From the NCBI GenBank assembly GCA_005799265.1, contig SYHD01000091.1, forward strand, positions 1 to 64,000: a stretch of DNA of 64,000 bases, read 5' to 3'. The notes below the pieces were generated by a model. It worked only from the letters and a program-made list of their open reading frames with translations, ran no database searches and was not told where the DNA came from. This DNA is from Planctomycetia bacterium. Its GTDB lineage: Bacteria; Planctomycetota; Planctomycetia; Gemmatales; Gemmataceae. The position numbers and the translations under genes were made by a program. Of the stretch, positions 1-64,000 are shown one piece after another. Each line of letters starts with the position of its first letter. Position 1 is the first letter of the stretch.

Positions 1-378
1 CGGCGGCCCGATCGGCTGGCCGGTCGCCGTTTTCCACAGCCGCGCCGTCTTGTCTTCGCTCCCCGTCAGCGCTATGGCGCCGTCGGCGCTCAGGGCCACC
101 CGGCCGACGCGGGCTTGATGTTGCAGCGGCGGCCCGATCGGCTGGCCGGTCGCCGTATCCCACAGCCACGCCGTCTTGACTCCGCTCCCCGTCAGCGCTA
201 TGGCGCCGTCGGCGCTCAGGGCCACGCTGTTGACGCGGGCTTGATGTTGCAGCGGCCGCCCGATCGGCTGGCCGGTCGCCGTATCCCACAGCTGCGCCGT
301 ATTGTTTTCGCTCGGTGTCAGCGCTATGGCGCCGTCGGCGCTAAGGGCGACGGCATAGATCGAGAGTTCTCGTTCCAA
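1..378 (-). repeat. Near-identical tandem WD40-coding repeats, 126-bp period
   Basis: Three visible units start at about 4, 130 and 256, exactly 126 bp apart, each encoding one 42-residue WD40 blade. Units 1 and 2 differ at 9 of 126 bases by my count, far closer than WD40 blades normally are. This suggests recent duplication or gene conversion. More copies may lie beyond the window edge. Confidence 0.85.
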
Positions 379-1911
379 GACCGCCTGCAACTGGGGCATG
401 CGCCCGCTCCAGACGCCGACTTGCACGCGTAGCAAATTCGACAGTGCTTGATCCTTCAGGCGCGCCGCTTTCGGCAGCAGGCTGGCCATGCCAACCAGGG
501 TCTCATGTGGGTTCTCTCCCGCCTTCGCAAAATACTGGTCGAATTGAGCACGTATCCCGAAGGTATTTGCCTGCTCGCGGTCAAGGTCCGCTTCCATTCG
601 TGCCCTGGACTCTTTTTTAGCCAGCTCTTTGTTGTCCGCGGCAAGCTTCTCCGCTTTGACGCGTTGCTCCTGTTCGTCGCTGGCGAGTTGGACTTTCTCC
701 TTCGCAAAAGCTTCCGCCTTGCCGCGTTCGAGCTGTTCCTGATCCAGCGATCCCTTGACAACGAAGAACGCCACCACGAACGTGGCGAGCGCCACCAAGA
801 CGGCCGCGTGGGCCGTCGCCAGCGCCGGATTGCGCTTGCACGAGCGCCAGGTTCGGTCGAGCAGCGACACCGGCCGCGCCAATATCGGCTCCCCCGCCAG
901 CCAGCGCCGCAAATCATCCGCCAACTCCGCAGCACTCGCATAACGCTTGGCGGGATCTTTTTGCAGACATTTCAAGCAAATCGTGTCCAGGTCACGCGGC
1001 GTCTTCGGCTGCAACAGGCCGGGCGGCACCGCTTCCTGCGTGCGCACCTGCTCCAACGTGTCCAACACCGACGCGGCCTTGAACGGCGGTCCCCCCGTCA
1101 GCATCTCGTAAAGCATCCCGCCCAGAGCGTAGATGTCGGCCGGCGCTCCCACCGTCTGGACGTTGCCCGCCGCCTGTTCGGGGGCCATGTAGCTTGGCGT
1201 CCCCAGGATTTGGCCCGTATGGGTCTGCCCGGAGTCTTCGCCCAGTTGCTTGGCGAGGCCGAAGTCGCTGATCTTCGCGATCCCCGTATTCGTCAAGAGC
1301 ACGTTGCCCGGCTTCAGGTCGCGGTGAATGACGCCAAGCTGGTGGACCGCGTCCATGGCCCGCGCCAGGGTTTCCGTGAGCGTGGCCGCCTCGCGCGGCG
1401 GCAGCGGCATTCCTGCTAACTTGTCACGCAGGCTGCCGCCGGCCACATACTCCATCGACAAGTATGGCATACCGTCGTGTTCGCCAACTTCGTGGATCTG
1501 CACGACGTTGGGATGCTGCAATCGCGCGATCGTTTCCGCTTCACGGCGGAAACGCGCGTGGTGCTCTGGGCCAGCCTGGGCGCCTGCCCGAAGCATCTTG
1601 AGCGCCACCTGGCGTTTGAGCTTGATGTGCCGGGCCCGATAGACGACGCCCATGCCGCCACGCCCAAGGATAGTGAGGATCTCGTAGCTTGGAATCGCCG
1701 GCAGTTCCGCCGCGGCCGAGCGAATTGAACCATCTGGACACGACAGGCCATGCACCGTGTTCGGTTGTGCCCCGACCGTCGTTACTTGTATTGGGATGCT
1801 TTGGGTGGCGCCGAGCACGCTCCCACAAACGGGGCATACGAATGCTGACACATCAACGGTGTCGGCAGGCTCCCAGAAGTGGCCGTTCGGACAGGCCAAT
1901 GATTGCGGCAT
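1..1911 (-). CDS. Serine/threonine protein kinase with C-terminal WD40 repeats (3' end beyond window)
   Basis: A membrane-anchored eukaryotic-type Ser/Thr kinase. The frame is open from the ATG at 1911 to the window edge, so the C-terminus is missing (637 codons seen). In order: a short N-terminal Cys-rich segment (C7, C26 and C29, the last two as CPVC, zinc-ribbon-like), kinase domain from about residue 76 with the glycine loop GRGGMGVVY, K105, HRD at 196-198 and DFG at 216-218, one membrane helix at about 363-385, an acidic/basic coiled-coil stretch, then WD40 repeats from about residue 510 with a 42-residue period. An AGGAG lies 8 bases before the start. The kinase is expected in the cytoplasm; the repeats after the helix may be extracytoplasmic and bind a partner. 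This architecture is common in Planctomycetes. The substrate is unknown. Confidence 0.93.
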   Translation of the reverse strand, partial: MPQSLACPNGHFWEPADTVDVSAFVCPVCGSVLGATQSIPIQVTTVGAQPNTVHGLSCPDGSIRSAAAELPAIPSYEILTILGRGGMGVVYRARHIKLKRQVALKMLRAGAQAGPEHHARFRREAETIARLQHPNVVQIHEVGEHDGMPYLSMEYVAGGSLRDKLAGMPLPPREAATLTETLARAMDAVHQLGVIHRDLKPGNVLLTNTGIAKISDFGLAKQLGEDSGQTHTGQILGTPSYMAPEQAAGNVQTVGAPADIYALGGMLYEMLTGGPPFKAASVLDTLEQVRTQEAVPPGLLQPKTPRDLDTICLKCLQKDPAKRYASAAELADDLRRWLAGEPILARPVSLLDRTWRSCKRNPALATAHAAVLVALATFVVAFFVVKGSLDQEQLERGKAEAFAKEKVQLASDEQEQRVKAEKLAADNKELAKKESRARMEADLDREQANTFGIRAQFDQYFAKAGENPHETLVGMASLLPKAARLKDQALSNLLRVQVGVWSGRMPQLQAVLERELSIYAVALSADGAIALTPSENNTAQLWDTATGQPIGRPLQHQARVNSVALSADGAIALTGSGVKTAWLWDTATGQPIGPPLQHQARVGRVALSADGAIALTGSEDKTARLWKTATGQPIGPP

Positions 1912-2253
1912 AGGGCGTACTCCTGCCGGAAAGGTCGTGCGAAGTATTGACTGTTTATCTCTGAAATCATGAAGGCATGCAAGGAACTTTCGCGCAAAAA
2001 AAAAATCAGTTCCGTCCGCCCACTCCTGCGCGCGGAAGCTCCTTACGCAGACGAGATTATCGAGCAAACTCCGTGTCGTGATTTTTCGGGTGGCGATCAT
2101 CACTCGACCGGCGGCCCGGCGAGTTCTTGCAAGCGATGACGGCGCTGCTGCCAGGCGGCGGCGAGAACGCCGTAGGATAAGATGATACACCACCAACGCA
2201 ACCGGCAGTGAATTGCCAACCCGATTTTCTGAATCTGCTGGAAAGGCCGCACC
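1912..2253. other. Intergenic region between divergent genes
   Basis: 342 bp between the divergent kinase and glycerol dehydrogenase genes, so both promoters should lie here. A run of ten A residues is at 1996-2005. I see no convincing -35/-10 pair, RNA gene or coding frame. Confidence 0.6.
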
Positions 2254-3369
2254 ATGCTCTCCGTTTTCTGTTCGCCCAGCCGTTACACGCAAGGCAAGAA
2301 CGCCACCGCCGTCCTGGGAGCCGAGATGACTGGATTGGGTTTGAGCGGCCCGGCACTGATTGTCGGTAGCCGATCACCGATTCGATTGCTGTCCGAAATC
2401 TGGAATCGCACATTGGCCGAGGCCGGGATTGCTTATGCCGTGCTTGAGTTCGGTGGCGAATGCTCTCTGGCCGAAATCGAGCGGATCAAGCAAGCCGCCA
2501 AGCAGCACAAGTCTCAAGTTATCGTCGGAGTCGGGGGGGGTAAAGTCCTCGATGCCGCCCGTGCTGTCGCGGCTGACCTGAATTTGCCCATCGTCAACTG
2601 CCCAACCGTGGCGTCCAGTGATTCACCGTGCAGTGCCTTGTCAGTGATTTATTCGGATGACGGCATCGTGCAGGGTAGTCGCTTCCATCGCAAAAACGCT
2701 GACTTGGTGCTGGTCGATACGCAGGTCATCGCGCAAAGCCCTCCCCGACTTCTGGTTGCAGGTATGGGCGATGCGTTGGCGACATGGTTTGAGGCCAAAA
2801 CGTGCGTGGATGGCGGCATCAAGAACCTGCGCGGTGGCTTATCGACTCAGAGCGCCTTGGCTCTGGCAAAACTCTGCTACCGTACGTTATTGGCTGATGG
2901 AGCCGATGCCCTGCGTGCGGTTCAAATGAAGGTCGTCACCCCAGCACTGGAACGACTTGTGGAGGCGAACACGTTGTTGTCGGGCCTGGGCTTTGAATCT
3001 TCCGGGCTCGCAGCGGCTCATGCTATTCACAACGGGTTAACAACAGTAGCGGCCACGCATGATTACTTGCACGGCGAAAAAGTCGCGTACGGATTGCTGA
3101 CCCAACTTATCCTGGAGGGCAAGCCTCGGTCGGTGATGGATCGAGTGCTGGGATTCGCAACCGAGGTTGGACTGCCAATCACCTTAGCCGACATTGGCCT
3201 GACGGAGTTGCCCAAAGAAGACCTACAAAAAATTGCCATTCGTGCGACGGCCGCGAACGACACCATTCATAACGAGCCGTTTGAAGTGCTACCGGACATG
3301 GTGGCCGATGCGATCATGGCGGCAGATGCGTTGGGCCGAGCGTGGAAGAAGGACCACGGTCCGCAGTAG
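2254..3369 (+). CDS. gldA: Glycerol dehydrogenase (iron-containing alcohol dehydrogenase family)
   Basis: NAD-dependent oxidation of glycerol to dihydroxyacetone in the cytoplasm. The 371-residue length fits GldA. The nucleotide-binding GVGGGKVLDAAR motif is near residue 92. The three metal ligands of the family are visible: D173 (GMGDAL), H256 (AAAHAIHNG) and H273 (LHGEK), at almost the same numbers as in characterised enzymes. The metal is usually zinc in GldA. The gene stands alone, with a divergent kinase upstream and a tRNA downstream; no dihydroxyacetone kinase is nearby. A related glycerol-1-phosphate dehydrogenase is possible but the length and motif spacing fit GldA better. Confidence 0.88.
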   Translation: MLSVFCSPSRYTQGKNATAVLGAEMTGLGLSGPALIVGSRSPIRLLSEIWNRTLAEAGIAYAVLEFGGECSLAEIERIKQAAKQHKSQVIVGVGGGKVLDAARAVAADLNLPIVNCPTVASSDSPCSALSVIYSDDGIVQGSRFHRKNADLVLVDTQVIAQSPPRLLVAGMGDALATWFEAKTCVDGGIKNLRGGLSTQSALALAKLCYRTLLADGADALRAVQMKVVTPALERLVEANTLLSGLGFESSGLAAAHAIHNGLTTVAATHDYLHGEKVAYGLLTQLILEGKPRSVMDRVLGFATEVGLPITLADIGLTELPKEDLQKIAIRATAANDTIHNEPFEVLPDMVADAIMAADALGRAWKKDHGPQ

Positions 3370-3765
3370 GAAATCCGATCGGAGCGATTTTCCAGATTCG
3401 ACTGAGGCGAAACACCGTCAGCATCCATCACCTCGCGAAGCCGTGTCGCACGTGTCCGTGTACTCTGTGCGTCCTCGTCGCCTCAGCACCGTTCCGCCAA
3501 GACTCACGCGGCAAGCATGGCAGGAATCACGGGAAATCAATTCCTCACAGGCACTGACGACCAGGGACTTGCTCTTTGTCGGTATTGGTGTACGATGTGA
3601 CTTGTCAGCCATGCCAGATTTCCCTGAAAAGCGGATCCGTTTCGGCTGACACCCGGCTGCATGCGACCAACATGCGGCCTTTTTTCCCAGGGTTTCCGAG
3701 TTAGGCGATTGTCAATGCACAGGGACACAAAGTATTCGTCCTGAATAACAGGGCAAGAAGCAAGA
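3370..3765. other. Intergenic region, no gene seen
   Basis: 396 bp between gldA and tRNA-Leu. Frames here are short and lack a ribosome binding site or recognisable sequence. I see no clear terminator or repeat. Confidence 0.5.
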
Positions 3766-3848
3766 GCCGAAGTGGCGGAATGGCAGACGCGCCGGACTCA
3801 AAATCCGGTCCCCGCAAGGGGGTGTGGGTTCAAGTCCCACCTTCGGTA
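3766..3848 (+). tRNA. tRNA-Leu (anticodon CAA)
   Basis: Class II tRNA of 83 bases. The acceptor stem GCCGAAG pairs with CTTCGGT (first pair G-U), the anticodon loop CTCAAAA gives CAA, the long variable arm is TCCCCGCAAGGGGG-like, and the T arm contains GGTTCAAGTCC. The discriminator is A and no CCA is encoded. The gene is isolated between gldA and the C45 peptidase. Confidence 0.95.
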
Positions 3849-3979
3849 ATCAAGCAGCGTAAGGGTTTATGGAAAAAAGGGTGGGCGTCCGGCTTGGCCC
3901 CTCCGTACCAACTCCTGGCAATAGGCGTACAGAGCGGGCGAGTCGGGCAGCTGCACTGATTGTACCAAGACCGCCGAAA

Positions 3980-5080
3980 TCAAGCGAGCTCATACGTTGT
4001 GTATCGGGCACAGCACGGGTTGCCTCGCGAGATGTGCAGGCGTCCTGCTGCTGGCTCCGCAATCAAGGACGCAACCGTCCGGCCACGGCGCGAAACCAAA
4101 GGATGATCCGGCCCCTCGTGGGCGTGGCGACAGATCGATGTCGGCGCGCCTTCGTGATCGGCAAGGAACGTCTTCAAGTCTTCTACCGTCAGCTTGCCAA
4201 CACGGCTGGTCAGTAATTGACGCAAACGCGATAATCGGCCCACGGAGTCCGGAACACTTGCGGCGTCGCTTTCGCGGCAGGCAAAAGGACTGCAGACGAA
4301 ATGGTTGCTGTGGGCGATGAAGTTTTCACCAGCGTCGTCGAGCAGCGCGAAGCCAGCGGGAGTCAGCTCAACGTCGGCGATTCGCCCGATTCCATCGCAC
4401 AGGACATAATTGCCGCTGGAGCAAACCGGCGCGTGCTGCAACACGCCGAGAACATCGTCGAGGGACCGTTGTTCGAGCATCAGCCGCTTTACGGGATAAT
4501 GAGGCAGACCAAACTTCCATTTCGGGCCGCCACCCAGCGAGTTGGCGAAATGGGCGATGCCAGCGCTGTTGAGACCATGGTAGCCGATCATGCCGCCGAA
4601 TGTCCACATCAGCATCGCGGGCCTGTCTTCAGGAACCAGACGCAACACGTAGGCGAACTCGTCCATCTCCGGTTCGACGTCGCTATTCTGCCCAATCAGG
4701 ATCTGCCCGGACGCGCACCCGCGCGGCGCGACGACGAATGCCGTGCAACCCTCGTCCTGAATCTGAGCCAACTCCCCTCGAATTTGCACCGCCAAGGCTT
4801 CAGCCATGGGAATGCTGGCCCCCTCCGCGAGACCGCAGATCTCCTCCACCAAATGCGGTGCAAATTGCCCGAAAAGCGGGAGGAATCGCACGGCACGGCA
4901 ATGAAGCTGCTCGCGGGATAGCTTGAGCATGTGTCCCAGATAGTCCAGGAATCCGTGAATGTGGGTGCGTGCTTGCACGCCGTGTTGCTGGCCGAGTTCG
5001 TGAGGTGTTCCAGCCGCCGTGTAGCATGGAAACGAGTCCTGCAAGGCGCGATTCTGTACTTTGGTCATCTCTTGATCCAT
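3980..5080 (-). CDS. C45-family peptidase / acyl-CoA:6-aminopenicillanate acyltransferase-like Ntn hydrolase
   Basis: 366 residues resembling family C45, whose members are autoprocessing N-terminal nucleophile hydrolases that cleave amide bonds. The expected nucleophile is C112 in DEGCTAFVV; family members self-cleave just before this Cys. The following IGQNSDVEP segment is also typical. The N-terminal part contains the GTPHELGQQHG stretch common in the family. There is no signal peptide, so a cytoplasmic location is likely. The chosen ATG has AGGA 5-6 bases upstream; a second ATG at codon 5 is possible. The substrate cannot be told from sequence, and the neighbours do not help. Confidence 0.8.
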   Translation of the reverse strand: MDQEMTKVQNRALQDSFPCYTAAGTPHELGQQHGVQARTHIHGFLDYLGHMLKLSREQLHCRAVRFLPLFGQFAPHLVEEICGLAEGASIPMAEALAVQIRGELAQIQDEGCTAFVVAPRGCASGQILIGQNSDVEPEMDEFAYVLRLVPEDRPAMLMWTFGGMIGYHGLNSAGIAHFANSLGGGPKWKFGLPHYPVKRLMLEQRSLDDVLGVLQHAPVCSSGNYVLCDGIGRIADVELTPAGFALLDDAGENFIAHSNHFVCSPFACRESDAASVPDSVGRLSRLRQLLTSRVGKLTVEDLKTFLADHEGAPTSICRHAHEGPDHPLVSRRGRTVASLIAEPAAGRLHISRGNPCCARYTTYELA

Positions 5081-5230
5081 AGCGTCCTAGTGACAACCGG
5101 GCTCATACTCCGGCAACCACAATCTGACGGGCCGGCAAGGCGCCAGGTCTTGAACGTTCTCGCAGACCCATCGAATCTAGATTGAAGATCCAGTTCCCAT
5201 GGAGGATAACCCAAGCCGAGGGAACCTAAA

Positions 5231-6925
5231 TCACTTCGCCCGCGGCGTAAGTAGTTTGGCCATTCCCTTGCCCAGAGCATCACCAACCAGGAAATAGGTC
5301 TCCGCGTTGCCGAACTCGTGATGGCCGTGGCCTGGGTTGGGCGACTCCTTCGCGGGCCGAACGAATTGGCGTGTCTCCACGAAGATCACGTTCCCTTTGA
5401 ACTCCGGCCGATTGGCGGCCCTAGCCTGCGCCTTGCGCAGTGTCGCCCAGGCGCCCGGGGCGTCGACCCACGGGCCTGTCAGCTCGCCGATGACGACGGG
5501 GAGTTGCGGGGCGCTCAGGTCCTTACGCACGTCCTTGATCAGGTTGACCAGGTTCTCCTCATATTGCGGGACCGCATTCTTCGGATCGACGCCGTCGTTC
5601 CAACCGTGATACCAAACGAAGCCGGCAAGCTCGTAGCCTTGTCCCTGATAGGCGGGAAAATCGGTCTTGAGATTGTCGAGCCCGAGACGAACTTCGGCAA
5701 GCATCTTCTTGTAGTACGGGCCGACCTCACCGCCAGAGCTGGGCGGGCGGAAATCCTTGTAAAGGCTCTTGCCGCCCCAGGCCGTCTTGATGAGGAGAAT
5801 TTGACTGCGAAGGTGATCGCCGACGATGTGGCCGAATTGCAGTTCCGGGCCGAAGTGGTGTTTGCCGCTCGTACTCGCATAAATGCTGAAGCCGATCGAC
5901 AACGGACCGGCCAGTAGGGGCTGCTTCTCGCGCTGGTAGCGCACCCATACATCGTCGCGAACGGTCCAATTCCCTTTGGCGTTTTTGAGATGCTTGAAGA
6001 GCGACGCCTTGGCGGGATCGTTCATCAGCGCTTTCAAAGTGCCCTTGCCGTCGTTGTAGTTCTTGCCGTCCAGGTCCACGACAGCCTGTCCTTCCATGTT
6101 CGATTGGCCGGCGAGAATGAAGACCTGCACAGGTTTCTTGCCATTCACCTCCTGATGAACCTGCCAGGCAGCCTCCTGGAACCGTTTGGCATCGGCCGAA
6201 GTGATAGTCGTCTCGGGCTGCCCCGGAATGCGATGCGTCAGACCGACCGGGGAATGACCGGTGAGAATCGAATAGAGCGTGCAGGCGTAAAGGTAGGAGC
6301 CGCGCGGACCGGGATGGCCCTTGTCGGCGTGGTACAGGTCAAGGATCTGTTTCTCGGTGGGATTATCACCCCAATACGCCAGCCACGCTTTACCGCCGGC
6401 GGCGACCGGTGCTTGCAACGTATTGCCGACTGTCACATGTCGCTCATGCACATCGAGGAATCCCTTCGGAACGCGATTGGCGAGGTGGCTCGTGCTGAAC
6501 AGGACGGTCTTCGCGCCATTCTCGCGAATCAAGGCGTCGAACAGCTTAGCATACTCCGTGAAGTTTTCCTTCGAGGTGACACCTGAATAGTCCTGCAGGA
6601 TGACGAAGTCCCATTTCTCGCCGGCAATCTTGCCGCGCGCCGTGTCTTGGCCGGTCCCTTTTTTCCAGTGGCTCTCCAAAGTCGCGCCGCCGGCGATTGC
6701 ACGGTCGGAAGGCTTCGCGTCGGCAACGATTCGCGGGCGATTTTTCGGCGCCGACTCGGCAAGCGCTTCGACGATCTTGTGGAGATTGTTGAAATAGAAC
6801 TGGCTGTTGCCCACGAAGAGCACGCGGATCGGCTTGGGGGCGTCGACTTTCTTGTCCTGAGCAGCCACTGGCATGGCGGCTACCACGAGCAGAACAAGTG
6901 GACCGAGAAGAGTGTTAGTCCTCAT
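5231..6925 (-). CDS. Secreted two-domain SGNH hydrolase / sialate O-acetylesterase (SASA) domain protein
   Basis: 564 residues with a signal peptide (about residues 1-22, ending AAQD). Domain 1 (about 32-230) has the SGNH nucleophile motif VGNSQF with S41 and a DKGHP motif (D201, H204) matching the DxxH block. Domain 2 (about 266-560) is a SASA-type carbohydrate esterase with LAGQSNMEG (S275), WGGKSL and HHEFGNAETY near the end. Members remove acetyl groups from carbohydrates. The combination suggests two different deacetylase activities in one exported protein. It opens a run of secreted carbohydrate-active genes and is transcribed away from the serine hydrolase. Confidence 0.85.
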   Translation of the reverse strand: MRTNTLLGPLVLLVVAAMPVAAQDKKVDAPKPIRVLFVGNSQFYFNNLHKIVEALAESAPKNRPRIVADAKPSDRAIAGGATLESHWKKGTGQDTARGKIAGEKWDFVILQDYSGVTSKENFTEYAKLFDALIRENGAKTVLFSTSHLANRVPKGFLDVHERHVTVGNTLQAPVAAGGKAWLAYWGDNPTEKQILDLYHADKGHPGPRGSYLYACTLYSILTGHSPVGLTHRIPGQPETTITSADAKRFQEAAWQVHQEVNGKKPVQVFILAGQSNMEGQAVVDLDGKNYNDGKGTLKALMNDPAKASLFKHLKNAKGNWTVRDDVWVRYQREKQPLLAGPLSIGFSIYASTSGKHHFGPELQFGHIVGDHLRSQILLIKTAWGGKSLYKDFRPPSSGGEVGPYYKKMLAEVRLGLDNLKTDFPAYQGQGYELAGFVWYHGWNDGVDPKNAVPQYEENLVNLIKDVRKDLSAPQLPVVIGELTGPWVDAPGAWATLRKAQARAANRPEFKGNVIFVETRQFVRPAKESPNPGHGHHEFGNAETYFLVGDALGKGMAKLLTPRAK

Positions 6926-7038
6926 GTGCGTTCCTTCTCAAAGAGTCGAGGTCTGAAACGAATGATGCATGAATCGATTGGCGCCATGTCCTTCAAGTCC
7001 GCGCGGGCCGCCTTTCCAGATCGAGGAGCCTTCGTGGT

Positions 7039-8235
7039 TCACTCAATCGCCCCCTGAACGATGTTGCCAATGCGGCGGAGTAAGAAGCCGCGGTCCTGAC
7101 GCCACGGGCGCGTCGTGAGAATCACGCACAATAACTCGCGCTGCGGGTCGGCCCAGGCAACCGTGCCGGTGGCGCCGCTGTGGCCAAAGGTTCGCTCGCT
7201 TGACAGATCGCCGAATGCATTCCAGCCGGTGGTCGCCTGCAATCCCCAACCCAGCCCAAACGGATGGCCGATACGCTTGTTCTGATCCGTCGTCATCGCT
7301 TCGACTGTGGCCCGGCCCAAAATGCGCTTGCCGTCATAGACGCCACCGTTGAGGAACATTTGCAGGACGATGCCGAGGTCATCGGCGCTGCTGTGCATGC
7401 CTCCCCACGGATGACCGAGCTTGCGCAGGTATTGGCTGTTCGCGCCGTAGCGTTCGAGGTCCTTCTCGGTTTGGGCAAAGGAGTCGCCTTGCACGCGAGC
7501 CGTATCCGCCAGAGCGCGTTTGCCAAGCCCCAGACTGGTGTTCTTCATCTTCAAGGGCTCGAAGAGCTCGCGCTCTTCAAACTGGGCCAGCGGCATCTTC
7601 GTGACGCGTTCCACGATTTCTGCTGACAGAAGCGTGCCCATGCTCGAATAACTGTACGAGCTGCGCGGCTCAAACAAGAGCAGCGTGGTCATGGCGCCCT
7701 TGACGAAATCGCTCAAAGGAGCGTTCGCTTCGCGCAGCTTGATGTTCTCCGGCAGCATGTCCGGCAGACCCGACGTATGGGTCAGCAGCTCCCGGACGCG
7801 TACCTTTTCACGCCCCGGACCCTTGAACTCCGGCAGGTACTTTTGCACCGGATCGTTGAGCGAAATCAGGCCTCGCTCCACGAGCAGCATCAGCATGAGA
7901 TAGGTAATGGGTTTGGAGATCGAAGCGACGATGTACACCGCGTCCGGCCCGGCCTTGGCGCTGTTTGGATCTGGAGTCAGCGTTCCCCAACCGCCGCGCA
8001 GCACGATGAAGCCGCGCCGCGCGACGAGGACCGAGGCGGCGGTCACGCGTCCGCTCTTGGTTTCTTCCGTCAGGATCTGGTTCACCATTTCCAGGCGGCG
8101 TGCCGACATGCCCACTTGGTCGGGTTTGCCCATTTTAAGCACGCGGTCCTGCGCCGGGCTCGACGTGGCAGCGATCGCGAGAGTCAGAGCTACGCCTACC
8201 AGCAAGCGAAAGTAATGGGAGAATTGCGGATTCAT
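7039..8235 (-). CDS. Secreted serine hydrolase, beta-lactamase class C / EstB-like family
   Basis: 398 residues from the chosen ATG, which has GAGGAAA about 8 bases upstream and starts a clear signal peptide (residues 1-28, ending SSPAQD). A further in-frame upstream Met at 8292 would add 19 residues before the signal and is unlikely. The catalytic SxxK motif is S105-I-S-K108; the tyrosine motif reads Y196-S-S where YxN is usual, so the Asn is replaced. A late HSGATG stands for the KTG-type motif. Members are esterases, D-aminopeptidases or penicillin-recognising enzymes; no specific substrate can be assigned. Confidence 0.85.
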   Translation of the reverse strand: MNPQFSHYFRLLVGVALTLAIAATSSPAQDRVLKMGKPDQVGMSARRLEMVNQILTEETKSGRVTAASVLVARRGFIVLRGGWGTLTPDPNSAKAGPDAVYIVASISKPITYLMLMLLVERGLISLNDPVQKYLPEFKGPGREKVRVRELLTHTSGLPDMLPENIKLREANAPLSDFVKGAMTTLLLFEPRSSYSYSSMGTLLSAEIVERVTKMPLAQFEERELFEPLKMKNTSLGLGKRALADTARVQGDSFAQTEKDLERYGANSQYLRKLGHPWGGMHSSADDLGIVLQMFLNGGVYDGKRILGRATVEAMTTDQNKRIGHPFGLGWGLQATTGWNAFGDLSSERTFGHSGATGTVAWADPQRELLCVILTTRPWRQDRGFLLRRIGNIVQGAIE

Positions 8236-8409
8236 CGATGGATTTCCTCGATAATTGCTATTTGTCTCAGGGAAAAGCGGCTCGCTTGTCATTGAGCCGT
8301 CCTATTCCATAAGCACACCTCATGGTGAAAAAGAACACGGATTCGCGACAATTGTGCCGCGCGGCGGGAAGCATCTCGGCCATTGTACCGATCGACGAAT
8401 GTACGGGGC

Positions 8410-8480
8410 TGAAGTGGACCCCAAATATTGGACAGTCGAATAAGCTACTATTGGCTGTCCTGTTATGGAGGTCCACCTCA
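8410..8480. repeat. Short inverted pair of IS-like ends (MITE-like)
   Basis: 71 bp with outward ends TGAAGTGGACC at the left and, in reverse complement, TGAGGTGGACC at the right, matching at 19 of 26 positions. It reads as a miniature element or a collapsed insertion sequence. It sits just upstream of the redoxin gene and could supply promoter sequence. Confidence 0.45.
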
Positions 8481-8592
8481 GGGTGCTTCTGCCATTGAGG
8501 GGTCGGCCGCTGAGTGCAACCTTGCCTACACAAGCCGCCATATTGCATAAACTATGCCTCGCCGATGCCTCGTCTGCATTTGGGGATGACGA

Positions 8593-9192
8593 ATGAAACT
8601 TCGGATGATCGCAGCTATCGTCGTGTTGATCATTGGATCGGCAATTATCAGCGGCATTGTCGTGGCCCAGAGCTGCGCGATGGAAGGCGGCGTGCGGAAA
8701 AGCGTGGTCAAGGTTGGGGACAAAGTTTTCGATTTCTCGATCACAACGCTGGATGGCAAGACCGTCAAACTCAGTGAGTTGCAGAAGGACAAAAAGCGGA
8801 CCGAAAAGGGAATCATCATCCTGTCGTTTTGGTGTACGACCTGCCATAGCTGTCGGCACGTCGATGCTCAACTCGGCAAGTTGGTACAGGATTACTCCAA
8901 GCAAGCGATCGTGCTTGCCCTTGATGCAAACTCCGCCGACACCGCGCCTGTCATTGAGGCATTTCTCAAGAAAACGGGGACCGCGCTCCCCGTTGCCATC
9001 GACGCAAACTGCAACGCGGCAGATTTATTCGGAATCACGAAAACGACAACAACGGTGGTCATCGATGGTGACGGAGTGCTGCGCTATTGTGGCCAGTTCA
9101 AACAGAAAGGCGGCGGCTCTGCCGAAGATGCTTTGAAGGCGGTGCTCGCGGGAAGAGAAGTGTCGGTCAAAACGACGCCTCACAAAGGCTGA
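8593..9192 (+). CDS. Exported thioredoxin-like (redoxin/TlpA-type) protein
   Basis: 199 residues with an N-terminal hydrophobic signal or anchor (about 5-25) and a thioredoxin fold region. The active-site region reads FWCTTCHSC, giving a CxxC (C-T-T-C) followed by a second CxxC overlap, which is unusual. The VKVGDKVFDFSITTLDG stretch is the typical start of the AhpC-TSA/redoxin domain. It probably catalyses thiol-disulfide exchange outside the cytoplasm. No cytochrome biogenesis genes are adjacent. The gene lies alone between IS-like ends, which suggests it may have been moved as a unit. Confidence 0.8.
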   Translation: MKLRMIAAIVVLIIGSAIISGIVVAQSCAMEGGVRKSVVKVGDKVFDFSITTLDGKTVKLSELQKDKKRTEKGIIILSFWCTTCHSCRHVDAQLGKLVQDYSKQAIVLALDANSADTAPVIEAFLKKTGTALPVAIDANCNAADLFGITKTTTTVVIDGDGVLRYCGQFKQKGGGSAEDALKAVLAGREVSVKTTPHKG

Positions 9193-9340
9193 CTGATCAT
9201 CCGCAAATAACTCCCGTGCGGAGCTGGTAAGCAATCCTACCCCTCGCAAGAGTCACTCTCCAACGACGATCTCATTTTGTCCAAAGAATGGGGTCCACTT
9301 CGGTTCGTTCGCATCGGCCCAACGGTGAACCTCCTCGATC

Positions 9341-9658
9341 CTACTCAGGCGACTGCACCGCGGCAGCGAACTTCGCCGCGTAGTCGGGCCGCCGGAACCG
9401 CACGGCAAGCGTCCCGTGACGCCGGGAATAGCGGCTCAACTCGACCGGTGGTCGCCGGTTGCCAGGCAACACGGCCCCAACCACTCCGCCGAGGATTGAG
9501 CCGAGCACGCACACGCAGCCGATGACGACCAGCCAGGGGACGGCCTCCTGGAGTCCCTCGGCGGTGGGATCCCAGGCGAGCTTGCCGTGCAGATACCAGG
9601 CGGCACCCATGGCGCCGCCGCTGAACGTCGATTCCGCATTGAAGCCTTCCACGCTCAT
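9341..9658 (-). CDS. Small predicted membrane protein of unknown function
   Basis: 105 residues with one long hydrophobic segment (about 41-66, VPWLVVIGCVCVLGSILGG onward) followed by a basic tail. I do not recognise the family. The amino-acid composition and membrane segment look like a real protein, but the ribosome binding site is weak (GGGA before ATG) and the gene may be the surviving end of a longer one. It lies 40 bp from the right IS-like end and next to a degraded gene fragment. Confidence 0.45.
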   Translation of the reverse strand: MSVEGFNAESTFSGGAMGAAWYLHGKLAWDPTAEGLQEAVPWLVVIGCVCVLGSILGGVVGAVLPGNRRPPVELSRYSRRHGTLAVRFRRPDYAAKFAAAVQSPE

Positions 9659-9688
9659 GGTCCCAGCACGAAGGGACCGCAGTAATGC

Positions 9689-9820
9689 CTATTTGACGCT
9701 GAACGTGCGCTCGATGCGCGTGACATTGCCCTGGCGATCGCGCATCGCCACGACGATCGTGCCGCGTTTCAGAGAACATCGTGACAACATGCGCGTCGAC
9801 CAAGGGTGCGAGTTTCATGC
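9689..9820 (-). pseudogene. Degraded 3' end of a secreted-protein gene
   Basis: The frame ending at 9689 encodes LKRGTIVVAMRDRQGNVTR and ends TFSVK, a pattern I associate with the C-terminus of Planctomycete exported hydrolase-like proteins. The expected preceding text (MKLAPLVD) is in another frame just upstream and an in-frame stop precedes the fragment, so the gene is frameshifted and truncated. The family recall is from memory and uncertain. Confidence 0.4.
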
Positions 9821-10087
9821 GGACGGCTTCAGTCGCTAGGCACGAATAAAGGCGCTCGGCATAGGGCTTCTCAGTTGTAAAATAAGCGTGATTCCTCCAC
9901 GTTCAATTAGCGGAAGAAGATATCACATGAAAATCCGTTGGCGAATGTTGCTGCCCCTCCTCGCTTGAACGCTCATAATAGGGTGGACCGCCTGCCCTTC
10001 CCAGACGCGGGCCAGATGTTGCGGAACAATCCGTGCACGTTGAATACGATAAATGGATCGTTCACCTTTACCTCGCCAGGTTATCCC

Positions 10088-11320
10088 ATGACGCGCTTCC
10101 TTTCAGGCACACTGTTGTTGCTGTCATTATTATTGCTTTTCATCTTGCCGACGTTAGTTCGGGCAGGTGAGCCCGTCAAGCCGGTGTTGGAGGCGCAACC
10201 CGCGGTTCTTGAAAAGATCAAGAATCTCCAGAGCAATCACGCCGTTCTGCTCGGTCAGGCCAAGGTGTTGGGTGACTTCAACGATACGGCGCGGAAGTAC
10301 AACCTTCACAAGACCGGTCCACTGGCGCGCGATTTCACGCTCAAGATGGTCTGGGCGCCAGAGCGAAAACGCGCACTTTTCTGCGGCGCCAACCATGGCG
10401 TGCCGCATCGCCTCAACGACGTCTGGGAGTTTGATCTCGCCTCCCTGTCATGGGCAATGCTCTACGCTCCCGATTTGCCGCGCGATTACACCGGCATGGG
10501 CAAGGATTTCAGCGACGTCGTCTTCAAGGACGGCATCCTCCTTACCAAACGCGGCGGCCCGGTCGTGATCGCGCACACTTGGTGGGGATTGGCCTATGAC
10601 CCGGCCCTACGATCGATGTATTTCATGAACACCTGGGTCACCAACCAGAAGAAGTGCGTCGAACAACTCGGCGGCGATCCAAGCCAGCTTTACACGGGTC
10701 CGCCGCTCTGGTCGTTCACCCCCAGCACCGGCACGTGGAAAATGCACAGGACGGCCAAGCCGTTTCCGGCCGCCCCATTCGGCGGCATGCTCGAGTTCAT
10801 TCCCAAACACGCAGGCTGCATCTGGCACACGAACAATTGGCAAATGCAGGCGACCTGGCTTTATGAACCGAAGACTAATGCCTGGAGGAACCTCGACGCC
10901 AACAAGAAGACCGCCGACTTTTCGAAACACGCTGCCGAGCCTGAACAGGTCGGTTATTACGACAGCAAGCGGAACCTGGTCATTGCTCATCGTCACAAGG
11001 CGACGTCGCATTACGATGTCGCGAAGAATCGCTGGGAAAAGGTGATCGACGCCGCCAAGGACGCCGAGGATGTCCCGTATGGCCACGACGCGCGCGCGCC
11101 GATGTACTATGATCCGATCAGCGGCGACGGTCTGCTCATCCAATTTCAAACGAATACGCTCTGGGCCTACAATCCGGACGGCAAACGCTGGACGAAGCTC
11201 ACACCCGAAGGCGGCCCGATGCCTACGGGCAACCGTCGTCTGGCTTATTTCGATCCGTCCCAGGGCGTCCTCGTCGTGCTCGACGGCACGACCATCTGGG
11301 CCTACCGTCACCGAAGCTGA
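10088..11320 (+). CDS. Secreted Kelch-like beta-propeller protein
   Basis: 410 residues from the ATG that begins a strong signal peptide (residues 1-25, Leu-rich core, ending VRAGE). Longer in-frame starts upstream (from 9938) put 50 unlikely residues before the signal and are rejected. Repeats of the Kelch type are visible, for example NDVWEFDLASLSWAM and later lines ending in LWAYNPDGKRWTKL and IWAYRH. Such propellers bind sugars or proteins outside the cell. It stands 66 bp before a large secreted glycosidase-like gene on the same strand, so the two may be cotranscribed. Confidence 0.75.
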   Translation: MTRFLSGTLLLLSLLLLFILPTLVRAGEPVKPVLEAQPAVLEKIKNLQSNHAVLLGQAKVLGDFNDTARKYNLHKTGPLARDFTLKMVWAPERKRALFCGANHGVPHRLNDVWEFDLASLSWAMLYAPDLPRDYTGMGKDFSDVVFKDGILLTKRGGPVVIAHTWWGLAYDPALRSMYFMNTWVTNQKKCVEQLGGDPSQLYTGPPLWSFTPSTGTWKMHRTAKPFPAAPFGGMLEFIPKHAGCIWHTNNWQMQATWLYEPKTNAWRNLDANKKTADFSKHAAEPEQVGYYDSKRNLVIAHRHKATSHYDVAKNRWEKVIDAAKDAEDVPYGHDARAPMYYDPISGDGLLIQFQTNTLWAYNPDGKRWTKLTPEGGPMPTGNRRLAYFDPSQGVLVVLDGTTIWAYRHRS

Positions 11321-11386
11321 AACAAGAATCCCGGATTAACTGTGCAAATCCTCACGGGCAAAAATGTCTAGACAAGGCCCGACTAC

Positions 11387-14300
11387 ATGAAAAACCTCAT
11401 CACCCGCGCAGCCCTGCTGCTCACGCCACTGGCAGCGCACGCCGCGCTGATCTTTCTGCCTGCGCCATTACAAGCTCAGGCGCTCACCTTGAAGAAAGCC
11501 GATACGGTGGAGGTTGAGTTTCGTGTCGGCAAGTCGGGAAAGATCGCCGTGCTATTCAAGTTCGCCGATGGCAAAATCCAGACGCTGCTCGCTGCTGCCA
11601 AAGCCGATATGCTGAAACGCATCGTGGAAAAAGACGGCAAGAAAGCGCCGGAGATGCTGCCTATGGCCGATGGCTGGATCGAGTTCACGGGCGCGGGCCT
11701 CAGGTTTCAATATCACAGCCGGCCGTATCTCAAACGCTACACGGAGGCTCAGCAGGCAGATCTGGCGAAGGTGTGGGAGACGCTGCCCGCTGCGTCGCAG
11801 TGCTGGGTGCCTCTGGAAGTACGTGCCGATGCCGCGGGCGCGGAGTTGTGGATGGATGGGCGCTACTGCGGTCGGGTGGCGAGTGGAAGCCGGCTCAGCG
11901 AGGTGAATTTCTATTTGGCGGCGGACAGCGCGGTGCGCAGCGAGCGAATGTTCACGCGCGCGGATTCGGGCTTGTACCTGCCGCTGGATGTGCGGCGCAT
12001 CGCGCAACCTGGTGTGATGAAGGATTGTCTTGTGTCACTGAAACCTGGCGCCCAGCAGATCAAAAAAATTCCGATGGTGGTGGCGGACGGCGCCAGTAAT
12101 GCGGATGTCGGCATGGCGAAGGAGATGCAGGGAAGACGGGGGCTGGAGGAAAACGAGAACACCTCGCGCACGTCGCTGGACGGCATGAAGGAGTCGCTGC
12201 ACTTCTCGGTGCCGCAGGCGTTTTATCATCGGGCCTGGGTGCTGTGCGCGGTCGATCCGGATGTCAAAAAAGATCCCGTGCTGACCACGCGGCTGACACG
12301 CTTCGGCATCTGGGGCCGCGGCGGCGCCATGGCGGATACGACGCTCACTCTGCCACGAGGCGACGAGAAACCAGGCGACGGAATCGAGCAGGTGGGCAGC
12401 GTGCAATACACCGCCGACCAGAAGATGATCAATGTGCCGCTCTATCTCGTGCGGGTTGATTTGAAGGCAGGCGATATCCTGGACATCCTTGCCGACCAGA
12501 AGGACCCGTATGCTCCCATGAAAATCGGGCCCTATCTCGACTTCGAGTTTCTTGGCAAGTGCGGCGGGTTGGAAGTGCAAAATGATCGTCGGCGCATACC
12601 GCTGGCGACCTCGACCAGCGCCGTGCATGTCTTCGGCGTGACTTTGGAAAAAGCCCCCGCGGAGTTGCGGCTCAAGCAAGCGCAGCCAGGCAACATCTTT
12701 CACAACGATGAGACGCCGGAGACAACCTTCGCCATTCGCGCGAACACGGCGGGACGCTACGAATTGCGCTGGGAAATCACCAGCATCGATGGCCGGGTGC
12801 TCGTGAAGAAAGCGAAGACCATCGAGCTTCCAGCCGTGGGCAGCGAATCCGATCTTACCGTGCCGCTTACCATGCCGGACCTCGGCTGGTATGGACTGAG
12901 CGTGACGCTCGCGGATGCCGGTGGACAACCTCTGCTCAAGCACGCGGCAGCCTTTGCGCTACTGGGCAAGGATACTCGCACCGCAGGATATGAATCCCCC
13001 TTTGGGACATGGTGGTTCAATGGCGTTCACTACACGACCAAGGATCCGGCGGTGGCTGGACCGATGTTGTTCAAAGCCGGATTCCGGCGCACGACGATGA
13101 TATGGACCAAAGCCAGCGAGCAGGATTTTGCGCCATGGAAGCTCTCGGTCAATCAGATTCAGTGGCCCTTTAGGCTTGCGGATCTCAAGGACTGGCCGGC
13201 AGCGGAGAAACGTGCCGAACTGGCCATTGGCGCGATGTTGAAGCGCTTCCCACACTGCCAATACATTGATCTGTTTCATGAAAGCTACGACCCGCGCGTG
13301 TATCCTCCGGAGATCTATGGGGAGAAGTATGTGGCCAAGGATGCCGTGCTCGCCGCGCGCGAAGATGAACTGTTCGAGCTGGGAGTGAAGGCTGCCAAAT
13401 TTATTCGCGCCAAGTTCCCGCAGCTCAAGATCATTGCGGGCAACAGCGGTGGTTCAGCCGGCATGATCGCCGTGATGCTGCGGCGCGGCTTCCCTCGTGA
13501 ACTCATCGACTACCTCGGCAATGAGGCGACTGGCCAGACCTTCGCGCCGGAAAAACTCTTGCCGCACACCACGGGCGGCATCTGGCTGATGGCCGAGACA
13601 GCGCGGAAATTCGGCTACGACTTCCCATTGGCGGGCTGCTTTGAGTATACCAGCCGCGCCGAGCGCGACCTCGGCGCCCAGCGGCACGCGGAGTGGTATG
13701 CACGCGATATGCTCATCGGTCTCGCCTACCGGTTCCCGACCATCTCACCAGCCGGGATCGAAGATGTAGGGAACTGTTACTACGACACGCTCTGGGGAGC
13801 ATCGGGACTTTGTCAGCGCCATCCATTGCATTACCCGAAGCCCGCCTATGTCGCACTCGCCACGCTCACGAAGGTTCTCGATAGTGTGAAGCTCGTTCGG
13901 CAGATGCCCACCGGCTCATCGAGCGCGTACGCATTGGAGTTCGAGCGAGGCAAGGATCGCATCTACGCCCTCTGGACGCCGCGCGGGGAGTGTGAGATGG
14001 AATTGGAGTTCCCAACCGATACCGCCGCGGCGCGGGTCGAGTTTTACGGACGACAGCACTCTCTGAAAACGAAGGGCAAGCGACTCACCATCACCGCCGC
14101 AAGTGCTGTGAACTACATCATCAGTCCGATCGCCGCGACGAATATCACTGCGGGCAAGCGGGCCTTCCCCAACCATCAGCCTCTCGCCGGAACGCAGATC
14201 ATCAGCCGCATGGATGACCTGGCCCAATGGCAACTCGTCCCCGATGAGCTAGCAATCACAACTCCGCTGCGGCGGCCAGGCAAGTTTGCCATTCGTCAGG

Positions 14301-14803
14301 TAAACGACGCCGAGAAGGGCGCGTGCCTCGAACTGGAACTGAAGCGCGCAGGCGAAGTGCCGCACGTCGTCGGCGAATACACCGCACTGCGCTTGACGAA
14401 GCCGCTGCCCATGGGCGGCAAGCCACACGCCGTTGGCGTGTGGGTCAAGGGAGACAGCAGTTGGGGACGCATTTTCTGGGAGATCGAGGATGCCAAAGGC
14501 GAGCGGTGGCGCTCCTCCAAAGACCTCGATGGCGGCGACTGGGGCAATCAAGCCGCCATCGACTTCGATGGCTGGTGCTTCGTCACCTTTCCGCTGACCA
14601 GAGAATCCCCCGCGCGGCACATCGAACCAGGCGCCGGCATCGGTCAGTGGCAGGGCAATGCCGATGGCATCCTCGACTACCCGTTGAAGCTCGTCGGCCT
14701 CTACGTGCAGACACATCGCCAGTCACTCGATCTCACGCAAATGAGACCGGTGAAAGGAAACATCCGGCTCAAAGATGTGAGCGTGATCGGTGATGGAAAG
14801 TGA
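11387..14803 (+). CDS. Large secreted protein with clan-A glycosidase-like TIM-barrel region
   Basis: 1138 residues with a signal peptide (about 1-29, ending LQAQA). The N-terminal third is beta-rich and not recognised. The central region (about 530-830) looks like a clan-A glycoside hydrolase barrel: a candidate acid/base E632 in LFHESYDP and a candidate nucleophile E753 in GCFEYTSR, 121 residues apart, which suits the clan. The C-terminal region (about 930-1138) resembles a carbohydrate-binding jelly roll. I cannot name a GH family. The context of esterases and another glycosidase supports polysaccharide degradation. It is intact with no frameshift. Confidence 0.65.
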   Translation: MKNLITRAALLLTPLAAHAALIFLPAPLQAQALTLKKADTVEVEFRVGKSGKIAVLFKFADGKIQTLLAAAKADMLKRIVEKDGKKAPEMLPMADGWIEFTGAGLRFQYHSRPYLKRYTEAQQADLAKVWETLPAASQCWVPLEVRADAAGAELWMDGRYCGRVASGSRLSEVNFYLAADSAVRSERMFTRADSGLYLPLDVRRIAQPGVMKDCLVSLKPGAQQIKKIPMVVADGASNADVGMAKEMQGRRGLEENENTSRTSLDGMKESLHFSVPQAFYHRAWVLCAVDPDVKKDPVLTTRLTRFGIWGRGGAMADTTLTLPRGDEKPGDGIEQVGSVQYTADQKMINVPLYLVRVDLKAGDILDILADQKDPYAPMKIGPYLDFEFLGKCGGLEVQNDRRRIPLATSTSAVHVFGVTLEKAPAELRLKQAQPGNIFHNDETPETTFAIRANTAGRYELRWEITSIDGRVLVKKAKTIELPAVGSESDLTVPLTMPDLGWYGLSVTLADAGGQPLLKHAAAFALLGKDTRTAGYESPFGTWWFNGVHYTTKDPAVAGPMLFKAGFRRTTMIWTKASEQDFAPWKLSVNQIQWPFRLADLKDWPAAEKRAELAIGAMLKRFPHCQYIDLFHESYDPRVYPPEIYGEKYVAKDAVLAAREDELFELGVKAAKFIRAKFPQLKIIAGNSGGSAGMIAVMLRRGFPRELIDYLGNEATGQTFAPEKLLPHTTGGIWLMAETARKFGYDFPLAGCFEYTSRAERDLGAQRHAEWYARDMLIGLAYRFPTISPAGIEDVGNCYYDTLWGASGLCQRHPLHYPKPAYVALATLTKVLDSVKLVRQMPTGSSSAYALEFERGKDRIYALWTPRGECEMELEFPTDTAAARVEFYGRQHSLKTKGKRLTITAASAVNYIISPIAATNITAGKRAFPNHQPLAGTQIISRMDDLAQWQLVPDELAITTPLRRPGKFAIRQVNDAEKGACLELELKRAGEVPHVVGEYTALRLTKPLPMGGKPHAVGVWVKGDSSWGRIFWEIEDAKGERWRSSKDLDGGDWGNQAAIDFDGWCFVTFPLTRESPARHIEPGAGIGQWQGNADGILDYPLKLVGLYVQTHRQSLDLTQMRPVKGNIRLKDVSVIGDGK

Positions 14804-14865
14804 CCGGCAGCAGACAAGTGAACCGCGTCACTCGTTCTTATTGTGCACATATCCTTTCCACACTT

Positions 14866-15534
14866 TCACTTTGGCAGATGTCGGCTGATCGCGTCTGCCA
14901 CCGCCTTTGCTAGTTTCTCCCGACCTTCCTGCGTGAAGTGAACGCCATCGGCACTGATCAGCTTCTCTCGTGTATTGGCATCGGGCATGACGTCGCGCAG
15001 GTCATTCACGGGCACCTTCAGTTCCTGCATCACCTTTCGAGCGATGCCGTTGTACTGCGTCGCGCCGGCGTCCAGCAGCTCGTAGTCCGCTTTGGCCCGA
15101 CCTTTGGCGGCGCGTTCATCCAGGATCGGCGTCGTCGTGGCAAAGATGACCGTCGCCTTCGTTTCCTTGCGTAGCCGCTCGACGATCTTGCGCAAGTTAG
15201 CGTCGTATTGCGGAGCCGGCACCTGGTGCGCGCCGGTCTTCTTCGATTTCTTGACATCGTGGATGCCGCAGTTGAAGTGCACAATGTCGGGTTGCTCGCG
15301 GATTGCCCAGGCTTCCAGGCCCTTGAGGTTGTTGGCACTGTCGCCGCCATTCGCTTTCGGGCTGACGATGATCGCTTTGCCGGCGAGCAGCTTTTCGACG
15401 AAGGGAGCATAGCCCATGCGGATCGAGTCGCCGAGCAGCACCACCTTCGGCAATCGCGGCTCTTGAGCCGACGCGTGGAGCGCGGTCAGCACCGCAAGGA
15501 GCACTGCGCCGAGTCTGCTGCTGGTCGACTTCAT
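14866..15534 (-). CDS. Secreted SGNH/GDSL esterase
   Basis: 222 residues with a signal peptide (1-23). All SGNH blocks are visible: LLGDSIRMG (nucleophile Ser), NGGDSANN (Gly), CGIHD in place of GxND, and the final DGVHF with the catalytic Asp and His. Members deacylate carbohydrates. It is the last gene of a minus-strand set with the DUF6807 gene (28-bp gap) and the aldolase gene, probably one operon. Confidence 0.87.
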   Translation of the reverse strand: MKSTSSRLGAVLLAVLTALHASAQEPRLPKVVLLGDSIRMGYAPFVEKLLAGKAIIVSPKANGGDSANNLKGLEAWAIREQPDIVHFNCGIHDVKKSKKTGAHQVPAPQYDANLRKIVERLRKETKATVIFATTTPILDERAAKGRAKADYELLDAGATQYNGIARKVMQELKVPVNDLRDVMPDANTREKLISADGVHFTQEGREKLAKAVADAISRHLPK

Positions 15535-15562
15535 GGTGTTGTCCTCACAAGGTCACTCGGTT

Positions 15563-16528
15563 CTACGGCGTCGATCGCTTCGCGGCCTGCGCGTATTCGC
15601 GATGCCAGCGTTCGATTTGCTCTGCGGGCACGGCCGCGCGATGAATCACCAGACGATAGCGCAGCACCAACGGCTTCTCCGTGGGTAGGGCCACGGGAGT
15701 CGCGCCGGGGTAGACGGCGTTCTGCATGCTGCTGCGACGGCGCAAGATCCACGATTGCGGAAAGCCTGGCGTCGCGGGATGAGTCAGCATCGCAATGCCG
15801 GAGATACGGTCGTTGGCGAACGTGCCGGCGACATCGATCCAGGCGGCGGCGTCCACGGGGCCGGCGAGCGGTTGCACTTCTCCCTTGGGGCCGAGGAAAC
15901 GCACGTCCTTCGGCAGTCGCAGGCGCGGCGAAAATCCTCCGTAGCCGGGAGTGGGCGCGGCGCCGCCGATACGAGTCTCGGGCTGCAGCGCGGTCAGGCT
16001 AATCTCGAAATCCACAACGCGTCGATCTTTCTCGGCCCGATGCACCTTCATGACGACTTGCTCGCGCACAAACGGTTTCTGGTTACCCTTCACGTCCTGC
16101 CACAGAGACGACAACCAGTAGACGTCGGTGTGCAACGACATAGCGTTGCCGCTGGGTTCGGCCTTCACGGCGCGGATGTCCCAGCCGCAGTCTTTCAAGG
16201 CCCACGGATCGCCGACTGCCTTGCCGCCGATCGTGACCTGATGCCAGGCCCAGAAGATGCCGCGGTGGTGGGGATGGTCGGCCGGGAAATCTTCGGTGAG
16301 CGGTTCACCGTCGAGGTCGAGGAGCGGATGCACATAGTTGGCGCGCGTGAATTTGCCATCCTTCGACTTCGGCCGGCGCTGGTAGAAGAGTACCTTCGTG
16401 TCCCTCTCCTGCACCCAGACGCCATCGTCGGTTGTAACAGCCGTCCATGCGGGAGGCGTTTGCGCTTCGATGGCGCACGGCAGCAGCAGCAATGTCATCA
16501 GGGCTGTCAAGCGCGAGCAGGATTGCAT
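15563..16528 (-). CDS. DUF6807 (PmoA-like) secreted protein
   Basis: 321 residues. The chosen ATG starts a signal peptide (MQSCSRLTALMTLLLLPC) and leaves a 29-bp gap to the upstream aldolase gene; a longer frame to 16633 would overlap that gene and is rejected. The DFPADHPHHRGIFWAW segment, rich in His, is characteristic of the family once called methane oxygenase PmoA, now DUF6807. The name is historic and does not imply methane oxidation. In Planctomycetes these proteins often lie beside sugar dehydrogenases and esterases. The function is unknown; the His cluster could bind metal. Confidence 0.8.
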   Translation of the reverse strand: MQSCSRLTALMTLLLLPCAIEAQTPPAWTAVTTDDGVWVQERDTKVLFYQRRPKSKDGKFTRANYVHPLLDLDGEPLTEDFPADHPHHRGIFWAWHQVTIGGKAVGDPWALKDCGWDIRAVKAEPSGNAMSLHTDVYWLSSLWQDVKGNQKPFVREQVVMKVHRAEKDRRVVDFEISLTALQPETRIGGAAPTPGYGGFSPRLRLPKDVRFLGPKGEVQPLAGPVDAAAWIDVAGTFANDRISGIAMLTHPATPGFPQSWILRRRSSMQNAVYPGATPVALPTEKPLVLRYRLVIHRAAVPAEQIERWHREYAQAAKRSTP

Positions 16529-16557
16529 GGCGAGAGCCTTCTTCCCTGGCGCACGAG

Positions 16558-17313
16558 CTAGTTCTTTTCGTACCCCGTGGTCTTGGCGGTCTTGGGCCCC
16601 TGGAACATCATGTAGCCGGGACGGTCGCTCCAACTCGAGGGGCCGGCGAGGATCTTGCCGTGGGCAAGGACCGATTCACGGACAACTTTTTCCCGCGCAT
16701 TGTAGGATGGCGAGCCGTCGCGGTCGCCGGCGAACAGGCCGAAATCATTGCTCGCCACCATGACGATATCGATCCCCTCGACCTCGTTCAGGATGTTGCC
16801 GATGACGCCGACGCCCGCTGGGCTCTCAATCTGGATCATGAGCAGGATGTTGTTGTTGGCGTTGGTGGCGTACCCATCACCCCAGAGGGTTTTGGCTTGA
16901 TTTTGGCCCGAGCTCCGCCGGCCCCATGGCTTGGCGTTTGGGTTGTCACGATCACCGATCGGATACTTGGAATACAGGACCGCGTTACGGGCCTCTTCGA
17001 CCGACTCGACCATCGGCACGACGATGCCCAGGGCACCGGCATCGCAGGCTTTCAAGATGTCGCCGACGTTTGCGGACGGCACACGCACGAACGGGATACA
17101 CCCTGCTTCAGCGACCACCTTGATGAGTTGCTGCGTTTCGCGCCAGGTGATCGTGCTGTGCTGCATCTCAATCCAGATGAAGTCCTGGCCTTCGCAGGCT
17201 TTCTTCGCAGCCTCGAGGTCGGGCTGGATGAGCGTGTTGCTGAAAATCTGCTGGCCGGCCTTGAGTTTGGTGATCACGGTGTTGAAGGTAAGCGAACCAG
17301 GTTGTGCGATCAT
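16558..17313 (-). CDS. HpcH/HpaI-family aldolase
   Basis: 251 residues from the ATG with AAAGGAG 8 bases upstream; an ATG 10 codons earlier lacks this. Class II, divalent-metal-dependent aldolases of this family cleave 2-keto-3-deoxy acids to pyruvate and an aldehyde. Visible motifs are IWIEMQHSTI, VVPMVESVEEAR, the metal-binding Glu in IQIESPAGV and Asp in ASNDFGLFAG. It is cytoplasmic. As first gene of the aldolase-DUF6807-SGNH operon it may handle a sugar acid released by the exported enzymes, but the actual substrate is unknown. Confidence 0.85.
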   Translation of the reverse strand: MIAQPGSLTFNTVITKLKAGQQIFSNTLIQPDLEAAKKACEGQDFIWIEMQHSTITWRETQQLIKVVAEAGCIPFVRVPSANVGDILKACDAGALGIVVPMVESVEEARNAVLYSKYPIGDRDNPNAKPWGRRSSGQNQAKTLWGDGYATNANNNILLMIQIESPAGVGVIGNILNEVEGIDIVMVASNDFGLFAGDRDGSPSYNAREKVVRESVLAHGKILAGPSSWSDRPGYMMFQGPKTAKTTGYEKN

Positions 17314-17540
17314 GTCGTTCTGCTCCTTTGGGGTGTTGCACACAATCTAGGCGTGGGTAAGCTGGCCGTCCAGCCGTGCGAAACGCCCCGAAGGTCTCTC
17401 CGCATGCTGGCGTCATGCGCAAATAGCATCTGTGACCATACAATTGCTCAAATCAGAATGCCCACGGCTCGACGAACTATCTCGCGGCGAACAACCGATC
17501 GCCACGTTCGCAAGAGAACTTTTTCAGGAGGTCAGGTCGC

Positions 17541-18275
17541 ATGAGAAGTGTAATTGCATGCATCTTCTTGATCATGCTGACGAGTGTGTCCGCCTCGGGC
17601 GGGGCGAAGGATCGACCGTTGAAGGTATTCGTTCTGGCGGGCACAAGCAACATGCTTGGCGCTACTGCCAAGGTCGAAAAGCTGCCGGATGATCTGCGTC
17701 AGCCGCTCAAGGAGGTTCTCGTCTACAAGAACGGCGAATGGACGCCGCTCGAAGCCGGCAAGAATCTGGTCGGGAACGAGGCGACCTTCGGCCGGGCCAT
17801 GGCCAAGCACCTGGGCGAACCCGTCGGCATTGTCTGGATCTCGGTCGCGTCGGCATCGAGCAAGTCGCCCGGGCTCGGTATCAATAACATCGTCAAGCAA
17901 TCGCGCGACAAGGGTCGGCCCATCGTCATCGCTGGCATTCTGCTCGACGTCAGCTACCGCGACGGTATCAACGAGGACACGGCCAAAGCGTACGGCGAGA
18001 ACCTCGTGCGCTGGGTCGAGGCGACGCGTAAAGATATCGGCAACGCGCACCTGCCCATCGTCATGAACCGGGCCATTCCGCCTGGGAAGGGTACGCCTTA
18101 CCTGGAACTGGTTCGCAAGGCGCAAGACGCCGCGAAGCTACCGAGCTTCCGTGTGTTCAACTGCGATGATGTGCCGCGCGGCGCGGACAAGGTTCATTTT
18201 CAAACCGAGGGCCGACTTGAGATGGGGAAGCGATTCGCGGCTGGGATGATCGAATTGATCAAGGCGGACAAGTAA
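17541..18275 (+). CDS. Secreted SASA-domain carbohydrate esterase
   Basis: 244 residues with a signal peptide (1-22). The SASA nucleophile motif reads VLAGTSNML, with Thr where GQSN is usual. The terminal catalytic Asp-His motif is DKVHFQTEG. An AGGAGG lies upstream of the ATG. A deacetylase role on carbohydrate is likely given the intact Ser and Asp-His. It faces away from the aldolase operon and is followed by a convergent DUF1501 gene. Confidence 0.8.
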   Translation: MRSVIACIFLIMLTSVSASGGAKDRPLKVFVLAGTSNMLGATAKVEKLPDDLRQPLKEVLVYKNGEWTPLEAGKNLVGNEATFGRAMAKHLGEPVGIVWISVASASSKSPGLGINNIVKQSRDKGRPIVIAGILLDVSYRDGINEDTAKAYGENLVRWVEATRKDIGNAHLPIVMNRAIPPGKGTPYLELVRKAQDAAKLPSFRVFNCDDVPRGADKVHFQTEGRLEMGKRFAAGMIELIKADK

Positions 18276-18379
18276 GCCGTTACACATGAGTTCTGAAAAC
18301 CTGCGATAGCTCGCGCATTGGTTCATCGCCCAAACGAGGTGCGTTTGAGTGTCCGAAAGAATTTCGCGCAAACGCGCGT

Positions 18380-19810
18380 CTACCCGCCTACGAGGCCGCC
18401 AATTACCCGTCCGTCGGAAATCTGGTAAGGCCGGCCCTGCACATCGTGGATGTCCCCGCTGGGGTCAATGCCAAGCAGCCGATACAACGTGGCGGCGAGG
18501 TCGGAGGGAGACGTGGGATGGTTCGTGGGATAGGCGCCGTTGCGGTCAGAGGAGCCATGAACCAGACCGCCGGGAATGGCGCCACCCGCGAGCAACATCG
18601 AGAAAACCCAGGGCCAATGGTCGCGACCGTTACGCGCGCCCGCCCCGGTCAGGACCTGGCCGATGCGCGGGGTGCGGCCAAACTCGCCCGCAGCCACCAC
18701 GACCGTCTCGCTCAAGAGGCCGCGGGCGTCGAGGTCGGTCAGCAGCGCCGACAGGGCGCAGTCGAACGGCGGCAGCAGCTTGTCCCTGAGGTTCGGGAAG
18801 ATGTCGGTGTGTGTGTCCCACTGGCCGAATGGGACCTTGGCGTCGGCTCGGGTAACGTCGCGCAGAAAAACGCTCACCAAAGGAACGCCCACCTCAACGA
18901 GCCGACGAGCGAGCAGCAGGCTCTGCCCCCAGGAATTGCGGCCATAGCGATCGCGAACGCCGCTCGGTTCGTGGTCGACCTGCAAAGCCCGACTTGTGGT
19001 GGGCGAGGTCAACAGGTTCATGGCCCGTTCTTGATAGGCGCTCATGCCTTGAAGCTGGCGGTCGTTTTCGAGGCGGCGCGTCAGATTGTCGACGCGTTGA
19101 CACAATCTCCAGCGCGCGTCAAGGCTAGCCATGTCTGCGTCGGAGAGCGTCAGGCCTTCCACCTGGAAATTAGCTGCATTGGGATCGTTGCTAATCCACA
19201 AAGGATCATGATGGGTGCCGAGGAAACCGGAGTGCTGACCGGGGTAAGCGATTCCGGCGGGGGTTGTCACGAACTGTTCGGCGATGGTAACCCAGCCTGG
19301 CACGGGGCGTGTAGGCGGTCGCAGTTGGCCGACGACCGCGCCGTGTGCGGGAAAATCGCTGCGCGACGGCGCCGCATCGCTGCCGCTGATCGGACCGGCG
19401 AACCGTCGGCCGGTGAGCAGGTGATACGAAGACGCGGAATGGCGGATGTCGTTGTGCGTACAGGAACGGATGAGCGCGAATTTATCGGCGACCTGGGCGA
19501 GCCGAGGCAAATGCTCGCCTACGAACGTGCCCGGCACTCGCGTCGCGATTGGCCTGAATTCACCACGAATCTCGGCCACCGCGTCCGGCTTCGGGTCCCA
19601 GGTCTCATGCTGGGCCGGGCCGCCGGACAGGTAGATAAAAATGCACGACTTCGCTGAGTCTCTGCGGGGAGACCTCTGTTCCGCCAATGCGCGGCCTTGC
19701 AACATACGGGGCAGCGTCAGGCCCACCGGAGCCAAGGCGCCGATCTGGATGAGATCGCGCCGAGTCATGCGATCCCACAGGAATTGCTGCCGAGCCGAGT
19801 GTGGCGACAT
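18380..19810 (-). CDS. DUF1501 domain protein with Tat signal
   Basis: 476 residues. A twin-arginine motif (MTRRDLIQIGALAPVG) follows a short leader; AGGAGG is 9 bases before the chosen ATG. DUF1501 proteins have an alkaline-phosphatase/sulfatase-like fold; here the LSGGPAQHETWDPKP, AAGEFGRTP and NGRDHWPW motifs are seen. They are exported through Tat and their role is unknown. They usually pair with DUF1549/DUF1553 genes; this copy has none next to it and instead lies 13 bp downstream of a glycosidase-like gene, probably in the same transcript. Confidence 0.9.
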   Translation of the reverse strand: MSPHSARQQFLWDRMTRRDLIQIGALAPVGLTLPRMLQGRALAEQRSPRRDSAKSCIFIYLSGGPAQHETWDPKPDAVAEIRGEFRPIATRVPGTFVGEHLPRLAQVADKFALIRSCTHNDIRHSASSYHLLTGRRFAGPISGSDAAPSRSDFPAHGAVVGQLRPPTRPVPGWVTIAEQFVTTPAGIAYPGQHSGFLGTHHDPLWISNDPNAANFQVEGLTLSDADMASLDARWRLCQRVDNLTRRLENDRQLQGMSAYQERAMNLLTSPTTSRALQVDHEPSGVRDRYGRNSWGQSLLLARRLVEVGVPLVSVFLRDVTRADAKVPFGQWDTHTDIFPNLRDKLLPPFDCALSALLTDLDARGLLSETVVVAAGEFGRTPRIGQVLTGAGARNGRDHWPWVFSMLLAGGAIPGGLVHGSSDRNGAYPTNHPTSPSDLAATLYRLLGIDPSGDIHDVQGRPYQISDGRVIGGLVGG

Positions 19811-19823
19811 GGCGGAAAACCTC

Positions 19824-21539
19824 CTATTTGGCGAGTTTCGTCACCGTGACGCTCTGGATGGAGTATTTGTTGAATTGATTGCCGTCGGATTCGAGCGCGA
19901 AGTTGTAGCCCCACTTGCTGACGAATTGCGCGTCGGTGATTTTCCATGTGACCGTGTGCCACTTCTTGTTGTCCGGCACCGTGTACCAGCCGCGGCTCTT
20001 GTAGCCGGCAGTCGACTCGTAGATGAGTTTGAAGCCGGCATTGTCGTTCGCGGGATTGCGGCGGACGACCACGCTGATTTCGATCGGCGTCGTCGTATAG
20101 GACAGGAAGTTGGGATCGACCATGAACACATTTCCGCCAGGGATGTTTCCCGCCCGGGCCGACCCGCCATAGGTGACGATGTCTGCGGCCACATCAGCGC
20201 CCAGGCGGGTGTGCAGCCCTTTTTCCGTGGTGACGTTGCCCATCGTGATCGAGACTGATTTGGCGTCGGAGTAATCGCCGCCCCACAGGAACGGCTTTGC
20301 CTTGTTGGCCTTGGCTTGCTTCACCAAGTTCGCCGGGACATCTAGAACGAGGATCGGAGCGGTGGTGAGCGCATAGGTATTTGCGCTGGTAGTGTCTCCT
20401 GTCAAGGGATTCACGATTTGCACCGCCTGGCCGAAATCGAGTCGGTCAGGTGCTCCTTTCGGCGCCCAGGTCGATAAGACCGTTGTTTTGGCGCCTTGAA
20501 AGACAAAGCCATAGTCCCTGTCATAGAGCAGCACCCACCCCAGGTAAGTCGGATGCTGTCCGAAGTGCTTGATCATTTGCGCCATCGCCTTGTACGATGG
20601 CCGCGGGTTGCCTTTCGCATCGAGGAGACCCATGGGGCCGCTGTCGCCGTCCCTTCCCTCGAACCACTGAATGCAGGCCACGCCCTGAGCGATGCCCATG
20701 GTGTAGGCCTTGACCAGTGCATTCGCTTGATTGTCTGCCCCTTTTTTGGCGTCGGAACCCAATTCCGTGAAAATGATCGGCACGTTTGCCTTGGCCGGAT
20801 TTTGAGCGGCGAGCATCTTCCGGGCCGTGGGAACGATGCTCATGTAAACGGCTTCCGACCCGGTGCTGTCGGCGATGCCATTCAGGATCTCGTAAGGATG
20901 GAAAATGAGATAGTCGAAATGATCCTTGGCGCCGGCCTTGATCGCCTGCTCCAGGTAATTCACGTGAAACGACTGAGCGGCCATGCCCACCATGGCGTCA
21001 GGATCAACCGCCTTGATGGCCTTGGAGGCGGCGACCACGATCTTGGCGTAATCCGCGCCCGTTTGGTCGCGCCCGGTGCCGTTGGGCGGTTCGTTCCAGA
21101 TCTCGAAATATTTCACCCGTCCCTTGACGTGCTTCGCGAGTGCCGAGGCGTATTTGGACCAGGCGGGCAAGTTGTTGACCGGCAGCGTACCCTTGGCATC
21201 CAATTTATTCCACTTGGCGTTCCCGTGCAGAATGGCGCCGTAGGAGAAGCCTTGGTCGTCCAGATACTTCATCTGCTTGTCCAGCGCGTCCCAGGTGAAT
21301 TTTCCTTCCTCGGGTTCGACGGCGTTCCACCCCGTGTGAGGAGTCCGATGGAATTTGATGCCGATGGCGGCCATCTGCGGAATCCACCGGGCATTTGCCT
21401 GCGCGGACGTATTGTTCGTGTGACAACTGCCGATGCCGAATCGGCCGAACTCTTGGCCGGGGGGATGATCTCCGGCATAAGCCGCAGCAGCGATACTCGG
21501 CACGGCAAGACAGGCGAGACGGACAAGCACACGGCGCAT
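19824..21539 (-). CDS. Secreted clan-A glycoside hydrolase (GH39-like) with C-terminal beta domain
   Basis: 571 residues with a signal peptide (1-22). The barrel carries the clan-A acid/base in YFEIWNEPPN (E150) and the nucleophile in IIFTELGSD (E259), a spacing that suits GH39/GH5-type enzymes. About residues 420-571 form a beta-rich domain, possibly carbohydrate binding. It probably cleaves a plant or algal polysaccharide outside the cytoplasm; the substrate is not predictable. It is 39 bp downstream of an SGNH esterase gene and upstream of a DUF1501 gene on the same strand. Confidence 0.78.
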   Translation of the reverse strand: MRRVLVRLACLAVPSIAAAAYAGDHPPGQEFGRFGIGSCHTNNTSAQANARWIPQMAAIGIKFHRTPHTGWNAVEPEEGKFTWDALDKQMKYLDDQGFSYGAILHGNAKWNKLDAKGTLPVNNLPAWSKYASALAKHVKGRVKYFEIWNEPPNGTGRDQTGADYAKIVVAASKAIKAVDPDAMVGMAAQSFHVNYLEQAIKAGAKDHFDYLIFHPYEILNGIADSTGSEAVYMSIVPTARKMLAAQNPAKANVPIIFTELGSDAKKGADNQANALVKAYTMGIAQGVACIQWFEGRDGDSGPMGLLDAKGNPRPSYKAMAQMIKHFGQHPTYLGWVLLYDRDYGFVFQGAKTTVLSTWAPKGAPDRLDFGQAVQIVNPLTGDTTSANTYALTTAPILVLDVPANLVKQAKANKAKPFLWGGDYSDAKSVSITMGNVTTEKGLHTRLGADVAADIVTYGGSARAGNIPGGNVFMVDPNFLSYTTTPIEISVVVRRNPANDNAGFKLIYESTAGYKSRGWYTVPDNKKWHTVTWKITDAQFVSKWGYNFALESDGNQFNKYSIQSVTVTKLAK

Positions 21540-21578
21540 GAAGGCTACCTTTCTCTCGTTGTTGTCGATCGCATCAAC

Positions 21579-22478
21579 TCACCGCATACGGCGGAGCGCG
21601 TCGATTCTCTCCTGGATCTTCGCGGCGTCGGCCTCGACGGTACCGAGAGGTCCCGGGACTACCGTCTTCTCACGCGTATAGCCAATGTGCTTCATCCAGG
21701 CAACGGAGCGCAGTGCACGCTTCTGCTCGATCAGCTTGAACATCGGGTCGGCTTTGATCTTTGCGACGCTTTCGTCCGACATCTTCGCGTCGAGCGCGGC
21801 CAGAAGCGTTTGAGCCACCAGAAGGTGGCCATCGTCGCCGAAGTGAACCTTGTCCTTCGAGAAGGCCGTGGCCCGGGCGTCGCGGGCTTTCCGCATGGCG
21901 GTGTGCAGATCGATCACCGTCACGCCATCGATCTTCAGGCCCATTTCCCATTTTGCGTATTCTGTAAGGACGGCGTCGTAATGGAACTCGTCCTTCTTCG
22001 GCGCGAAGTCGTAGATCGGCGGCGTGACGAGGTAGATTCGTTTCACTCCGGCCTTCTGGCACTGGTCGATCAGCTTCGTGACACCCGTCTGGAATGCCAC
22101 GAGCCGGTCCTTGCTCTGCGGGAGGTAGATGCCGTCATTCATGCCGTAGCAGGCGAACACGACCTGCGGCTTCGCCTTCTCCAGCACGCGATCAAGGCGT
22201 TCGAAGAGGCATGGCCGCGGGAATTTGCCCCCGGCGTGGCCGTCCTCGCTCAACCCGGAGAGCGTTTCGCTTGCCAATCCGAGTCCGATGATGTCGAAGT
22301 CTTTCTTGGGGTGCAATTTCTCCAGGTAGTACGTCGTGAAGTTGATGTACCCGCCAGCTTGCGTGTTGCTATCGCCGAGGAAAACGACTCGTTTTCCAGC
22401 AAGCGATTCCACGTCTTGCGCTGCGAGAGGCAACGCGAACGCTGAGCTCAGAGTGATTGCAAGCGTGAATCGGATCAT
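21579..22478 (-). CDS. Secreted SGNH/GDSL esterase
   Basis: 299 residues from the ATG that begins the signal peptide (MIRFTLAITLSSAFALPL); an ATG 10 codons earlier is less likely. SGNH blocks: FLGDSNTQ, YGMNDG with the Asn, and DKVHFGDDGH with Asp and His. It starts a probable three-gene minus-strand operon: esterase, glycosidase, DUF1501. The likely role is deacetylation that opens a polysaccharide to the downstream glycosidase. Confidence 0.85.
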   Translation of the reverse strand: MIRFTLAITLSSAFALPLAAQDVESLAGKRVVFLGDSNTQAGGYINFTTYYLEKLHPKKDFDIIGLGLASETLSGLSEDGHAGGKFPRPCLFERLDRVLEKAKPQVVFACYGMNDGIYLPQSKDRLVAFQTGVTKLIDQCQKAGVKRIYLVTPPIYDFAPKKDEFHYDAVLTEYAKWEMGLKIDGVTVIDLHTAMRKARDARATAFSKDKVHFGDDGHLLVAQTLLAALDAKMSDESVAKIKADPMFKLIEQKRALRSVAWMKHIGYTREKTVVPGPLGTVEADAAKIQERIDALRRMR

Positions 22479-22508
22479 GTCTTTCCCCGTCAGATTCTCA
22501 TAGACCAC

Positions 22509-22822
22509 TTGCCATCACCTTCAGGTCGATGCCCATCGCAGTCTCCGCAGTTGTTAATGATGATACCCAATGCCAGTCCGTACAGAAAGCTCGGTGGGGA
22601 AACCAGGCGCATTTTCACCTGGAAAGTCCGATGGGCACGCTAGACGTGCCATCGAGATATCCTGTCTGGAATTTCACCAAGATTTAGCAGCTGATGGGTG
22701 TGCGGCGGATCCGGTCCGGCGCACTACCCGCCGAGTAATTCTCGGCCCAAACGGCACCAGGAGTCCCAACCCAGTCCTTTTTCCGAAGTAGAGCCCATCG
22801 CACTGGCCGAACCATTTGCAGG
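22509..22822. other. Intergenic region, no gene seen
   Basis: About 310 bp upstream of the esterase operon and downstream of the winged-helix gene. It should contain the operon promoter. I see no clear promoter, repeat or RNA gene. Confidence 0.5.
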
Positions 22823-23080
22823 CTACCACGGCGGTCCATCCGACTCCTCCAGCGCCGGAATCTCCTCCTCGGGAATGGCCACGCGAATTGATCGAGCGAC
22901 GCCAGATTCCCTGGTCACCAGCCCCAGTTCCTCAAGTTTGACGACCATGCTGTGCGCAGCCGGCGGCGTTACGCGGAAGAACTTCACCATGTCCGTCTCG
23001 GCTGGACCTTGGCGGTGAAGCCTGCGATAGAGGTGAATGAAGGCCAGGAATTGTCCTTGCCGATTTGTGAATGTTGCCAT
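22823..23080 (-). CDS. Small LexA-like winged-helix DNA-binding protein
   Basis: 85 residues from the ATG with GGAAGGG just upstream. The sequence TNRQGQFLAFIHLY, then the helix VTPPAAHSMVVKLEELGLV, is like the N-terminal DNA-binding domain of LexA or a MarR-type helix, but the LexA protease domain is absent. It lies 13 bp after the polymerase IV gene in the same direction, so it may be a regulator of that SOS-type unit. A longer start at 23116 would overlap dinB and is less likely. Confidence 0.75.
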   Translation of the reverse strand: MATFTNRQGQFLAFIHLYRRLHRQGPAETDMVKFFRVTPPAAHSMVVKLEELGLVTRESGVARSIRVAIPEEEIPALEESDGPPW

Positions 23081-23093
23081 GATTCCCTTCCGC

Positions 23094-24296
23094 TCATTTG
23101 ATTTGGCCGTCCTCATTTTCTTCTGGTCGGCGGTTCAACAGGATGCAGCGTCCGATGGAGCCGGTGCCGAACTGGGCGCGGATGGTGTCGATGGTTTGGT
23201 CCAGAGCAGCCTGTTGCGGATGCTGGTTCTGCTCGAACAGATTGCCCTGCACAATCGGCTCACGAGTCAGCCCCGTTGCGCCTACACCCAGCAAGCGCAC
23301 CGGCATCAAGTCGGTGGTCAACGACCGCTCGAAAAGATCAGCGGCGGCCTTCCAGATGATGTTGGTCAGATTCGTCGGCGCGGCTAGCGTCGTTGATCGC
23401 GTCACCGTGCGAAAGTCCGACGAGCGGATTTTCACGCCGATGGTTCGGGCCCAGATGCTCTCGCGGCGCAGGCGACCGGCCAGGTGGTCCACCAAGTCGA
23501 GGAGCCAGATACGCAGGATGCCACGGTCGCCGATGTCCTGGGCGAACGTTGTTTCGGTGCTGACTGATTTCGCTTCTCGGTCCGGCACAACCGTCCGGTC
23601 ATCCAGGCCATTCGCAAGTTCCCAGATATGCCGGCCCATCTCGCCGAAGCGGTCTATGAGCATCTTCTCGGGCATCGCAGCAATCTGGCCGATGGTGCGA
23701 ATGCCCATTTCATGGAGGCGTTTTTCACCCTTCGCGCCCACGCCCCAGATGCGGCTGACCGGTAGCGGGGTCAAGAACGCGGCAACCTTGTCCGGCGTCA
23801 GCACCACGTAGCCGTCCGGCTTGCCGACATCGCTGGCGAGCTTCGCAAGATACTTGTTGGGTGCGGTGCCCACCGAGGCGACCAGGCCCAATTCGGCGCG
23901 GATGCGGGTCTTGATCTGCCGGGCAATTTCCGGCGCGGAGCCGAACAAGCTCTCGCAGCCATGCACGTCCAGGAATGCTTCGTCCAGGCTCAACGGCTCA
24001 ACGAGGGGCGTGAACGATAGGAAGATCGACCGAATCTGCCGACTGATTTCGGCATAATGGCCCATCCGCACGGGCAGGTAGATGCCTTGCGGGCAGAGCC
24101 GCCTGGCGGTGGAGATGGGCATGGCGCTGTGGACGCCGAACCTGCGGGCTTCGTAGGAGGCGGCGCTGACGACACCACGGCCCTTGACGCCGCCGACGAT
24201 CACCGGCTTTCCGCGCAGGTCGGGATGGTCGCGCTGCTCGACGCACGAGTAGAAGGCGTCCATGTCCACATGCAGGATCGTTGGGTCGGAGGTCAT
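23094..24296 (-). CDS. dinB: DNA polymerase IV (Y-family)
   Basis: 400 residues. Error-prone translesion DNA polymerase. The catalytic acids are visible: D11 in HVDMDAFYS, and D105-E106 in SLDEAFLDVHG. The palm/finger motif YEARRFGVHSAMP and the helix-hairpin-helix IWGVGAKGEKRL are present, as is the little-finger domain. It is somewhat longer than the E. coli enzyme at the C-terminus. The small LexA-like gene follows closely. The cyclase-flavodoxin genes upstream are on the same strand with a 13-bp gap. Confidence 0.95.
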   Translation of the reverse strand: MTSDPTILHVDMDAFYSCVEQRDHPDLRGKPVIVGGVKGRGVVSAASYEARRFGVHSAMPISTARRLCPQGIYLPVRMGHYAEISRQIRSIFLSFTPLVEPLSLDEAFLDVHGCESLFGSAPEIARQIKTRIRAELGLVASVGTAPNKYLAKLASDVGKPDGYVVLTPDKVAAFLTPLPVSRIWGVGAKGEKRLHEMGIRTIGQIAAMPEKMLIDRFGEMGRHIWELANGLDDRTVVPDREAKSVSTETTFAQDIGDRGILRIWLLDLVDHLAGRLRRESIWARTIGVKIRSSDFRTVTRSTTLAAPTNLTNIIWKAAADLFERSLTTDLMPVRLLGVGATGLTREPIVQGNLFEQNQHPQQAALDQTIDTIRAQFGTGSIGRCILLNRRPEENEDGQIK

Positions 24297-24309
24297 GACA
24301 CGAACCGCC

Positions 24310-25119
24310 TCACTTCTCGGGAATCAAGGCAATGGCCCGACACCACCCGGCGCTGGCTCCCTGGATTTTCACGGGCAGGCACGAAACGAGGAAACCGTGC
24401 GGACGGGGTATCTGATCGAGGTTGGCCAGCTTTTCAATCTGGCAGTATTCACGCTCGATGCCAGCAAAATGAGCGGGCCAGATGTATCGGCCGTCGCCAG
24501 TGCGTTTGTAATCGGCCACCATATTGGCGAACGGACGATCCAGTGTGTAGGCGTCGATGCCGATTACTTTCACGCCTTGCTCGACCAACCAGAGTACGCC
24601 TTCCCGGCCCAAACCCGGCTGCGCGAAGTAATCCGGTGAACCGAGTCGCTTGTCCGCGCCTGTGTGAAGCAGAATGATGTCCAGGGGACGGAGCTGGTAG
24701 TTGATATGCGCCAGGGCGGCTCGCAGGTCGGCGACCGTGACGAAATCTCCCGCGTGCTTGTGCCGAACATCGACCACGACGCCGGGCGCAAAGCACCATT
24801 CCAGCGGCACTTCGTCGATGGTGCGGGCCGGCTTGCCTTCCGAGATCGGACCGTAATGATACGGAGCATCGACGTGCGTACCGGTGTGCGTGATTGCCTG
24901 GATCTCTTCAATCGCCCAGCCCAGGCCACTTGAGTAGGTCAGGTCTTCGGGCTTCACACCGAAGAACTGCTGTATTTGCTGAAGACCTTCGCCATCGTGC
25001 CGGACGTACCGAATCTGCGCCGGCATCGGCTCACTTACGGCACGATGCTCCAGGGGCACGCTCAGGTCAATCAATCGGTATCCAGGCAACAACGTAGGTC
25101 TCCTGTCGGCCGGCCTCAA
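24310..25119 (-). CDS. Cyclase-family protein (kynurenine formamidase-like)
   Basis: 269 residues. The metal-binding motif HTGTHVDAPYHY defines the cyclase/AfmidA-like family; other members hydrolyse N-formylkynurenine or isatin. The start is TTG at 25119, directly after the TGA of the flavodoxin gene (TGATTG), which implies translational coupling; no ATG is suitable upstream. It is cytoplasmic. Its substrate is not evident from the flavodoxin neighbour. Confidence 0.82.
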   Translation of the reverse strand: MRPADRRPTLLPGYRLIDLSVPLEHRAVSEPMPAQIRYVRHDGEGLQQIQQFFGVKPEDLTYSSGLGWAIEEIQAITHTGTHVDAPYHYGPISEGKPARTIDEVPLEWCFAPGVVVDVRHKHAGDFVTVADLRAALAHINYQLRPLDIILLHTGADKRLGSPDYFAQPGLGREGVLWLVEQGVKVIGIDAYTLDRPFANMVADYKRTGDGRYIWPAHFAGIEREYCQIEKLANLDQIPRPHGFLVSCLPVKIQGASAGWCRAIALIPEK

Positions 25120-25677
25120 TCATCCAGGGCCCAGGCGGGCGTCGGACTTGTTCAGCGGATGCTGGTCCTTGCGGCCATCGCAAAATACGGCGACCCACTC
25201 GGCCAGCCGTTTTCCCAACAAACGACAGGCCGCCTGGGTACCCTCCTCGCGCGGCTCGCGGGCGGTGATCGCGCCGTAGTGGGCGGTCGTCAATTTAGTA
25301 GCGTAGTCCGTCACGCCGAAAACCAAGAAGCCAAAGTTCATGAGGACGGTGAGCAACGACTGGCAGGCCAGCTCGGTGCCGCCGCCCCAGCCGCCGGACG
25401 ACGAAAAGGCGCAACCGATCTTGCCGTCCACCTTCATCCAGTGCGGGGCCATTGTCTCATCCCAGAACCGCTTCATCTTCCAGGACAGCAGGCCCATGTT
25501 GGTCGGGCTCCCCAGCGCCAGCCCATCGCACCAGAGCACGTCATCCGCCGTCGCCTCATCAACTTTGCGCAGGCGGATTTCCACGTCGGGGATGCTTCCG
25601 GCTCCCTCTGCGACCAATGTGGCCATCTTTGCAGTGTTGCCACTGGCTGAATCGTACAGTACCAGCACCTTGCCCAT
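25120..25677 (-). CDS. Flavodoxin / WrbA-like NAD(P)H:quinone oxidoreductase
   Basis: 185 residues with the FMN phosphate-binding loop LYDSASGNTAKMA near the start and the aromatic FMN-binding GSPTNMGLLSW and SSGGWGGGTE segments. It probably carries FMN and reduces quinones or acts as an electron carrier. It is translationally coupled to the downstream cyclase gene. Confidence 0.85.
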   Translation of the reverse strand: MGKVLVLYDSASGNTAKMATLVAEGAGSIPDVEIRLRKVDEATADDVLWCDGLALGSPTNMGLLSWKMKRFWDETMAPHWMKVDGKIGCAFSSSGGWGGGTELACQSLLTVLMNFGFLVFGVTDYATKLTTAHYGAITAREPREEGTQAACRLLGKRLAEWVAVFCDGRKDQHPLNKSDARLGPG

Positions 25678-25700
25678 CGTATTTCTCTCTGTCTTGTTTC

Positions 25701-26333
25701 TCAGGCAGTTAAATCAGCCATTCGCCGCAGCAAGCACGACCAACCGAGAAAGCGCGTGCCGTCAGATTCAACTTGATCAAAGCGAAACTCACGCAGGCGA
25801 ATGATCTCGAAAAGCGTGCCCAGTTCCGTCCGAACTTGCTCCTCGGTCACAACAGGCGGCCCCGGGTCATGCGGCTCGCAAGCGTTGCCGGTCAGAACCA
25901 GTCCAAGCGTCCCGGGACGTGTGAGCCGGCGCAGCGTTTCCAGCTATGCGGCCACGTCTTCGCGGCGCACAACATGGTAGCAGCCACGATCAAAGAAAAA
26001 ATCAAACGGCCCGACCAGGTCCGCTGGCGGGTTTAGCACGTCAGCAACGATAAAGTTGACGCTAACGCGAGCTTCTTTGGCCTTCTGGCGTGCGCGGTTG
26101 ATGGCCAACGTGCTCAGGTCGCACGCGGTAACATCAAAGCCCTGCTGGGCAAGCCAGACGGCACTGGCCCCGGTGCCGCAGCCCAGCTCCAGGGCGCAGC
26201 AAGGCTGGATTGCGGATTCGGCGAGGACGCCCTGAAGCTCGGACGACACTTGTCCTGTCTCCCAGGGTGTGTCTCCGGTTTTGTAGCATTCGTCCCATCG
26301 GCTCGGCTCCGGCATGACCACTTCCTCCATCAT
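25701..26333 (-). pseudogene. Class I SAM methyltransferase interrupted by one in-frame TAG
   Basis: The frame from 26333 encodes a class I methyltransferase with LELGCGTGASAVWLA (SAM motif I), CDLSTLAINRA and FDFFFDRGCYH, resembling thiopurine-type enzymes. At 25944-25946 an amber codon stops it at residue 129. The same frame then continues without other stops through LETLRRLTRPGTLGLVLTG to a natural TGA at 25701, giving the expected total of 210 residues. So one substitution, or a sequencing error, breaks an otherwise intact gene. Readthrough is possible but not supported. Confidence 0.8.
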
Positions 26334-26382
26334 TGATTTACGGAGGTAATCGCGTCATGCCAGGGCCGAGGCATAATGGCGG

Positions 26383-27726
26383 TCATCGAGCTGGACAGCC
26401 GACACGCTCCAGGGCGTATTGAAGGGACGCCGGCCAGCGACGAAGCGCCTGCTCGATTTGCTGGCGCTTTGTCTCAGGCCGCGTGTGGGTGTAGTTGCCC
26501 GTCATGCCAAGGCCGTTGCCGTTCGTCGGCTTGTGGCCCAGTGTCTGCTGGCGAATGAGAGGGTCAACGTTGGCGTCTTGAAGAAGTGTGGCGAATGAGT
26601 GCCGCCATGACTTTGGACACGTAGCCTCTGGATGGCCGATGGCCTCCATGATCCGCAGGAAGGATGTTCGCACCATGTCGGATTTGACCTGACCCGTGTC
26701 CCACCATACCTTTCGGGCCAGGTCTTGAACGTCGGTTCGGCTCAAACTGGCGACTCCAGTGCGGGCCGCGTCGATGCGGTCCCGCAGAACCACCTCCAGC
26801 TCCGCACGACTCCCGACGATCTTTGGTGTTTTGTCGATCAGCTTCTCACGCAAGAAAACCAGTCCCATACCTCGATTGCCGATCACCGAACGCAGTACCG
26901 CGACAACCTCCGGAAGCAGGGGAACCGCCCGTTCATGCCCGGTTTTGATGCGCCAGCCGAGTTCGGTCTTGTTGCGTACGTTCATCCAGCCGCCGGCCAA
27001 GTCAACGTCCTCAATCAACAAGTGCGTCAATTCACCGATGCGCACGCCGGTCTTGGCGAATGTGAAATGGATCGGGAATGCCCAGTCGGACGCTGCCTTG
27101 AAGAATGCCAACTCGGTTGCTTCATTGAAGACGAAGATGGGCTTGGCATCTTCAACCCGAAAACGATCCAGAGGCAGCTCCGAGAACGGATTCCCCATGT
27201 ACGGCGGCATGTGCCGACGCTTGACACCAAAGTTGTACATCGACCGGCACGTTTCAAGGATGAAGCGAACGCCCTTGTCACGCAGCTTTCGTTTCTTCGA
27301 GTGCTTGTGACCATTCGGGGCCACGTCGGTCTGGCGTAGGTAGCTCGCAAAGGCATCGGGCCGGACCTCGTGGGCCTCGGGAACGCGCTTTTGCCAGTTG
27401 GCAAAGTCTTCGAGATGCTTGGTGGCGGCACGATAGCGGTTTACCGTTCCGACCGACGATTTGAGCACGTGTTCGTGATAATCGAGGAACCGCTTGCGCA
27501 GTTCCGCGACGGACACCTGCTCAAACGAGAACGCGGTCGGTGCGCCCTGGGTGAGCTGGAGATTGGTCTGGGCCGCGAGGATCTCGGCATCTTTCTGCGA
27601 CTCGCTGACCTTGCGACGGATGGGTTGCGTTCCTTCGCTGAAGTAAATCCACCAAGCTCCGTGGTGCAAATAGAGAGTGACCTTGCCAACCCGAATGCGG
27701 TCGGGGCCGCGCTTGCGACGGGCCAT
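26383..27726 (-). CDS. Tyrosine recombinase/integrase (outside the tRNA-Ser island)
   Basis: 447 residues. Catalytic set: R229 (TGVRIGE), K261, R375 with K372 at the place of the usual His of HxxR (CPKSWRHSFAT), H398 (LGHKP) and Y412 (GNYTH). The N-terminal arm- and core-binding regions are present. It reads away from the island; its start is 128 bp left of attL. It may belong to an older element accreted at the same tRNA. I find no left partner repeat in this window. Confidence 0.9.
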   Translation of the reverse strand: MARRKRGPDRIRVGKVTLYLHHGAWWIYFSEGTQPIRRKVSESQKDAEILAAQTNLQLTQGAPTAFSFEQVSVAELRKRFLDYHEHVLKSSVGTVNRYRAATKHLEDFANWQKRVPEAHEVRPDAFASYLRQTDVAPNGHKHSKKRKLRDKGVRFILETCRSMYNFGVKRRHMPPYMGNPFSELPLDRFRVEDAKPIFVFNEATELAFFKAASDWAFPIHFTFAKTGVRIGELTHLLIEDVDLAGGWMNVRNKTELGWRIKTGHERAVPLLPEVVAVLRSVIGNRGMGLVFLREKLIDKTPKIVGSRAELEVVLRDRIDAARTGVASLSRTDVQDLARKVWWDTGQVKSDMVRTSFLRIMEAIGHPEATCPKSWRHSFATLLQDANVDPLIRQQTLGHKPTNGNGLGMTGNYTHTRPETKRQQIEQALRRWPASLQYALERVGCPAR

Positions 27727-27736
27727 GCGCTACTCC

Positions 27737-27768
27737 TGGTGCAAAACTTTTGCACCAATTTTGCACCA
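27737..27768. promoter_or_regulatory. Three 10-bp half-sites upstream of the integrase
   Basis: TGGTGCAAAA at 27737-27746 and its reverse complement TTTTGCACCA at 27748-27757 and 27759-27768. The first two form a 21-bp palindrome, the second two an 11-bp-pitch direct repeat. They begin 10 bp before the integrase ATG, so an operator or an integrase/excisionase arm site is likely. Confidence 0.55.
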
Positions 27769-27853
27769 GGCACCGTTTCGGATCTGACTGGATCGGACGC
27801 AACATGGCGTCTTTTAGCCAGTTGCGTCAAATGGCGAAATCGCCAAAAAGCGA

Positions 27854-27879
27854 AAGCGGAGAGGGAGGGATTCGAACCC
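27854..27879. repeat. attL core (26-bp direct repeat)
   Basis: Identical to 45641-45666 and in the same orientation. It corresponds to the 3' end and T arm of a tRNA-Ser read on the minus strand, but no tRNA body follows it here, as expected for the element end distal to the rebuilt tRNA. Confidence 0.88.
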
Positions 27880-28064
27880 CTCGCAAATCTCCCGAAGAAC
27901 TCGCACTTCTTGAAAACGGCGGCGCAGATTCCGACGCACTCGCCGCCGCCGATCCCGATCTGGCGATAATCTACGACGCCTGGCCTGGTTTGCCAGGCCC
28001 GATCAAAGCCGCGATGCTCGCGATGGTTCGCACAACCGCGGCATCGTCGCCCGTCAAGGTGTGA
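27856..28064 (+). pseudogene. Orphan C-terminal tail of the element integrase
   Basis: The frame entering from attL reads SGEGGIRT, then PRKSPEELALL, continues through DPDLAIIYDAWPGLPGPIKA and ends VRTTAASSPVKV at 28064. This resembles the C-terminal tail of Planctomycete tyrosine integrases. It has no body of its own. The integrase at 44367 enters the right att copy in the same frame (also SGEGGIRT), so joining the two ends would give an integrase of 494 residues with this tail. It is best read as the displaced end of that gene. Confidence 0.75.
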
Positions 28065-28564
28065 CCAACCTGATTCAGCCTGGCCTTGGCAAATTCTTCG
28101 CGGCATTGCGTCAGAACGGCCCCGAACTGCAAAGGTCTACTGGTATGCAATGCCGCAAGTCATTGCCGTAGGCCGCGAACGAAAACCCCTCCCGAATTTC
28201 GCAACAATTCTTCTACAACTGGGTGTCGCGCGGAGTAGGTAACAAATAGAGGGCCGGCTGCCCAGCGTAGACGAGCCAGTGCCGCCAGCGTTTCACCAGA
28301 CGCAAGACAATTGAAAGTCGCGGATTTCTTTTACAACAAGCGGCCGCGTCGAGTAGGTCCCTATTAGGGGAACGATTTTGCTCAATTTGTACCCGCAGCG
28401 GACAACTGCGAGTCAGACGGCGTACATAACTGTTGGGTGCGACTCTATTGCCGAGATGCAACAACCTGTTCGAAAAATGCGATTCCCGGCGAGGCGATTC
28501 GTCAACTCGACGTTCAACGGGGTAGATACACGAATAGAGGGGTCCAATCGAGAGGAGGACAGAC
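28065..28564. other. Left-end region of the island, no gene seen
   Basis: 500 bp between the integrase tail and the small winged-helix gene. Frames on either strand lack a ribosome binding site or recognisable sequence. A leader and promoter for the downstream genes are expected here. Confidence 0.5.
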
Positions 28565-28813
28565 ATGGCCAAGTACATCTTCGGAGACGCCAAGCTCGAT
28601 ATCGGCGGTGTTGGCGTCGAGCAAGTCGCCAACGCCGTCCGTGAGCTGAGCAACGGCAAGGGAGCCGTCAAAGCCATCCAGGTCAGCCGCGCCCTTCACG
28701 TTTCGGAGCCAACCGTGGCCGCGCTTCTAGCCCAGGCCGAGTTGCTTGGCTTTGTGCGCCGGGTGGATGCGTGGCGCTGGATGCCGGGCGACTTGAGCGG
28801 TGTTGCTGCATGA
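28565..28813 (+). CDS. Small helix-turn-helix protein of the island
   Basis: 82 residues, ATG preceded by GAGGAGG. The segment AVKAIQVSRALHVSEPTVAA followed by LLAQAELLGFVRRVD is a winged-helix/HTH pattern. It probably binds DNA and may regulate the replication genes downstream. Family not recognised. Confidence 0.7.
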   Translation: MAKYIFGDAKLDIGGVGVEQVANAVRELSNGKGAVKAIQVSRALHVSEPTVAALLAQAELLGFVRRVDAWRWMPGDLSGVAA

Positions 28814-29134
28814 TGCAACAGAATTCTCCAAATTGCGGACAACTGCCTTTTTTCGAGCATACATATCCAGAGACGGAAGTTTGCAGATGCAATGGACCAT
28901 GATTCACGATGAACGAAGTCACCAAAATGGCACCGCGTGTATCTGGGATGCCGAGGGTGCGAACCAACGAATCCTCCTCGCAGGGGGCCCCGGGTTGCCG
29001 TCGATCACGGATCGATCGGCGGCAACTCATCTCTTCCGAGGAGCACGCCGCTTGGTACGGGCGACTGGCTCGATAGTTGATCGACCAGCCCCATTCACGA
29101 TCTAACTTTGAATTCAGCGCGAGGACGGAATTCG
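28814..29134. other. Gap between small HTH gene and primase gene
   Basis: 321 bp with lower GC than its surroundings. No convincing gene. It probably holds the promoter of the primase-polymerase gene. Confidence 0.5.
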
Positions 29135-31198
29135 ATGAGCCATCTCGAAATGGCGCTAGCCAGGCTGCGCGCCGGACTTTGCGTACTGCCGGCTCGGCTC
29201 GATCCCAAGATGCCGGCGCTGGCACGGTGGAAAACGTTTCAGGGACGATTGCCCACCGAGTCCCAGGTCCGAACGTGGTTTCCTGACGATCGGCCCATGT
29301 GCATCGTGGCCGGTGCGGTGTCAGGCCAGCTTGAAATGATCGATTTCGACGCCGGGGGCGAGGCGTTCGACGCATGGGCCGAGCTCGTCCGTACCGAGGT
29401 TGCAGGGCTTTTGGAACGCCTGGTCATCGAGCAATCGCCTTCGGGTGGGCGTCACGTTGTCTATCGATGCCAATTCGGCGTCTCGGCGAATATGAAGCTG
29501 GCACAGCGCCAGATCATCACGCCAAACTCGGATCCGATCACGCTCTATGGCAAGACGTATGTGCCATGCCGACGCGCCGATGGTCGGTTCGAGGTGATTC
29601 TAGCGCTGATCGAAACGCGTGGCGAAGGCGGGCTGTTTCTATGCGATCCATCGCCCGGCTATCGTCTTGTCCAAGGCGATTTCACTGCGATCCCAGATAT
29701 CACCGAGCCCGAACGCGAGATGCTCTTGGGAGCGGCCTGGTCCCTCGACGAGTTGCCCCCCGTCGCAGCGCCTGAGCCAGGTGGTGGCGAACCATGCGGC
29801 CGTCCAGGCGACGTCTTCAACGAGCGTGGCGATGTGCGCGCCGTCCTTGAACGCCACGGATGGTCATGCGTGCGGCGCGGCGAGAACGAGTACTGGCGAA
29901 GGCCTGGGAAGGAAACCGGCTGGAGCGCGACGCTGAAAGGCGGTGTCTTCTATGTCCACTCCGCTAACGCCGCCCCGTTTGAATCGAGTCGCGGTTATTC
30001 CGCGTTCGGCGTCTACGCCCGCCTCGAGCATAACGGCGACTTCGCCGGCGCTGCCGCCGCGCTGCGTGGCCAGGGATTCGGGCAATCACACAACGTGGAC
30101 GCCGACGTCGATCTCACAGCGATCACAGCAAAACCAAACGCCCAATCGGAACTGCTCGCCCGGAGGGTGCTCAACGTGACACGCGAACAACTTGCCTGGC
30201 TATGGCCCGGACGCATCCCGCTGGGAAAGCTGACGCTGCTCGCCGGCGATCCTGGCCTGGGCAAGTCGCTTGTGACCCTCGACATCGCCGCTCGCGTCTC
30301 GCGCGGTGCACCCTGGCCTGACAACACACTCATCGGCCAGCCCGTTGGCGAGGTTGTGCTGTTCAACGCCGAGGACGATTTGGGCGACACCATTGCACCG
30401 CGCCTCGACCTCGCCGGCGCCGATGATGCGAAGATCATCGCCATCGAAGGCGTTCAGCTCGTCGGCGCCGGCGGCAAGCCGACCAAGATGTATTTCTCGC
30501 TCGAACACCATTTGCCGCAGTTGGAGCGTGCGCTTCGCGATTGGCCCGACGCCCGACTCATTGTGATCGATCCGATCAGCGCCTACTGCGGCCAAACGGA
30601 CAGCCACAACAACGCCGAGGTGCGGGCGCTGCTCGCCCCGCTCGCGGACCTCGCAAGTCGAACCAAGGCGGCGATACTTGCAGTCACGCACCTGAGCAAG
30701 TCGGGCGGCCCGAAGGCGATCTATCGCGCGATGGGATCGCTAGCATTTGCCGCAGCATCGCGGGCCGTGTGGGCCATCGTGAAAGACCAGGACGACCCAG
30801 AACGTCGGCTGTTCCTGCCGGCCAAGCTCAATCTTGCCGTTAATCCCGACGGTCTCGCGTACCGCATCGTGGATGGTCGCGTTGCTTGGGAGCCCGAACC
30901 CGTCTCAATGCACGCCGACGACGCCTTCCGTGCCGAGTTGGATGGACCACAAAAACAGAAACGCATGAGGGAGCGCGACGAGGCGACTGGGTGGCTTCGG
31001 GATCACCTCGCCGCGGGGCCTGTGCCAGCAAAAGAGGCCATTGCCGACGGCAAAGAGAATGGCTTCTCGGAACGAACGTTGCGTCGCGCGTTCAAGGAAC
31101 TCGACGGGCGATCCCGCAAGGACAAGGATGCCGGCTGCTGGCGCTGGACGTTGCCTGACCATGATGGCCACGAAATTGGCCATGCCCCTGACACATGA
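29135..31198 (+). CDS. Bifunctional primase-polymerase / RepA-like helicase
   Basis: 687 residues from the ATG with GGACGG upstream; an ATG 9 codons earlier is less likely. The N-terminal prim-pol domain has the IDFD acid pair (D70, D72) and SPSGGRH (103-107). The C-terminal AAA/RecA-type domain has Walker A GDPGLGKS (371-378) and the Walker B region RLIVIDPISAY, then THLSKSG, as in RepA-family hexameric helicases. A short HTH-like end follows. This fusion primes and unwinds element DNA and is typical of satellites and plasmids. An unusual symmetric repeat lies 5 bp after its stop. Confidence 0.87.
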   Translation: MSHLEMALARLRAGLCVLPARLDPKMPALARWKTFQGRLPTESQVRTWFPDDRPMCIVAGAVSGQLEMIDFDAGGEAFDAWAELVRTEVAGLLERLVIEQSPSGGRHVVYRCQFGVSANMKLAQRQIITPNSDPITLYGKTYVPCRRADGRFEVILALIETRGEGGLFLCDPSPGYRLVQGDFTAIPDITEPEREMLLGAAWSLDELPPVAAPEPGGGEPCGRPGDVFNERGDVRAVLERHGWSCVRRGENEYWRRPGKETGWSATLKGGVFYVHSANAAPFESSRGYSAFGVYARLEHNGDFAGAAAALRGQGFGQSHNVDADVDLTAITAKPNAQSELLARRVLNVTREQLAWLWPGRIPLGKLTLLAGDPGLGKSLVTLDIAARVSRGAPWPDNTLIGQPVGEVVLFNAEDDLGDTIAPRLDLAGADDAKIIAIEGVQLVGAGGKPTKMYFSLEHHLPQLERALRDWPDARLIVIDPISAYCGQTDSHNNAEVRALLAPLADLASRTKAAILAVTHLSKSGGPKAIYRAMGSLAFAAASRAVWAIVKDQDDPERRLFLPAKLNLAVNPDGLAYRIVDGRVAWEPEPVSMHADDAFRAELDGPQKQKRMRERDEATGWLRDHLAAGPVPAKEAIADGKENGFSERTLRRAFKELDGRSRKDKDAGCWRWTLPDHDGHEIGHAPDT

Positions 31199-31202
31199 AA
31201 AG

Positions 31203-31280
31203 CTGGCCATCTTGGCAATGTTGGCCATCTTGGTCACCTTGCTGCGAGCCCAAGATGGCCAAGGTTGCCAATATGGCCAA
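31203..31280. repeat. Four 13-bp sites in perfect dyad arrangement (candidate origin or bidirectional terminator)
   Basis: Sites with consensus TTGGCCATCTTGG: direct copies at 31203-31215 and 31221-31233, inverted copies at 31250-31262 and 31268-31280. The pitch is 18 bp within each pair and all four are symmetric about 31241.5. The 31-base arms match at 27 positions with a 16-base spacer. Two further TGGCCA words lie in 31164-31183 at the end of the primase gene. Iteron-like spacing right after a replication gene suggests an origin; the convergent gene order also allows a terminator. Confidence 0.6.
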
Positions 31281-31330
31281 CATTGCAGCTTGCCAGTGTT
31301 TAGGGACGTGTTGGCAGTCTTGTCCGAGGA

Positions 31331-31687
31331 TCAGGATGGCTCCGTCGGCGGCTGTTGTTTCAGGCCGAGGGCTTGCTCGATGCGTTCCAGTCGCTCATGC
31401 AAGGCGAGCAGTGATACTTCGATTCTCGCCAGGCTTGGCATGGCAATCTCGCGAATCGCACGACGTGCGTTGATTCGTGTTGCCAGAATGTCCGAGATGC
31501 GGGCACGGATAGCATCGCTCTCGTCATGAAACTCCTTGGCTGAGCATAGAAGCTCGTTGATCACAAAGTCCGCGTCGGTGGCAACCGCTTGCTTCGGTTT
31601 CCTGGTGGGCGTGCATGTCCAGGCAGCGCCGTCGACGTAGGTGAACGTCGTGTAGTGAACGGGTCGCCCTCGTTTCTTCTTCGGCAT
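31331..31687 (-). CDS. Small island protein with AT-hook-like start
   Basis: 118 residues from the ATG with AAAGGA 7 bases upstream (a longer frame to 31756 lacks this). It starts MPKKKRGRPVHY, where RGRP matches the AT-hook core, and ends in a helical, coiled-coil-like stretch. I do not recognise the family. DNA binding is an inference from the hook. Convergent with the primase gene. Confidence 0.6.
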   Translation of the reverse strand: MPKKKRGRPVHYTTFTYVDGAAWTCTPTRKPKQAVATDADFVINELLCSAKEFHDESDAIRARISDILATRINARRAIREIAMPSLARIEVSLLALHERLERIEQALGLKQQPPTEPS

Positions 31688-31801
31688 GGGTGGTCCTTTC
31701 AAATAGGTACTTCCGGCGGGACGCCCAAAAAATGAGGCCCGCGGAAGGAATCGCAAGCATAGAGAGTGTTTGTTTCCTGCAACGGAATTGTCCGAATCGC
31801 C

Positions 31802-32212
31802 ATGACAAAAATCGAATCGAACTCCCGGCTACTTCTATTGGCCATTCTCGCCGAAATTGAGCTGTTCGCCGAGGTGCCAGACGACGCCTTCGGCGCCGGT
31901 GATCCGTTCGTGGTCGCCATGTGTCGCGATGGGGTGCCATTCACGCCGGCGCTCTGGCTCGGCGGTCCGCTTTCGCCGGCAAGGCGGATGGCACTCTCGC
32001 GAGCCGCCCGCCGGCTGGCGACGAAGGGGCAGGTCGTTCGCATTACGGAAAAAAAGCGAGATCGGGTGCGTCTCCTCGTCCCAACGCCGGGCGGTCTTCG
32101 GCGCGCTCTCGCGCTAGCCGGCGCCAAGGCGGACCGAGAAGCGATCTCCGAGGGCTTGTTCAGAACCAGCTGGGGGCGATCCCTGGCCAAACACCTGGGA
32201 GGAAAATCATGA
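31802..32212 (+). CDS. Winged-helix protein, first gene of a four-gene coupled set
   Basis: 136 residues. The C-terminal half (LSRAARRLATKGQVVRITEK then RDRVRLLVPTPGG) has the shape of a winged helix with a beta wing. The stop overlaps the next start (ATGA), so it is translated with the HExxH gene. The start ATG has only weak ribosome-binding sequence; a start 12 codons earlier is possible. Family unknown. Confidence 0.65.
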   Translation: MTKIESNSRLLLLAILAEIELFAEVPDDAFGAGDPFVVAMCRDGVPFTPALWLGGPLSPARRMALSRAARRLATKGQVVRITEKKRDRVRLLVPTPGGLRRALALAGAKADREAISEGLFRTSWGRSLAKHLGGKS

Positions 32213-33021
32213 AGTTGACTCTTTCGCCCACCGCCGTTCGGATCGACGCCAGCGAACCGTCGGCCAACAAATCGCCGCCGGTCGCGTTTCTGGCCAACGT
32301 GGCGCAACCGGTGGCCAACCTGTGCCACAAGGCGGCGGCGCTTTGCCAGCAGATCGCCCCCCACGACTTGACAGGCCTGCCGCTCTACATCTTGCCGCAA
32401 AGCGCCATTGCCGCCGAACTCGGCAATGCCGATTCGACCTACGGCTACACGATGGAATGGCTCGACTGGGTGCTTCGCGACCAGATCGGAGATGCATGGC
32501 GAGGTCGGGGCCCCTGCATCGTTGTCAACGACATCGCCATGAGCCAAGACCTCGGCGATTTCATCGAACCGTCCTTCCTGGCAACGACGATCCACGAGTT
32601 GGCTCATGTGTTCGAGCGCGACATGCGATTCGACACAGTGCCCAACATCTCCTCGGATCGCGTGCTTTTCGAACGCCTCCGACTGGCTCACGAGGTTCGC
32701 GAGCCGGTTCCCGAAAGCGAGCGAACCCAGACCTTCCATCAGCACGATCAGCGTTTCATCCGGGCCGTCCTGCACCTGCGCTTTCGAGCTGACCGCTATG
32801 GCGCGCTGCTCGCACGATCGTTGATCCTCAACGACGGGCCGGCCATCTTCGCTCGGCCGATCGATTACGAACTGGCTCTTCAGAACGAACCGGAGCGCAT
32901 GTTCGACGTCAGCCTCCGCGACATCATGGCCAACGCGCCGCCGCCGGCCTTCAGCCGGTTGTGGGCCGCTGAATTGGAATTCCTGACCCGCCATTCTCAT
33001 TTTTCGAAGGAGACGAAGTGA
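32209..33021 (+). CDS. Putative zincin metallopeptidase-like protein (HExxH)
   Basis: 270 residues, ATG overlapping the previous TGA by four bases, with GGAGGAAA just upstream. The zinc-binding HExxH is H129-E130-L-A-H133 in TTIHELAHVFERD. The third ligand is not obvious. No signal peptide, so cytoplasmic. The HELAH form recalls ImmA/IrrE-type peptidases that cleave repressors, and the neighbouring winged-helix protein would be a natural target, but this is inference only. It is followed by a coiled-coil gene with overlap. Confidence 0.65.
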   Translation: MKLTLSPTAVRIDASEPSANKSPPVAFLANVAQPVANLCHKAAALCQQIAPHDLTGLPLYILPQSAIAAELGNADSTYGYTMEWLDWVLRDQIGDAWRGRGPCIVVNDIAMSQDLGDFIEPSFLATTIHELAHVFERDMRFDTVPNISSDRVLFERLRLAHEVREPVPESERTQTFHQHDQRFIRAVLHLRFRADRYGALLARSLILNDGPAIFARPIDYELALQNEPERMFDVSLRDIMANAPPPAFSRLWAAELEFLTRHSHFSKETK

Positions 33022-33728
33022 TGAATCTTGCCACCCTGTTCGACAAGATCGCCGGCCGGCAGACGCAACGCGATAAGGCTCGCGTCGATGACTTCCGCGG
33101 CCTGGTCCGGGCCATCGCCGACGGCAAGGAGCCCGACGCCGATCGTGTGGACGCCGTTCTCCAAGAGTCCGGCAAGTCGCTCGAAGCGCTGCGCCAGGCC
33201 GTGGAGAAGATGCAAAAGCGCACGGCCATGAAGGCCGAGCTAGACACTGTGCCAAAGCTCGAAGCGGAGAAAGCGGAGATCGAGACGAAAATCGGTAAGG
33301 CCGCCGCGATCCTGAACGCAGCCGAGGCGAAATTTGAAGAGACGGCCAATCCGCTCCGCTGGCGGTTGGACGTGATCAGGAATCAGCTTCAGCAAGCATG
33401 GCCTTTGACCCAGGCCCTCGTGGACTCGTGCCCCTACGGGGAGCTAGTCGAGAGTGCCAAGAACATCGAGAAGGCCAGGACAGCGTCGCATGACGAGGCG
33501 AACCGGCTACGTCGCGAGATCGAGGAACACGTCAAGGCCATTCGCGAGTACAAGTCTCAAGCGGAAGCAGCAACCTACCGCCCACATCAGAACGAGTATC
33601 TGGACCGCGCCAAGAACCGCGAGAGTCGATTGGCCGAGACCCAGACGAAGCTGGCCGACGCACTCAAGCGGTTCGACGATTTGGAGAAACAGGGCACTGC
33701 AATCCGTGAGCAGATGCTGGCGCCGTGA
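33021..33728 (+). CDS. Coiled-coil protein of unknown function
   Basis: 235 residues, rich in Glu, Lys and Ala with long heptad-like stretches (about 40-110 and 140-230). The ATG follows GGAG and overlaps the TGA of the HExxH gene; a GTG one codon earlier is also possible. No recognised domain. It is probably a structural or partner subunit of the coupled set. Confidence 0.65.
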   Translation: MNLATLFDKIAGRQTQRDKARVDDFRGLVRAIADGKEPDADRVDAVLQESGKSLEALRQAVEKMQKRTAMKAELDTVPKLEAEKAEIETKIGKAAAILNAAEAKFEETANPLRWRLDVIRNQLQQAWPLTQALVDSCPYGELVESAKNIEKARTASHDEANRLRREIEEHVKAIREYKSQAEAATYRPHQNEYLDRAKNRESRLAETQTKLADALKRFDDLEKQGTAIREQMLAP

Positions 33729-33852
33729 TTGCCAGCCTCGACGACGAACGACTGGGCGGCGCTGTCGCCCGCAACGTTCTTTGACAACTCGGATATGTGT
33801 CAGAAGCCGCCGGGGCTTAGCGAACCCCGGCGGCTTGATCGCGAAGTCCCAA

Positions 33853-33879
33853 CGAGTAAATCTCGTCGCGATTTACTCG
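33853..33879. repeat. 10-bp perfect inverted repeat
   Basis: CGAGTAAATC and GATTTACTCG with a 7-base loop, between the coiled-coil gene and the likely start of the membrane protein gene. No T run follows, so an operator or mRNA hairpin is more likely than a terminator. Confidence 0.45.
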
Positions 33880-33917
33880 AACAAGATAGTGGACACAGTT
33901 TCCTGGAGTGCCTGAAT

Positions 33918-34538
33918 ATGATCTTCATGCCGCTCATTGTTGGCATCGTCGCCGCCTTCGCCATTTTCTTTGCTTGCACAAGTGGCGGCATGAAACCGCC
34001 TGAAGCCAGTGGTGTCACGGCGCTCGTCCTGACCGTGGCAAAATTGATATTCGACGCTTTTGACAAGTGGAGCCAGTTTCGTGAAACAGTGACCGCGACA
34101 ATGAGTGCGTCGTTCGTGAGGGAAGGAATCGGCGCCAAGGGATTCAATGAAGGGAAATTCAACGACTATATCGAGATCACGCTCACTGTTTTCAACCCGT
34201 GCGAATTTCAGATCCCCATCAAGTCGGTTGAACTGCGATTCGTTCCGGCCGATCTACCAGTCGAAGTGAAAGCCGCCGCCCCCATCGAAGCGATTCAATG
34301 CAAGTGGAAGTTCTTCATCCCGCCAAAGAGCGAGGACGACAAGACAAAAACCAGCACGCTGCTTGAAAAGCGGCACAGTGAGGATTTCGTGTTGAAGGAA
34401 CCTGTTGGACATCTAAAGGAGCACGTCTTGGCAGCCGCTCCGGAAACGCTCTGGATAGCAGTGTATTCCCATGCGAAAGAGGTCGCGCGCATTGACGGCA
34501 GGCAGGTAATGGCGAAACTTGCACCGCTGCTCAAATAG
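33918..34538 (+). CDS. Membrane protein of unknown function
   Basis: 206 residues from the ATG with CTGGAG about 10 bases upstream. The frame is open further left (to 33729), and an ATG at 33795 is an alternative, so the start is uncertain. From this start two hydrophobic segments (about 3-22 and 33-48) precede a soluble domain of beta character (YIEITLTVFNPCEFQIPI). I do not recognise it. Last gene of the coupled set before the convergent hsdR. Confidence 0.6.
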   Translation: MIFMPLIVGIVAAFAIFFACTSGGMKPPEASGVTALVLTVAKLIFDAFDKWSQFRETVTATMSASFVREGIGAKGFNEGKFNDYIEITLTVFNPCEFQIPIKSVELRFVPADLPVEVKAAAPIEAIQCKWKFFIPPKSEDDKTKTSTLLEKRHSEDFVLKEPVGHLKEHVLAAAPETLWIAVYSHAKEVARIDGRQVMAKLAPLLK

Positions 34539-34583
34539 CTGACCTTGTCAGCTGAATCGCTGAATTCACGGTGCAGTGCTGAT

Positions 34584-37500
34584 TTACGCCGCCAACGGCC
34601 ACTCCGCGTAGATCGCCTCCGCCTGTTCCATGATCCGCTCGACGAAGATGTCGTAGTGCTCCTCCTTGACGCCACGCTTGCGTAGTACGCGCTTGACGGC
34701 GGCCCGCACCGCCGCCTTCACGTCTTCGCGATGCGGCTCGGTCCAATCGACCTTCAAGTTCTTTCGGATTGTCTGCACGATGTCGTGTATCAGGTCGCGC
34801 AGAAACGACGGTTCATAAAGATTGCCGTGATGCTTGGCCACGGCATCATAGAACGCGACCTCGTCGGGTTCCAGATTCAGGTCCGTGGCACGCTGGTCGT
34901 CGGACTCCATGTCCTTATGGATCTCGAGCAGCGCCTTCACGACCGCCGCGGCGTCGATTAGCCGATTGTGATAGCGCTGAAGCGTTTCTTCAAGTAGTTG
35001 CTGGAATGACTTCGCCTTCGCCAGGTTTTTTTTCTTCCGCAATTGAATCTCGTCCCGGACCAGTTTCTCCAGCAACTTCAATCGCAGGTTCGGCAGCGGC
35101 TTGTCCTTGAAGGTTTGCAGGAACTTGTCGTCCAGGATCGAGATATCGGCCTTCTCAAGCCCTGCGACCTTGAAGATGTCCACGACGCCCTCGGTCGCGA
35201 CGCTGTCGTCCACCAGATCACGGACGGCTCGCTCAACCTCTTTCACAGGCTTTTTACCCGGCATCGCTTTCATCACTTGTTTGCGGACGCACTGGTAGAA
35301 GATGATTTCATCCGCCAACTTCCGACACTGGTCCACCTGCTTGACCAGCAAGAATGAGGACGTTAGCCTCAGTTCAGCCTGAAGAAAGTGCTCGCGCCGG
35401 TCGTCATCCTCGGCCAGATGCCCGAACACAAAGGCGTACATGTCCTCCATGTCAATCCGCGACATTTTGCGCCAGTTGCCGTAGTTCTTGCCTTCCGGCA
35501 GGATGGCGCGAATCTCGGCAAGGCACGCCTCGAAAACCGGGACGGCCGTCTCCTCGACCTCCGGCGCCGGCTCGCCCTTGCCGCCGCCGGTCGTGTACTT
35601 GTTCGTCGCCTCGCGCAGTTCATCGCCGATGCCGATGTAGTCCACGATCAGGCCATGCGGCTTGTCCCGGAACACACGGTTCACGCGCGAGATCGCCTGT
35701 ATCATGTTGTGGCCTTGCATCGGCTTGTCGATGTACAACGTGTGCAGGCACGGGATGTCGGTGCCTGTCAGCCACATGTCGCAGACGATGACTATCTTGA
35801 ATGGATCGTCAACGTCCTCCATCCGTTCCTTGAGGGCCTTCCGCTGGCTCGACGTGGTGAAGTAGCCCTTCTCGCTCCACGCTGGTGGATCCTCGGCAAG
35901 GTTGGCGGTCATCACGATGCGAACCTCCGGACAGCCCGGCAGCGCGGTCAGCTCCTCGTAAAGGCGCACACAGTTTTGACGAGTCATGCACACGACCAGC
36001 GCCTTGCCGGCAAGCGTCGTGGTGCGGTCGAGAAAATGGGCCAGGAGGTCCTTCGCCAGAACCTCGACGCGTGGTTTGGCGCCTGCCGCCTCAGCCAGCG
36101 CCGCCCACTTTGCCTTGCGCCGATCGAGGTCATCAACCTCCTGTCCCTCGGTGATCTCTTTCAGAGCGGCGTCGATGTCGGACCGTGTCAGGCTCAGCTT
36201 GATTTGTCTTGGTGCGTAGAAGATCGGCACCGTCGCGTGGTCCTCCTGCGCCTGACGGATGTCATAGGAGTGGATCAACTCGCCGAAGACCTTGACCGTG
36301 TCCGCTCCACTGAAGCTGATCGGCGTGCCAGTGAAGCCGAGAAAGCTGGCATTGGGCAGAGCGTCGCGGAGCCAGCGCGCGTGGCCTTTCACGAAACCAT
36401 ATTGCGAACTGTGCGCTTCATCAGCAATAACGATGACGTTCGTCCGCGTGGACAGAATTGGATGCTCGACCTCGAGCGGGTTGCCGTCGCGGTCGGTCTT
36501 GATGCGGAACTTTTCGAGCGTCGTCAGGATGACCTCGCCCCCCTCGGTCTTCAAGAGCGTGCGCAGCTCATCGGTGCTCTGGGCGTGTTTGACGTCCCCG
36601 ACCAGGGCGCGGGCCGCGACGAACTGATCTTCCAGTTGTTCGTCCAGATTCACGCGATCCACCTGGATGACGAAGGTTGGGTTCTCCAGTTCCTTTGAGC
36701 GGCGCAGGATGCCGACCAGGAACACCATCGACAGCGATTTGCCCGAGCCGGTGGTGTGCCAGATGACGCCGATTTTCTTGTCCTTGCCGGCCGTCACCTT
36801 CTCGATGGCCTTCTGAGCAGCCAGGCGGACCGCGAAGAACTGGTGGTACTTGGCGCCTTTCTTCGTGATCTTGTCGTTGGCAACCTCGAAGACGATGAAG
36901 TCGCGGATGTATGCCAGGAGCCGGTCCTTCGCGAACAATCCCTCGATCAGCGTTTTCATGCTACCGGTGGTGTTTGCCTCGATCTCGAAGCCATCAATGC
37001 TCTTCCACGGAGCGCACCATTCCATCGCGGCCGGCCACATTCCGTGCAGCGTGGTCACGCCGTCCGACACGACCGTTAGGGCGTTGAAATCGAAAACCTG
37101 CGTGATCTCATTGCGATAGTGCTGCACCTGGTTATGGGCATCATCAACCGTCGGCTGATCCGAGTACGGGTTCTTCAGCTCGAACAAGACCAGCGGCAGC
37201 CCGTTCACAAAGATGAGGATGTCGGGCCGGCGATCATTCTGGCCACGGATCGGGAGTTGGTTGATTACCTGGAAGTCATTCCGCCCGGCTTCGTCCCAAT
37301 CGACCGGATGGATATGCCGATGCTCGGTGCGGCCGCCTGGCAACTCGACTTTCAACTCGAAGCCACGCACCAGCAGTTGGTGGAAGGCCATGTTACGGCG
37401 CATGGTATCCACGCCTTGCGGCCGGCTGATGCGGGCGACGGCCTCGTCCAACGCCTTCTCCGGCAGGTCAGCATAGCGCTTCGCCAGGTTGGCGCGCAGG

Positions 37501-37631
37501 ACATCCTTGAGAACGACCTCATCGTGCGGGCGGTCGATGTCCATCCCGAAGCGATGCTCATAGCCAAGCTGCTCGAGCCGCTCGATGGTCGTCAGCTCAA
37601 ACGTCGTCTCGGTGCCGCGGTGGCTGCTCAT
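34584..37631 (-). CDS. hsdR: Type I restriction endonuclease subunit R
   Basis: 1015 residues from the ATG with ACGGAG upstream; a frame to 37721 lacks a site. ATP-dependent translocase and nuclease of the HsdRMS complex. N-terminal nuclease: D137 (PDILIF) and E151-x-K153 (FELKNP). Helicase: Walker A TTGSGKS (294-299) and DEAH at 404-407 (ADEAHSSQYG), then GFTGTP and the late helicase motif QAISRVNR. The length fits the family. It is the last gene of the minus-strand restriction cluster, separated from hsdS by three small genes and an operator-like palindrome. Confidence 0.95.
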   Translation of the reverse strand: MSSHRGTETTFELTTIERLEQLGYEHRFGMDIDRPHDEVVLKDVLRANLAKRYADLPEKALDEAVARISRPQGVDTMRRNMAFHQLLVRGFELKVELPGGRTEHRHIHPVDWDEAGRNDFQVINQLPIRGQNDRRPDILIFVNGLPLVLFELKNPYSDQPTVDDAHNQVQHYRNEITQVFDFNALTVVSDGVTTLHGMWPAAMEWCAPWKSIDGFEIEANTTGSMKTLIEGLFAKDRLLAYIRDFIVFEVANDKITKKGAKYHQFFAVRLAAQKAIEKVTAGKDKKIGVIWHTTGSGKSLSMVFLVGILRRSKELENPTFVIQVDRVNLDEQLEDQFVAARALVGDVKHAQSTDELRTLLKTEGGEVILTTLEKFRIKTDRDGNPLEVEHPILSTRTNVIVIADEAHSSQYGFVKGHARWLRDALPNASFLGFTGTPISFSGADTVKVFGELIHSYDIRQAQEDHATVPIFYAPRQIKLSLTRSDIDAALKEITEGQEVDDLDRRKAKWAALAEAAGAKPRVEVLAKDLLAHFLDRTTTLAGKALVVCMTRQNCVRLYEELTALPGCPEVRIVMTANLAEDPPAWSEKGYFTTSSQRKALKERMEDVDDPFKIVIVCDMWLTGTDIPCLHTLYIDKPMQGHNMIQAISRVNRVFRDKPHGLIVDYIGIGDELREATNKYTTGGGKGEPAPEVEETAVPVFEACLAEIRAILPEGKNYGNWRKMSRIDMEDMYAFVFGHLAEDDDRREHFLQAELRLTSSFLLVKQVDQCRKLADEIIFYQCVRKQVMKAMPGKKPVKEVERAVRDLVDDSVATEGVVDIFKVAGLEKADISILDDKFLQTFKDKPLPNLRLKLLEKLVRDEIQLRKKKNLAKAKSFQQLLEETLQRYHNRLIDAAAVVKALLEIHKDMESDDQRATDLNLEPDEVAFYDAVAKHHGNLYEPSFLRDLIHDIVQTIRKNLKVDWTEPHREDVKAAVRAAVKRVLRKRGVKEEHYDIFVERIMEQAEAIYAEWPLAA

Positions 37632-37726
37632 GGCGTGGCTCCGTCTGCGCTGGTCGTAAGCTATTATCCTATCGCGAGTTATTCCTGCGCACGCTCGTTG
37701 CCGATCATCGCTGCACACCAATCTGT

Positions 37727-37762
37727 CTTGACGATCAAAAAGTATGACTTTTGATCGTCAAG
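37727..37762. promoter_or_regulatory. 14-bp perfect inverted repeat upstream of hsdR
   Basis: CTTGACGATCAAAA and TTTTGATCGTCAAG with an 8-base spacer, about 100 bp before the hsdR start. Related TTGACSRTCAA-like words follow up to about 37800. This looks like an operator controlling hsdR separately from the methyltransferase genes. On the plus strand the arm is followed by GAGTTTTT, so a terminator is a second reading. Confidence 0.5.
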
Positions 37763-37885
37763 AGTTTTTGACGCGCACGGTTGACCGTCAAACGACCGAG
37801 CGCCCTTCCGTGATGTTGAGAAGTTCGCGGAAGGCGTACATGGCCGGCCGGCGCAATTGCAGGCTCGCAAGACCAACCGGAATGC

Positions 37886-38305
37886 TCAGGCAAATGGGTT
37901 GACAACGGTCACGCCATCGTAGCTTGCGCCTGCTTGCAGGTCTTCGGAATAGAGCGTGGTCACGCCGGCTTCCTTGCAGGCTGCCAGCAGCATGGCGTCC
38001 CAGTGCGAAAGACTGTAGCGATTGAATAGGCCGAAGTACTGGCCTAACGCCTGGGAACTCGGAACGACCAGAGGGAATACAGCCAACAGATCGCGAAGAT
38101 ACGACTCAACGTCCGCGTCGGAAATGCGCTTGGCGGCCTCCCATTTTCGCAGGCGGTTCAGCCACTCGCCTGCCACCTGCCAAAGTAGTACCGTATTGAC
38201 CGGTGGTTGAGATAGCCGGCTGTAAAGGTCTTGTGCCTTTGCCTGTTTGGCCGGTTCGTTGGCGTCCAGGAAGTAAACCAGCACGTTGGTGTCAACGGCG
38301 TTCAT
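37886..38305 (-). CDS. PIN-domain toxin (VapC-type ribonuclease)
   Basis: 139 residues from the ATG that gives the canonical MNAVDTNVLVYFLD start; the acidic residues include D5, a central Glu and the Asp in LSHWDAMLL and YSEDLQ. PIN toxins cleave tRNA or mRNA. The start overlaps the end of the antitoxin gene by 14 bp, the usual toxin-antitoxin arrangement. A longer frame to 38425 lies inside the antitoxin gene and is rejected. Confidence 0.88.
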   Translation of the reverse strand: MNAVDTNVLVYFLDANEPAKQAKAQDLYSRLSQPPVNTVLLWQVAGEWLNRLRKWEAAKRISDADVESYLRDLLAVFPLVVPSSQALGQYFGLFNRYSLSHWDAMLLAACKEAGVTTLYSEDLQAGASYDGVTVVNPFA

Positions 38306-38519
38306 GCAACTCATCCCGCGTGTACTTGATGCCGTCACCATGAATTGGACGCTCCTTGAGCCGTGCCAACATTCGTTGCAAGGCGTTGGCAGCGCCTTCC
38401 GGCGACCATTCCTCGATCGGCTCAATCGTCAAGCGAACGCGCGTCTGCTCCGCCAGCGGCAGCGGCTGATCCGGCGTCAGGACTCCGTTCGCAAAGGTCG
38501 CTTCGACATGCGTGGTCAT
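38292..38519 (-). CDS. Antitoxin, AF2212-like (DUF104) family
   Basis: 75 residues: MTTHVEATFANGVLTPDQPL, then LPLAEQTRVRLTIEP, is the typical small beta-rich antitoxin pattern that partners PIN toxins. AAGGAG lies 6 bases before the ATG. It neutralises the downstream PIN protein and probably represses the pair. It follows the small 87-residue gene by 25 bp. Confidence 0.85.
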   Translation of the reverse strand: MTTHVEATFANGVLTPDQPLPLAEQTRVRLTIEPIEEWSPEGAANALQRMLARLKERPIHGDGIKYTRDELHERR

Positions 38520-38544
38520 CGGCGTCTCCTTGATTCTCCCGACA

Positions 38545-38808
38545 TTATACCTCGAAGAAGTCCTTGTCATACAGCCACTTGGCGTCGGGATGGCGTTTCT
38601 TGGCCTCTGCGAGGCACTTGGCCATGACGACGGATCGGTCATTGGCCAGCGTCGCTTTCTTGCCGAGGCTGTTCATGCGTAAGATCCAGTAGCTCATGCG
38701 CAGCTCGCTTTGCGTGTCCTTGGGCCAGCGCGGGATGTGGTCCATCTCCTGCAGCACCAGTTGCCGCATGTCCGCGAGGCTCAGCTTTTTTTCCTTGGTG
38801 GCCGCCAT
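38545..38808 (-). CDS. Small protein of unknown function between hsdS and the toxin-antitoxin pair
   Basis: 87 residues, basic, mostly helical by composition (LADMRQLVLQEMDHIPRW). GGGGAG lies just before the ATG. A palindrome ending 23 bp upstream of the start could be its operator. Family not recognised. A third, accessory component of the toxin-antitoxin unit or a restriction-associated factor are both possible. Confidence 0.6.
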   Translation of the reverse strand: MAATKEKKLSLADMRQLVLQEMDHIPRWPKDTQSELRMSYWILRMNSLGKKATLANDRSVVMAKCLAEAKKRHPDAKWLYDKDFFEV

Positions 38809-38830
38809 GATTAGCTCCCCGGATTGTATG

Positions 38831-38851
38831 TGTATCCCGGATAGGGATACA
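38831..38851. promoter_or_regulatory. Palindromic operator-like site
   Basis: TGTATCCC and GGGATACA with a 5-base spacer, 23-43 bp before the start of the 87-residue gene and just after hsdS. It could separate transcription of the small genes from hsdS. Confidence 0.5.
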
Positions 38852-38887
38852 TACATCATACGCGCGGGTTGCTCGGGCGGACAAGGG

Positions 38888-40165
38888 CTACGCGATGATT
38901 TTCTCGGCATCGCTGACGTGCAATTCGCCCGACAGCAAACGCGGCAACAGGGCGTCGCGGAGGGAGGCGAGGGTGCTCGATTGATGAATATTGGCGCTGA
39001 TCCGCCCGACGATGGCCCTTGATGCGACTGTATGTGCCGCAGCGACAGGCTCGGAGGGAATCACGATCTCGTACCGCGCGAGGTCATGCCAGCTAGTCCG
39101 GGGCATTTTCGTGCCTGTAGATCCGGAATCCGCATACTGCACCAACTGATCACTGGAGACGTGGCCCAAGGTCAATCCAAACCATGACTCGTGCGTCGGG
39201 GTGATGACCAGAATATCTGTCGAGCAGACGCCATCGACAGCCGCCACTCCGACCTTGTGGAAGTAGGGTCGAAGTTTCCCAAACAGCATCTCCCCTCTTT
39301 GAAACCGGAACTTATTGCTTGCGACGCGGTCGGATTGCGACCAGTCATCGAGTGCGATACATCGACGCGGCATATGCTCGAGTGCGATGTACGCTGTACC
39401 GGATGCAAGATCCGCTGGTGGCACACCTCGTCGGAGATTTTCTGCGATTTCACCAAGTCGGCCGACCCGCCACCCCTTCGGAATCGGCCCCAGCGGCGAG
39501 TCCTCGAAGCTGGCGGGGAAGAGCCGGGCGGTTTCGGCGGTCATGCCGATGGGCTGGCGGCCGGCGGCCTTGGCGGTCACGGGGTCGAAGTCCACGAACC
39601 ACGACTGGAACAACGCCCGCGCCAGCGCCTCCAGCGAATGATTCATCCGCCGGTTCAACTCGATCTTGTCGTCCAGCGTGCCGAGAATGCGGGCGATGGC
39701 TCGCTGTTCCTCCAACTCGGGCAGCGCCATCCTCAGTTCTCGTGCAGACCCGATGTTGAAGTGCTGTTGCACAGCGCCCACGATGTGGGCGTCGATGTGA
39801 TCTTGCGCCGCGGAGTTTATGTAGTAGGCGAGGAATCGCGGATCTAATTTTCTGCCGGGCCGAACAACGACGAGATCGGAACAATTCGCTTCCTGCAACC
39901 ACTCCGGGACGACAGCAGCGACGCCGGGCTTGCCAGTGCGAACGATGACCACATCCCCAGGACGCAAGCGCGACTTTTGAATCCGCTCGTGGAATGCTTT
40001 GCCGACGTATTTGAGATCGTTCTTGTTGATCCGATATGGTTCGATGTTCATCGAACGAAGGAACGGAATCCCGCGATCTACATACTCGGATGTCATGGGC
40101 CCCACGAACCCGACAGTAATCTCGTCCGCCACATCTGCGAGTTTCACCTGCCGCCACTCAGCCAT
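38888..40165 (-). CDS. hsdS: Type I restriction-modification specificity subunit S
   Basis: 425 residues from the ATG with GGAGGTGG upstream. Two target recognition domains are separated by the central conserved helix ELEEQRAIARILGTLDDKIE, which continues through NRRMNHSLEALARALFQSWF, and end with a second helical region (ATLASLRDALLPRLLSGEL). The subunit sets the DNA target of HsdM and HsdR. The start overlaps a remnant that reads as the end of hsdM, showing hsdM once preceded it directly. Confidence 0.93.
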   Translation of the reverse strand: MAEWRQVKLADVADEITVGFVGPMTSEYVDRGIPFLRSMNIEPYRINKNDLKYVGKAFHERIQKSRLRPGDVVIVRTGKPGVAAVVPEWLQEANCSDLVVVRPGRKLDPRFLAYYINSAAQDHIDAHIVGAVQQHFNIGSARELRMALPELEEQRAIARILGTLDDKIELNRRMNHSLEALARALFQSWFVDFDPVTAKAAGRQPIGMTAETARLFPASFEDSPLGPIPKGWRVGRLGEIAENLRRGVPPADLASGTAYIALEHMPRRCIALDDWSQSDRVASNKFRFQRGEMLFGKLRPYFHKVGVAAVDGVCSTDILVITPTHESWFGLTLGHVSSDQLVQYADSGSTGTKMPRTSWHDLARYEIVIPSEPVAAAHTVASRAIVGRISANIHQSSTLASLRDALLPRLLSGELHVSDAEKIIA

Positions 40166-40212
40166 TTCCCACCTCCTCCAGGATGCGGTCAATGGCCTTG
40201 TCGAGCTTCGCG
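40162..40212 (-). repeat. Duplicated hsdM 3' end (copy next to hsdS)
   Basis: Matches 41446-41496 with 2 mismatches by my count. On the minus strand it encodes KLDKAIDRILEEVGNG then stop, the same C-terminus as hsdM (KLDKAIERILEEVGNGG). Unit spacing is 1,284 bp. The two copies bracket the DUF1016 gene. Confidence 0.85.
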
Positions 40213-40231
40213 ATGGGCACAACAGTCGCGA

Positions 40232-41449
40232 TCACGTGCCACCGTCCTTTTTCTTGCGGCGGGGCTTCTTCTTCGGCTGGAACGCATCGCCCATTTCGGC
40301 TTCGATCTCCTCGACGGTCGGCAACGCCGAGCGCATCGCCTTCGGCAACGCCCGCGTCAGTTCATACGTCGAGATGCCGATCGGCTTGTCGATGCCTGCG
40401 AAGCTGTACTCGGCCAGGAGTTTGTCCTGGGTCTGGCAGAGGATCAGGCCGATGGTGGGGGCGTCGTTTGCATGCTTGAGTTGGTTGTTGACGACGTTGC
40501 AGTAGAAGTTCAGTTTGCCGGCGTACTCGGGCTTGAACTTGCCGGTCTTCAGGTCGATGACGACGAACGCCCGCAGCCGCAGGTGGTAGAAGAGCAAGTC
40601 AATGGAGAAGTCTTCGTCGCCGACGGTGAGGCGATATTGCCGGCCGACAAAGGCGAAGCCCTGGCCCAATTCGAGCAGGAACTTCTCCAGGTGCCGCACG
40701 AGTTCGGTTTCGAGTTCGCGTTCGAGGAACGGCTCGGTGAGCGTGAGGAAGTCGAAGATGTACGGGTCTTTCAGCGTCTGCTGCACGAGGTCGGACTGCG
40801 GGGCCGGAAGCACGGCCGCGAAGTTCGAGATGGCCTGGCCGTGCCGGGCGTGGGCCTGCGAGTCAATCTGCATTGCCAGGATGTTTCCGCTCCATCCGTT
40901 GGCGAGCGTCTGCTCCATGTACCAACGGCGAGTTGCGAGGTCTTTTACCTTCTGCATGAGGATGACGTGGTGATACCACGGGATCGACCAGAATGTCGAT
41001 TCCGGCAATTGTGCAAGTGGCGCTTGCACAATTGCAGTCCCCGTCATTTTTGCCACAACCGGTGGCGAAATTGGCGTCGGGGGCAATTGTGCAACAGGCT
41101 GCTGCACTTTTGGGGGATCGGGTAATTTCGCAAGTGGCGCTTGCGAAATTACCGCTGGATCGGGGTATTCACGGAAAAACCGGATCATCAAGTCGATATT
41201 CCGTTCGGAAAACCCCTTCAAATGCGGCAGTTCATTGTTCAATTCGGCCGCGAGCCGGGGAATCACGGCGGCGCCCCAGCCTTCCTTCTCCTGGCGGTCG
41301 TGGATCATCCGGCCAATGTCCCAATAGAGGCGGACGAGTTCGGAATTCACCGACAGTACGGCCTGCGCCTGGGCGGACTGGATGCGGCCCTTCACATCGG
41401 CGAGGAGAGTTGCAAAGTCGTTGGCTTTCGTCAGCGGCCTACCCGCCAT
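40232..41449 (-). CDS. DUF1016 (YhcG-type) PD-(D/E)XK nuclease-domain protein
   Basis: 405 residues. The ATG overlaps the end of hsdM by 11 bp. The N-terminal helical DUF1016 region (LLADVKGRIQSAQAQAVLSV, then LYWDIGRMI) is followed by a nuclease fold with acidic SIDLLFYH and VVIDLKTGKF motifs (D...DxK). Between them a Pro/Gln-rich stretch (APLAKLP, PVAQLP, APLAQLP) is encoded by palindromic DNA. Such proteins often sit in type I restriction loci; their role there is not settled. The gene appears inserted between hsdM and hsdS with a duplicated hsdM end. Confidence 0.87.
   Translation of the reverse strand: MAGRPLTKANDFATLLADVKGRIQSAQAQAVLSVNSELVRLYWDIGRMIHDRQEKEGWGAAVIPRLAAELNNELPHLKGFSERNIDLMIRFFREYPDPAVISQAPLAKLPDPPKVQQPVAQLPPTPISPPVVAKMTGTAIVQAPLAQLPESTFWSIPWYHHVILMQKVKDLATRRWYMEQTLANGWSGNILAMQIDSQAHARHGQAISNFAAVLPAPQSDLVQQTLKDPYIFDFLTLTEPFLERELETELVRHLEKFLLELGQGFAFVGRQYRLTVGDEDFSIDLLFYHLRLRAFVVIDLKTGKFKPEYAGKLNFYCNVVNNQLKHANDAPTIGLILCQTQDKLLAEYSFAGIDKPIGISTYELTRALPKAMRSALPTVEEIEAEMGDAFQPKKKPRRKKKDGGT
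41005..41035. repeat. Palindrome inside DUF1016 gene, copy 1
   Basis: 13-base perfect arms (GCAATTGTGCAAG) around the loop TGGCG. It shares loop and inner arm with copy 2 at 41122-41152 (arm GTAATTTCGCAAG). It encodes part of the extra Pro/Gln-rich linker. Confidence 0.8.
41122..41152. repeat. Palindrome inside DUF1016 gene, copy 2
   Basis: 13-base perfect arms around the same TGGCG loop as copy 1. The outer arm differs, the inner GCAAG-TGGCG-CTTGC part is shared. Between the copies are further partial palindromes. Confidence 0.8.
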
Positions 41450-43073
41450 TGCCCACCTCCTCCAGGATGCGCTCAATGGCCTTGTCGAGCTTCGCGCTCT
41501 CTTCCATCTGCGACCTGATGAGCGCCGTTAGCCTTGGCAGCTTCTCCTCGAAGGGCTCGTCATCCCCCTCGTCGTCGGCGGCGCCAACGTAGCGTCCCGG
41601 CGTCAGGGCATACTTGTGCTCGCGCACCGCATCGAGCGTCGCCACCTTGCAGAAGCCGGGCACTTCGAGGGAACGTCCGTCGCTCACGCTTCCGGCTCGG
41701 CGGAAGCGCCGATACACCGAGGCGACCCGTTCGATCTCCTCCTCCGAAAGCTGCTTCTGCTTGCGTGAGCCGGGGATCAGCGTGCCGAGCTTGCGGCCGT
41801 CGATGAACAGGATCTCGCCCTTGCGCTTGCGAAAGCCGCCGCCTCCGCCGCGGCTCTTCGACAGGAACCAGAGGGCACATGGAATCTGCGTGTTGGCGAA
41901 CAGCTGGCCGGTGAGCTGCACGACGCAATCGACGCAGTCGCCTTCAACCAGAGCCTTGCGTACTTCCAGCCGGGCCGTCTCGCTGTTGGAGAGTTCGCCG
42001 GTCGCCATGACGAACCCGGCCGTGCCGCCGTCCTTGAGGTGGTAGAGGAAGTGCAGGATCCACATTGTGTTGGCGTTGCGCGGCGACAGCGGCATCCGCG
42101 CCGCGCCGACGGTGAGCCGCGGGTCCTTGTCGGGCACGCGGTCGGCGCCCCAGCCCTTCTCCCCCTTCGAGCCGTCATTGAACGGCGGATTGGCGAGGAT
42201 GTAGTCGGCCTTTTGGCCGGCGTGCTTGTCGTCGAAGTACGAGTTGCCCAGCTCAATCTTGCCGTCGATGCCGTGGATGAACAAGTTCATGCGGCACAGG
42301 CGATAGGTGAAGTCCTTCGACTCCTGGCCGTAAAAAGTCAGGTTGCCGGAATGCTTCGTGAACAGATCGGACTGTACGAACATGCCGCCCGAGCCGCAGC
42401 AAGGATCGAGTACCACGCCACTGGTCGGTTCGAGCATGGCCACGAGTGTGCGGACGATGCTCGACGGCGTGAAGTACTCGCCGCCGCGCTTCCCTTCCGA
42501 GGAAGCGAATTCACCGATGAAGTACTCGTAGACGCGGCCAATGAGATCCTCGCCGCCGTGGTCCTGCTTGAAGATGTCCTTCGAGAACAGCCCGATGAGG
42601 CCTCGCACGTTCTCGGCGTCGAGGTTCGATCCGGCGTAGATGCGCGGCAAAAGGCCTTCGAGCTTGGCGCGGTATTTCTTCTCCAGCAGTTCGAGGATGT
42701 TATCGAGCTTCACCTTGATGTCGTCGGCCTGGGCCTGTTTGACGATGGTGTCCCAGCGGGCGTCCTCGGGCACCAGGAAGGCGCCGACGCTGCGATATTC
42801 GTCGGGGTCATTGAGCGCCTTCTTGTCGCCGTGGTAATCGCTCTTGGGGTCGGCGATGAGCTGGGTCAGTTCGGCCCGGCGCTTCTCGTAGCGCAGCGAC
42901 AGGAAGCGGAGGAAGATGATCGGCAGGACGTAACGCTTGTAGTCGGCCGGCTCGATGGACCCGCGCAAGTTTACGGCGGCTTGCCAGAGTTCCTTGGTCA
43001 GCGCCTGCACGCCGTTGCCGTTTGGCAAGGCGGCGTCCTGCGTCATGTTTTGCTTTCTTGCCGTTCGGGCCAT
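41439..43073 (-). CDS. hsdM: Type I restriction-modification DNA adenine methyltransferase subunit M
   Basis: 544 residues. N6-adenine methylase: N-terminal HsdM helical domain (WQAAVNLRGSIEPADYKRYV), SAM motif DPCCGSGG (223-230) and catalytic NPPF (295-298). AAAGGT precedes the ATG; a second ATG at codon 10 is possible. It starts the restriction cluster hsdM-DUF1016-hsdS-small gene-antitoxin-toxin-hsdR on the minus strand. Its last 15 codons are duplicated before hsdS. Confidence 0.95.
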   Translation of the reverse strand: MARTARKQNMTQDAALPNGNGVQALTKELWQAAVNLRGSIEPADYKRYVLPIIFLRFLSLRYEKRRAELTQLIADPKSDYHGDKKALNDPDEYRSVGAFLVPEDARWDTIVKQAQADDIKVKLDNILELLEKKYRAKLEGLLPRIYAGSNLDAENVRGLIGLFSKDIFKQDHGGEDLIGRVYEYFIGEFASSEGKRGGEYFTPSSIVRTLVAMLEPTSGVVLDPCCGSGGMFVQSDLFTKHSGNLTFYGQESKDFTYRLCRMNLFIHGIDGKIELGNSYFDDKHAGQKADYILANPPFNDGSKGEKGWGADRVPDKDPRLTVGAARMPLSPRNANTMWILHFLYHLKDGGTAGFVMATGELSNSETARLEVRKALVEGDCVDCVVQLTGQLFANTQIPCALWFLSKSRGGGGGFRKRKGEILFIDGRKLGTLIPGSRKQKQLSEEEIERVASVYRRFRRAGSVSDGRSLEVPGFCKVATLDAVREHKYALTPGRYVGAADDEGDDEPFEEKLPRLTALIRSQMEESAKLDKAIERILEEVGNGG

Positions 43074-43124
43074 CCCAGGGACCTTTCTGCATTCACGTGC
43101 ACGTTGAACATCAACAGTGGAACT

Positions 43125-43463
43125 TCACTCGTCGTGATCCACAATCCCGTCGCCAAGGTCATAAACCAGTTCGACAACCCGCACATCGAACCAGTCGAGA
43201 AACATCGTCAGATTGCGAACTCTGGGCCACGTACGGCGATCCATGCTCCAGCTATGAAGCTGTTCGTCGAAGATGGCACTCCAATGTTGCTGCACGATGG
43301 CGTCCCGATCAAGATCATCAACATCCGCGCTGACAAGGTAGACCGACGTCAGATCTTCATTGGACATCTCGTCGATCGGCGAACAGCCTTCAAGCGACCG
43401 CGCCCATGCCAGATAGGGCTCCTTGGGCACGACTACCATCGATGCTCGATTCACCGTTTCCAT
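43125..43463 (-). CDS. Small protein of unknown function upstream of hsdM
   Basis: 112 residues, acidic. It begins METVNRASMVVVPKEPYLAW, a pattern I associate with a small Planctomycete family of unknown role. 51 bp upstream of hsdM and in the same direction, so possibly the first gene of the restriction operon. No catalytic motif seen. Confidence 0.6.
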   Translation of the reverse strand: METVNRASMVVVPKEPYLAWARSLEGCSPIDEMSNEDLTSVYLVSADVDDLDRDAIVQQHWSAIFDEQLHSWSMDRRTWPRVRNLTMFLDWFDVRVVELVYDLGDGIVDHDE

Positions 43464-43655
43464 GTGGCCATCTTATCGACCGTTCGCTGTTTTGCGCCGG
43501 CCGCATCCGCCCGGCGTCGGTCCGAAGGGCTTGGTGCAGAATATCGAGGATTTCCGCTGAATTCGCTTGCTGTCTCACGGACCAGCTCGTAACTGACTGT
43601 CCTGCGCGGGGCGACGTCCGCCCCGGCAAACCACGAACCCGAAGGGAGAACGACG

Positions 43656-43973
43656 ATGACGACCACGACGAAGAAGGCAGCGAAGGTGAAGGTCAAGCGG
43701 GCGCCGAAGGCGAAAGACGTGAGCCACAATCGGAAGCCCGCCAAGAAGCTGAGCCAGATGGCGGCGGCATTCGAGGTGCTCCGTGCCGCCGGCGAGCCGA
43801 TGACTTGCAAGGCAATGGTCGAGGCGATGGCCGAAAAGAAGCTCTGGGCTTCGCCGGGCGGCAAGACGCCTGAGGCCACGTTGTACGCAGCAATCGCGCG
43901 CGAGATCGCGACCAAGGGCGACGAAGCCCGGTTCCGCAAAGCCAGCCCGGGGCATTTTGCCGCACGGGTTTGA
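43656..43973 (+). CDS. HARE-HTH winged-helix domain protein
   Basis: 105 residues, ATG after GAAGGGAG. A Lys/Ala-rich tail (1-32) precedes a HARE-HTH-like domain (KLSQMAAAFEVLRAAGEPMT to the end) with the conserved LYAAIAREI helix. These domains occur in chromatin proteins and in bacterial restriction and RNA polymerase delta contexts, and may read DNA or its modification. It is divergent from the restriction cluster and upstream of the excisionase-like gene. Confidence 0.75.
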   Translation: MTTTTKKAAKVKVKRAPKAKDVSHNRKPAKKLSQMAAAFEVLRAAGEPMTCKAMVEAMAEKKLWASPGGKTPEATLYAAIAREIATKGDEARFRKASPGHFAARV

Positions 43974-44043
43974 TTGGCCTCACCACGATGCAACGGTCCT
44001 GGCGTTCAGGGCTGTTGCATTCCACTTCAAAAGGAGCGACACC

Positions 44044-44274
44044 ATGTTGAACGAAAAGCCGATGAACAACGTTGCAACGCCCCTGGCGCTACGGCCTCGT
44101 GAAGCGGCCAAGGCGCTCGGAATCTCGCCACGCCTGCTCTGGCAACTCACGAAGGACGGGCACATCCCGTGTGTGCGCGTTGGCGGCGGCAAGCGCAAGA
44201 CCGTGCTTTATCCGCTCGCGGACCTGCAGGCCTGGTTGACGCGGCAAGCCGAAACGGCAACACACGCCGCCTGA
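44044..44274 (+). CDS. Excisionase-like helix-turn-helix protein
   Basis: 76 residues, ATG preceded by AAAAGGAG. LRPREAAKALGISPRLLWQL with a basic wing (VRVGGGKRKTVLYP) is the MerR-like HTH_17 fold used by excisionases. Its position 92 bp before the integrase supports a role as directionality factor. A longer frame to 43957 lacks a site. Confidence 0.8.
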   Translation: MLNEKPMNNVATPLALRPREAAKALGISPRLLWQLTKDGHIPCVRVGGGKRKTVLYPLADLQAWLTRQAETATHAA

Positions 44275-44294
44275 AAACCCCTCGTGGCCACGAA

Positions 44295-44319
44295 TCGCGC
44301 CGGTTGAAAGCCGGCGCGA
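44295..44319. repeat. 9-bp inverted repeat between excisionase and integrase genes
   Basis: TCGCGCCGG and CCGGCGCGA with a 7-base loop, 21 bp after the excisionase stop. No T run follows. It may attenuate transcription into the integrase gene or be an excisionase site. Confidence 0.45.
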
Positions 44320-44366
44320 ACGTGGCCATCCTCGACGATTAGATCACTACAAGGAGAAACATCAAG

Positions 44367-45740
44367 ATGGCCAGTATTTCAACCAACTCCGATGGGCAAC
44401 GTCGCATTCTGTTTGTGAATGCGGACGGGGATCGCAAGACGATCCGGCTGGGAAAGTGCGACCGCAAGACGGCTGAAAGCATCTGCCGACACGTCGAACA
44501 TATGCTCTCGGCGAAAAGAACCGGGGATCCGATCAAGCCGACCACCGCAGCCTGGCTCCGTGAAGTCGGCGCCAAGCTGCGCGATCGGCTGGCGGTCGTT
44601 GGCTTGGTCGATGCGCCGAAGCGAATGGTGCTGGGAGAATTCCTGAAGAACTACGTCCTCTCCCGCCCGGACGTGAAGCCCGCGACGTTGGAGGTCTGGC
44701 AACAGCCTTGCCGGAACCTGACCGAGTTCTTCGGCGCGGACAAGCCACTGCGGACAATCACGACTGGCGATTGCGACCAGTTCAAGGCCTGGTTGCTGAC
44801 GCAAGAACTGGCGGCGGCGACGGTGGCCAAACGTCTATCGTTTGCCCGGACATTTTTGCATGTGGCCCGTAAGCACAAACTCATTGACGAGAATCCGTTC
44901 TCCGAGGTCAAGATCCCGACGGCAAACGTGAGTGCCCGACAGCGGTTCATCGACCGCAATGCGATCCAGAAACTGTTCGACATGGCGACCCCGACCTGGC
45001 GAACGATCATCGCCCTGGCTCGGTTCGGCGGGCTCCGGTGCCCGTCGGAGGTTCTCTCCCTCGAATGGCGGCACATCGATTGGCAGCGCGGACGGATCAC
45101 CGTGCCATCGCCCAAGACCGATCGCTATGACGGGAAAGCGAGCCGCACCATCCCGTTGTTCGCGGACCTGCGCCCCTATCTTGAGGAGGCGTTCGAACTC
45201 GCCGAGCCGGGCCAGACGCACGTGATCGGCGGCGACCACCTGGCGAAGGCCACGAAAGCGACGGGCTGGAAAGGATGCAACCTGCGGACGACGTTCGGCA
45301 AGTTGATCACGCGCGCCGGGCTGGAGCCGTGGCCACGCTTGTTCCACAACCTGCGTTCGAGCCGAGAGACCGAACTGCTCGAAGAGTTCCCGGTTCACGT
45401 CGTCGCGTTGTGGATGGGGCACGATGCCAAGGTGAGCCTGAAGCACTACGCCCAGACGACCGACGAACATTACGACCGCGCCGCGAGCGGCGCAGAATCC
45501 GGCTCACTCGGAGCGCAAAAGACGGCGCAGCGGCCAGCGGGAGGGAATGGTGGCGAGTCGCACGAGGTCGGCACAAACGACGACGGGGTGGCGAGTTGTG
45601 CCACTCCGTTCCAGGTAAAACATCTTAATGAACAAATGCCAAGCGGAGAGGGAGGGATTCGAACCCTCGGTTGGCTTTCACCAACACCGGTTTTCGAGAC
45701 CGGCACAATCGGCCACTCTGTCACCTCTCCAACTGGTTGA
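44367..45740 (+). CDS. Tyrosine recombinase/integrase of the island
   Basis: 457 residues, ATG after AAGGAG. Catalytic set: R224 (GLRCPSE), H327-x-x-R330 (FHNLRSS), H352 (WMGHD) and Y361 (LKHYAQT). From residue 426 the frame enters attR (SGEGGIRT) and its last 24 residues are the antisense of tRNA-Ser, so the present C-terminus comes from the chromosome. In the excised circle the same frame would continue into the tail now at 27880-28064. The enzyme integrates and excises the element at the tRNA 3' end. Confidence 0.92.
   Translation: MASISTNSDGQRRILFVNADGDRKTIRLGKCDRKTAESICRHVEHMLSAKRTGDPIKPTTAAWLREVGAKLRDRLAVVGLVDAPKRMVLGEFLKNYVLSRPDVKPATLEVWQQPCRNLTEFFGADKPLRTITTGDCDQFKAWLLTQELAAATVAKRLSFARTFLHVARKHKLIDENPFSEVKIPTANVSARQRFIDRNAIQKLFDMATPTWRTIIALARFGGLRCPSEVLSLEWRHIDWQRGRITVPSPKTDRYDGKASRTIPLFADLRPYLEEAFELAEPGQTHVIGGDHLAKATKATGWKGCNLRTTFGKLITRAGLEPWPRLFHNLRSSRETELLEEFPVHVVALWMGHDAKVSLKHYAQTTDEHYDRAASGAESGSLGAQKTAQRPAGGNGGESHEVGTNDDGVASCATPFQVKHLNEQMPSGEGGIRTLGWLSPTPVFETGTIGHSVTSPTG
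45641..45666. repeat. attR core (26-bp direct repeat)
   Basis: Identical to 27854-27879. It spans the 3' end, acceptor strand and part of the T arm of tRNA-Ser, so integration leaves the tRNA intact at this side. It also codes for integrase residues 425-433 on the plus strand. Confidence 0.9.
45644..45730 (-). tRNA. tRNA-Ser (anticodon CGA)
   Basis: 87-base class II tRNA. Acceptor GGAGAGG pairs with CCTCTCC, the anticodon loop CTCGAAA gives CGA, the variable arm is long (GTTGGTGAAAGCCAAC-like), and the T arm contains GGTTCGAATCC. Discriminator G, no CCA encoded. It is the integration site of the island. Confidence 0.95.
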
Positions 45741-45871
45741 CGAATAAAGAATTACGTCATTACTGAACGACTCGCGATTTCCACTGGTTGTACCTCCCGG
45801 TTGCACCGACCATTCAGAATCCGGATCATATCCACTCATTGTAGTTACTCGGCAAGTCATCGCATACAGCG

Positions 45872-46069
45872 ATGAGCAGGAAGACGGCCAGGGAAGAAAT
45901 CGTGCGGCAGCGTGCGTTCGAGAATAAACGACTGGTCAGTGATGACGTAGCGAAAACTACCTATCGTCGGATTGCCTGTAAAAGCACCTATCGCCGGATC
46001 GTCGTGCGCAAGAATCTGAGCATCAAAAAAGGCGGGGTGCGGCTCTTCGACGACTACAAAGGAGAACTG
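45872..46069 (+). pseudogene. Remnant of an IS1380-like transposase
   Basis: The frame reads EIVRQRAFENKRLVSDDVAK and then YRRIVVRKNLSIKKGGVRLF followed by DDY, a pattern I know from IS1380-family transposases just before the block that normally continues YFFYITN. That block is missing, so only about 66 residues survive. Family call is from memory. The opposite strand frame here is a shadow. Confidence 0.45.
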
Positions 46070-46306
46070 GCTCTTGGTCGCGAATGTCCCCTGGTTCGTC
46101 TTGGAGTCCGTTGCACCCACGGCGCCAAGGTCTTTCGCCATGATCGCAGCACCAGAAATCTCCAAGCAACTTCTAGTTTCCGATGTCGCCAACGTACCAG
46201 AGGATGGGATACTTCCACGGAAAAAACAGTCGCGAAATTGGTTGCTCGTTGCAAGGCGGTCCGTTTTCAGAAATGATTGTTCGACTCTGCGCCAATCATG
46301 TGGATT

Positions 46307-46343
46307 TGTAGGATGGGTCGAGCGTAGCGAGGCCCACCCTACA
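46307..46343. repeat. Intergenic palindrome of the TGTAGGATGGG type
   Basis: Arms TGTAGGATGGGTC and GGCCCACCCTACA around GAGCGTAGCGA. Similar palindromes are dispersed in many bacterial genomes. It makes the start of the minus-strand frame across it non-genuine. Confidence 0.6.
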
Positions 46344-46434
46344 ACTTTTCCCACACGAATGGCGTAGAACCGATTGTTCATATGCAAGGCGTTAAACAGA
46401 AAATCATTGCGATTTCTATTGGGCCTTGGATTAG

Positions 46435-46508
46435 TATCCCCGACAGGAGTCGAACCTGTAACCTTCGGCTTCGGAGGCCGACGCTCTATCCAATTGAGCT
46501 ACGGGGAC
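46435..46508 (-). tRNA. tRNA-Arg (anticodon CCG)
   Basis: 74 bases. Acceptor GTCCCCG pairs with CGGGGAT (first pair G-U), the anticodon loop CTCCGAA gives CCG, and the T arm contains GGTTCGACTCC. Discriminator A. About 700 bp from tRNA-Ser on the same strand. Confidence 0.93.
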
Positions 46509-46585
46509 GTTCCTAGGTATTTTATCCGAAATAGGGACTGAATCCAAGTGGCGCTGGTCTTGGTCAACTGTGAAGCACCTTTTTC

Positions 46586-46858
46586 CCGTATTTACGGCTG
46601 CATCGCTTGCACCTTGAGGCGTTCCACGGCACCGCGCCGAACGCTGTGCGAACACAGATGAGAATCTCGATCTGCGTGTACGTCCTTGTGGCGATTCAGA
46701 CGAAGGAGCTGAATCTGGACTACGGTTTGAACGAAATCTTGCAAATTCTCAGCAGCACGTTTTACGGCCAAAGACAGTTTTTTGCCACGCTCAACGCCTT
46801 CGGCGAACGAGAACAAAAAACACTAAGTCATAACCAGTTGACGTTAATCGACATATAA
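46586..46858 (+). pseudogene. C-terminal remnant of an IS4-family transposase
   Basis: The frame contains FHGTAPNAVRTQMRISICVY followed by VLVAIQTKELNLDYGLNEIL and QILSSTFYGQ. This matches the end of IS4-type transposases (typical FYGTSENAVKTQIW, then SVYVLVAIVKK and LQILSVT). The N-terminal body and catalytic acids are absent. The recall is confident for the family, less so for the exact group. Confidence 0.65.
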
Positions 46859-46874
46859 CCGGACAGTAGTGCAG

Positions 46875-46921
46875 CGGATTGTGGATACACATCCACCCTC
46901 CGCAATCCGAAATTTGCGGAG
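46875..46921 (+). promoter_or_regulatory. Two mutually exclusive hairpins before pqqC
   Basis: Hairpin 1 pairs CGGATTG (46875-46881) with CAATCCG (46903-46909), with an inner TGGAT/ATCCA stem. Hairpin 2 pairs CTCCGCAA (46898-46905) with TTGCGGAG (46914-46921), hiding the GCGGAG that would serve as ribosome binding site. Bases 46903-46905 are used by both. This is the layout of a translational switch, but it has not been folded by software. Confidence 0.4.
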
Positions 46922-46928
46922 TAGGTCC

Positions 46929-47636
46929 ATGCAACCCTGGTCGCTCCAAGACTTCACCGATCAACTGCGCCAGGTGGGCCGACTGCATTACCATGACAAG
47001 CACCCGTTTCATCGCCTGATGAATGAAGGCAAACTGAATCGCGAGCAAATTAAGCTCTGGGTGGCCAACCGCTTCTACTATCAGAAGAACATCCCCATCA
47101 AGGACGCGCTGCTCCTGGCACGCTGCCCCTTGCGCGCGGTGCGCCGCCTCTGGGTACAGCGCATCTTGGACCATGACGGCACCGATCAGGATCCGGGGGG
47201 CATCGAGAAGTGGCTGCGCCTATCAGAAGCTGTGGATCTGAGCCGGGACGACCTCGAGAGCGATCGTCTGTTGTTGCCCGGCGTGCGGTTTGCCGTCGAT
47301 GCTTATGTGAACTTCGTCGCCAGCAAGCCGTGGATCGAAGGCGTGGCGTCGTCGCTGACCGAGTTATTCGCCCCCGCGCTGATGACAGAGCGCCTGGCTG
47401 CCTTCGAGAAGCATTACACCTGGATTGACTCGGCCGCCCTGGCTTACTTTCGCTCCCGGCCCCCGCTGGCGCGGCGCGACAGCGACCACGGTCTGGCACT
47501 AGTCCTGGAGCATTGTTGCACCTATCCAGAACAGGAACGGGCAGTGGCTGCGCTGCGGCTCAAGTGCGACATTTTGTGCGCTCAGCTTGATGCGATGTAC
47601 TACCATTGCATTGCCGACACGGGGACATCGACGTGA
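46929..47636 (+). CDS. pqqC: Pyrroloquinoline quinone biosynthesis protein PqqC
   Basis: 235 residues from the ATG with GGAG 9 bases upstream; a frame to 46869 is longer by 20 residues without support. PqqC is the cofactorless oxidase that catalyses the last ring closure and eight-electron oxidation to PQQ. Seen: YHDKHPFHRLMNEGKL, the conserved VANRFYYQKNIPIKDA and RILDHDG near residue 80, and the late LEHCCTYPEQERAV. The stop overlaps the pqqD start. Confidence 0.93.
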   Translation: MQPWSLQDFTDQLRQVGRLHYHDKHPFHRLMNEGKLNREQIKLWVANRFYYQKNIPIKDALLLARCPLRAVRRLWVQRILDHDGTDQDPGGIEKWLRLSEAVDLSRDDLESDRLLLPGVRFAVDAYVNFVASKPWIEGVASSLTELFAPALMTERLAAFEKHYTWIDSAALAYFRSRPPLARRDSDHGLALVLEHCCTYPEQERAVAALRLKCDILCAQLDAMYYHCIADTGTST

Positions 47637-47896
47637 ATCCAGAACACCCCATGCGCCGGCCCAAGCTCGTCCGTCACGCTCGCTATCGCTGGGATGAGCT
47701 GCGCGGACAACACCAGCTCGTTTATCCCGAAGGCATTCTGGTCTTGAACGATACTGGAGCGGCCATCGTGCGCCTTTGTGATGGCCGTTTGCTTGACGAA
47801 TTGCTTGCTACATTGATCGAAGCTCCACGTGAAGAGGTATGCGAATTCCTCCAGCGCCTGGCACAAAAAGGGCTGCTTCGTGATGCCGATTCCTAG
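47633..47896 (+). CDS. pqqD: PQQ biosynthesis chaperone PqqD
   Basis: 87 residues. GTG start overlapping the pqqC stop by 4 bases (GTGA), with GGGGA upstream. PqqD binds the PqqA precursor peptide and presents it to PqqE. The typical PqqD pattern is visible: LVYPEGILVLNDTGAAIVRL followed by the helical DELLATLIEAP. It overlaps the start of pqqE by 14 bp. Confidence 0.9.
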   Translation: MNPEHPMRRPKLVRHARYRWDELRGQHQLVYPEGILVLNDTGAAIVRLCDGRLLDELLATLIEAPREEVCEFLQRLAQKGLLRDADS

Positions 47897-48956
47897 ACCG
47901 CTGGCTCTGTTGGCTGAGCTGACTTACCGCTGTCCGCTCAAGTGCCCTTACTGCAGCAATCCGCTGGAGCTGCAGCGCTATCGGCAGGAGCTCGACACGG
48001 CCACCTGGCAGCGAGTGCTGGCCGAAGCCGCAGCGCTGGGAGTGGTCCAGGTCCATTTCTCCGGCGGGGAGCCGTTGGTCCGCCCGGACTTGCCCGAGCT
48101 GGTGAAGTGTGCCCGTCAACACGACCTCTATACTCACTTGAGCACCGGCGGAACCCTGGCCGATGAGGCGGCCCTGGAGCGCTTGAAGTCCGCCGGGCTC
48201 GATGCCCTGCAAATCAGTTTGCTTGATGCGCGGGCTGGTGAAAACGATTGGCTTGCCGGCAGGACTTCCTTCGACAAGAAACGCCGCGCCGTCCTGGCGG
48301 CCAAGCAGTTGCAGTTCTCGGTCACGCTCAACGTGGTGTTGCACCGGCACAATCTCGATCACCTCGAAGCCATCCTTTCGCTTGCCGAGCAATGGCAGGT
48401 GAATCGGCTGGAACTGGCGCATGTGCAGTACACCGGATGGGCGTTCCGCAATCGCGCCGCCCTGTTGCCCACGCGCGAGCAGGTCGAACGTGCGGCACCG
48501 CTGGTGGAGGACGCCCGCAGCCGGCTACCGAACCTGGAAATCGTTCACGTCCTGCCCGATTATTTTCAGAAATTCCCCAAGGCGTGTTTGCATGGCTGGG
48601 GCCGCGTGTTCTTGACTGTTGCTCCGGACGGCGCGGTTCTGCCCTGCCAGACGGCGCGGGAGATTCCTGGCCTGGAGTTTCCCAATGTCCAATCTACCGC
48701 GCTGGCTGAGATCTGGTTCCACGCTCCTGTGTTCGAGCGCTTTCGCGGCACGGATTGGATGCCTGAACCGTGCTGGAGTTGCGACCGGCGCGAAACGGAT
48801 TTCGGCGGCTGTCGTTGCCAGGCGTTTCTGCTGACCGGCGACCCGGCTGCCACCGATCCCGTCTGTCATCTCGCGCCGTCACATCAGCTCGTCGAACTGG
48901 CTATGCGCGAACCTCGCCAAGAGCCCTCCTCTTTGCAGTTCCGCGTCTTGCAATGA
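47883..48956 (+). CDS. pqqE: Radical SAM PQQ biosynthesis protein PqqE
   Basis: 357 residues from the ATG overlapping pqqD. Radical SAM cluster motif C17-x3-C21-x2-C24 (RCPLKCPYC), then FSGGEPL as the SAM-binding motif. The C-terminal SPASM-like Cys set (CWSCDRRETDFGGCRC) binds auxiliary iron-sulfur clusters. PqqE forms the first Glu-Tyr carbon-carbon bond in PqqA. No pqqA or pqqB is in the window, so those functions must be encoded elsewhere. Confidence 0.93.
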   Translation: MPIPRPLALLAELTYRCPLKCPYCSNPLELQRYRQELDTATWQRVLAEAAALGVVQVHFSGGEPLVRPDLPELVKCARQHDLYTHLSTGGTLADEAALERLKSAGLDALQISLLDARAGENDWLAGRTSFDKKRRAVLAAKQLQFSVTLNVVLHRHNLDHLEAILSLAEQWQVNRLELAHVQYTGWAFRNRAALLPTREQVERAAPLVEDARSRLPNLEIVHVLPDYFQKFPKACLHGWGRVFLTVAPDGAVLPCQTAREIPGLEFPNVQSTALAEIWFHAPVFERFRGTDWMPEPCWSCDRRETDFGGCRCQAFLLTGDPAATDPVCHLAPSHQLVELAMREPRQEPSSLQFRVLQ

Positions 48957-49055
48957 ATTTCCTGCTCACACGCGTCCCGATTTCTTAGCTTATTCGGTAG
49001 CTGGGCGAGCAATCAAACGGCGCCGGCACACACGGTCCAGAATAGGGAGTATGAC

Positions 49056-50279
49056 ATGAAGAAATGGATCCTCGCCTCGGGGCTTACTTTGGTGCTTGCC
49101 ACGCTGGCCAGCGCGCAGGATGCCAGTTGGCAGCCGGAAAAACAAAAGGACTCGGAGTTTACCGGGCGAAAATTGGAGACCTTCAAGCATGGGGTCAGGA
49201 AGGAGTGGGGCTATGCGGAGCCTCAACGAGACACCTTCCTGGTTCTCCATCCAAAGCAGGCGAAATCGAACGCCCCGCTTTATGTAGTCTTGCATTCCGC
49301 CGGGCATGACGTGCACTCGTGTTTGGCCTGCACGGCCAAGGTCGGCAACCACGACATCTACCATTCTCCGTTGGATTTCTTTGCGCTGTACCTCGATTGC
49401 CGGGCCAACAAGGGGGATTGGTGGTGGGGTATCAACAAGTACGCAGGCCCCGAGGTGAGCCCCACGGATAAGCGGGTGATTGACACGGTCAAATGGGTGA
49501 TCAAGCAATACGGCATCGACGCGAACCGCGTCTATTTGTGTGGAAATTCCATGGGCGGAAGCGGCACCCTCGGGATCGGCATGCGCCACGGGGATGTCTT
49601 CGCCGCCATCAAGGCGAATGTTCCCGCCGAGGTCAAACACGTTTCTAGCCGCATGTATTTCCCGCCGAATAAAGTGCCGGCGAATATCGCCCTCCCCGAC
49701 CCGCCGATCGTCGTTGACTATTCCGCGCAAAACGACGGGTGGTCTCGTGGCCACGACGGCTTCGTCAAGACCATGAGCGAGCGAAAATATCCGCTCATCT
49801 TATATTGGGGGCCGTTCGGCCATGCGAATAACCATGCGAACATCATGAAGGTGAATGACCTGATCGGCTCTTTTGACTGGCTGGGCGTCAAGAAAAACGA
49901 GTGCTATCCGGTATTCACCGATGCCTCGACCAATGACCCGCTCCCCTGGCCGAGTCAACTCACCGATAAAAAGGCGGGCCAGGTCAACGCTTTCTTCCGA
50001 TGGAAGAGCGTACGAGATACGCCGGACCTGATTGAAACTACCCTATTTCTTGTCAAGGCTTCAGAGCTCAAGACAACGTTTACGATCCCGGCGGAAGCGA
50101 CCGCCGATGTCAGCTTGCGCCGGCTGCAAATGTTGCGGATCGCCCCGGGGGCGACGGTGCGCTGGACTTTTGGCACGTCCGAGGGAGAGGTCCGGGCCGA
50201 TGCGTCTGGATGTATCACGATTCCACGGCTGAAAATTACCGCGGAACCGACCAGCCTGAGCATCCGAAAAGCGAAGTAG
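49056..50279 (+). CDS. Secreted alpha/beta hydrolase esterase
   Basis: 407 residues with a signal peptide (1-21, ending ASAQD). The nucleophile elbow is CGNSMGGSG with S165; a HSAGHD oxyanion segment precedes it, and later GPFGHANNH provides a His candidate. The fold resembles PHB depolymerase/feruloyl esterase-type proteins. The C-terminal about 130 residues are beta-rich. The substrate is unknown. A palindromic repeat follows the stop. Confidence 0.75.
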   Translation: MKKWILASGLTLVLATLASAQDASWQPEKQKDSEFTGRKLETFKHGVRKEWGYAEPQRDTFLVLHPKQAKSNAPLYVVLHSAGHDVHSCLACTAKVGNHDIYHSPLDFFALYLDCRANKGDWWWGINKYAGPEVSPTDKRVIDTVKWVIKQYGIDANRVYLCGNSMGGSGTLGIGMRHGDVFAAIKANVPAEVKHVSSRMYFPPNKVPANIALPDPPIVVDYSAQNDGWSRGHDGFVKTMSERKYPLILYWGPFGHANNHANIMKVNDLIGSFDWLGVKKNECYPVFTDASTNDPLPWPSQLTDKKAGQVNAFFRWKSVRDTPDLIETTLFLVKASELKTTFTIPAEATADVSLRRLQMLRIAPGATVRWTFGTSEGEVRADASGCITIPRLKITAEPTSLSIRKAK

Positions 50280-50308
50280 ACATACCTGACGCCCCCGACA
50301 AAAGTCTT

Positions 50309-50368
50309 GTTAGCCGGACGCGCAAGCGACGGAAATGGAAAAATTCGTCGCTTGCGCGTCCGGCTAAC
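50309..50368. repeat. Dispersed palindromic repeat, family A copy 1
   Basis: 23-base perfect arms (GTTAGCCGGACGCGCAAGCG then ACG) in inverted orientation around a 14-base loop. The same arm sequence recurs at 54752-54809. It is intergenic here, between the esterase and zinc-protease-like genes. Confidence 0.88.
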
Positions 50369-50427
50369 GGGCCGATTCGACTTTGTCGGGCGCGTCATAC
50401 CTGCAAAAGCAAACCATCGGTACCACG

Positions 50428-52338
50428 ATGAAAATGCGCCTTGGGATGATTGGCTGCTGGCAGCTCCTCGGTGGCTTGCTCCTGGGGAATTTCGTCGCCG
50501 CTGCTCGGACGGGCGAGACCGTGCCGCCGCCTGCGGAGACGCCGGTCGAGATCGTCGTCTCGGGGCGATCCTCCACGTTGAAAAACATCACGATCCGCAA
50601 GGTCGGGCAAACGATTCCGGAGACCTTTTCGGGCAAACGCGTCAAGAACGCCGAAGGCTTCACCTGGTACGTCAGCCGCCACTACGCCCTCAAGACCAAT
50701 CATTCCGAGGAACGCGCCCGGCATTACCTCACGCTTCTGGAACTGGCCTTCCCGCACTACGTCGAGCTGTTCGGCCGAGAGCTGCCCGACCTCGAGCGCA
50801 AGCGGATGGCCATCATTTATGCGAAGGACAAGAAGTCACTCGAAGCGGCCCTGAAATCGGACGGCATCTCCTGGAATTTCAACGGCGGCGGCATCACCTA
50901 CGAGGACTACAACGCCGCCTACCAGTTTCCCAGCGGCGGACTGCAATACCATCTCCGCTACATTCTCCTCCATGAGTGCGCCCACCTCTACCAGCTTTGC
51001 CTGGCGGAACGGTTCAGCCACCTGCCGGGCTGGTGGGTCGAAGGGGTCGCCGACACGCTGGCGAATCACGTCTGGGACGAGTCGGCAAAGCGGCTGACTG
51101 TCAACGTCGTGGACAAGCCGACCATCAACAACTTCTATGACGACGCCCTGCGCCGCTTTCAGCGCGAACCCTTCACGCCGAGCGCCGTCAACCCGAAGGA
51201 CGCGAAGAGCAAAACCCTGGGAGGCCGCGACGTCGGCTTCCTCCTCGTGACCTACTTCACCACCGACGTCGAGCGGTCGCTGAAATACCGCATCTGGCGC
51301 GATGAGTTGCTGCGGCTCAAACTACACGGGTCGTATCACGAGCGCTCGCATTCGCTTCTGGATGAACTGTTCGGCTCCTGGGCCAAGCTCGACGAGGATT
51401 TCACGCGCTGGGCGCGTGCCCGACGTTCGTCGTTCCATTACGTCGAGTGGGGCTGGGAGCAGGACGGCGACAAGCTCATGTCCTATGGCTTCCCCAACAA
51501 GGGAACGCATGCCCAGACCGACCTGCTGCATCCGCCCGGCGCGAAGCCCGTTCACGATCCGCTCCTCATGGATTACCCTCGCCAGGCGGAGGTCCCCGCT
51601 CTGGTCGGTCTGGTGCGGCGCGGCACCGACGAGCCGTCGATCGGCTGCGTCCTCGGTTTCCGCATCAATCCCGGCACGGGTCAGGCGGGTCTCGGCCTGG
51701 GCGTCGAGGAACGCGCAAGCTGGCGGGTGCTGGTGGATGGCAACAAGCGTCTGATCCTGGACGGCACGGACCTCGGCGCCGGCAAGCAAGAGACTCCGTT
51801 GCCTGAATCGCTACGGAAAGCCATCGCCGCCAACGGGCATCAGGTCGGGCTAACAATCAAGATCGGCAAGGAAGCGATCGAGGTTAGCTTGCGTGCGGGA
51901 AAGCCGGGTGAGATGAGCGAAGTCAAGACGCAGGTCCCTGTTACCAAGCAGCAACGCGATCGGTTGCTCGCGAAACCGCTGACGCTCCTGTCACGCGGCG
52001 GACTGCATTTCATCACTCCCTTCATCGACGTTCCGATTCATCCGGAGCCGGACCTATCCGTATCCGCGCCGCCGAATCGCTGGCGGAATCCTGGCGATCG
52101 GCAACTGTATGCCGTCTATCGATCCGCCTGGCGACTCGGCGACCGCGCCCCGGCTTCGCTCATCGCCCAACGCGAAAAAATGTTGGCGGCTGCCACGGCG
52201 TCCGCGGAACAACAAGGACAGGCGCTGGCAGCGTTTTCCGCGAGCCTGCCGCAGTTGCTGGCGGATATTCGCAAATGCGGCGCGGCGGAAGAGGCGGTCA
52301 CAGATGCCCTCAGTTCCCTCACCGCGAGAGCACCGTGA
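50428..52338 (+). CDS. Secreted zinc-metallopeptidase-like protein (gluzincin pattern)
   Basis: 636 residues from the ATG that starts the signal peptide (1-27); frames upstream to 50383 are rejected. A gluzincin-like motif is present: H182-E-C-A-H186 (LLHECAHLYQ) and the third ligand E205 in GWWVEGVAD. The remaining ~400 residues include a beta-rich region and a helical end. It could degrade proteins outside the cell; the family is not named with certainty (peptidase MA-like). It overlaps the next gene by 4 bases. Confidence 0.75.
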   Translation: MKMRLGMIGCWQLLGGLLLGNFVAAARTGETVPPPAETPVEIVVSGRSSTLKNITIRKVGQTIPETFSGKRVKNAEGFTWYVSRHYALKTNHSEERARHYLTLLELAFPHYVELFGRELPDLERKRMAIIYAKDKKSLEAALKSDGISWNFNGGGITYEDYNAAYQFPSGGLQYHLRYILLHECAHLYQLCLAERFSHLPGWWVEGVADTLANHVWDESAKRLTVNVVDKPTINNFYDDALRRFQREPFTPSAVNPKDAKSKTLGGRDVGFLLVTYFTTDVERSLKYRIWRDELLRLKLHGSYHERSHSLLDELFGSWAKLDEDFTRWARARRSSFHYVEWGWEQDGDKLMSYGFPNKGTHAQTDLLHPPGAKPVHDPLLMDYPRQAEVPALVGLVRRGTDEPSIGCVLGFRINPGTGQAGLGLGVEERASWRVLVDGNKRLILDGTDLGAGKQETPLPESLRKAIAANGHQVGLTIKIGKEAIEVSLRAGKPGEMSEVKTQVPVTKQQRDRLLAKPLTLLSRGGLHFITPFIDVPIHPEPDLSVSAPPNRWRNPGDRQLYAVYRSAWRLGDRAPASLIAQREKMLAAATASAEQQGQALAAFSASLPQLLADIRKCGAAEEAVTDALSSLTARAP

Positions 52339-53426
52339 CCAACTCCGCACCATTTCCGTGGATCCGAGCCGGCATTCCGGCCCTCGTGCTGGCGCCCATG
52401 GAAGGCGTAATGGATAGGGCCATGCGTGCCTTGGTGTCGGAACTCGGCGGGTTCACTTTCTGTGTGGCGGAGTTTCTTCGCATCAGCCAGGCGATACCCG
52501 GCGTGCGCGTCTTTCAGAAACACGTTCCCGAATTGATGCACGGCGGCACAACTCCCACGGGACTGCCAGTCCAGGTGCAACTCTTGGGCGGCGATCCCGC
52601 CAAGCTGGCGCAGGCCGCTCTGGCCTCCATTCACGCCGGCGCCCGCGCCGTGGACCTCAATTTCGGCTGCCCCGCGCGGACGGTCAACCGCCATGACGGC
52701 GGCGCCACACTCCTGCAATATCCGGACCGCATTCGTGCGATCGTCGCCGCGGTGCGCGCGGCCGTGCCCGCGGAATCGCCCGTCAGTGCGAAGATGCGGC
52801 TGGGTTGGGACAATATCCATGCGATTCATTTGAACGCCGAGCGGGCGGCCGAAGGCGGCGCTGACTGGATCACGGTCCACGCCCGCACGAAATCCCAGGG
52901 CTATCGGCCGCCGGCGTATTGGCGGCCCCTCCGGGAAGTACGGGCTCGCCTGCGTATTCCCGTGGTGGCAAACGGAGAGATTTGGACCATCGACGATCTC
53001 CGCCGTTGCCGCGACGAGACCGGTTGTCAACACTTTATGCTGGGCCGAGGGGCATTGGCCGATCCGACCCTGGGACCCAAGGCGGCCCGCGAACTCGGCA
53101 TTCCCGGCGGTGTGCTTCAATCCTCCGCGCGGGCGCCGGCGGAGTGGCTGCCCTTGATTTCCCGTTATGCCGAACTCTGCCGCGCGTCGGGCCTACCTTC
53201 GGCCTACATCCTCTGCCGGGTCAAGCAATGGCTCCGCATGACCAACCACGACCGGACGGTGTTCGATGCTCTCAAAAGGTGCCAGGATCTGAATGAGCTT
53301 CTCAACTACCTGGGTGGGCAGGCGGCCAATTTCCCCTACAAAGGCAATGTCAGTTGTGTCGATGTCGCCGGATTTCACCGCACTGGGGTCGATCCGTCTC
53401 ACCCATACCGATTGCGATCATCCTGA
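52335..53426 (+). CDS. tRNA-dihydrouridine synthase
   Basis: 363 residues. GTG start overlapping the preceding stop (GTGA), so translationally coupled. FMN-dependent reduction of uridine in the tRNA D loop. Motifs: LAPMEGVMD (FMN site), the catalytic C112 in DLNFGCPARTV, HARTKSQGY, and FMLGRGALADP. It is most like DusC-type enzymes. Coupling to an exported peptidase gene is unusual. Palindromic repeats follow. Confidence 0.9.
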   Translation: MTNSAPFPWIRAGIPALVLAPMEGVMDRAMRALVSELGGFTFCVAEFLRISQAIPGVRVFQKHVPELMHGGTTPTGLPVQVQLLGGDPAKLAQAALASIHAGARAVDLNFGCPARTVNRHDGGATLLQYPDRIRAIVAAVRAAVPAESPVSAKMRLGWDNIHAIHLNAERAAEGGADWITVHARTKSQGYRPPAYWRPLREVRARLRIPVVANGEIWTIDDLRRCRDETGCQHFMLGRGALADPTLGPKAARELGIPGGVLQSSARAPAEWLPLISRYAELCRASGLPSAYILCRVKQWLRMTNHDRTVFDALKRCQDLNELLNYLGGQAANFPYKGNVSCVDVAGFHRTGVDPSHPYRLRSS

Positions 53427-53478
53427 CCCCTGGGCGTCGTGTCTCTTTAGAGTCGGATAGCGGCAGCGTAGCTATTCA

Positions 53479-53508
53479 CCCCTCTCCCCTGTACTCAGGG
53501 GAGAGGGG
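53479..53508. repeat. GC-rich palindrome, copy 1
   Basis: CCCCTCTCCCC and GGGGAGAGGGG with a short TGTACTCA-type loop. A second copy with one extra C/G is at 53552-53583 in inverted orientation. Together they fill the gap between the dihydrouridine synthase and DUF1549 genes and could fold into strong hairpins acting as a terminator. Confidence 0.75.
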
Positions 53509-53551
53509 CCGAGGGTGAGGGGTTGGGGCGTCGCGCAACAGTCTGTTCCGG

Positions 53552-53583
53552 CCCCTCTCCCCCTGAGTACAGGGGGAGAGGGG
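53552..53583. repeat. GC-rich palindrome, copy 2
   Basis: Inverted copy of the 53479 element; arms CCCCTCTCCCCC and GGGGGAGAGGGG. It lies 45 bp before the DUF1549/DUF1553 start. Confidence 0.75.
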
Positions 53584-53627
53584 AGGTGAACGGCTACGGC
53601 ATCAATCCACGTAAGGCGAGTCTCGCG

Positions 53628-55703
<2,076 letters not shown>

Positions 55704-55711
55704 AGGTCACC

Positions 55712-57124
55712 GTGCTCAACCTCACGCAAAGTCGCCGCGACTTTCTCCGCCGCTCCTTGTGCGGCTTCGGCAGCCTGGCCCTGCTTGCCTTGCTTCATGA
55801 GGAGCAGGCGCGTGCCCAGGCGCACGATCCACTCGCGCCCCGGCCGCCGCATCTGCCGAATGCCAAAGCGAAGTCAGTGATCTTCCTGTTCATGGCAGGC
55901 GGTCCCAGCCATCTGGAAACGTTTGATCCCAAGCCGCTGCTCAATCGGCTGCACGGGGAGCGTCGGCCGACAGAGTTCGGTGAAGCGCGTTATCAACAGA
56001 TTACCGGCGACGCCCGACTACTCGGCAGCGCCCGGCGCTTTGCCCGCCACGGCCAGAGCGGCACCGAAGTCTCCGATTTGTTTCCCCATATGGCGACCTG
56101 CGTGGACGACATCGCCGTGCTCCGCTCTTGCCACGGCGACATGGTCGTGCATTCAGCGGCGCAGTACGAGTTGTTCGGCGGGCGGACGGTGCCGGGCTTT
56201 CCCAGCATGGGCTCGTGGGTCGTGTACTGTCTTGGGTCGGAGAGCCGAGCGCTGCCGGCGTACGTTGTCCTTCCCGATCCGCAGGGCGCTCTCGAAGCGG
56301 GCCAACCGATGTACATGCACGGCTTCTTGCCGGCCGTGTACCAGCCGACCATGTTGCGCAGCGGGCCGCAGCCAGTGCGCAACCTCGATCTGCCGCCCGG
56401 CGTGACTCTGTCACAACGCCGCGAAACCATTCGGCTCATCGAGGACCTGAACGCGGCGTCGCTGCCGCCGGGGGACGAAGAGCTGTCCGCGCGTATCCGC
56501 TCGTACGAGTTGGCGTTCCGCATGCAGGCCGAAGCGCCGCGCCTGTTCGACCTCTCCGGCGAGACGCGGCCAACACTCGACATGTACGGCGTCGGCGCCG
56601 AATCGACCGATGACTATGGTCGCCGCTGCCTGCTAGCACGTCGGCTCGTCGAGAACGGCGTTCGCTTCATCACGGTGGTTTCCGGCGGCGGCCCCGCGAA
56701 CATGCAATGGGACGCCCATCACGACATCGAAGAGAACCACGTCCGCATGGCCGCCAAGGTTGACAGGCCGATCGCCGCCTTGCTGCGTGACCTGAAACAG
56801 CGCGGCCTTCTGGAGTCTACGCTCGTGGTGTGGGGCGGCGAGTTTGGCCGCTCCCCCGAGGCCCAGGCCGGCCGCGGCCGCGACCATCACAACCTCGGCT
56901 TCAGCATGTGGCTCGCGGGCGGCGGCGTCAAAGGGGGACAGACGATCGGCGCCACCGACGCCATCGGCCTGCACGCCGTCGAAGAACGGATCCACTTCCG
57001 CGACCTGCATACGACCATCCTACACCAACTCGGCCTCGACCAGGACCGCCTGAACTATCTGCACCTCGGCCGACAGGAACGGCTGACCCTCGTGCACGGC
57101 CGCGTCATTCCGGGCATCGCGTGA
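55712..57124 (+). CDS. DUF1501 domain protein with Tat signal
   Basis: 470 residues. GTG start after AGAGG, 8 bp after the DUF1549/DUF1553 stop, so cotranscribed. Twin-arginine signal SRRDFLRRSLCGFG. DUF1501 motifs: FMAGGPSHLETFDPKP, VWGGEFGRSP, GRDHHNLGFSMWLAGG. Exported through Tat; the function of the conserved pair is not established. Confidence 0.92.
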   Translation: MLNLTQSRRDFLRRSLCGFGSLALLALLHEEQARAQAHDPLAPRPPHLPNAKAKSVIFLFMAGGPSHLETFDPKPLLNRLHGERRPTEFGEARYQQITGDARLLGSARRFARHGQSGTEVSDLFPHMATCVDDIAVLRSCHGDMVVHSAAQYELFGGRTVPGFPSMGSWVVYCLGSESRALPAYVVLPDPQGALEAGQPMYMHGFLPAVYQPTMLRSGPQPVRNLDLPPGVTLSQRRETIRLIEDLNAASLPPGDEELSARIRSYELAFRMQAEAPRLFDLSGETRPTLDMYGVGAESTDDYGRRCLLARRLVENGVRFITVVSGGGPANMQWDAHHDIEENHVRMAAKVDRPIAALLRDLKQRGLLESTLVVWGGEFGRSPEAQAGRGRDHHNLGFSMWLAGGGVKGGQTIGATDAIGLHAVEERIHFRDLHTTILHQLGLDQDRLNYLHLGRQERLTLVHGRVIPGIA

Positions 57125-57136
57125 TCCAGATTATTC

Positions 57137-57258
57137 ACCACGAATCACACGAAATACACGAAAAGTGTTTCAGACATTGAGGTTGGGACAAAAACCCGGT
57201 CGTTTGCTAAACGACACACTGTATTTTTTCCTTTCGTGTTTTTCGTGTGTTTCGTGGT
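57137..57258. repeat. Inverted CACGAAA repeat pair
   Basis: Left arm 57137-57165 (ACCACGAATCACACGAAA) and right arm 57231-57258 are inverted copies with about three mismatches in 28. The motif CACGAAACACACGAAA is a dispersed repeat type. It lies between convergent genes and could act as a terminator region. Confidence 0.65.
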
Positions 57259-57275
57259 TACATGAATTATCTTGG

Positions 57276-58889
57276 CTAGCGCCGGTTTGCGACGATGCGC
57301 AACAACTCGCCTCCGCCGTCTTCAAGTTGCACTTGCACCTGCGTGGCATTGCCGTTGTTCTTGCTCGGATGCTCAACCCACTGGGCCGACTGTCGGTCCA
57401 TACGTTGAACTCGCGCCTCTCCGCCGAGGATCGTTAGTGTTGCCGTCCGGGCGCGGAAGGCATCGCGATTGGCGACGAGCAAGTAGCGTGTTACCTTGGC
57501 CTCCTTGTCGGCGTCGATCTTCTTGTGGAAAACTCCGACCAGCACTTCGTCCCCTTCGAGGGTAATCCAGGAATCCTTTGGCGCGAGCGCGCAGCCCGCG
57601 GGAAGCGGCGCCGTGTGATAGACCGCCACGCAACGTGTCTCGAGGAACACCGGCGAATACGCGTTGACGGCGGCGTTGCATCTCTTGAGTTCCTCACTGA
57701 AGGCGTTCCGCATCGGCACGCCGCGCTCATCGCGATTCTTGGTGTCGAAGACGCCGCCGCCCCCCGTGCGGAAGCCGCGTACCCCGTAGGCCAGGCTCGT
57801 GAAGTAGGTGTGGCGAGTCTTACGCATGTCTTCGGGCCGGACCTCGACAATTCGGCACACGGGCACGTCGCCGTGCTTGAGCGACGCCTGCCGGGCCTGG
57901 TCGAGTAGAGCGTAACGCAGATGCGGGCGGCGCTTGGCATCCCAGTCGTAATGGTAATACTCGAGCGCCCGACCGCGAACCGTGGGACAGAACAGATCGA
58001 AGCTGCCCCAGTCCGCATTCATCGTAAAGATGGCTGGATGCCGGGGATCGCCGGCAAAGGCTGTGTTCTCGAAGGTCGCCCAACCGCCCCACTGCTGCGG
58101 CTTGACGCGATCCGAAAGGTAGTAACACAGGACGGTCTTGTCTTCCTTGTACTTCTTGGGAATGATGCCGGCCTCGTGCGGCCAGATGAAGACGAACGCC
58201 CGCAACCCGTGCTTTCTGCACTCGTCGATTTGCCATTCGCCGGCCCCGGTCGCACGGAAGCCTGCTTCCTTGATGGCGATCGGGTACTTATCGTCCTTGC
58301 CCCAGTTGTGCCCATGGAAGATCGAGATGGCGCCGGGCCAGTCGACCTGCTTCATCTTCTCGATCGTTTCGAAGCCGAGCGCTTCCTTGCACAGCCCTTC
58401 GATCGGGGTGTCGTCGTCGCGAATGGCAATGTTGACGACCCAGTTACCGCTGGCGCCGTTGGGGCCGAACAACATTTCGACGTGATATTTGCCGGGCGGC
58501 AACCCGGTCATCTTAATGTGGCGCGGCACGCGAAAGGCGAGATTGGAGGAGGCAAACGCGATCTCCTTGACCATGCCGTCCGAGCCGATGGACCGAAGTT
58601 TCTTGAACTCCGCCGCGTCAGCGACCAGGCAGAAATCGAAGGCCTTGCCGGCCGCGACCTCGAACACGAACGCGTCGCAGTCGTCCTTGACATCGATCCC
58701 GGTCCCCTTCATTACATGGATGCCTGGCTGCGTCAAGCGGATGGCCGCTTTTGCATCGGGCTTGGCCGGGCCGAAATCGCCGTCCCTGGCTTCATCATAA
58801 ACGAGCTTTTCTTTCAGTTGCCCCAGCAATGGCGCAGCGTTCAAGGCAAACGCGAGAGCTGTGATGGCCGCAGCAGCGAGTGTTTTCAT
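57276..58889 (-). CDS. Large secreted protein of unknown function
   Basis: 537 residues with a signal peptide (1-22). A beta-rich N-terminus (PPGKYHVEMLFGPNG) is followed by a barrel-like region (about 165-400) with alternating strand-helix pattern and acidic positions (FHGHNWGKDD, TGAGEWQIDE). The C-terminal about 100 residues resemble a beta-sandwich. It may be a distant glycosidase. No catalytic pair can be named with confidence. Confidence 0.6.
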   Translation of the reverse strand: MKTLAAAAITALAFALNAAPLLGQLKEKLVYDEARDGDFGPAKPDAKAAIRLTQPGIHVMKGTGIDVKDDCDAFVFEVAAGKAFDFCLVADAAEFKKLRSIGSDGMVKEIAFASSNLAFRVPRHIKMTGLPPGKYHVEMLFGPNGASGNWVVNIAIRDDDTPIEGLCKEALGFETIEKMKQVDWPGAISIFHGHNWGKDDKYPIAIKEAGFRATGAGEWQIDECRKHGLRAFVFIWPHEAGIIPKKYKEDKTVLCYYLSDRVKPQQWGGWATFENTAFAGDPRHPAIFTMNADWGSFDLFCPTVRGRALEYYHYDWDAKRRPHLRYALLDQARQASLKHGDVPVCRIVEVRPEDMRKTRHTYFTSLAYGVRGFRTGGGGVFDTKNRDERGVPMRNAFSEELKRCNAAVNAYSPVFLETRCVAVYHTAPLPAGCALAPKDSWITLEGDEVLVGVFHKKIDADKEAKVTRYLLVANRDAFRARTATLTILGGEARVQRMDRQSAQWVEHPSKNNGNATQVQVQLEDGGGELLRIVANRR

Positions 58890-59021
58890 GGCTTGCTCCA
58901 GGATGGCGTGGCACCTGTGTTTTTATTGCCCGCTATTGTTGAGTCCTTGGCATCATTCACAATGTCTTTCAGAACCTCGCTGCCGCTGCGGATTTGGCAC
59001 GTCCCCCGTCCGACTGATTGG

Positions 59022-60065
59022 CTAGCGCGCCTTTCCGCCGAGCAGGTAGCCCAATACGTCGTGCGTCGATTCGTCGAGCGTTTCCAGATGGCGGATCTCG
59101 ATCATGCGGTCGAGCACAAGGTCGCCGAGGCGCTGAAAGAAACGGCGTGGGTTCTTGGCTCGCACCAGAAGATAGTGGTCGTCGCGCTCGACGCCGACGA
59201 CCTCGTCGAGATCGAGCAACAGCCCAGCCAGCTGGCGATTCTGGTCGCTGGCAATGCGAATCGACAGCGGATGATCGTCGAGCAAATCGCGTATTTGCGT
59301 CAGAGTGCCGACGGCGGCGATGCGCCCGGCGGCCATGATCGCGACGTGATCAGTCAGCTTTTCCAGTTCCTCGAGTTCATGACTAGAGATCAACAGGCAT
59401 TTGCCGCGCCGCGCCAGTTCGCGAAAGAGCGCGATCGATTCGCGCCGGCCGATCGGGTCGATGCCGCTCAACGGTTCATCGAGGAGCAACAAGGGCGGAT
59501 CATGAAGCAGAGCCTGGGCGAGCTTGATGCGCTGGCGCATGCCCTTGGAGTAGCCGGCGAGCACGCGGTCGGCGCGGTCGCGCATGCCGACGAGTTCGAG
59601 CGTTTCCTCCGTGCGGCGCCGAGCTTCGACGCGTGCATAGCCGACGAGCTGGGCCATCGTCCGCACGAAGGCCCGGCCGGACATTTCTTCGTAAAAGGTG
59701 TCGAGTTCGGGGCAGTAGCCAAGGTGGCGCTTGGCGTCCGCGGTCCAGGCGTCGTGCCCGGCGATCGTGACGGCGCCTAGGTCGGGGCGAAACTGCCCGG
59801 CGGCCAGGCGCAGGAGCGTGCTCTTGCCGGATCCATTGTGGCCGACGAGTCCGGTGATACCGGGACGCAATTCCAGCGTCACCTGATTGATGCCGATAAC
59901 GGGGCCGTACCATTTCGAGACGTGCTGGAACAACAATACGGGCGTGCTCTCGGCCGCTTCTGGCTTAGCGCTCGCCTGGCGTTCTTCGAGCGCTATGCGG
60001 TCCGCGGTGATTGCTAGCGTACGATCTCGACGCCCCGCGTCCGGTGATTCAAGTAGATCAGGCAT
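59022..60065 (-). CDS. ABC transporter ATP-binding protein (second of the operon)
   Basis: 347 residues. Walker A GHNGSGKST, signature YSKGMRQRIKLAQ, Walker B LLLLDEPLSGIDP, H-loop ISSHELEEL. The ATG at 60065 overlaps the permease gene by 52 bp; a GTG or TTG further in is possible, since the first about 45 residues are poorly conserved and partly repeat-derived. It energises an ABC-2-type exporter with the permease 60014-60979 and the other ATPase. Longer starts toward 60185 lie inside the permease and are rejected. Confidence 0.88.
   Translation of the reverse strand: MPDLLESPDAGRRDRTLAITADRIALEERQASAKPEAAESTPVLLFQHVSKWYGPVIGINQVTLELRPGITGLVGHNGSGKSTLLRLAAGQFRPDLGAVTIAGHDAWTADAKRHLGYCPELDTFYEEMSGRAFVRTMAQLVGYARVEARRRTEETLELVGMRDRADRVLAGYSKGMRQRIKLAQALLHDPPLLLLDEPLSGIDPIGRRESIALFRELARRGKCLLISSHELEELEKLTDHVAIMAAGRIAAVGTLTQIRDLLDDHPLSIRIASDQNRQLAGLLLDLDEVVGVERDDHYLLVRAKNPRRFFQRLGDLVLDRMIEIRHLETLDESTHDVLGYLLGGKAR
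59954..60000. repeat. Degenerate copy of palindrome family B
   Basis: CCGCTTCTGGCTTAGCGCTCG and a shortened inverted arm ending GCGG. It resembles the family B elements at 60989 and 63572 and is read as part of the ATPase N-terminus. Confidence 0.45.
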
Positions 60066-60979
60066 ACGGTGCAAACTCCGATCAGCATCAATCCCGCTTC
60101 CCAGAACTCCGGGTGCGGCTTCGGGCTGATTTCCTCCGCTGCATAACCGAGACAGCCCTGCCCAAGCAGCGTGAGGCTGTTCCATAAATCGAGCAACCGC
60201 CAGCGCACGTCATATTTTAGGCCGTCGACCAGGATGTTCGCCAGCAACCGCAGATAAAAAAACGCCGAGATCCACACCATGATGAGCGGCATGGTGCGGC
60301 GCATCCAGCTCGCGGCGGCGACGAGCAGGATGCTAAGAACCACCGATAGAAGCGTTCCGTAACCCACGACGGCCAAAAGCAGCGCTATTCCAGCCGGACC
60401 TTTGCCGTCGTTCGCCGTGAAATGATCCACGTTTAGCAGGTAGTCCCAGTCGTCGAATGCGTGTTGGCCGTACAGCACCAGGGCCGGCAGCGTCGTCATC
60501 ATCTGGACAACGATGAACACCGCGAGACACTTGCCAAGGATGTAGTGCCAGCGATTGATCGGTTTGGCCAGATAGAAACCGAGGCTCTTGTGCGTGAAGT
60601 CGTTGCCGACGAGAATCGCGCCCACCAAGGACAGCGTGACGATGACGATCCCGCCTTGATACGCGAAGAAATACTGGAAGGTATCACGGCTGCCCTCGAG
60701 AATCACCAGGGCCCGCCGGATATTGGTCGTGAGCACGCGGCCCAGATCGCCGAAGCGTGCGAGCTGCGGCTGCGTGCCGGAGACCAACGACTCGGCCCAG
60801 GCGAGTAGAAACGTGCCGAAGAAGAACATGAAGAAGAGCAGCAGCCCGAAGGCGTACAGCGTCCAGAAGAGCTTACGGCGCAGCAACGTGCCGAGCGCGA
60901 CGCGCGCGATGGGCCAAACCGACCACCAGGGGCTATGGAATTCGCCTTGCCAGGAACGGTAGTGGAGAAGCGTCGGCAT
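60014..60979 (-). CDS. ABC-2-type transporter permease
   Basis: 321 residues with about six hydrophobic segments (first near residues 36-60, FWTLYAFGLLLFFMFFFGTF). ABC-2 permeases export drugs, lipids or polysaccharide. The ATG at 60979 avoids the palindromic repeat at 60989-61042; a start at 61012 would code through it. It is flanked by two ATP-binding genes, suggesting one operon for a two-ATPase exporter. Confidence 0.85.
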   Translation of the reverse strand: MPTLLHYRSWQGEFHSPWWSVWPIARVALGTLLRRKLFWTLYAFGLLLFFMFFFGTFLLAWAESLVSGTQPQLARFGDLGRVLTTNIRRALVILEGSRDTFQYFFAYQGGIVIVTLSLVGAILVGNDFTHKSLGFYLAKPINRWHYILGKCLAVFIVVQMMTTLPALVLYGQHAFDDWDYLLNVDHFTANDGKGPAGIALLLAVVGYGTLLSVVLSILLVAAASWMRRTMPLIMVWISAFFYLRLLANILVDGLKYDVRWRLLDLWNSLTLLGQGCLGYAAEEISPKPHPEFWEAGLMLIGVCTVCLIYLNHRTRGVEIVR

Positions 60980-60988
60980 GTTTGTTCG

Positions 60989-61042
60989 CCGCTTGCGGCT
61001 TGGCGTTCGCATGGCGCCCCGCGAGCGCTAAGCCGCAAGCGG
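60989..61042. repeat. Palindrome family B copy 1
   Basis: 22-base arms (CCGCTTGCGGCTTGGCGTTC...) match at 20 positions, the two mismatches being G-T type. 10-base loop. It lies between the first ATPase gene and the permease gene. Confidence 0.8.
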
Positions 61043-61055
61043 ATACGGGTGGCGC

Positions 61056-61988
61056 TCATGATGGGGCTTGGGACTGATTTTCCGAGATTACGCGATGAAA
61101 CAATTCTTCCAGATCTTCGTTATCCGCCTGCAAACCGCGGACGACGACCTCATGCACCTGGGCGAGCTTGAAGAACGCCTGGCTCGTCCAGCCCGTGGGG
61201 ACCTGCACGCGGTACTCCCCACGTCCATTGTCGTGGAGAACTTGCACACCTTCAAGGCGCAAGTCGTCGAGAAGGGCATTCGGTTCGCCCTGGATTTGCA
61301 ACTTGTAACGATCGTGCCGACTTTGACAGAGCTGCTGAACGGGACCTTGGCACAAGATGCGCCCGTGGTGCAAGATAATCACGGCGTCGCAAACCTTGTC
61401 GATGTCGCCCAAGAGATGCGTCGACAGCAGAATCGCCTTCTTGTGCTCTTTACCTAGCGTCACGAGCAAATCGAGCATACCCTCGCGGCCGGCGGGGTCC
61501 ATGCCGCTGGTCGGTTCGTCGAGCAAGAGCACGGGCGGATCGTGGACGAGAGCCTGGGCGAGTTTGAGCCGTTGCTTCATGCCGGTGGAGTACTCTTCGA
61601 GCTTGCGATAGCGGGCGTCGCCGAGGTCAAGATAGGTGAGAACTTCGTGGGCGCGGCGCAGCGCCTGCTTGCGGGCCATGCCGTACAATTCGCCGGCAAG
61701 GGCAACGTACTCGGCCCCTTGCAAACCGGGCACGAGCGCGTCGGCCTCGGACATGTAGCCGATGGCGCGGCGCAACTCCACGCCGGCGGTTGCGAGGTCA
61801 TGATCGAGCACGCGGCCAGTCCCCGACGACGGCGGCAGCAAGCCGAGCAGGATCTTCATCAACGTCGATTTGCCGGCGCTGTTGGGGCCGAGCAGTCCGA
61901 TGCGACCGACTTCGAGCTTGAGGTTGATATCGATCAGCGCTTGGGTCTGGCCGAATGTTCGGGAGATGTTGGTGAGTTCGATGAACAT
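61056..61988 (-). CDS. ABC transporter ATP-binding protein (first of the operon)
   Basis: 310 residues. Walker A LGPNSAGKST, signature YSTGMKQRLKLAQ, Walker B LLLDEPTSGMDP, H-loop LSTHLLGDI. The C-terminal 100 residues resemble the accessory domain of ABC-2 ATPases. It lies 23 bp after argJ and before the palindrome-permease unit. The substrate is unknown. Confidence 0.9.
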   Translation of the reverse strand: MFIELTNISRTFGQTQALIDINLKLEVGRIGLLGPNSAGKSTLMKILLGLLPPSSGTGRVLDHDLATAGVELRRAIGYMSEADALVPGLQGAEYVALAGELYGMARKQALRRAHEVLTYLDLGDARYRKLEEYSTGMKQRLKLAQALVHDPPVLLLDEPTSGMDPAGREGMLDLLVTLGKEHKKAILLSTHLLGDIDKVCDAVIILHHGRILCQGPVQQLCQSRHDRYKLQIQGEPNALLDDLRLEGVQVLHDNGRGEYRVQVPTGWTSQAFFKLAQVHEVVVRGLQADNEDLEELFHRVISENQSQAPS

Positions 61989-62011
61989 GCATCAGCACCG
62001 GGTACTGAGAC

Positions 62012-63202
62012 CTACGTCGTGTAGTCCGCGTTCAACCGCACATAATCGTATGTGAGATCGCACGTATAGAACGTGCAACGCCCCGCGCCAAGCGTGAACG
62101 TCAATCGCATCGTCAACTCGCGATTCGCCTTCATATATCCCGACACCGCGGCGGCGTCGAACGGCAACGGCGTACCCTTTTCATACAGCAGAAAATCGCC
62201 CAGCGCGAGCGAAAGTTGCCTTTCCTCGAACGGAACGCCCGCGTAACCCGCTGCCGAGACGATGCGGCCCCAGTTCGGATCGGCGCCGAAAATCGCGGTC
62301 TTGACCAGGGCGCTCTCCGCGACTGTCTTGGCGATGACACGCGCCTCGGCATCAGTGCGCGCTCCGACCACGTCGATCGTCACGAGATGGCTCGCTCCCT
62401 CGGCGTCGGACGCCATGTCGCGCGCCAGCTCGGCGCAAACCTCGATCGCGGCCTGGCGAAATTGCTCCAGCGCGGCGCCTTTCAACTTTGCGCCCTGGCC
62501 ATTGGCGAGGAAGATCAGCGAATCGTTCGTGCTCGTGTGGCCTTCGACCGAGATGCAGTTAAAGGAGCGATCGGCCGCGACGGGAGCGATCGCTGCCAGA
62601 TCGGTGACGTCGATCGACGCATCCGTCAATACGAACGCGAGCATGGTCGCCATGTTGGGGCCGATCATGGCAGCGCCCTTGGCGAAACCGGCGATGCAAA
62701 ATCCGTTTAGCGCGCGTGTGCGAATCTTCGTGCGTGTGTCGGTCGTCAGGATGGCGCGCGCCGCGCGCTCGAGTGCATCGCTTCCCGCCGCCAACGCAAG
62801 CGCGATTTTCGGGATTCCGGCTTCCATCACGCTCATCGGCAAGAGCCGGCCGATGACGCCGGTCGAACAAACCAGCACTTTTTTCGCATCCACGCCGATG
62901 GCGCCGGCCGCGAGCGCCGTCATGCGCCGCGCGTCGTCGAGGCCTTGCTGGCCGGTGCAAGCGTTGGCGTTGCCGGAGCAGACGACGATGCCACGTACGT
63001 CGTTCGCCGGCAACCGTTCCCGGCACACATGAACTGGCGCGGCGCACACACGATTTTGCGTGAACACGCCGGCGGCGACGGCGGGGAGATCGCTGACGAT
63101 GAGCGCGAGATCAAGCCGGCCCGGTTCCGATGCGCGTAAGCCAGAGTGGATGCCCGCGAAGCGAAAGCCATTGGGCAAATGCCAGGTGTTCATGCGAATC
63201 AT
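62012..63202 (-). CDS. argJ: Bifunctional glutamate N-acetyltransferase / amino-acid acetyltransferase ArgJ
   Basis: 396 residues. ArgJ transfers acetyl from N-acetylornithine to glutamate in cyclic arginine synthesis and cleaves itself before a conserved Thr: T186 in MIGPNMATMLAF. Also seen: VCSTGVIGRLLP, EGHTSTNDS, GADPNWGRI. The start has no clear ribosome binding site; an ATG at codon 4 is possible. It leads the minus-strand run with the ABC genes, but no other arg gene is near. Confidence 0.93.
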   Translation of the reverse strand: MIRMNTWHLPNGFRFAGIHSGLRASEPGRLDLALIVSDLPAVAAGVFTQNRVCAAPVHVCRERLPANDVRGIVVCSGNANACTGQQGLDDARRMTALAAGAIGVDAKKVLVCSTGVIGRLLPMSVMEAGIPKIALALAAGSDALERAARAILTTDTRTKIRTRALNGFCIAGFAKGAAMIGPNMATMLAFVLTDASIDVTDLAAIAPVAADRSFNCISVEGHTSTNDSLIFLANGQGAKLKGAALEQFRQAAIEVCAELARDMASDAEGASHLVTIDVVGARTDAEARVIAKTVAESALVKTAIFGADPNWGRIVSAAGYAGVPFEERQLSLALGDFLLYEKGTPLPFDAAAVSGYMKANRELTMRLTFTLGAGRCTFYTCDLTYDYVRLNADYTT

Positions 63203-63319
63203 TCTATCAAGCCGCTCACAGTTGAGCGTTCAGCCAGCGTCGTGCAAACGCTAAACGAAGACTTCAGATCGGCGCCTCGTGGTAATCCAGCGCCCATTCC
63301 GTCATGAAGCGCACGCGCC

Positions 63320-63555
63320 GAGGCCATCTACAAGATCATCCGAGCTCGGCACGCGAAGTGCGAGAAGGAGCGCCTCATCGGCTACCTGGCGCGCAACTTG
63401 CGGGACACCTGACGGAGAGCTGGTTCATCACGACGTTCCGCAAGACCTTCGCGCGCGACGAGATGAACGACGACTTGCTGATCGTGCCGGGGCGCTACAA
63501 CGGCGTCGAGGACAACAGCGAATACGAGGAAATGCTGCCTACTTCGCCGCCGTGA
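63320..63555 (+). pseudogene. Frameshifted fragment of an unrecognised gene
   Basis: One frame carries YKIIRARHAKCEKERLIGYL then a stop; the next frame continues with ITTFRKTFARDEMNDDLLIV and EDNSEYEEMLP. Both look like real protein and abut, which suggests a frameshift in a once continuous gene. I do not recognise the family. No start or ribosome binding site is evident. Confidence 0.4.
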
Positions 63556-63571
63556 GCTTGTTTTATTTGCT

Positions 63572-63621
63572 GCTTGCGGCTTAGCATTCGCGAAGCGCCG
63601 CGCGAACGCTAAGCCGCAAGC
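63572..63621. repeat. Palindrome family B copy 2
   Basis: 21-base arms (GCTTGCGGCTTAGC...) with one mismatch and an 8-base loop. Same family as 60989-61042. It ends 5 bp from the stop of the last gene and could act as its terminator. Confidence 0.8.
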
Positions 63622-63625
63622 GGCG

Positions 63626-64000
63626 TTACTTCTGCAACTGGTGACGCGTCAACGTCATCGTCTTCACTCCTACCCCCACGGACGACGCGCTCAGCACCGT
63701 CACCTCCGTCGGCACATCCCATGCGCCCAGGCGCGTCCAGCGATTTTGCACCGTCTCGACGCGCTGCAAGTCACCCGTCTTGCCGTTCCAGTATTGCACC
63801 GTATACGCCCGCGGCAAGAACTTCTTGTCGGCGTTGACATCGTTCTCAAGCACCGTAATCGTCATGTTGACTTTACCGAGCAATCGATTGACGACCATGA
63901 CTTGCCGATCCTTGACGCGATAACTCGACGCGAACTGCCCCCCCTCGAAGATGACGAGCCGGCCCAGCGCATGCGTGAGATTCTGATCCGCGAAGCGCAC
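63626..64000 (-). CDS. DUF3386-like protein (5' end beyond window)
   Basis: The visible C-terminal 124 residues contain VMVVNRLLGKVNMTITVLEN, YTVQYWNGKTGDLQRVET and, near the end, VKTMTLTRHQL, a pattern I associate with DUF3386. The function is unknown. The N-terminus lies beyond the window. A palindrome follows its stop. Confidence 0.6.
   Translation of the reverse strand: MRFADQNLTHALGRLVIFEGGQFASSYRVKDRQVMVVNRLLGKVNMTITVLENDVNADKKFLPRAYTVQYWNGKTGDLQRVETVQNRWTRLGAWDVPTEVTVLSASSVGVGVKTMTLTRHQLQK

Follow-up and report, generated by a model that had tools for sequence, protein, structure and literature searches.

Planctomycete islands whose integrase gene appears to contain attP and to exchange its C-terminal tail on integration

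What becomes of an integrase when the crossover that inserts its element falls inside its own reading frame? The question is raised by an island in a 64,000-nucleotide stretch of DNA from a planctomycete of the family Gemmataceae (the whole stretch is called the window here), in which an integrase frame runs into a tRNA gene at one end and a coding piece that would continue it lies stranded at the other. The integrated island extends over 17.8 kb from attL to attR (27854..45666) and is bounded by a 26-bp direct repeat, AAGCGGAGAGGGAGGGATTCGAACCC, whose left copy (the attL core, 27854..27879, plus strand) and right copy (the attR core, 45641..45666, plus strand) are identical at 26/26 positions. 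Since the target gene, a tRNA-Ser(CGA) found intact by ARAGORN, occupies the minus strand at 45643..45730, the repeat is the 3′ end of this tRNA gene in antisense, with the attR core lying both within the tRNA gene and inside the integrase frame, and the attL core being a copy of the tRNA 3′ end. A 22-bp core occurs in two copies only in the 6.47-Mb assembly, namely attL and attR; further copies with up to three mismatches were found neither within the 64-kb window nor in any of 100 shuffles. The island thus has the layout recognized in Islander-type searches, an intact tRNA gene at one end, a 3′ fragment at the other, and an integrase within. An empty site was sought in the genus and none was seen, the flanks of the island never being found together.

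The integrase in its integrated form has 457 residues (44367..45740, plus strand; Pfam Phage_integrase and Phage_int_SAM_5). An earlier sequence-only reading held that it crosses the attR core as SGEGGIRT and takes its last 24 residues from the antisense of tRNA-Ser, that the same frame at attL runs into a 61-residue tail with no integrase body ahead of it, and that joining the two repeats yields a single frame of 494 residues. All three points are borne out on the sequence: no frame break occurs at the predicted junction, and the predicted 494-residue junction is identical wherever within the 26 bp the crossover falls. The orphan tail (27879..28064, plus strand), which is in frame after joining, consists of 61 codons (27879-28061, PRKSPEELALL...SSPVKV) and a stop ending at 28064. 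It yields no match in a Pfam search with the tail alone; profile searches place it in a conserved family of integrase tails, which upholds the suggestion that it is akin to native planctomycete integrase ends. Here and in the relatives described below, attP lies within the integrase frame and integration joins an in-frame 3′ end to it, the arrangement that defines the Mx8-type class.

A search with the joined 494-residue protein, as the earlier reading had proposed, found a single-gene counterpart in nature. Two IMG/VR contigs (L196 and L197) carry a 492-residue integrase with 67% identity across residues 1-494 of the predicted circle form; its gene contains GGGATTCGAACC, no tRNA was found near it, and L197 continues for another 9 kb beyond the tail. 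A third contig (L198) carries the integrated form at a tRNA-Ser(gct). The idea that L196 and L197 are circular permutations of one circle was rejected: the two have 26.3 kb in common but show no wrap. Natural full-length integrases of a different subfamily, with the same tail helix (see below), are encoded on two MAG contigs (L171 and L172), in which no end overlap was found. An IMG/VR search with the helix as a DNA pattern returned an orphan tail and a second match that is likely due to chance, and the L172 integrase has no relative in IMG/VR; plasmid records contained no match to the joined integrase, and phage records gave three weak matches, to the body only. In the L172 integrase (G053:C66, 656 residues), the CGCTTAC-like repeats of the body and the GGGCGTAC-like repeats of the tail are unmatched, and body and tail possibly come from different elements.

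How widespread is this arrangement? With the joined protein as query, relatives were found in 67 of 95 Gemmataceae genomes, a set representing the family of the window, with membership judged from named members; tail profile A1 matches 62 of the same 95 genomes, and a shorter helix profile (A3) matches 87 of 199 sampled Planctomycetia genomes, spread over at least 11 families. Named relatives with such elements include Gemmata, Limnoglobus roseus and Fimbriiglobus. Most integrases in the retrieved Gemmataceae regions end in antisense tRNA (Ser, Val, Leu, Met, Glu, Asn, SeC), so that the integrases annotated in these genomes bear antisense-tRNA C-termini and the full-length enzymes need to be rebuilt from both island ends. 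The assembly of the window itself holds two contigs whose integrase 3′ ends are nearly identical but whose terminal residues differ, since the frame enters tRNA-Ser(gct) on one contig and tRNA-Ser(gga) on the other; another of its contigs (C101) has a further orphan tail directly 3′ of an RGEGGIRT core.

The frame rule was examined by matching tails to downstream tRNA genes by identity alone (14-72 bp) and reading the phase afterwards. Integrase and tail were in phase in 15 of 16 pairs of a first set, which includes two pairs (G010 and G052) with shortened integrase frames and one exception (G011) without a long in-phase frame, and in 7 of 8 pairs of a later set from other families. Pooled, 22 of these 24 Planctomycetia islands are in frame against one third by chance (P about 4e-9), and the in-phase pairs involve 12 tRNA types (Ser, Leu, Met, Arg, Glu, Asn, Gln, Asp, Val, Phe, Lys, SeC). 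Of 88 tails, 68 have an antisense T-loop motif in the 250 nt upstream, as opposed to 9.6% of control windows; in 66 of the 68 the frame is open, without a stop, from motif to tail, and the motif is used in all three phases. The in-phase frames of other subfamilies are tyrosine recombinases as judged by eye (HxLR and Y motifs), and in one locus (L191) a primase precedes the integrase. Nearly the same orphan tail follows a different upstream sequence at each of three loci (L175, L188, L189), in one case an aminotransferase-like frame, and these elements may use non-tRNA targets.

Coding DNA on both sides of the core contains matching repeats. In the window, one copy, a putative P arm site, lies in the integrase linker (45487..45506, plus strand; half-sites 45488-45494 and 45500-45506), with an extra CGGCGCA nearby at 45523-45529, and the other, a putative P′ arm site, lies in the tail (27919..27938, plus strand; half-sites CGGCGCA at 27920-27926 and CGACGCA at 27932-27938), matching the first at 17 of 20 positions. 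For each paired island, the 300 nt before the core were compared with the tail and the best 20-bp match was set against codon shuffles. The best match had 16-20 identities, which at most 1 in 60 codon shuffles reached in 15 of the 16 first-set islands, with the first copy starting 110-163 nt ahead of the core and the second mostly 39-64 nt beyond it; the later set has a repeat pair in 6 of 8 islands, at 134-178 and 40-58 nt. The match is not significant in 3 of the 24 islands, L172 is without a matching pair, and for the window's own pair the significance is moderate (matched by 3 of 200 shuffles in one test and by 0 of 60 in another). A copy comprises two half-sites, in most cases set 12 bp apart, as in CGGCGCA-N5-CGGCGCA, and other half-site types are CGGTGCA, CGACGCA, GGGCGTAGTGCC and TTGCCCATCAT, the half-site sequence being common within an island and different between groups of islands.

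That these repeats merely reflect a repeated peptide (GGAESGA) was rejected, the two copies being out of frame with each other in 10 of 22 islands (12 islands have relative frame 0, 7 have frame 1 and 3 have frame 2). Because the copies occur in all relative frames, the constraint would be on DNA and not on peptide; and because the repeats are island-specific, flank the core and ignore the reading frame, they look like lambda-type arm sites. Given the lambda-Int-like model described next, their simplest reading is that they are probably arm-type sites P and P′ embedded in coding DNA, in which case part of the tail-coding DNA would also have a DNA-level role. In five islands (the window, G052, G054, G025:C9 and G066) the distance between the arm copies, measured in the joined gene, is exactly 219 bp. 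At one locus (L047, G052:C1) the arm-like repeat at the integrase C-terminus is expanded in tandem and read as repeated GAKSGAPAARNPAHQRREIRRTS.

An AF2 model is confident for residues 1-388 and leaves residues 389-492 unstructured, for which reason the tail is regarded as an appendage outside the catalytic domain; the structure alignment left out orphan tails, which were misplaced when aligned with whole integrases. The best PDB matches in Foldseek are lambda Int, over about 380 columns. Pfam, PDB profiles and Foldseek identify catalytic tyrosine-recombinase and core-binding domains of lambda type, the N-terminus forms a beta-beta-beta-helix in the model and aligns with full-length lambda Int, and putative arm-like repeats are present. 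Judged from the model, the integrase body alone would be a complete lambda-like integrase. In one MAFFT alignment (A2) the tail helix AWPTLPEPIRAG is set against the integrase box II stretch PWPRLFHNLRAS, probably by chance.

If the body looks complete, what is the tail for? Its hallmark is a helix, AWPxLPExIRxAILALV, that lies past the putative P′ arm site. Across 89 distinct tails the helix is conserved and its codons vary, with leucine at position -7 in 87 of them, encoded by six codons; the conservation of W and of the following L and P is partly by construction, because these residues served as anchors. Helix pN/pS values are 0.33-0.48, lowest in the closest pairs. These patterns show purifying selection on the tail helix at the protein level, in keeping with a role in the unintegrated element: since the helix has no body in the integrated state, selection would act most simply on the free form. 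In degraded islands, the signature of selection could be partly a relict.

The remaining cargo bears on what kind of element would harbor such an enzyme. Downstream of the orphan tail are a small ORF of 82 residues (28565..28813, plus strand) without a Pfam or PHROGs match and a primase-helicase (Prim-Pol and AAA_25; 29108..31198, plus strand; Pfam, PHROGs). On the minus strand, Pfam identifies a type I restriction enzyme subunit R (HsdR, 34584..37721), a type I specificity subunit (HsdS, Methylase_S; 38888..40222), a YhcG/DUF1016 PDDEXK nuclease (40232..41476) and a type I methylase subunit (HsdM, 41439..43073). Between the restriction genes and an HTH_17 gene lies a HARE-HTH domain protein of 105 residues (43656-43973, plus strand). 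The HTH_17 protein (44044..44274, plus strand; Pfam HTH_17, 4e-11), small and encoded ahead of int, is likely the excision factor, and relatives of the ORF spanning its domain occur in L197 and L198. Among the tested ORFs none was recognized as a virion or conjugation gene, save for a weak tape-measure-like match (phrog_4704, E 6.6e-4). From its gene content, the island looks like a replicating integrative element, probably bearing defence functions.

Exchange of an integrase C-terminus is a principle already known from Mx8, one of what are described as very few such integrases (PMC4701971), and the Islander search singles out the attP-in-int arrangement with C-terminus exchange as an exception (PMC4383910). 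In Mx8, attP is reported to lie inside the integrase coding sequence and the C-terminus to be exchanged (Tojo 1996; Magrini 1999; via PMC6070905 and PMC4701971), integration replacing 112 C-terminal residues by 13, with the prophage form less active than the phage form (PMC4701971). Like the planctomycete family, Mx8 has a tyrosine integrase whose coding sequence includes attP, with a core that resembles an antisense T-loop, but it lacks a matching repeat pair under the same test, and, unlike Mx8, the planctomycete family has one conserved tail helix common to many elements in many tRNA genes. Homology to the Mx8 integrase was rejected, the best match having E 0.45 for the body and E 0.3 for the tail profile. 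Archaeal suicidal integrases of the SSV type likewise have the att site in the integrase gene, which integration splits, but there the gene is cut into non-functional parts (PMC8371274), whereas here the part at attR keeps all three integrase domains, and the family was accordingly not placed in that class. In mycobacteriophage BPs, attP also lies in a gene and a C-terminal change reports the integration state, but it is the repressor gene that changes, and the end found in the viral form is a degradation tag (PMC4557955). The rumA-integrating streptococcal ICEs also exchange the integrase C-terminus on integration, but with a serine integrase, a protein-coding target and a change of frame (PMC4701971).

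Phage lambda Int shares the three-domain fold and has arm-like sites on both sides of the core, but the int coding sequence of lambda does not enclose attP. We found no paper on this planctomycete family of tail-exchanging integrases in the open-licence literature searched. Two points appear to be new here, on the sequence evidence: arm-like half-sites in coding DNA, and a selected tail helix that would be joined to the integrase only in the unintegrated state. The family supplies many natural before/after pairs, the control of integration direction can be tested by setting the two forms of the enzyme, both encoded in nature, against each other, and candidate arm-site specificities can be read from sequence.

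We favor, as a somewhat probable account, that the int gene contains the whole of attP, that integration leaves a complete body at attR and strands an activity-raising helix at attL, and that loss of the helix stabilizes the insertion. Along the gene the order would be a P-arm site in the linker that follows the catalytic domain, a core equal to the 3′ end of the tRNA gene, a P′-arm site, and last the short conserved C-terminal helix. One gene would thus provide, while the element is a circle, both the full-length enzyme with its helix (494 residues here) and a complete attP, its N-terminal domain binding the repeats and the helix raising the activity of the free form for integration. Recombination of attP with the tRNA gene would then produce the complete body with an arbitrary antisense-tRNA end at attR and leave the helix-coding piece at attL; loss of the helix would keep the insertion stable until excision, driven by the HTH_17 factor, restores the gene. 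A state-dependent function of the tail is likely; a switch biasing integration versus excision would rest on the Mx8 precedent, and its direction is one that we infer.

Other readings of the tail fare less well. It could be a helix by which the free element's integrase docks onto a hypothetical partner, such as replication or transfer machinery, with no direct effect on recombination: the same helix sits on clearly different integrase subfamilies, as expected with a common partner, and the element encodes its own primase-helicase, but replication proteins differ between elements, and we consider this unlikely. It is also improbable that the tail is a stability tag, by which the free integrase would be proteolysed via its C-terminus and integration would remove the tag as in the BPs repressor (PMC4557955); such a precedent exists, and the tail is hydrophobic and C-terminal, but its final residues lack conservation and lie at a variable distance from the helix, unlike an ssrA-like end, which disfavors an ssrA-like degron. 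Least probable is that no switch exists, attP and int overlapping for compactness and the tail codons being kept for the P′ arm site with an end devoid of effect, for although arm-like repeats lie in tail DNA and the body alone looks complete, the helix, which is the most conserved part, is located past the arm site, and its conservation is that of a protein whose codons vary freely.

The account of a helix stranded by integration may extend to planctomycete elements across the class, and this we hold tentatively, as possible rather than probable: one exchangeable tail, carried by several integrase subfamilies and located just past arm-type sites, would report the free state and be selected only when unintegrated. 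If so, integrases could swap tails where islands are mixed or lie in tandem.

Two observations concern the left flank of the island. A second tyrosine recombinase of 447 residues (26383-27726, minus strand) starts 127 bp left of attL, and a second element may have used the same neighborhood. On another contig of the assembly, a segment (G000:C197:4867-5395) joins two left-flank pieces that are separated in the window (about 22863-22964 and 24038-24299) beside another orphan tail, and there may be a rearranged second element left of attL.
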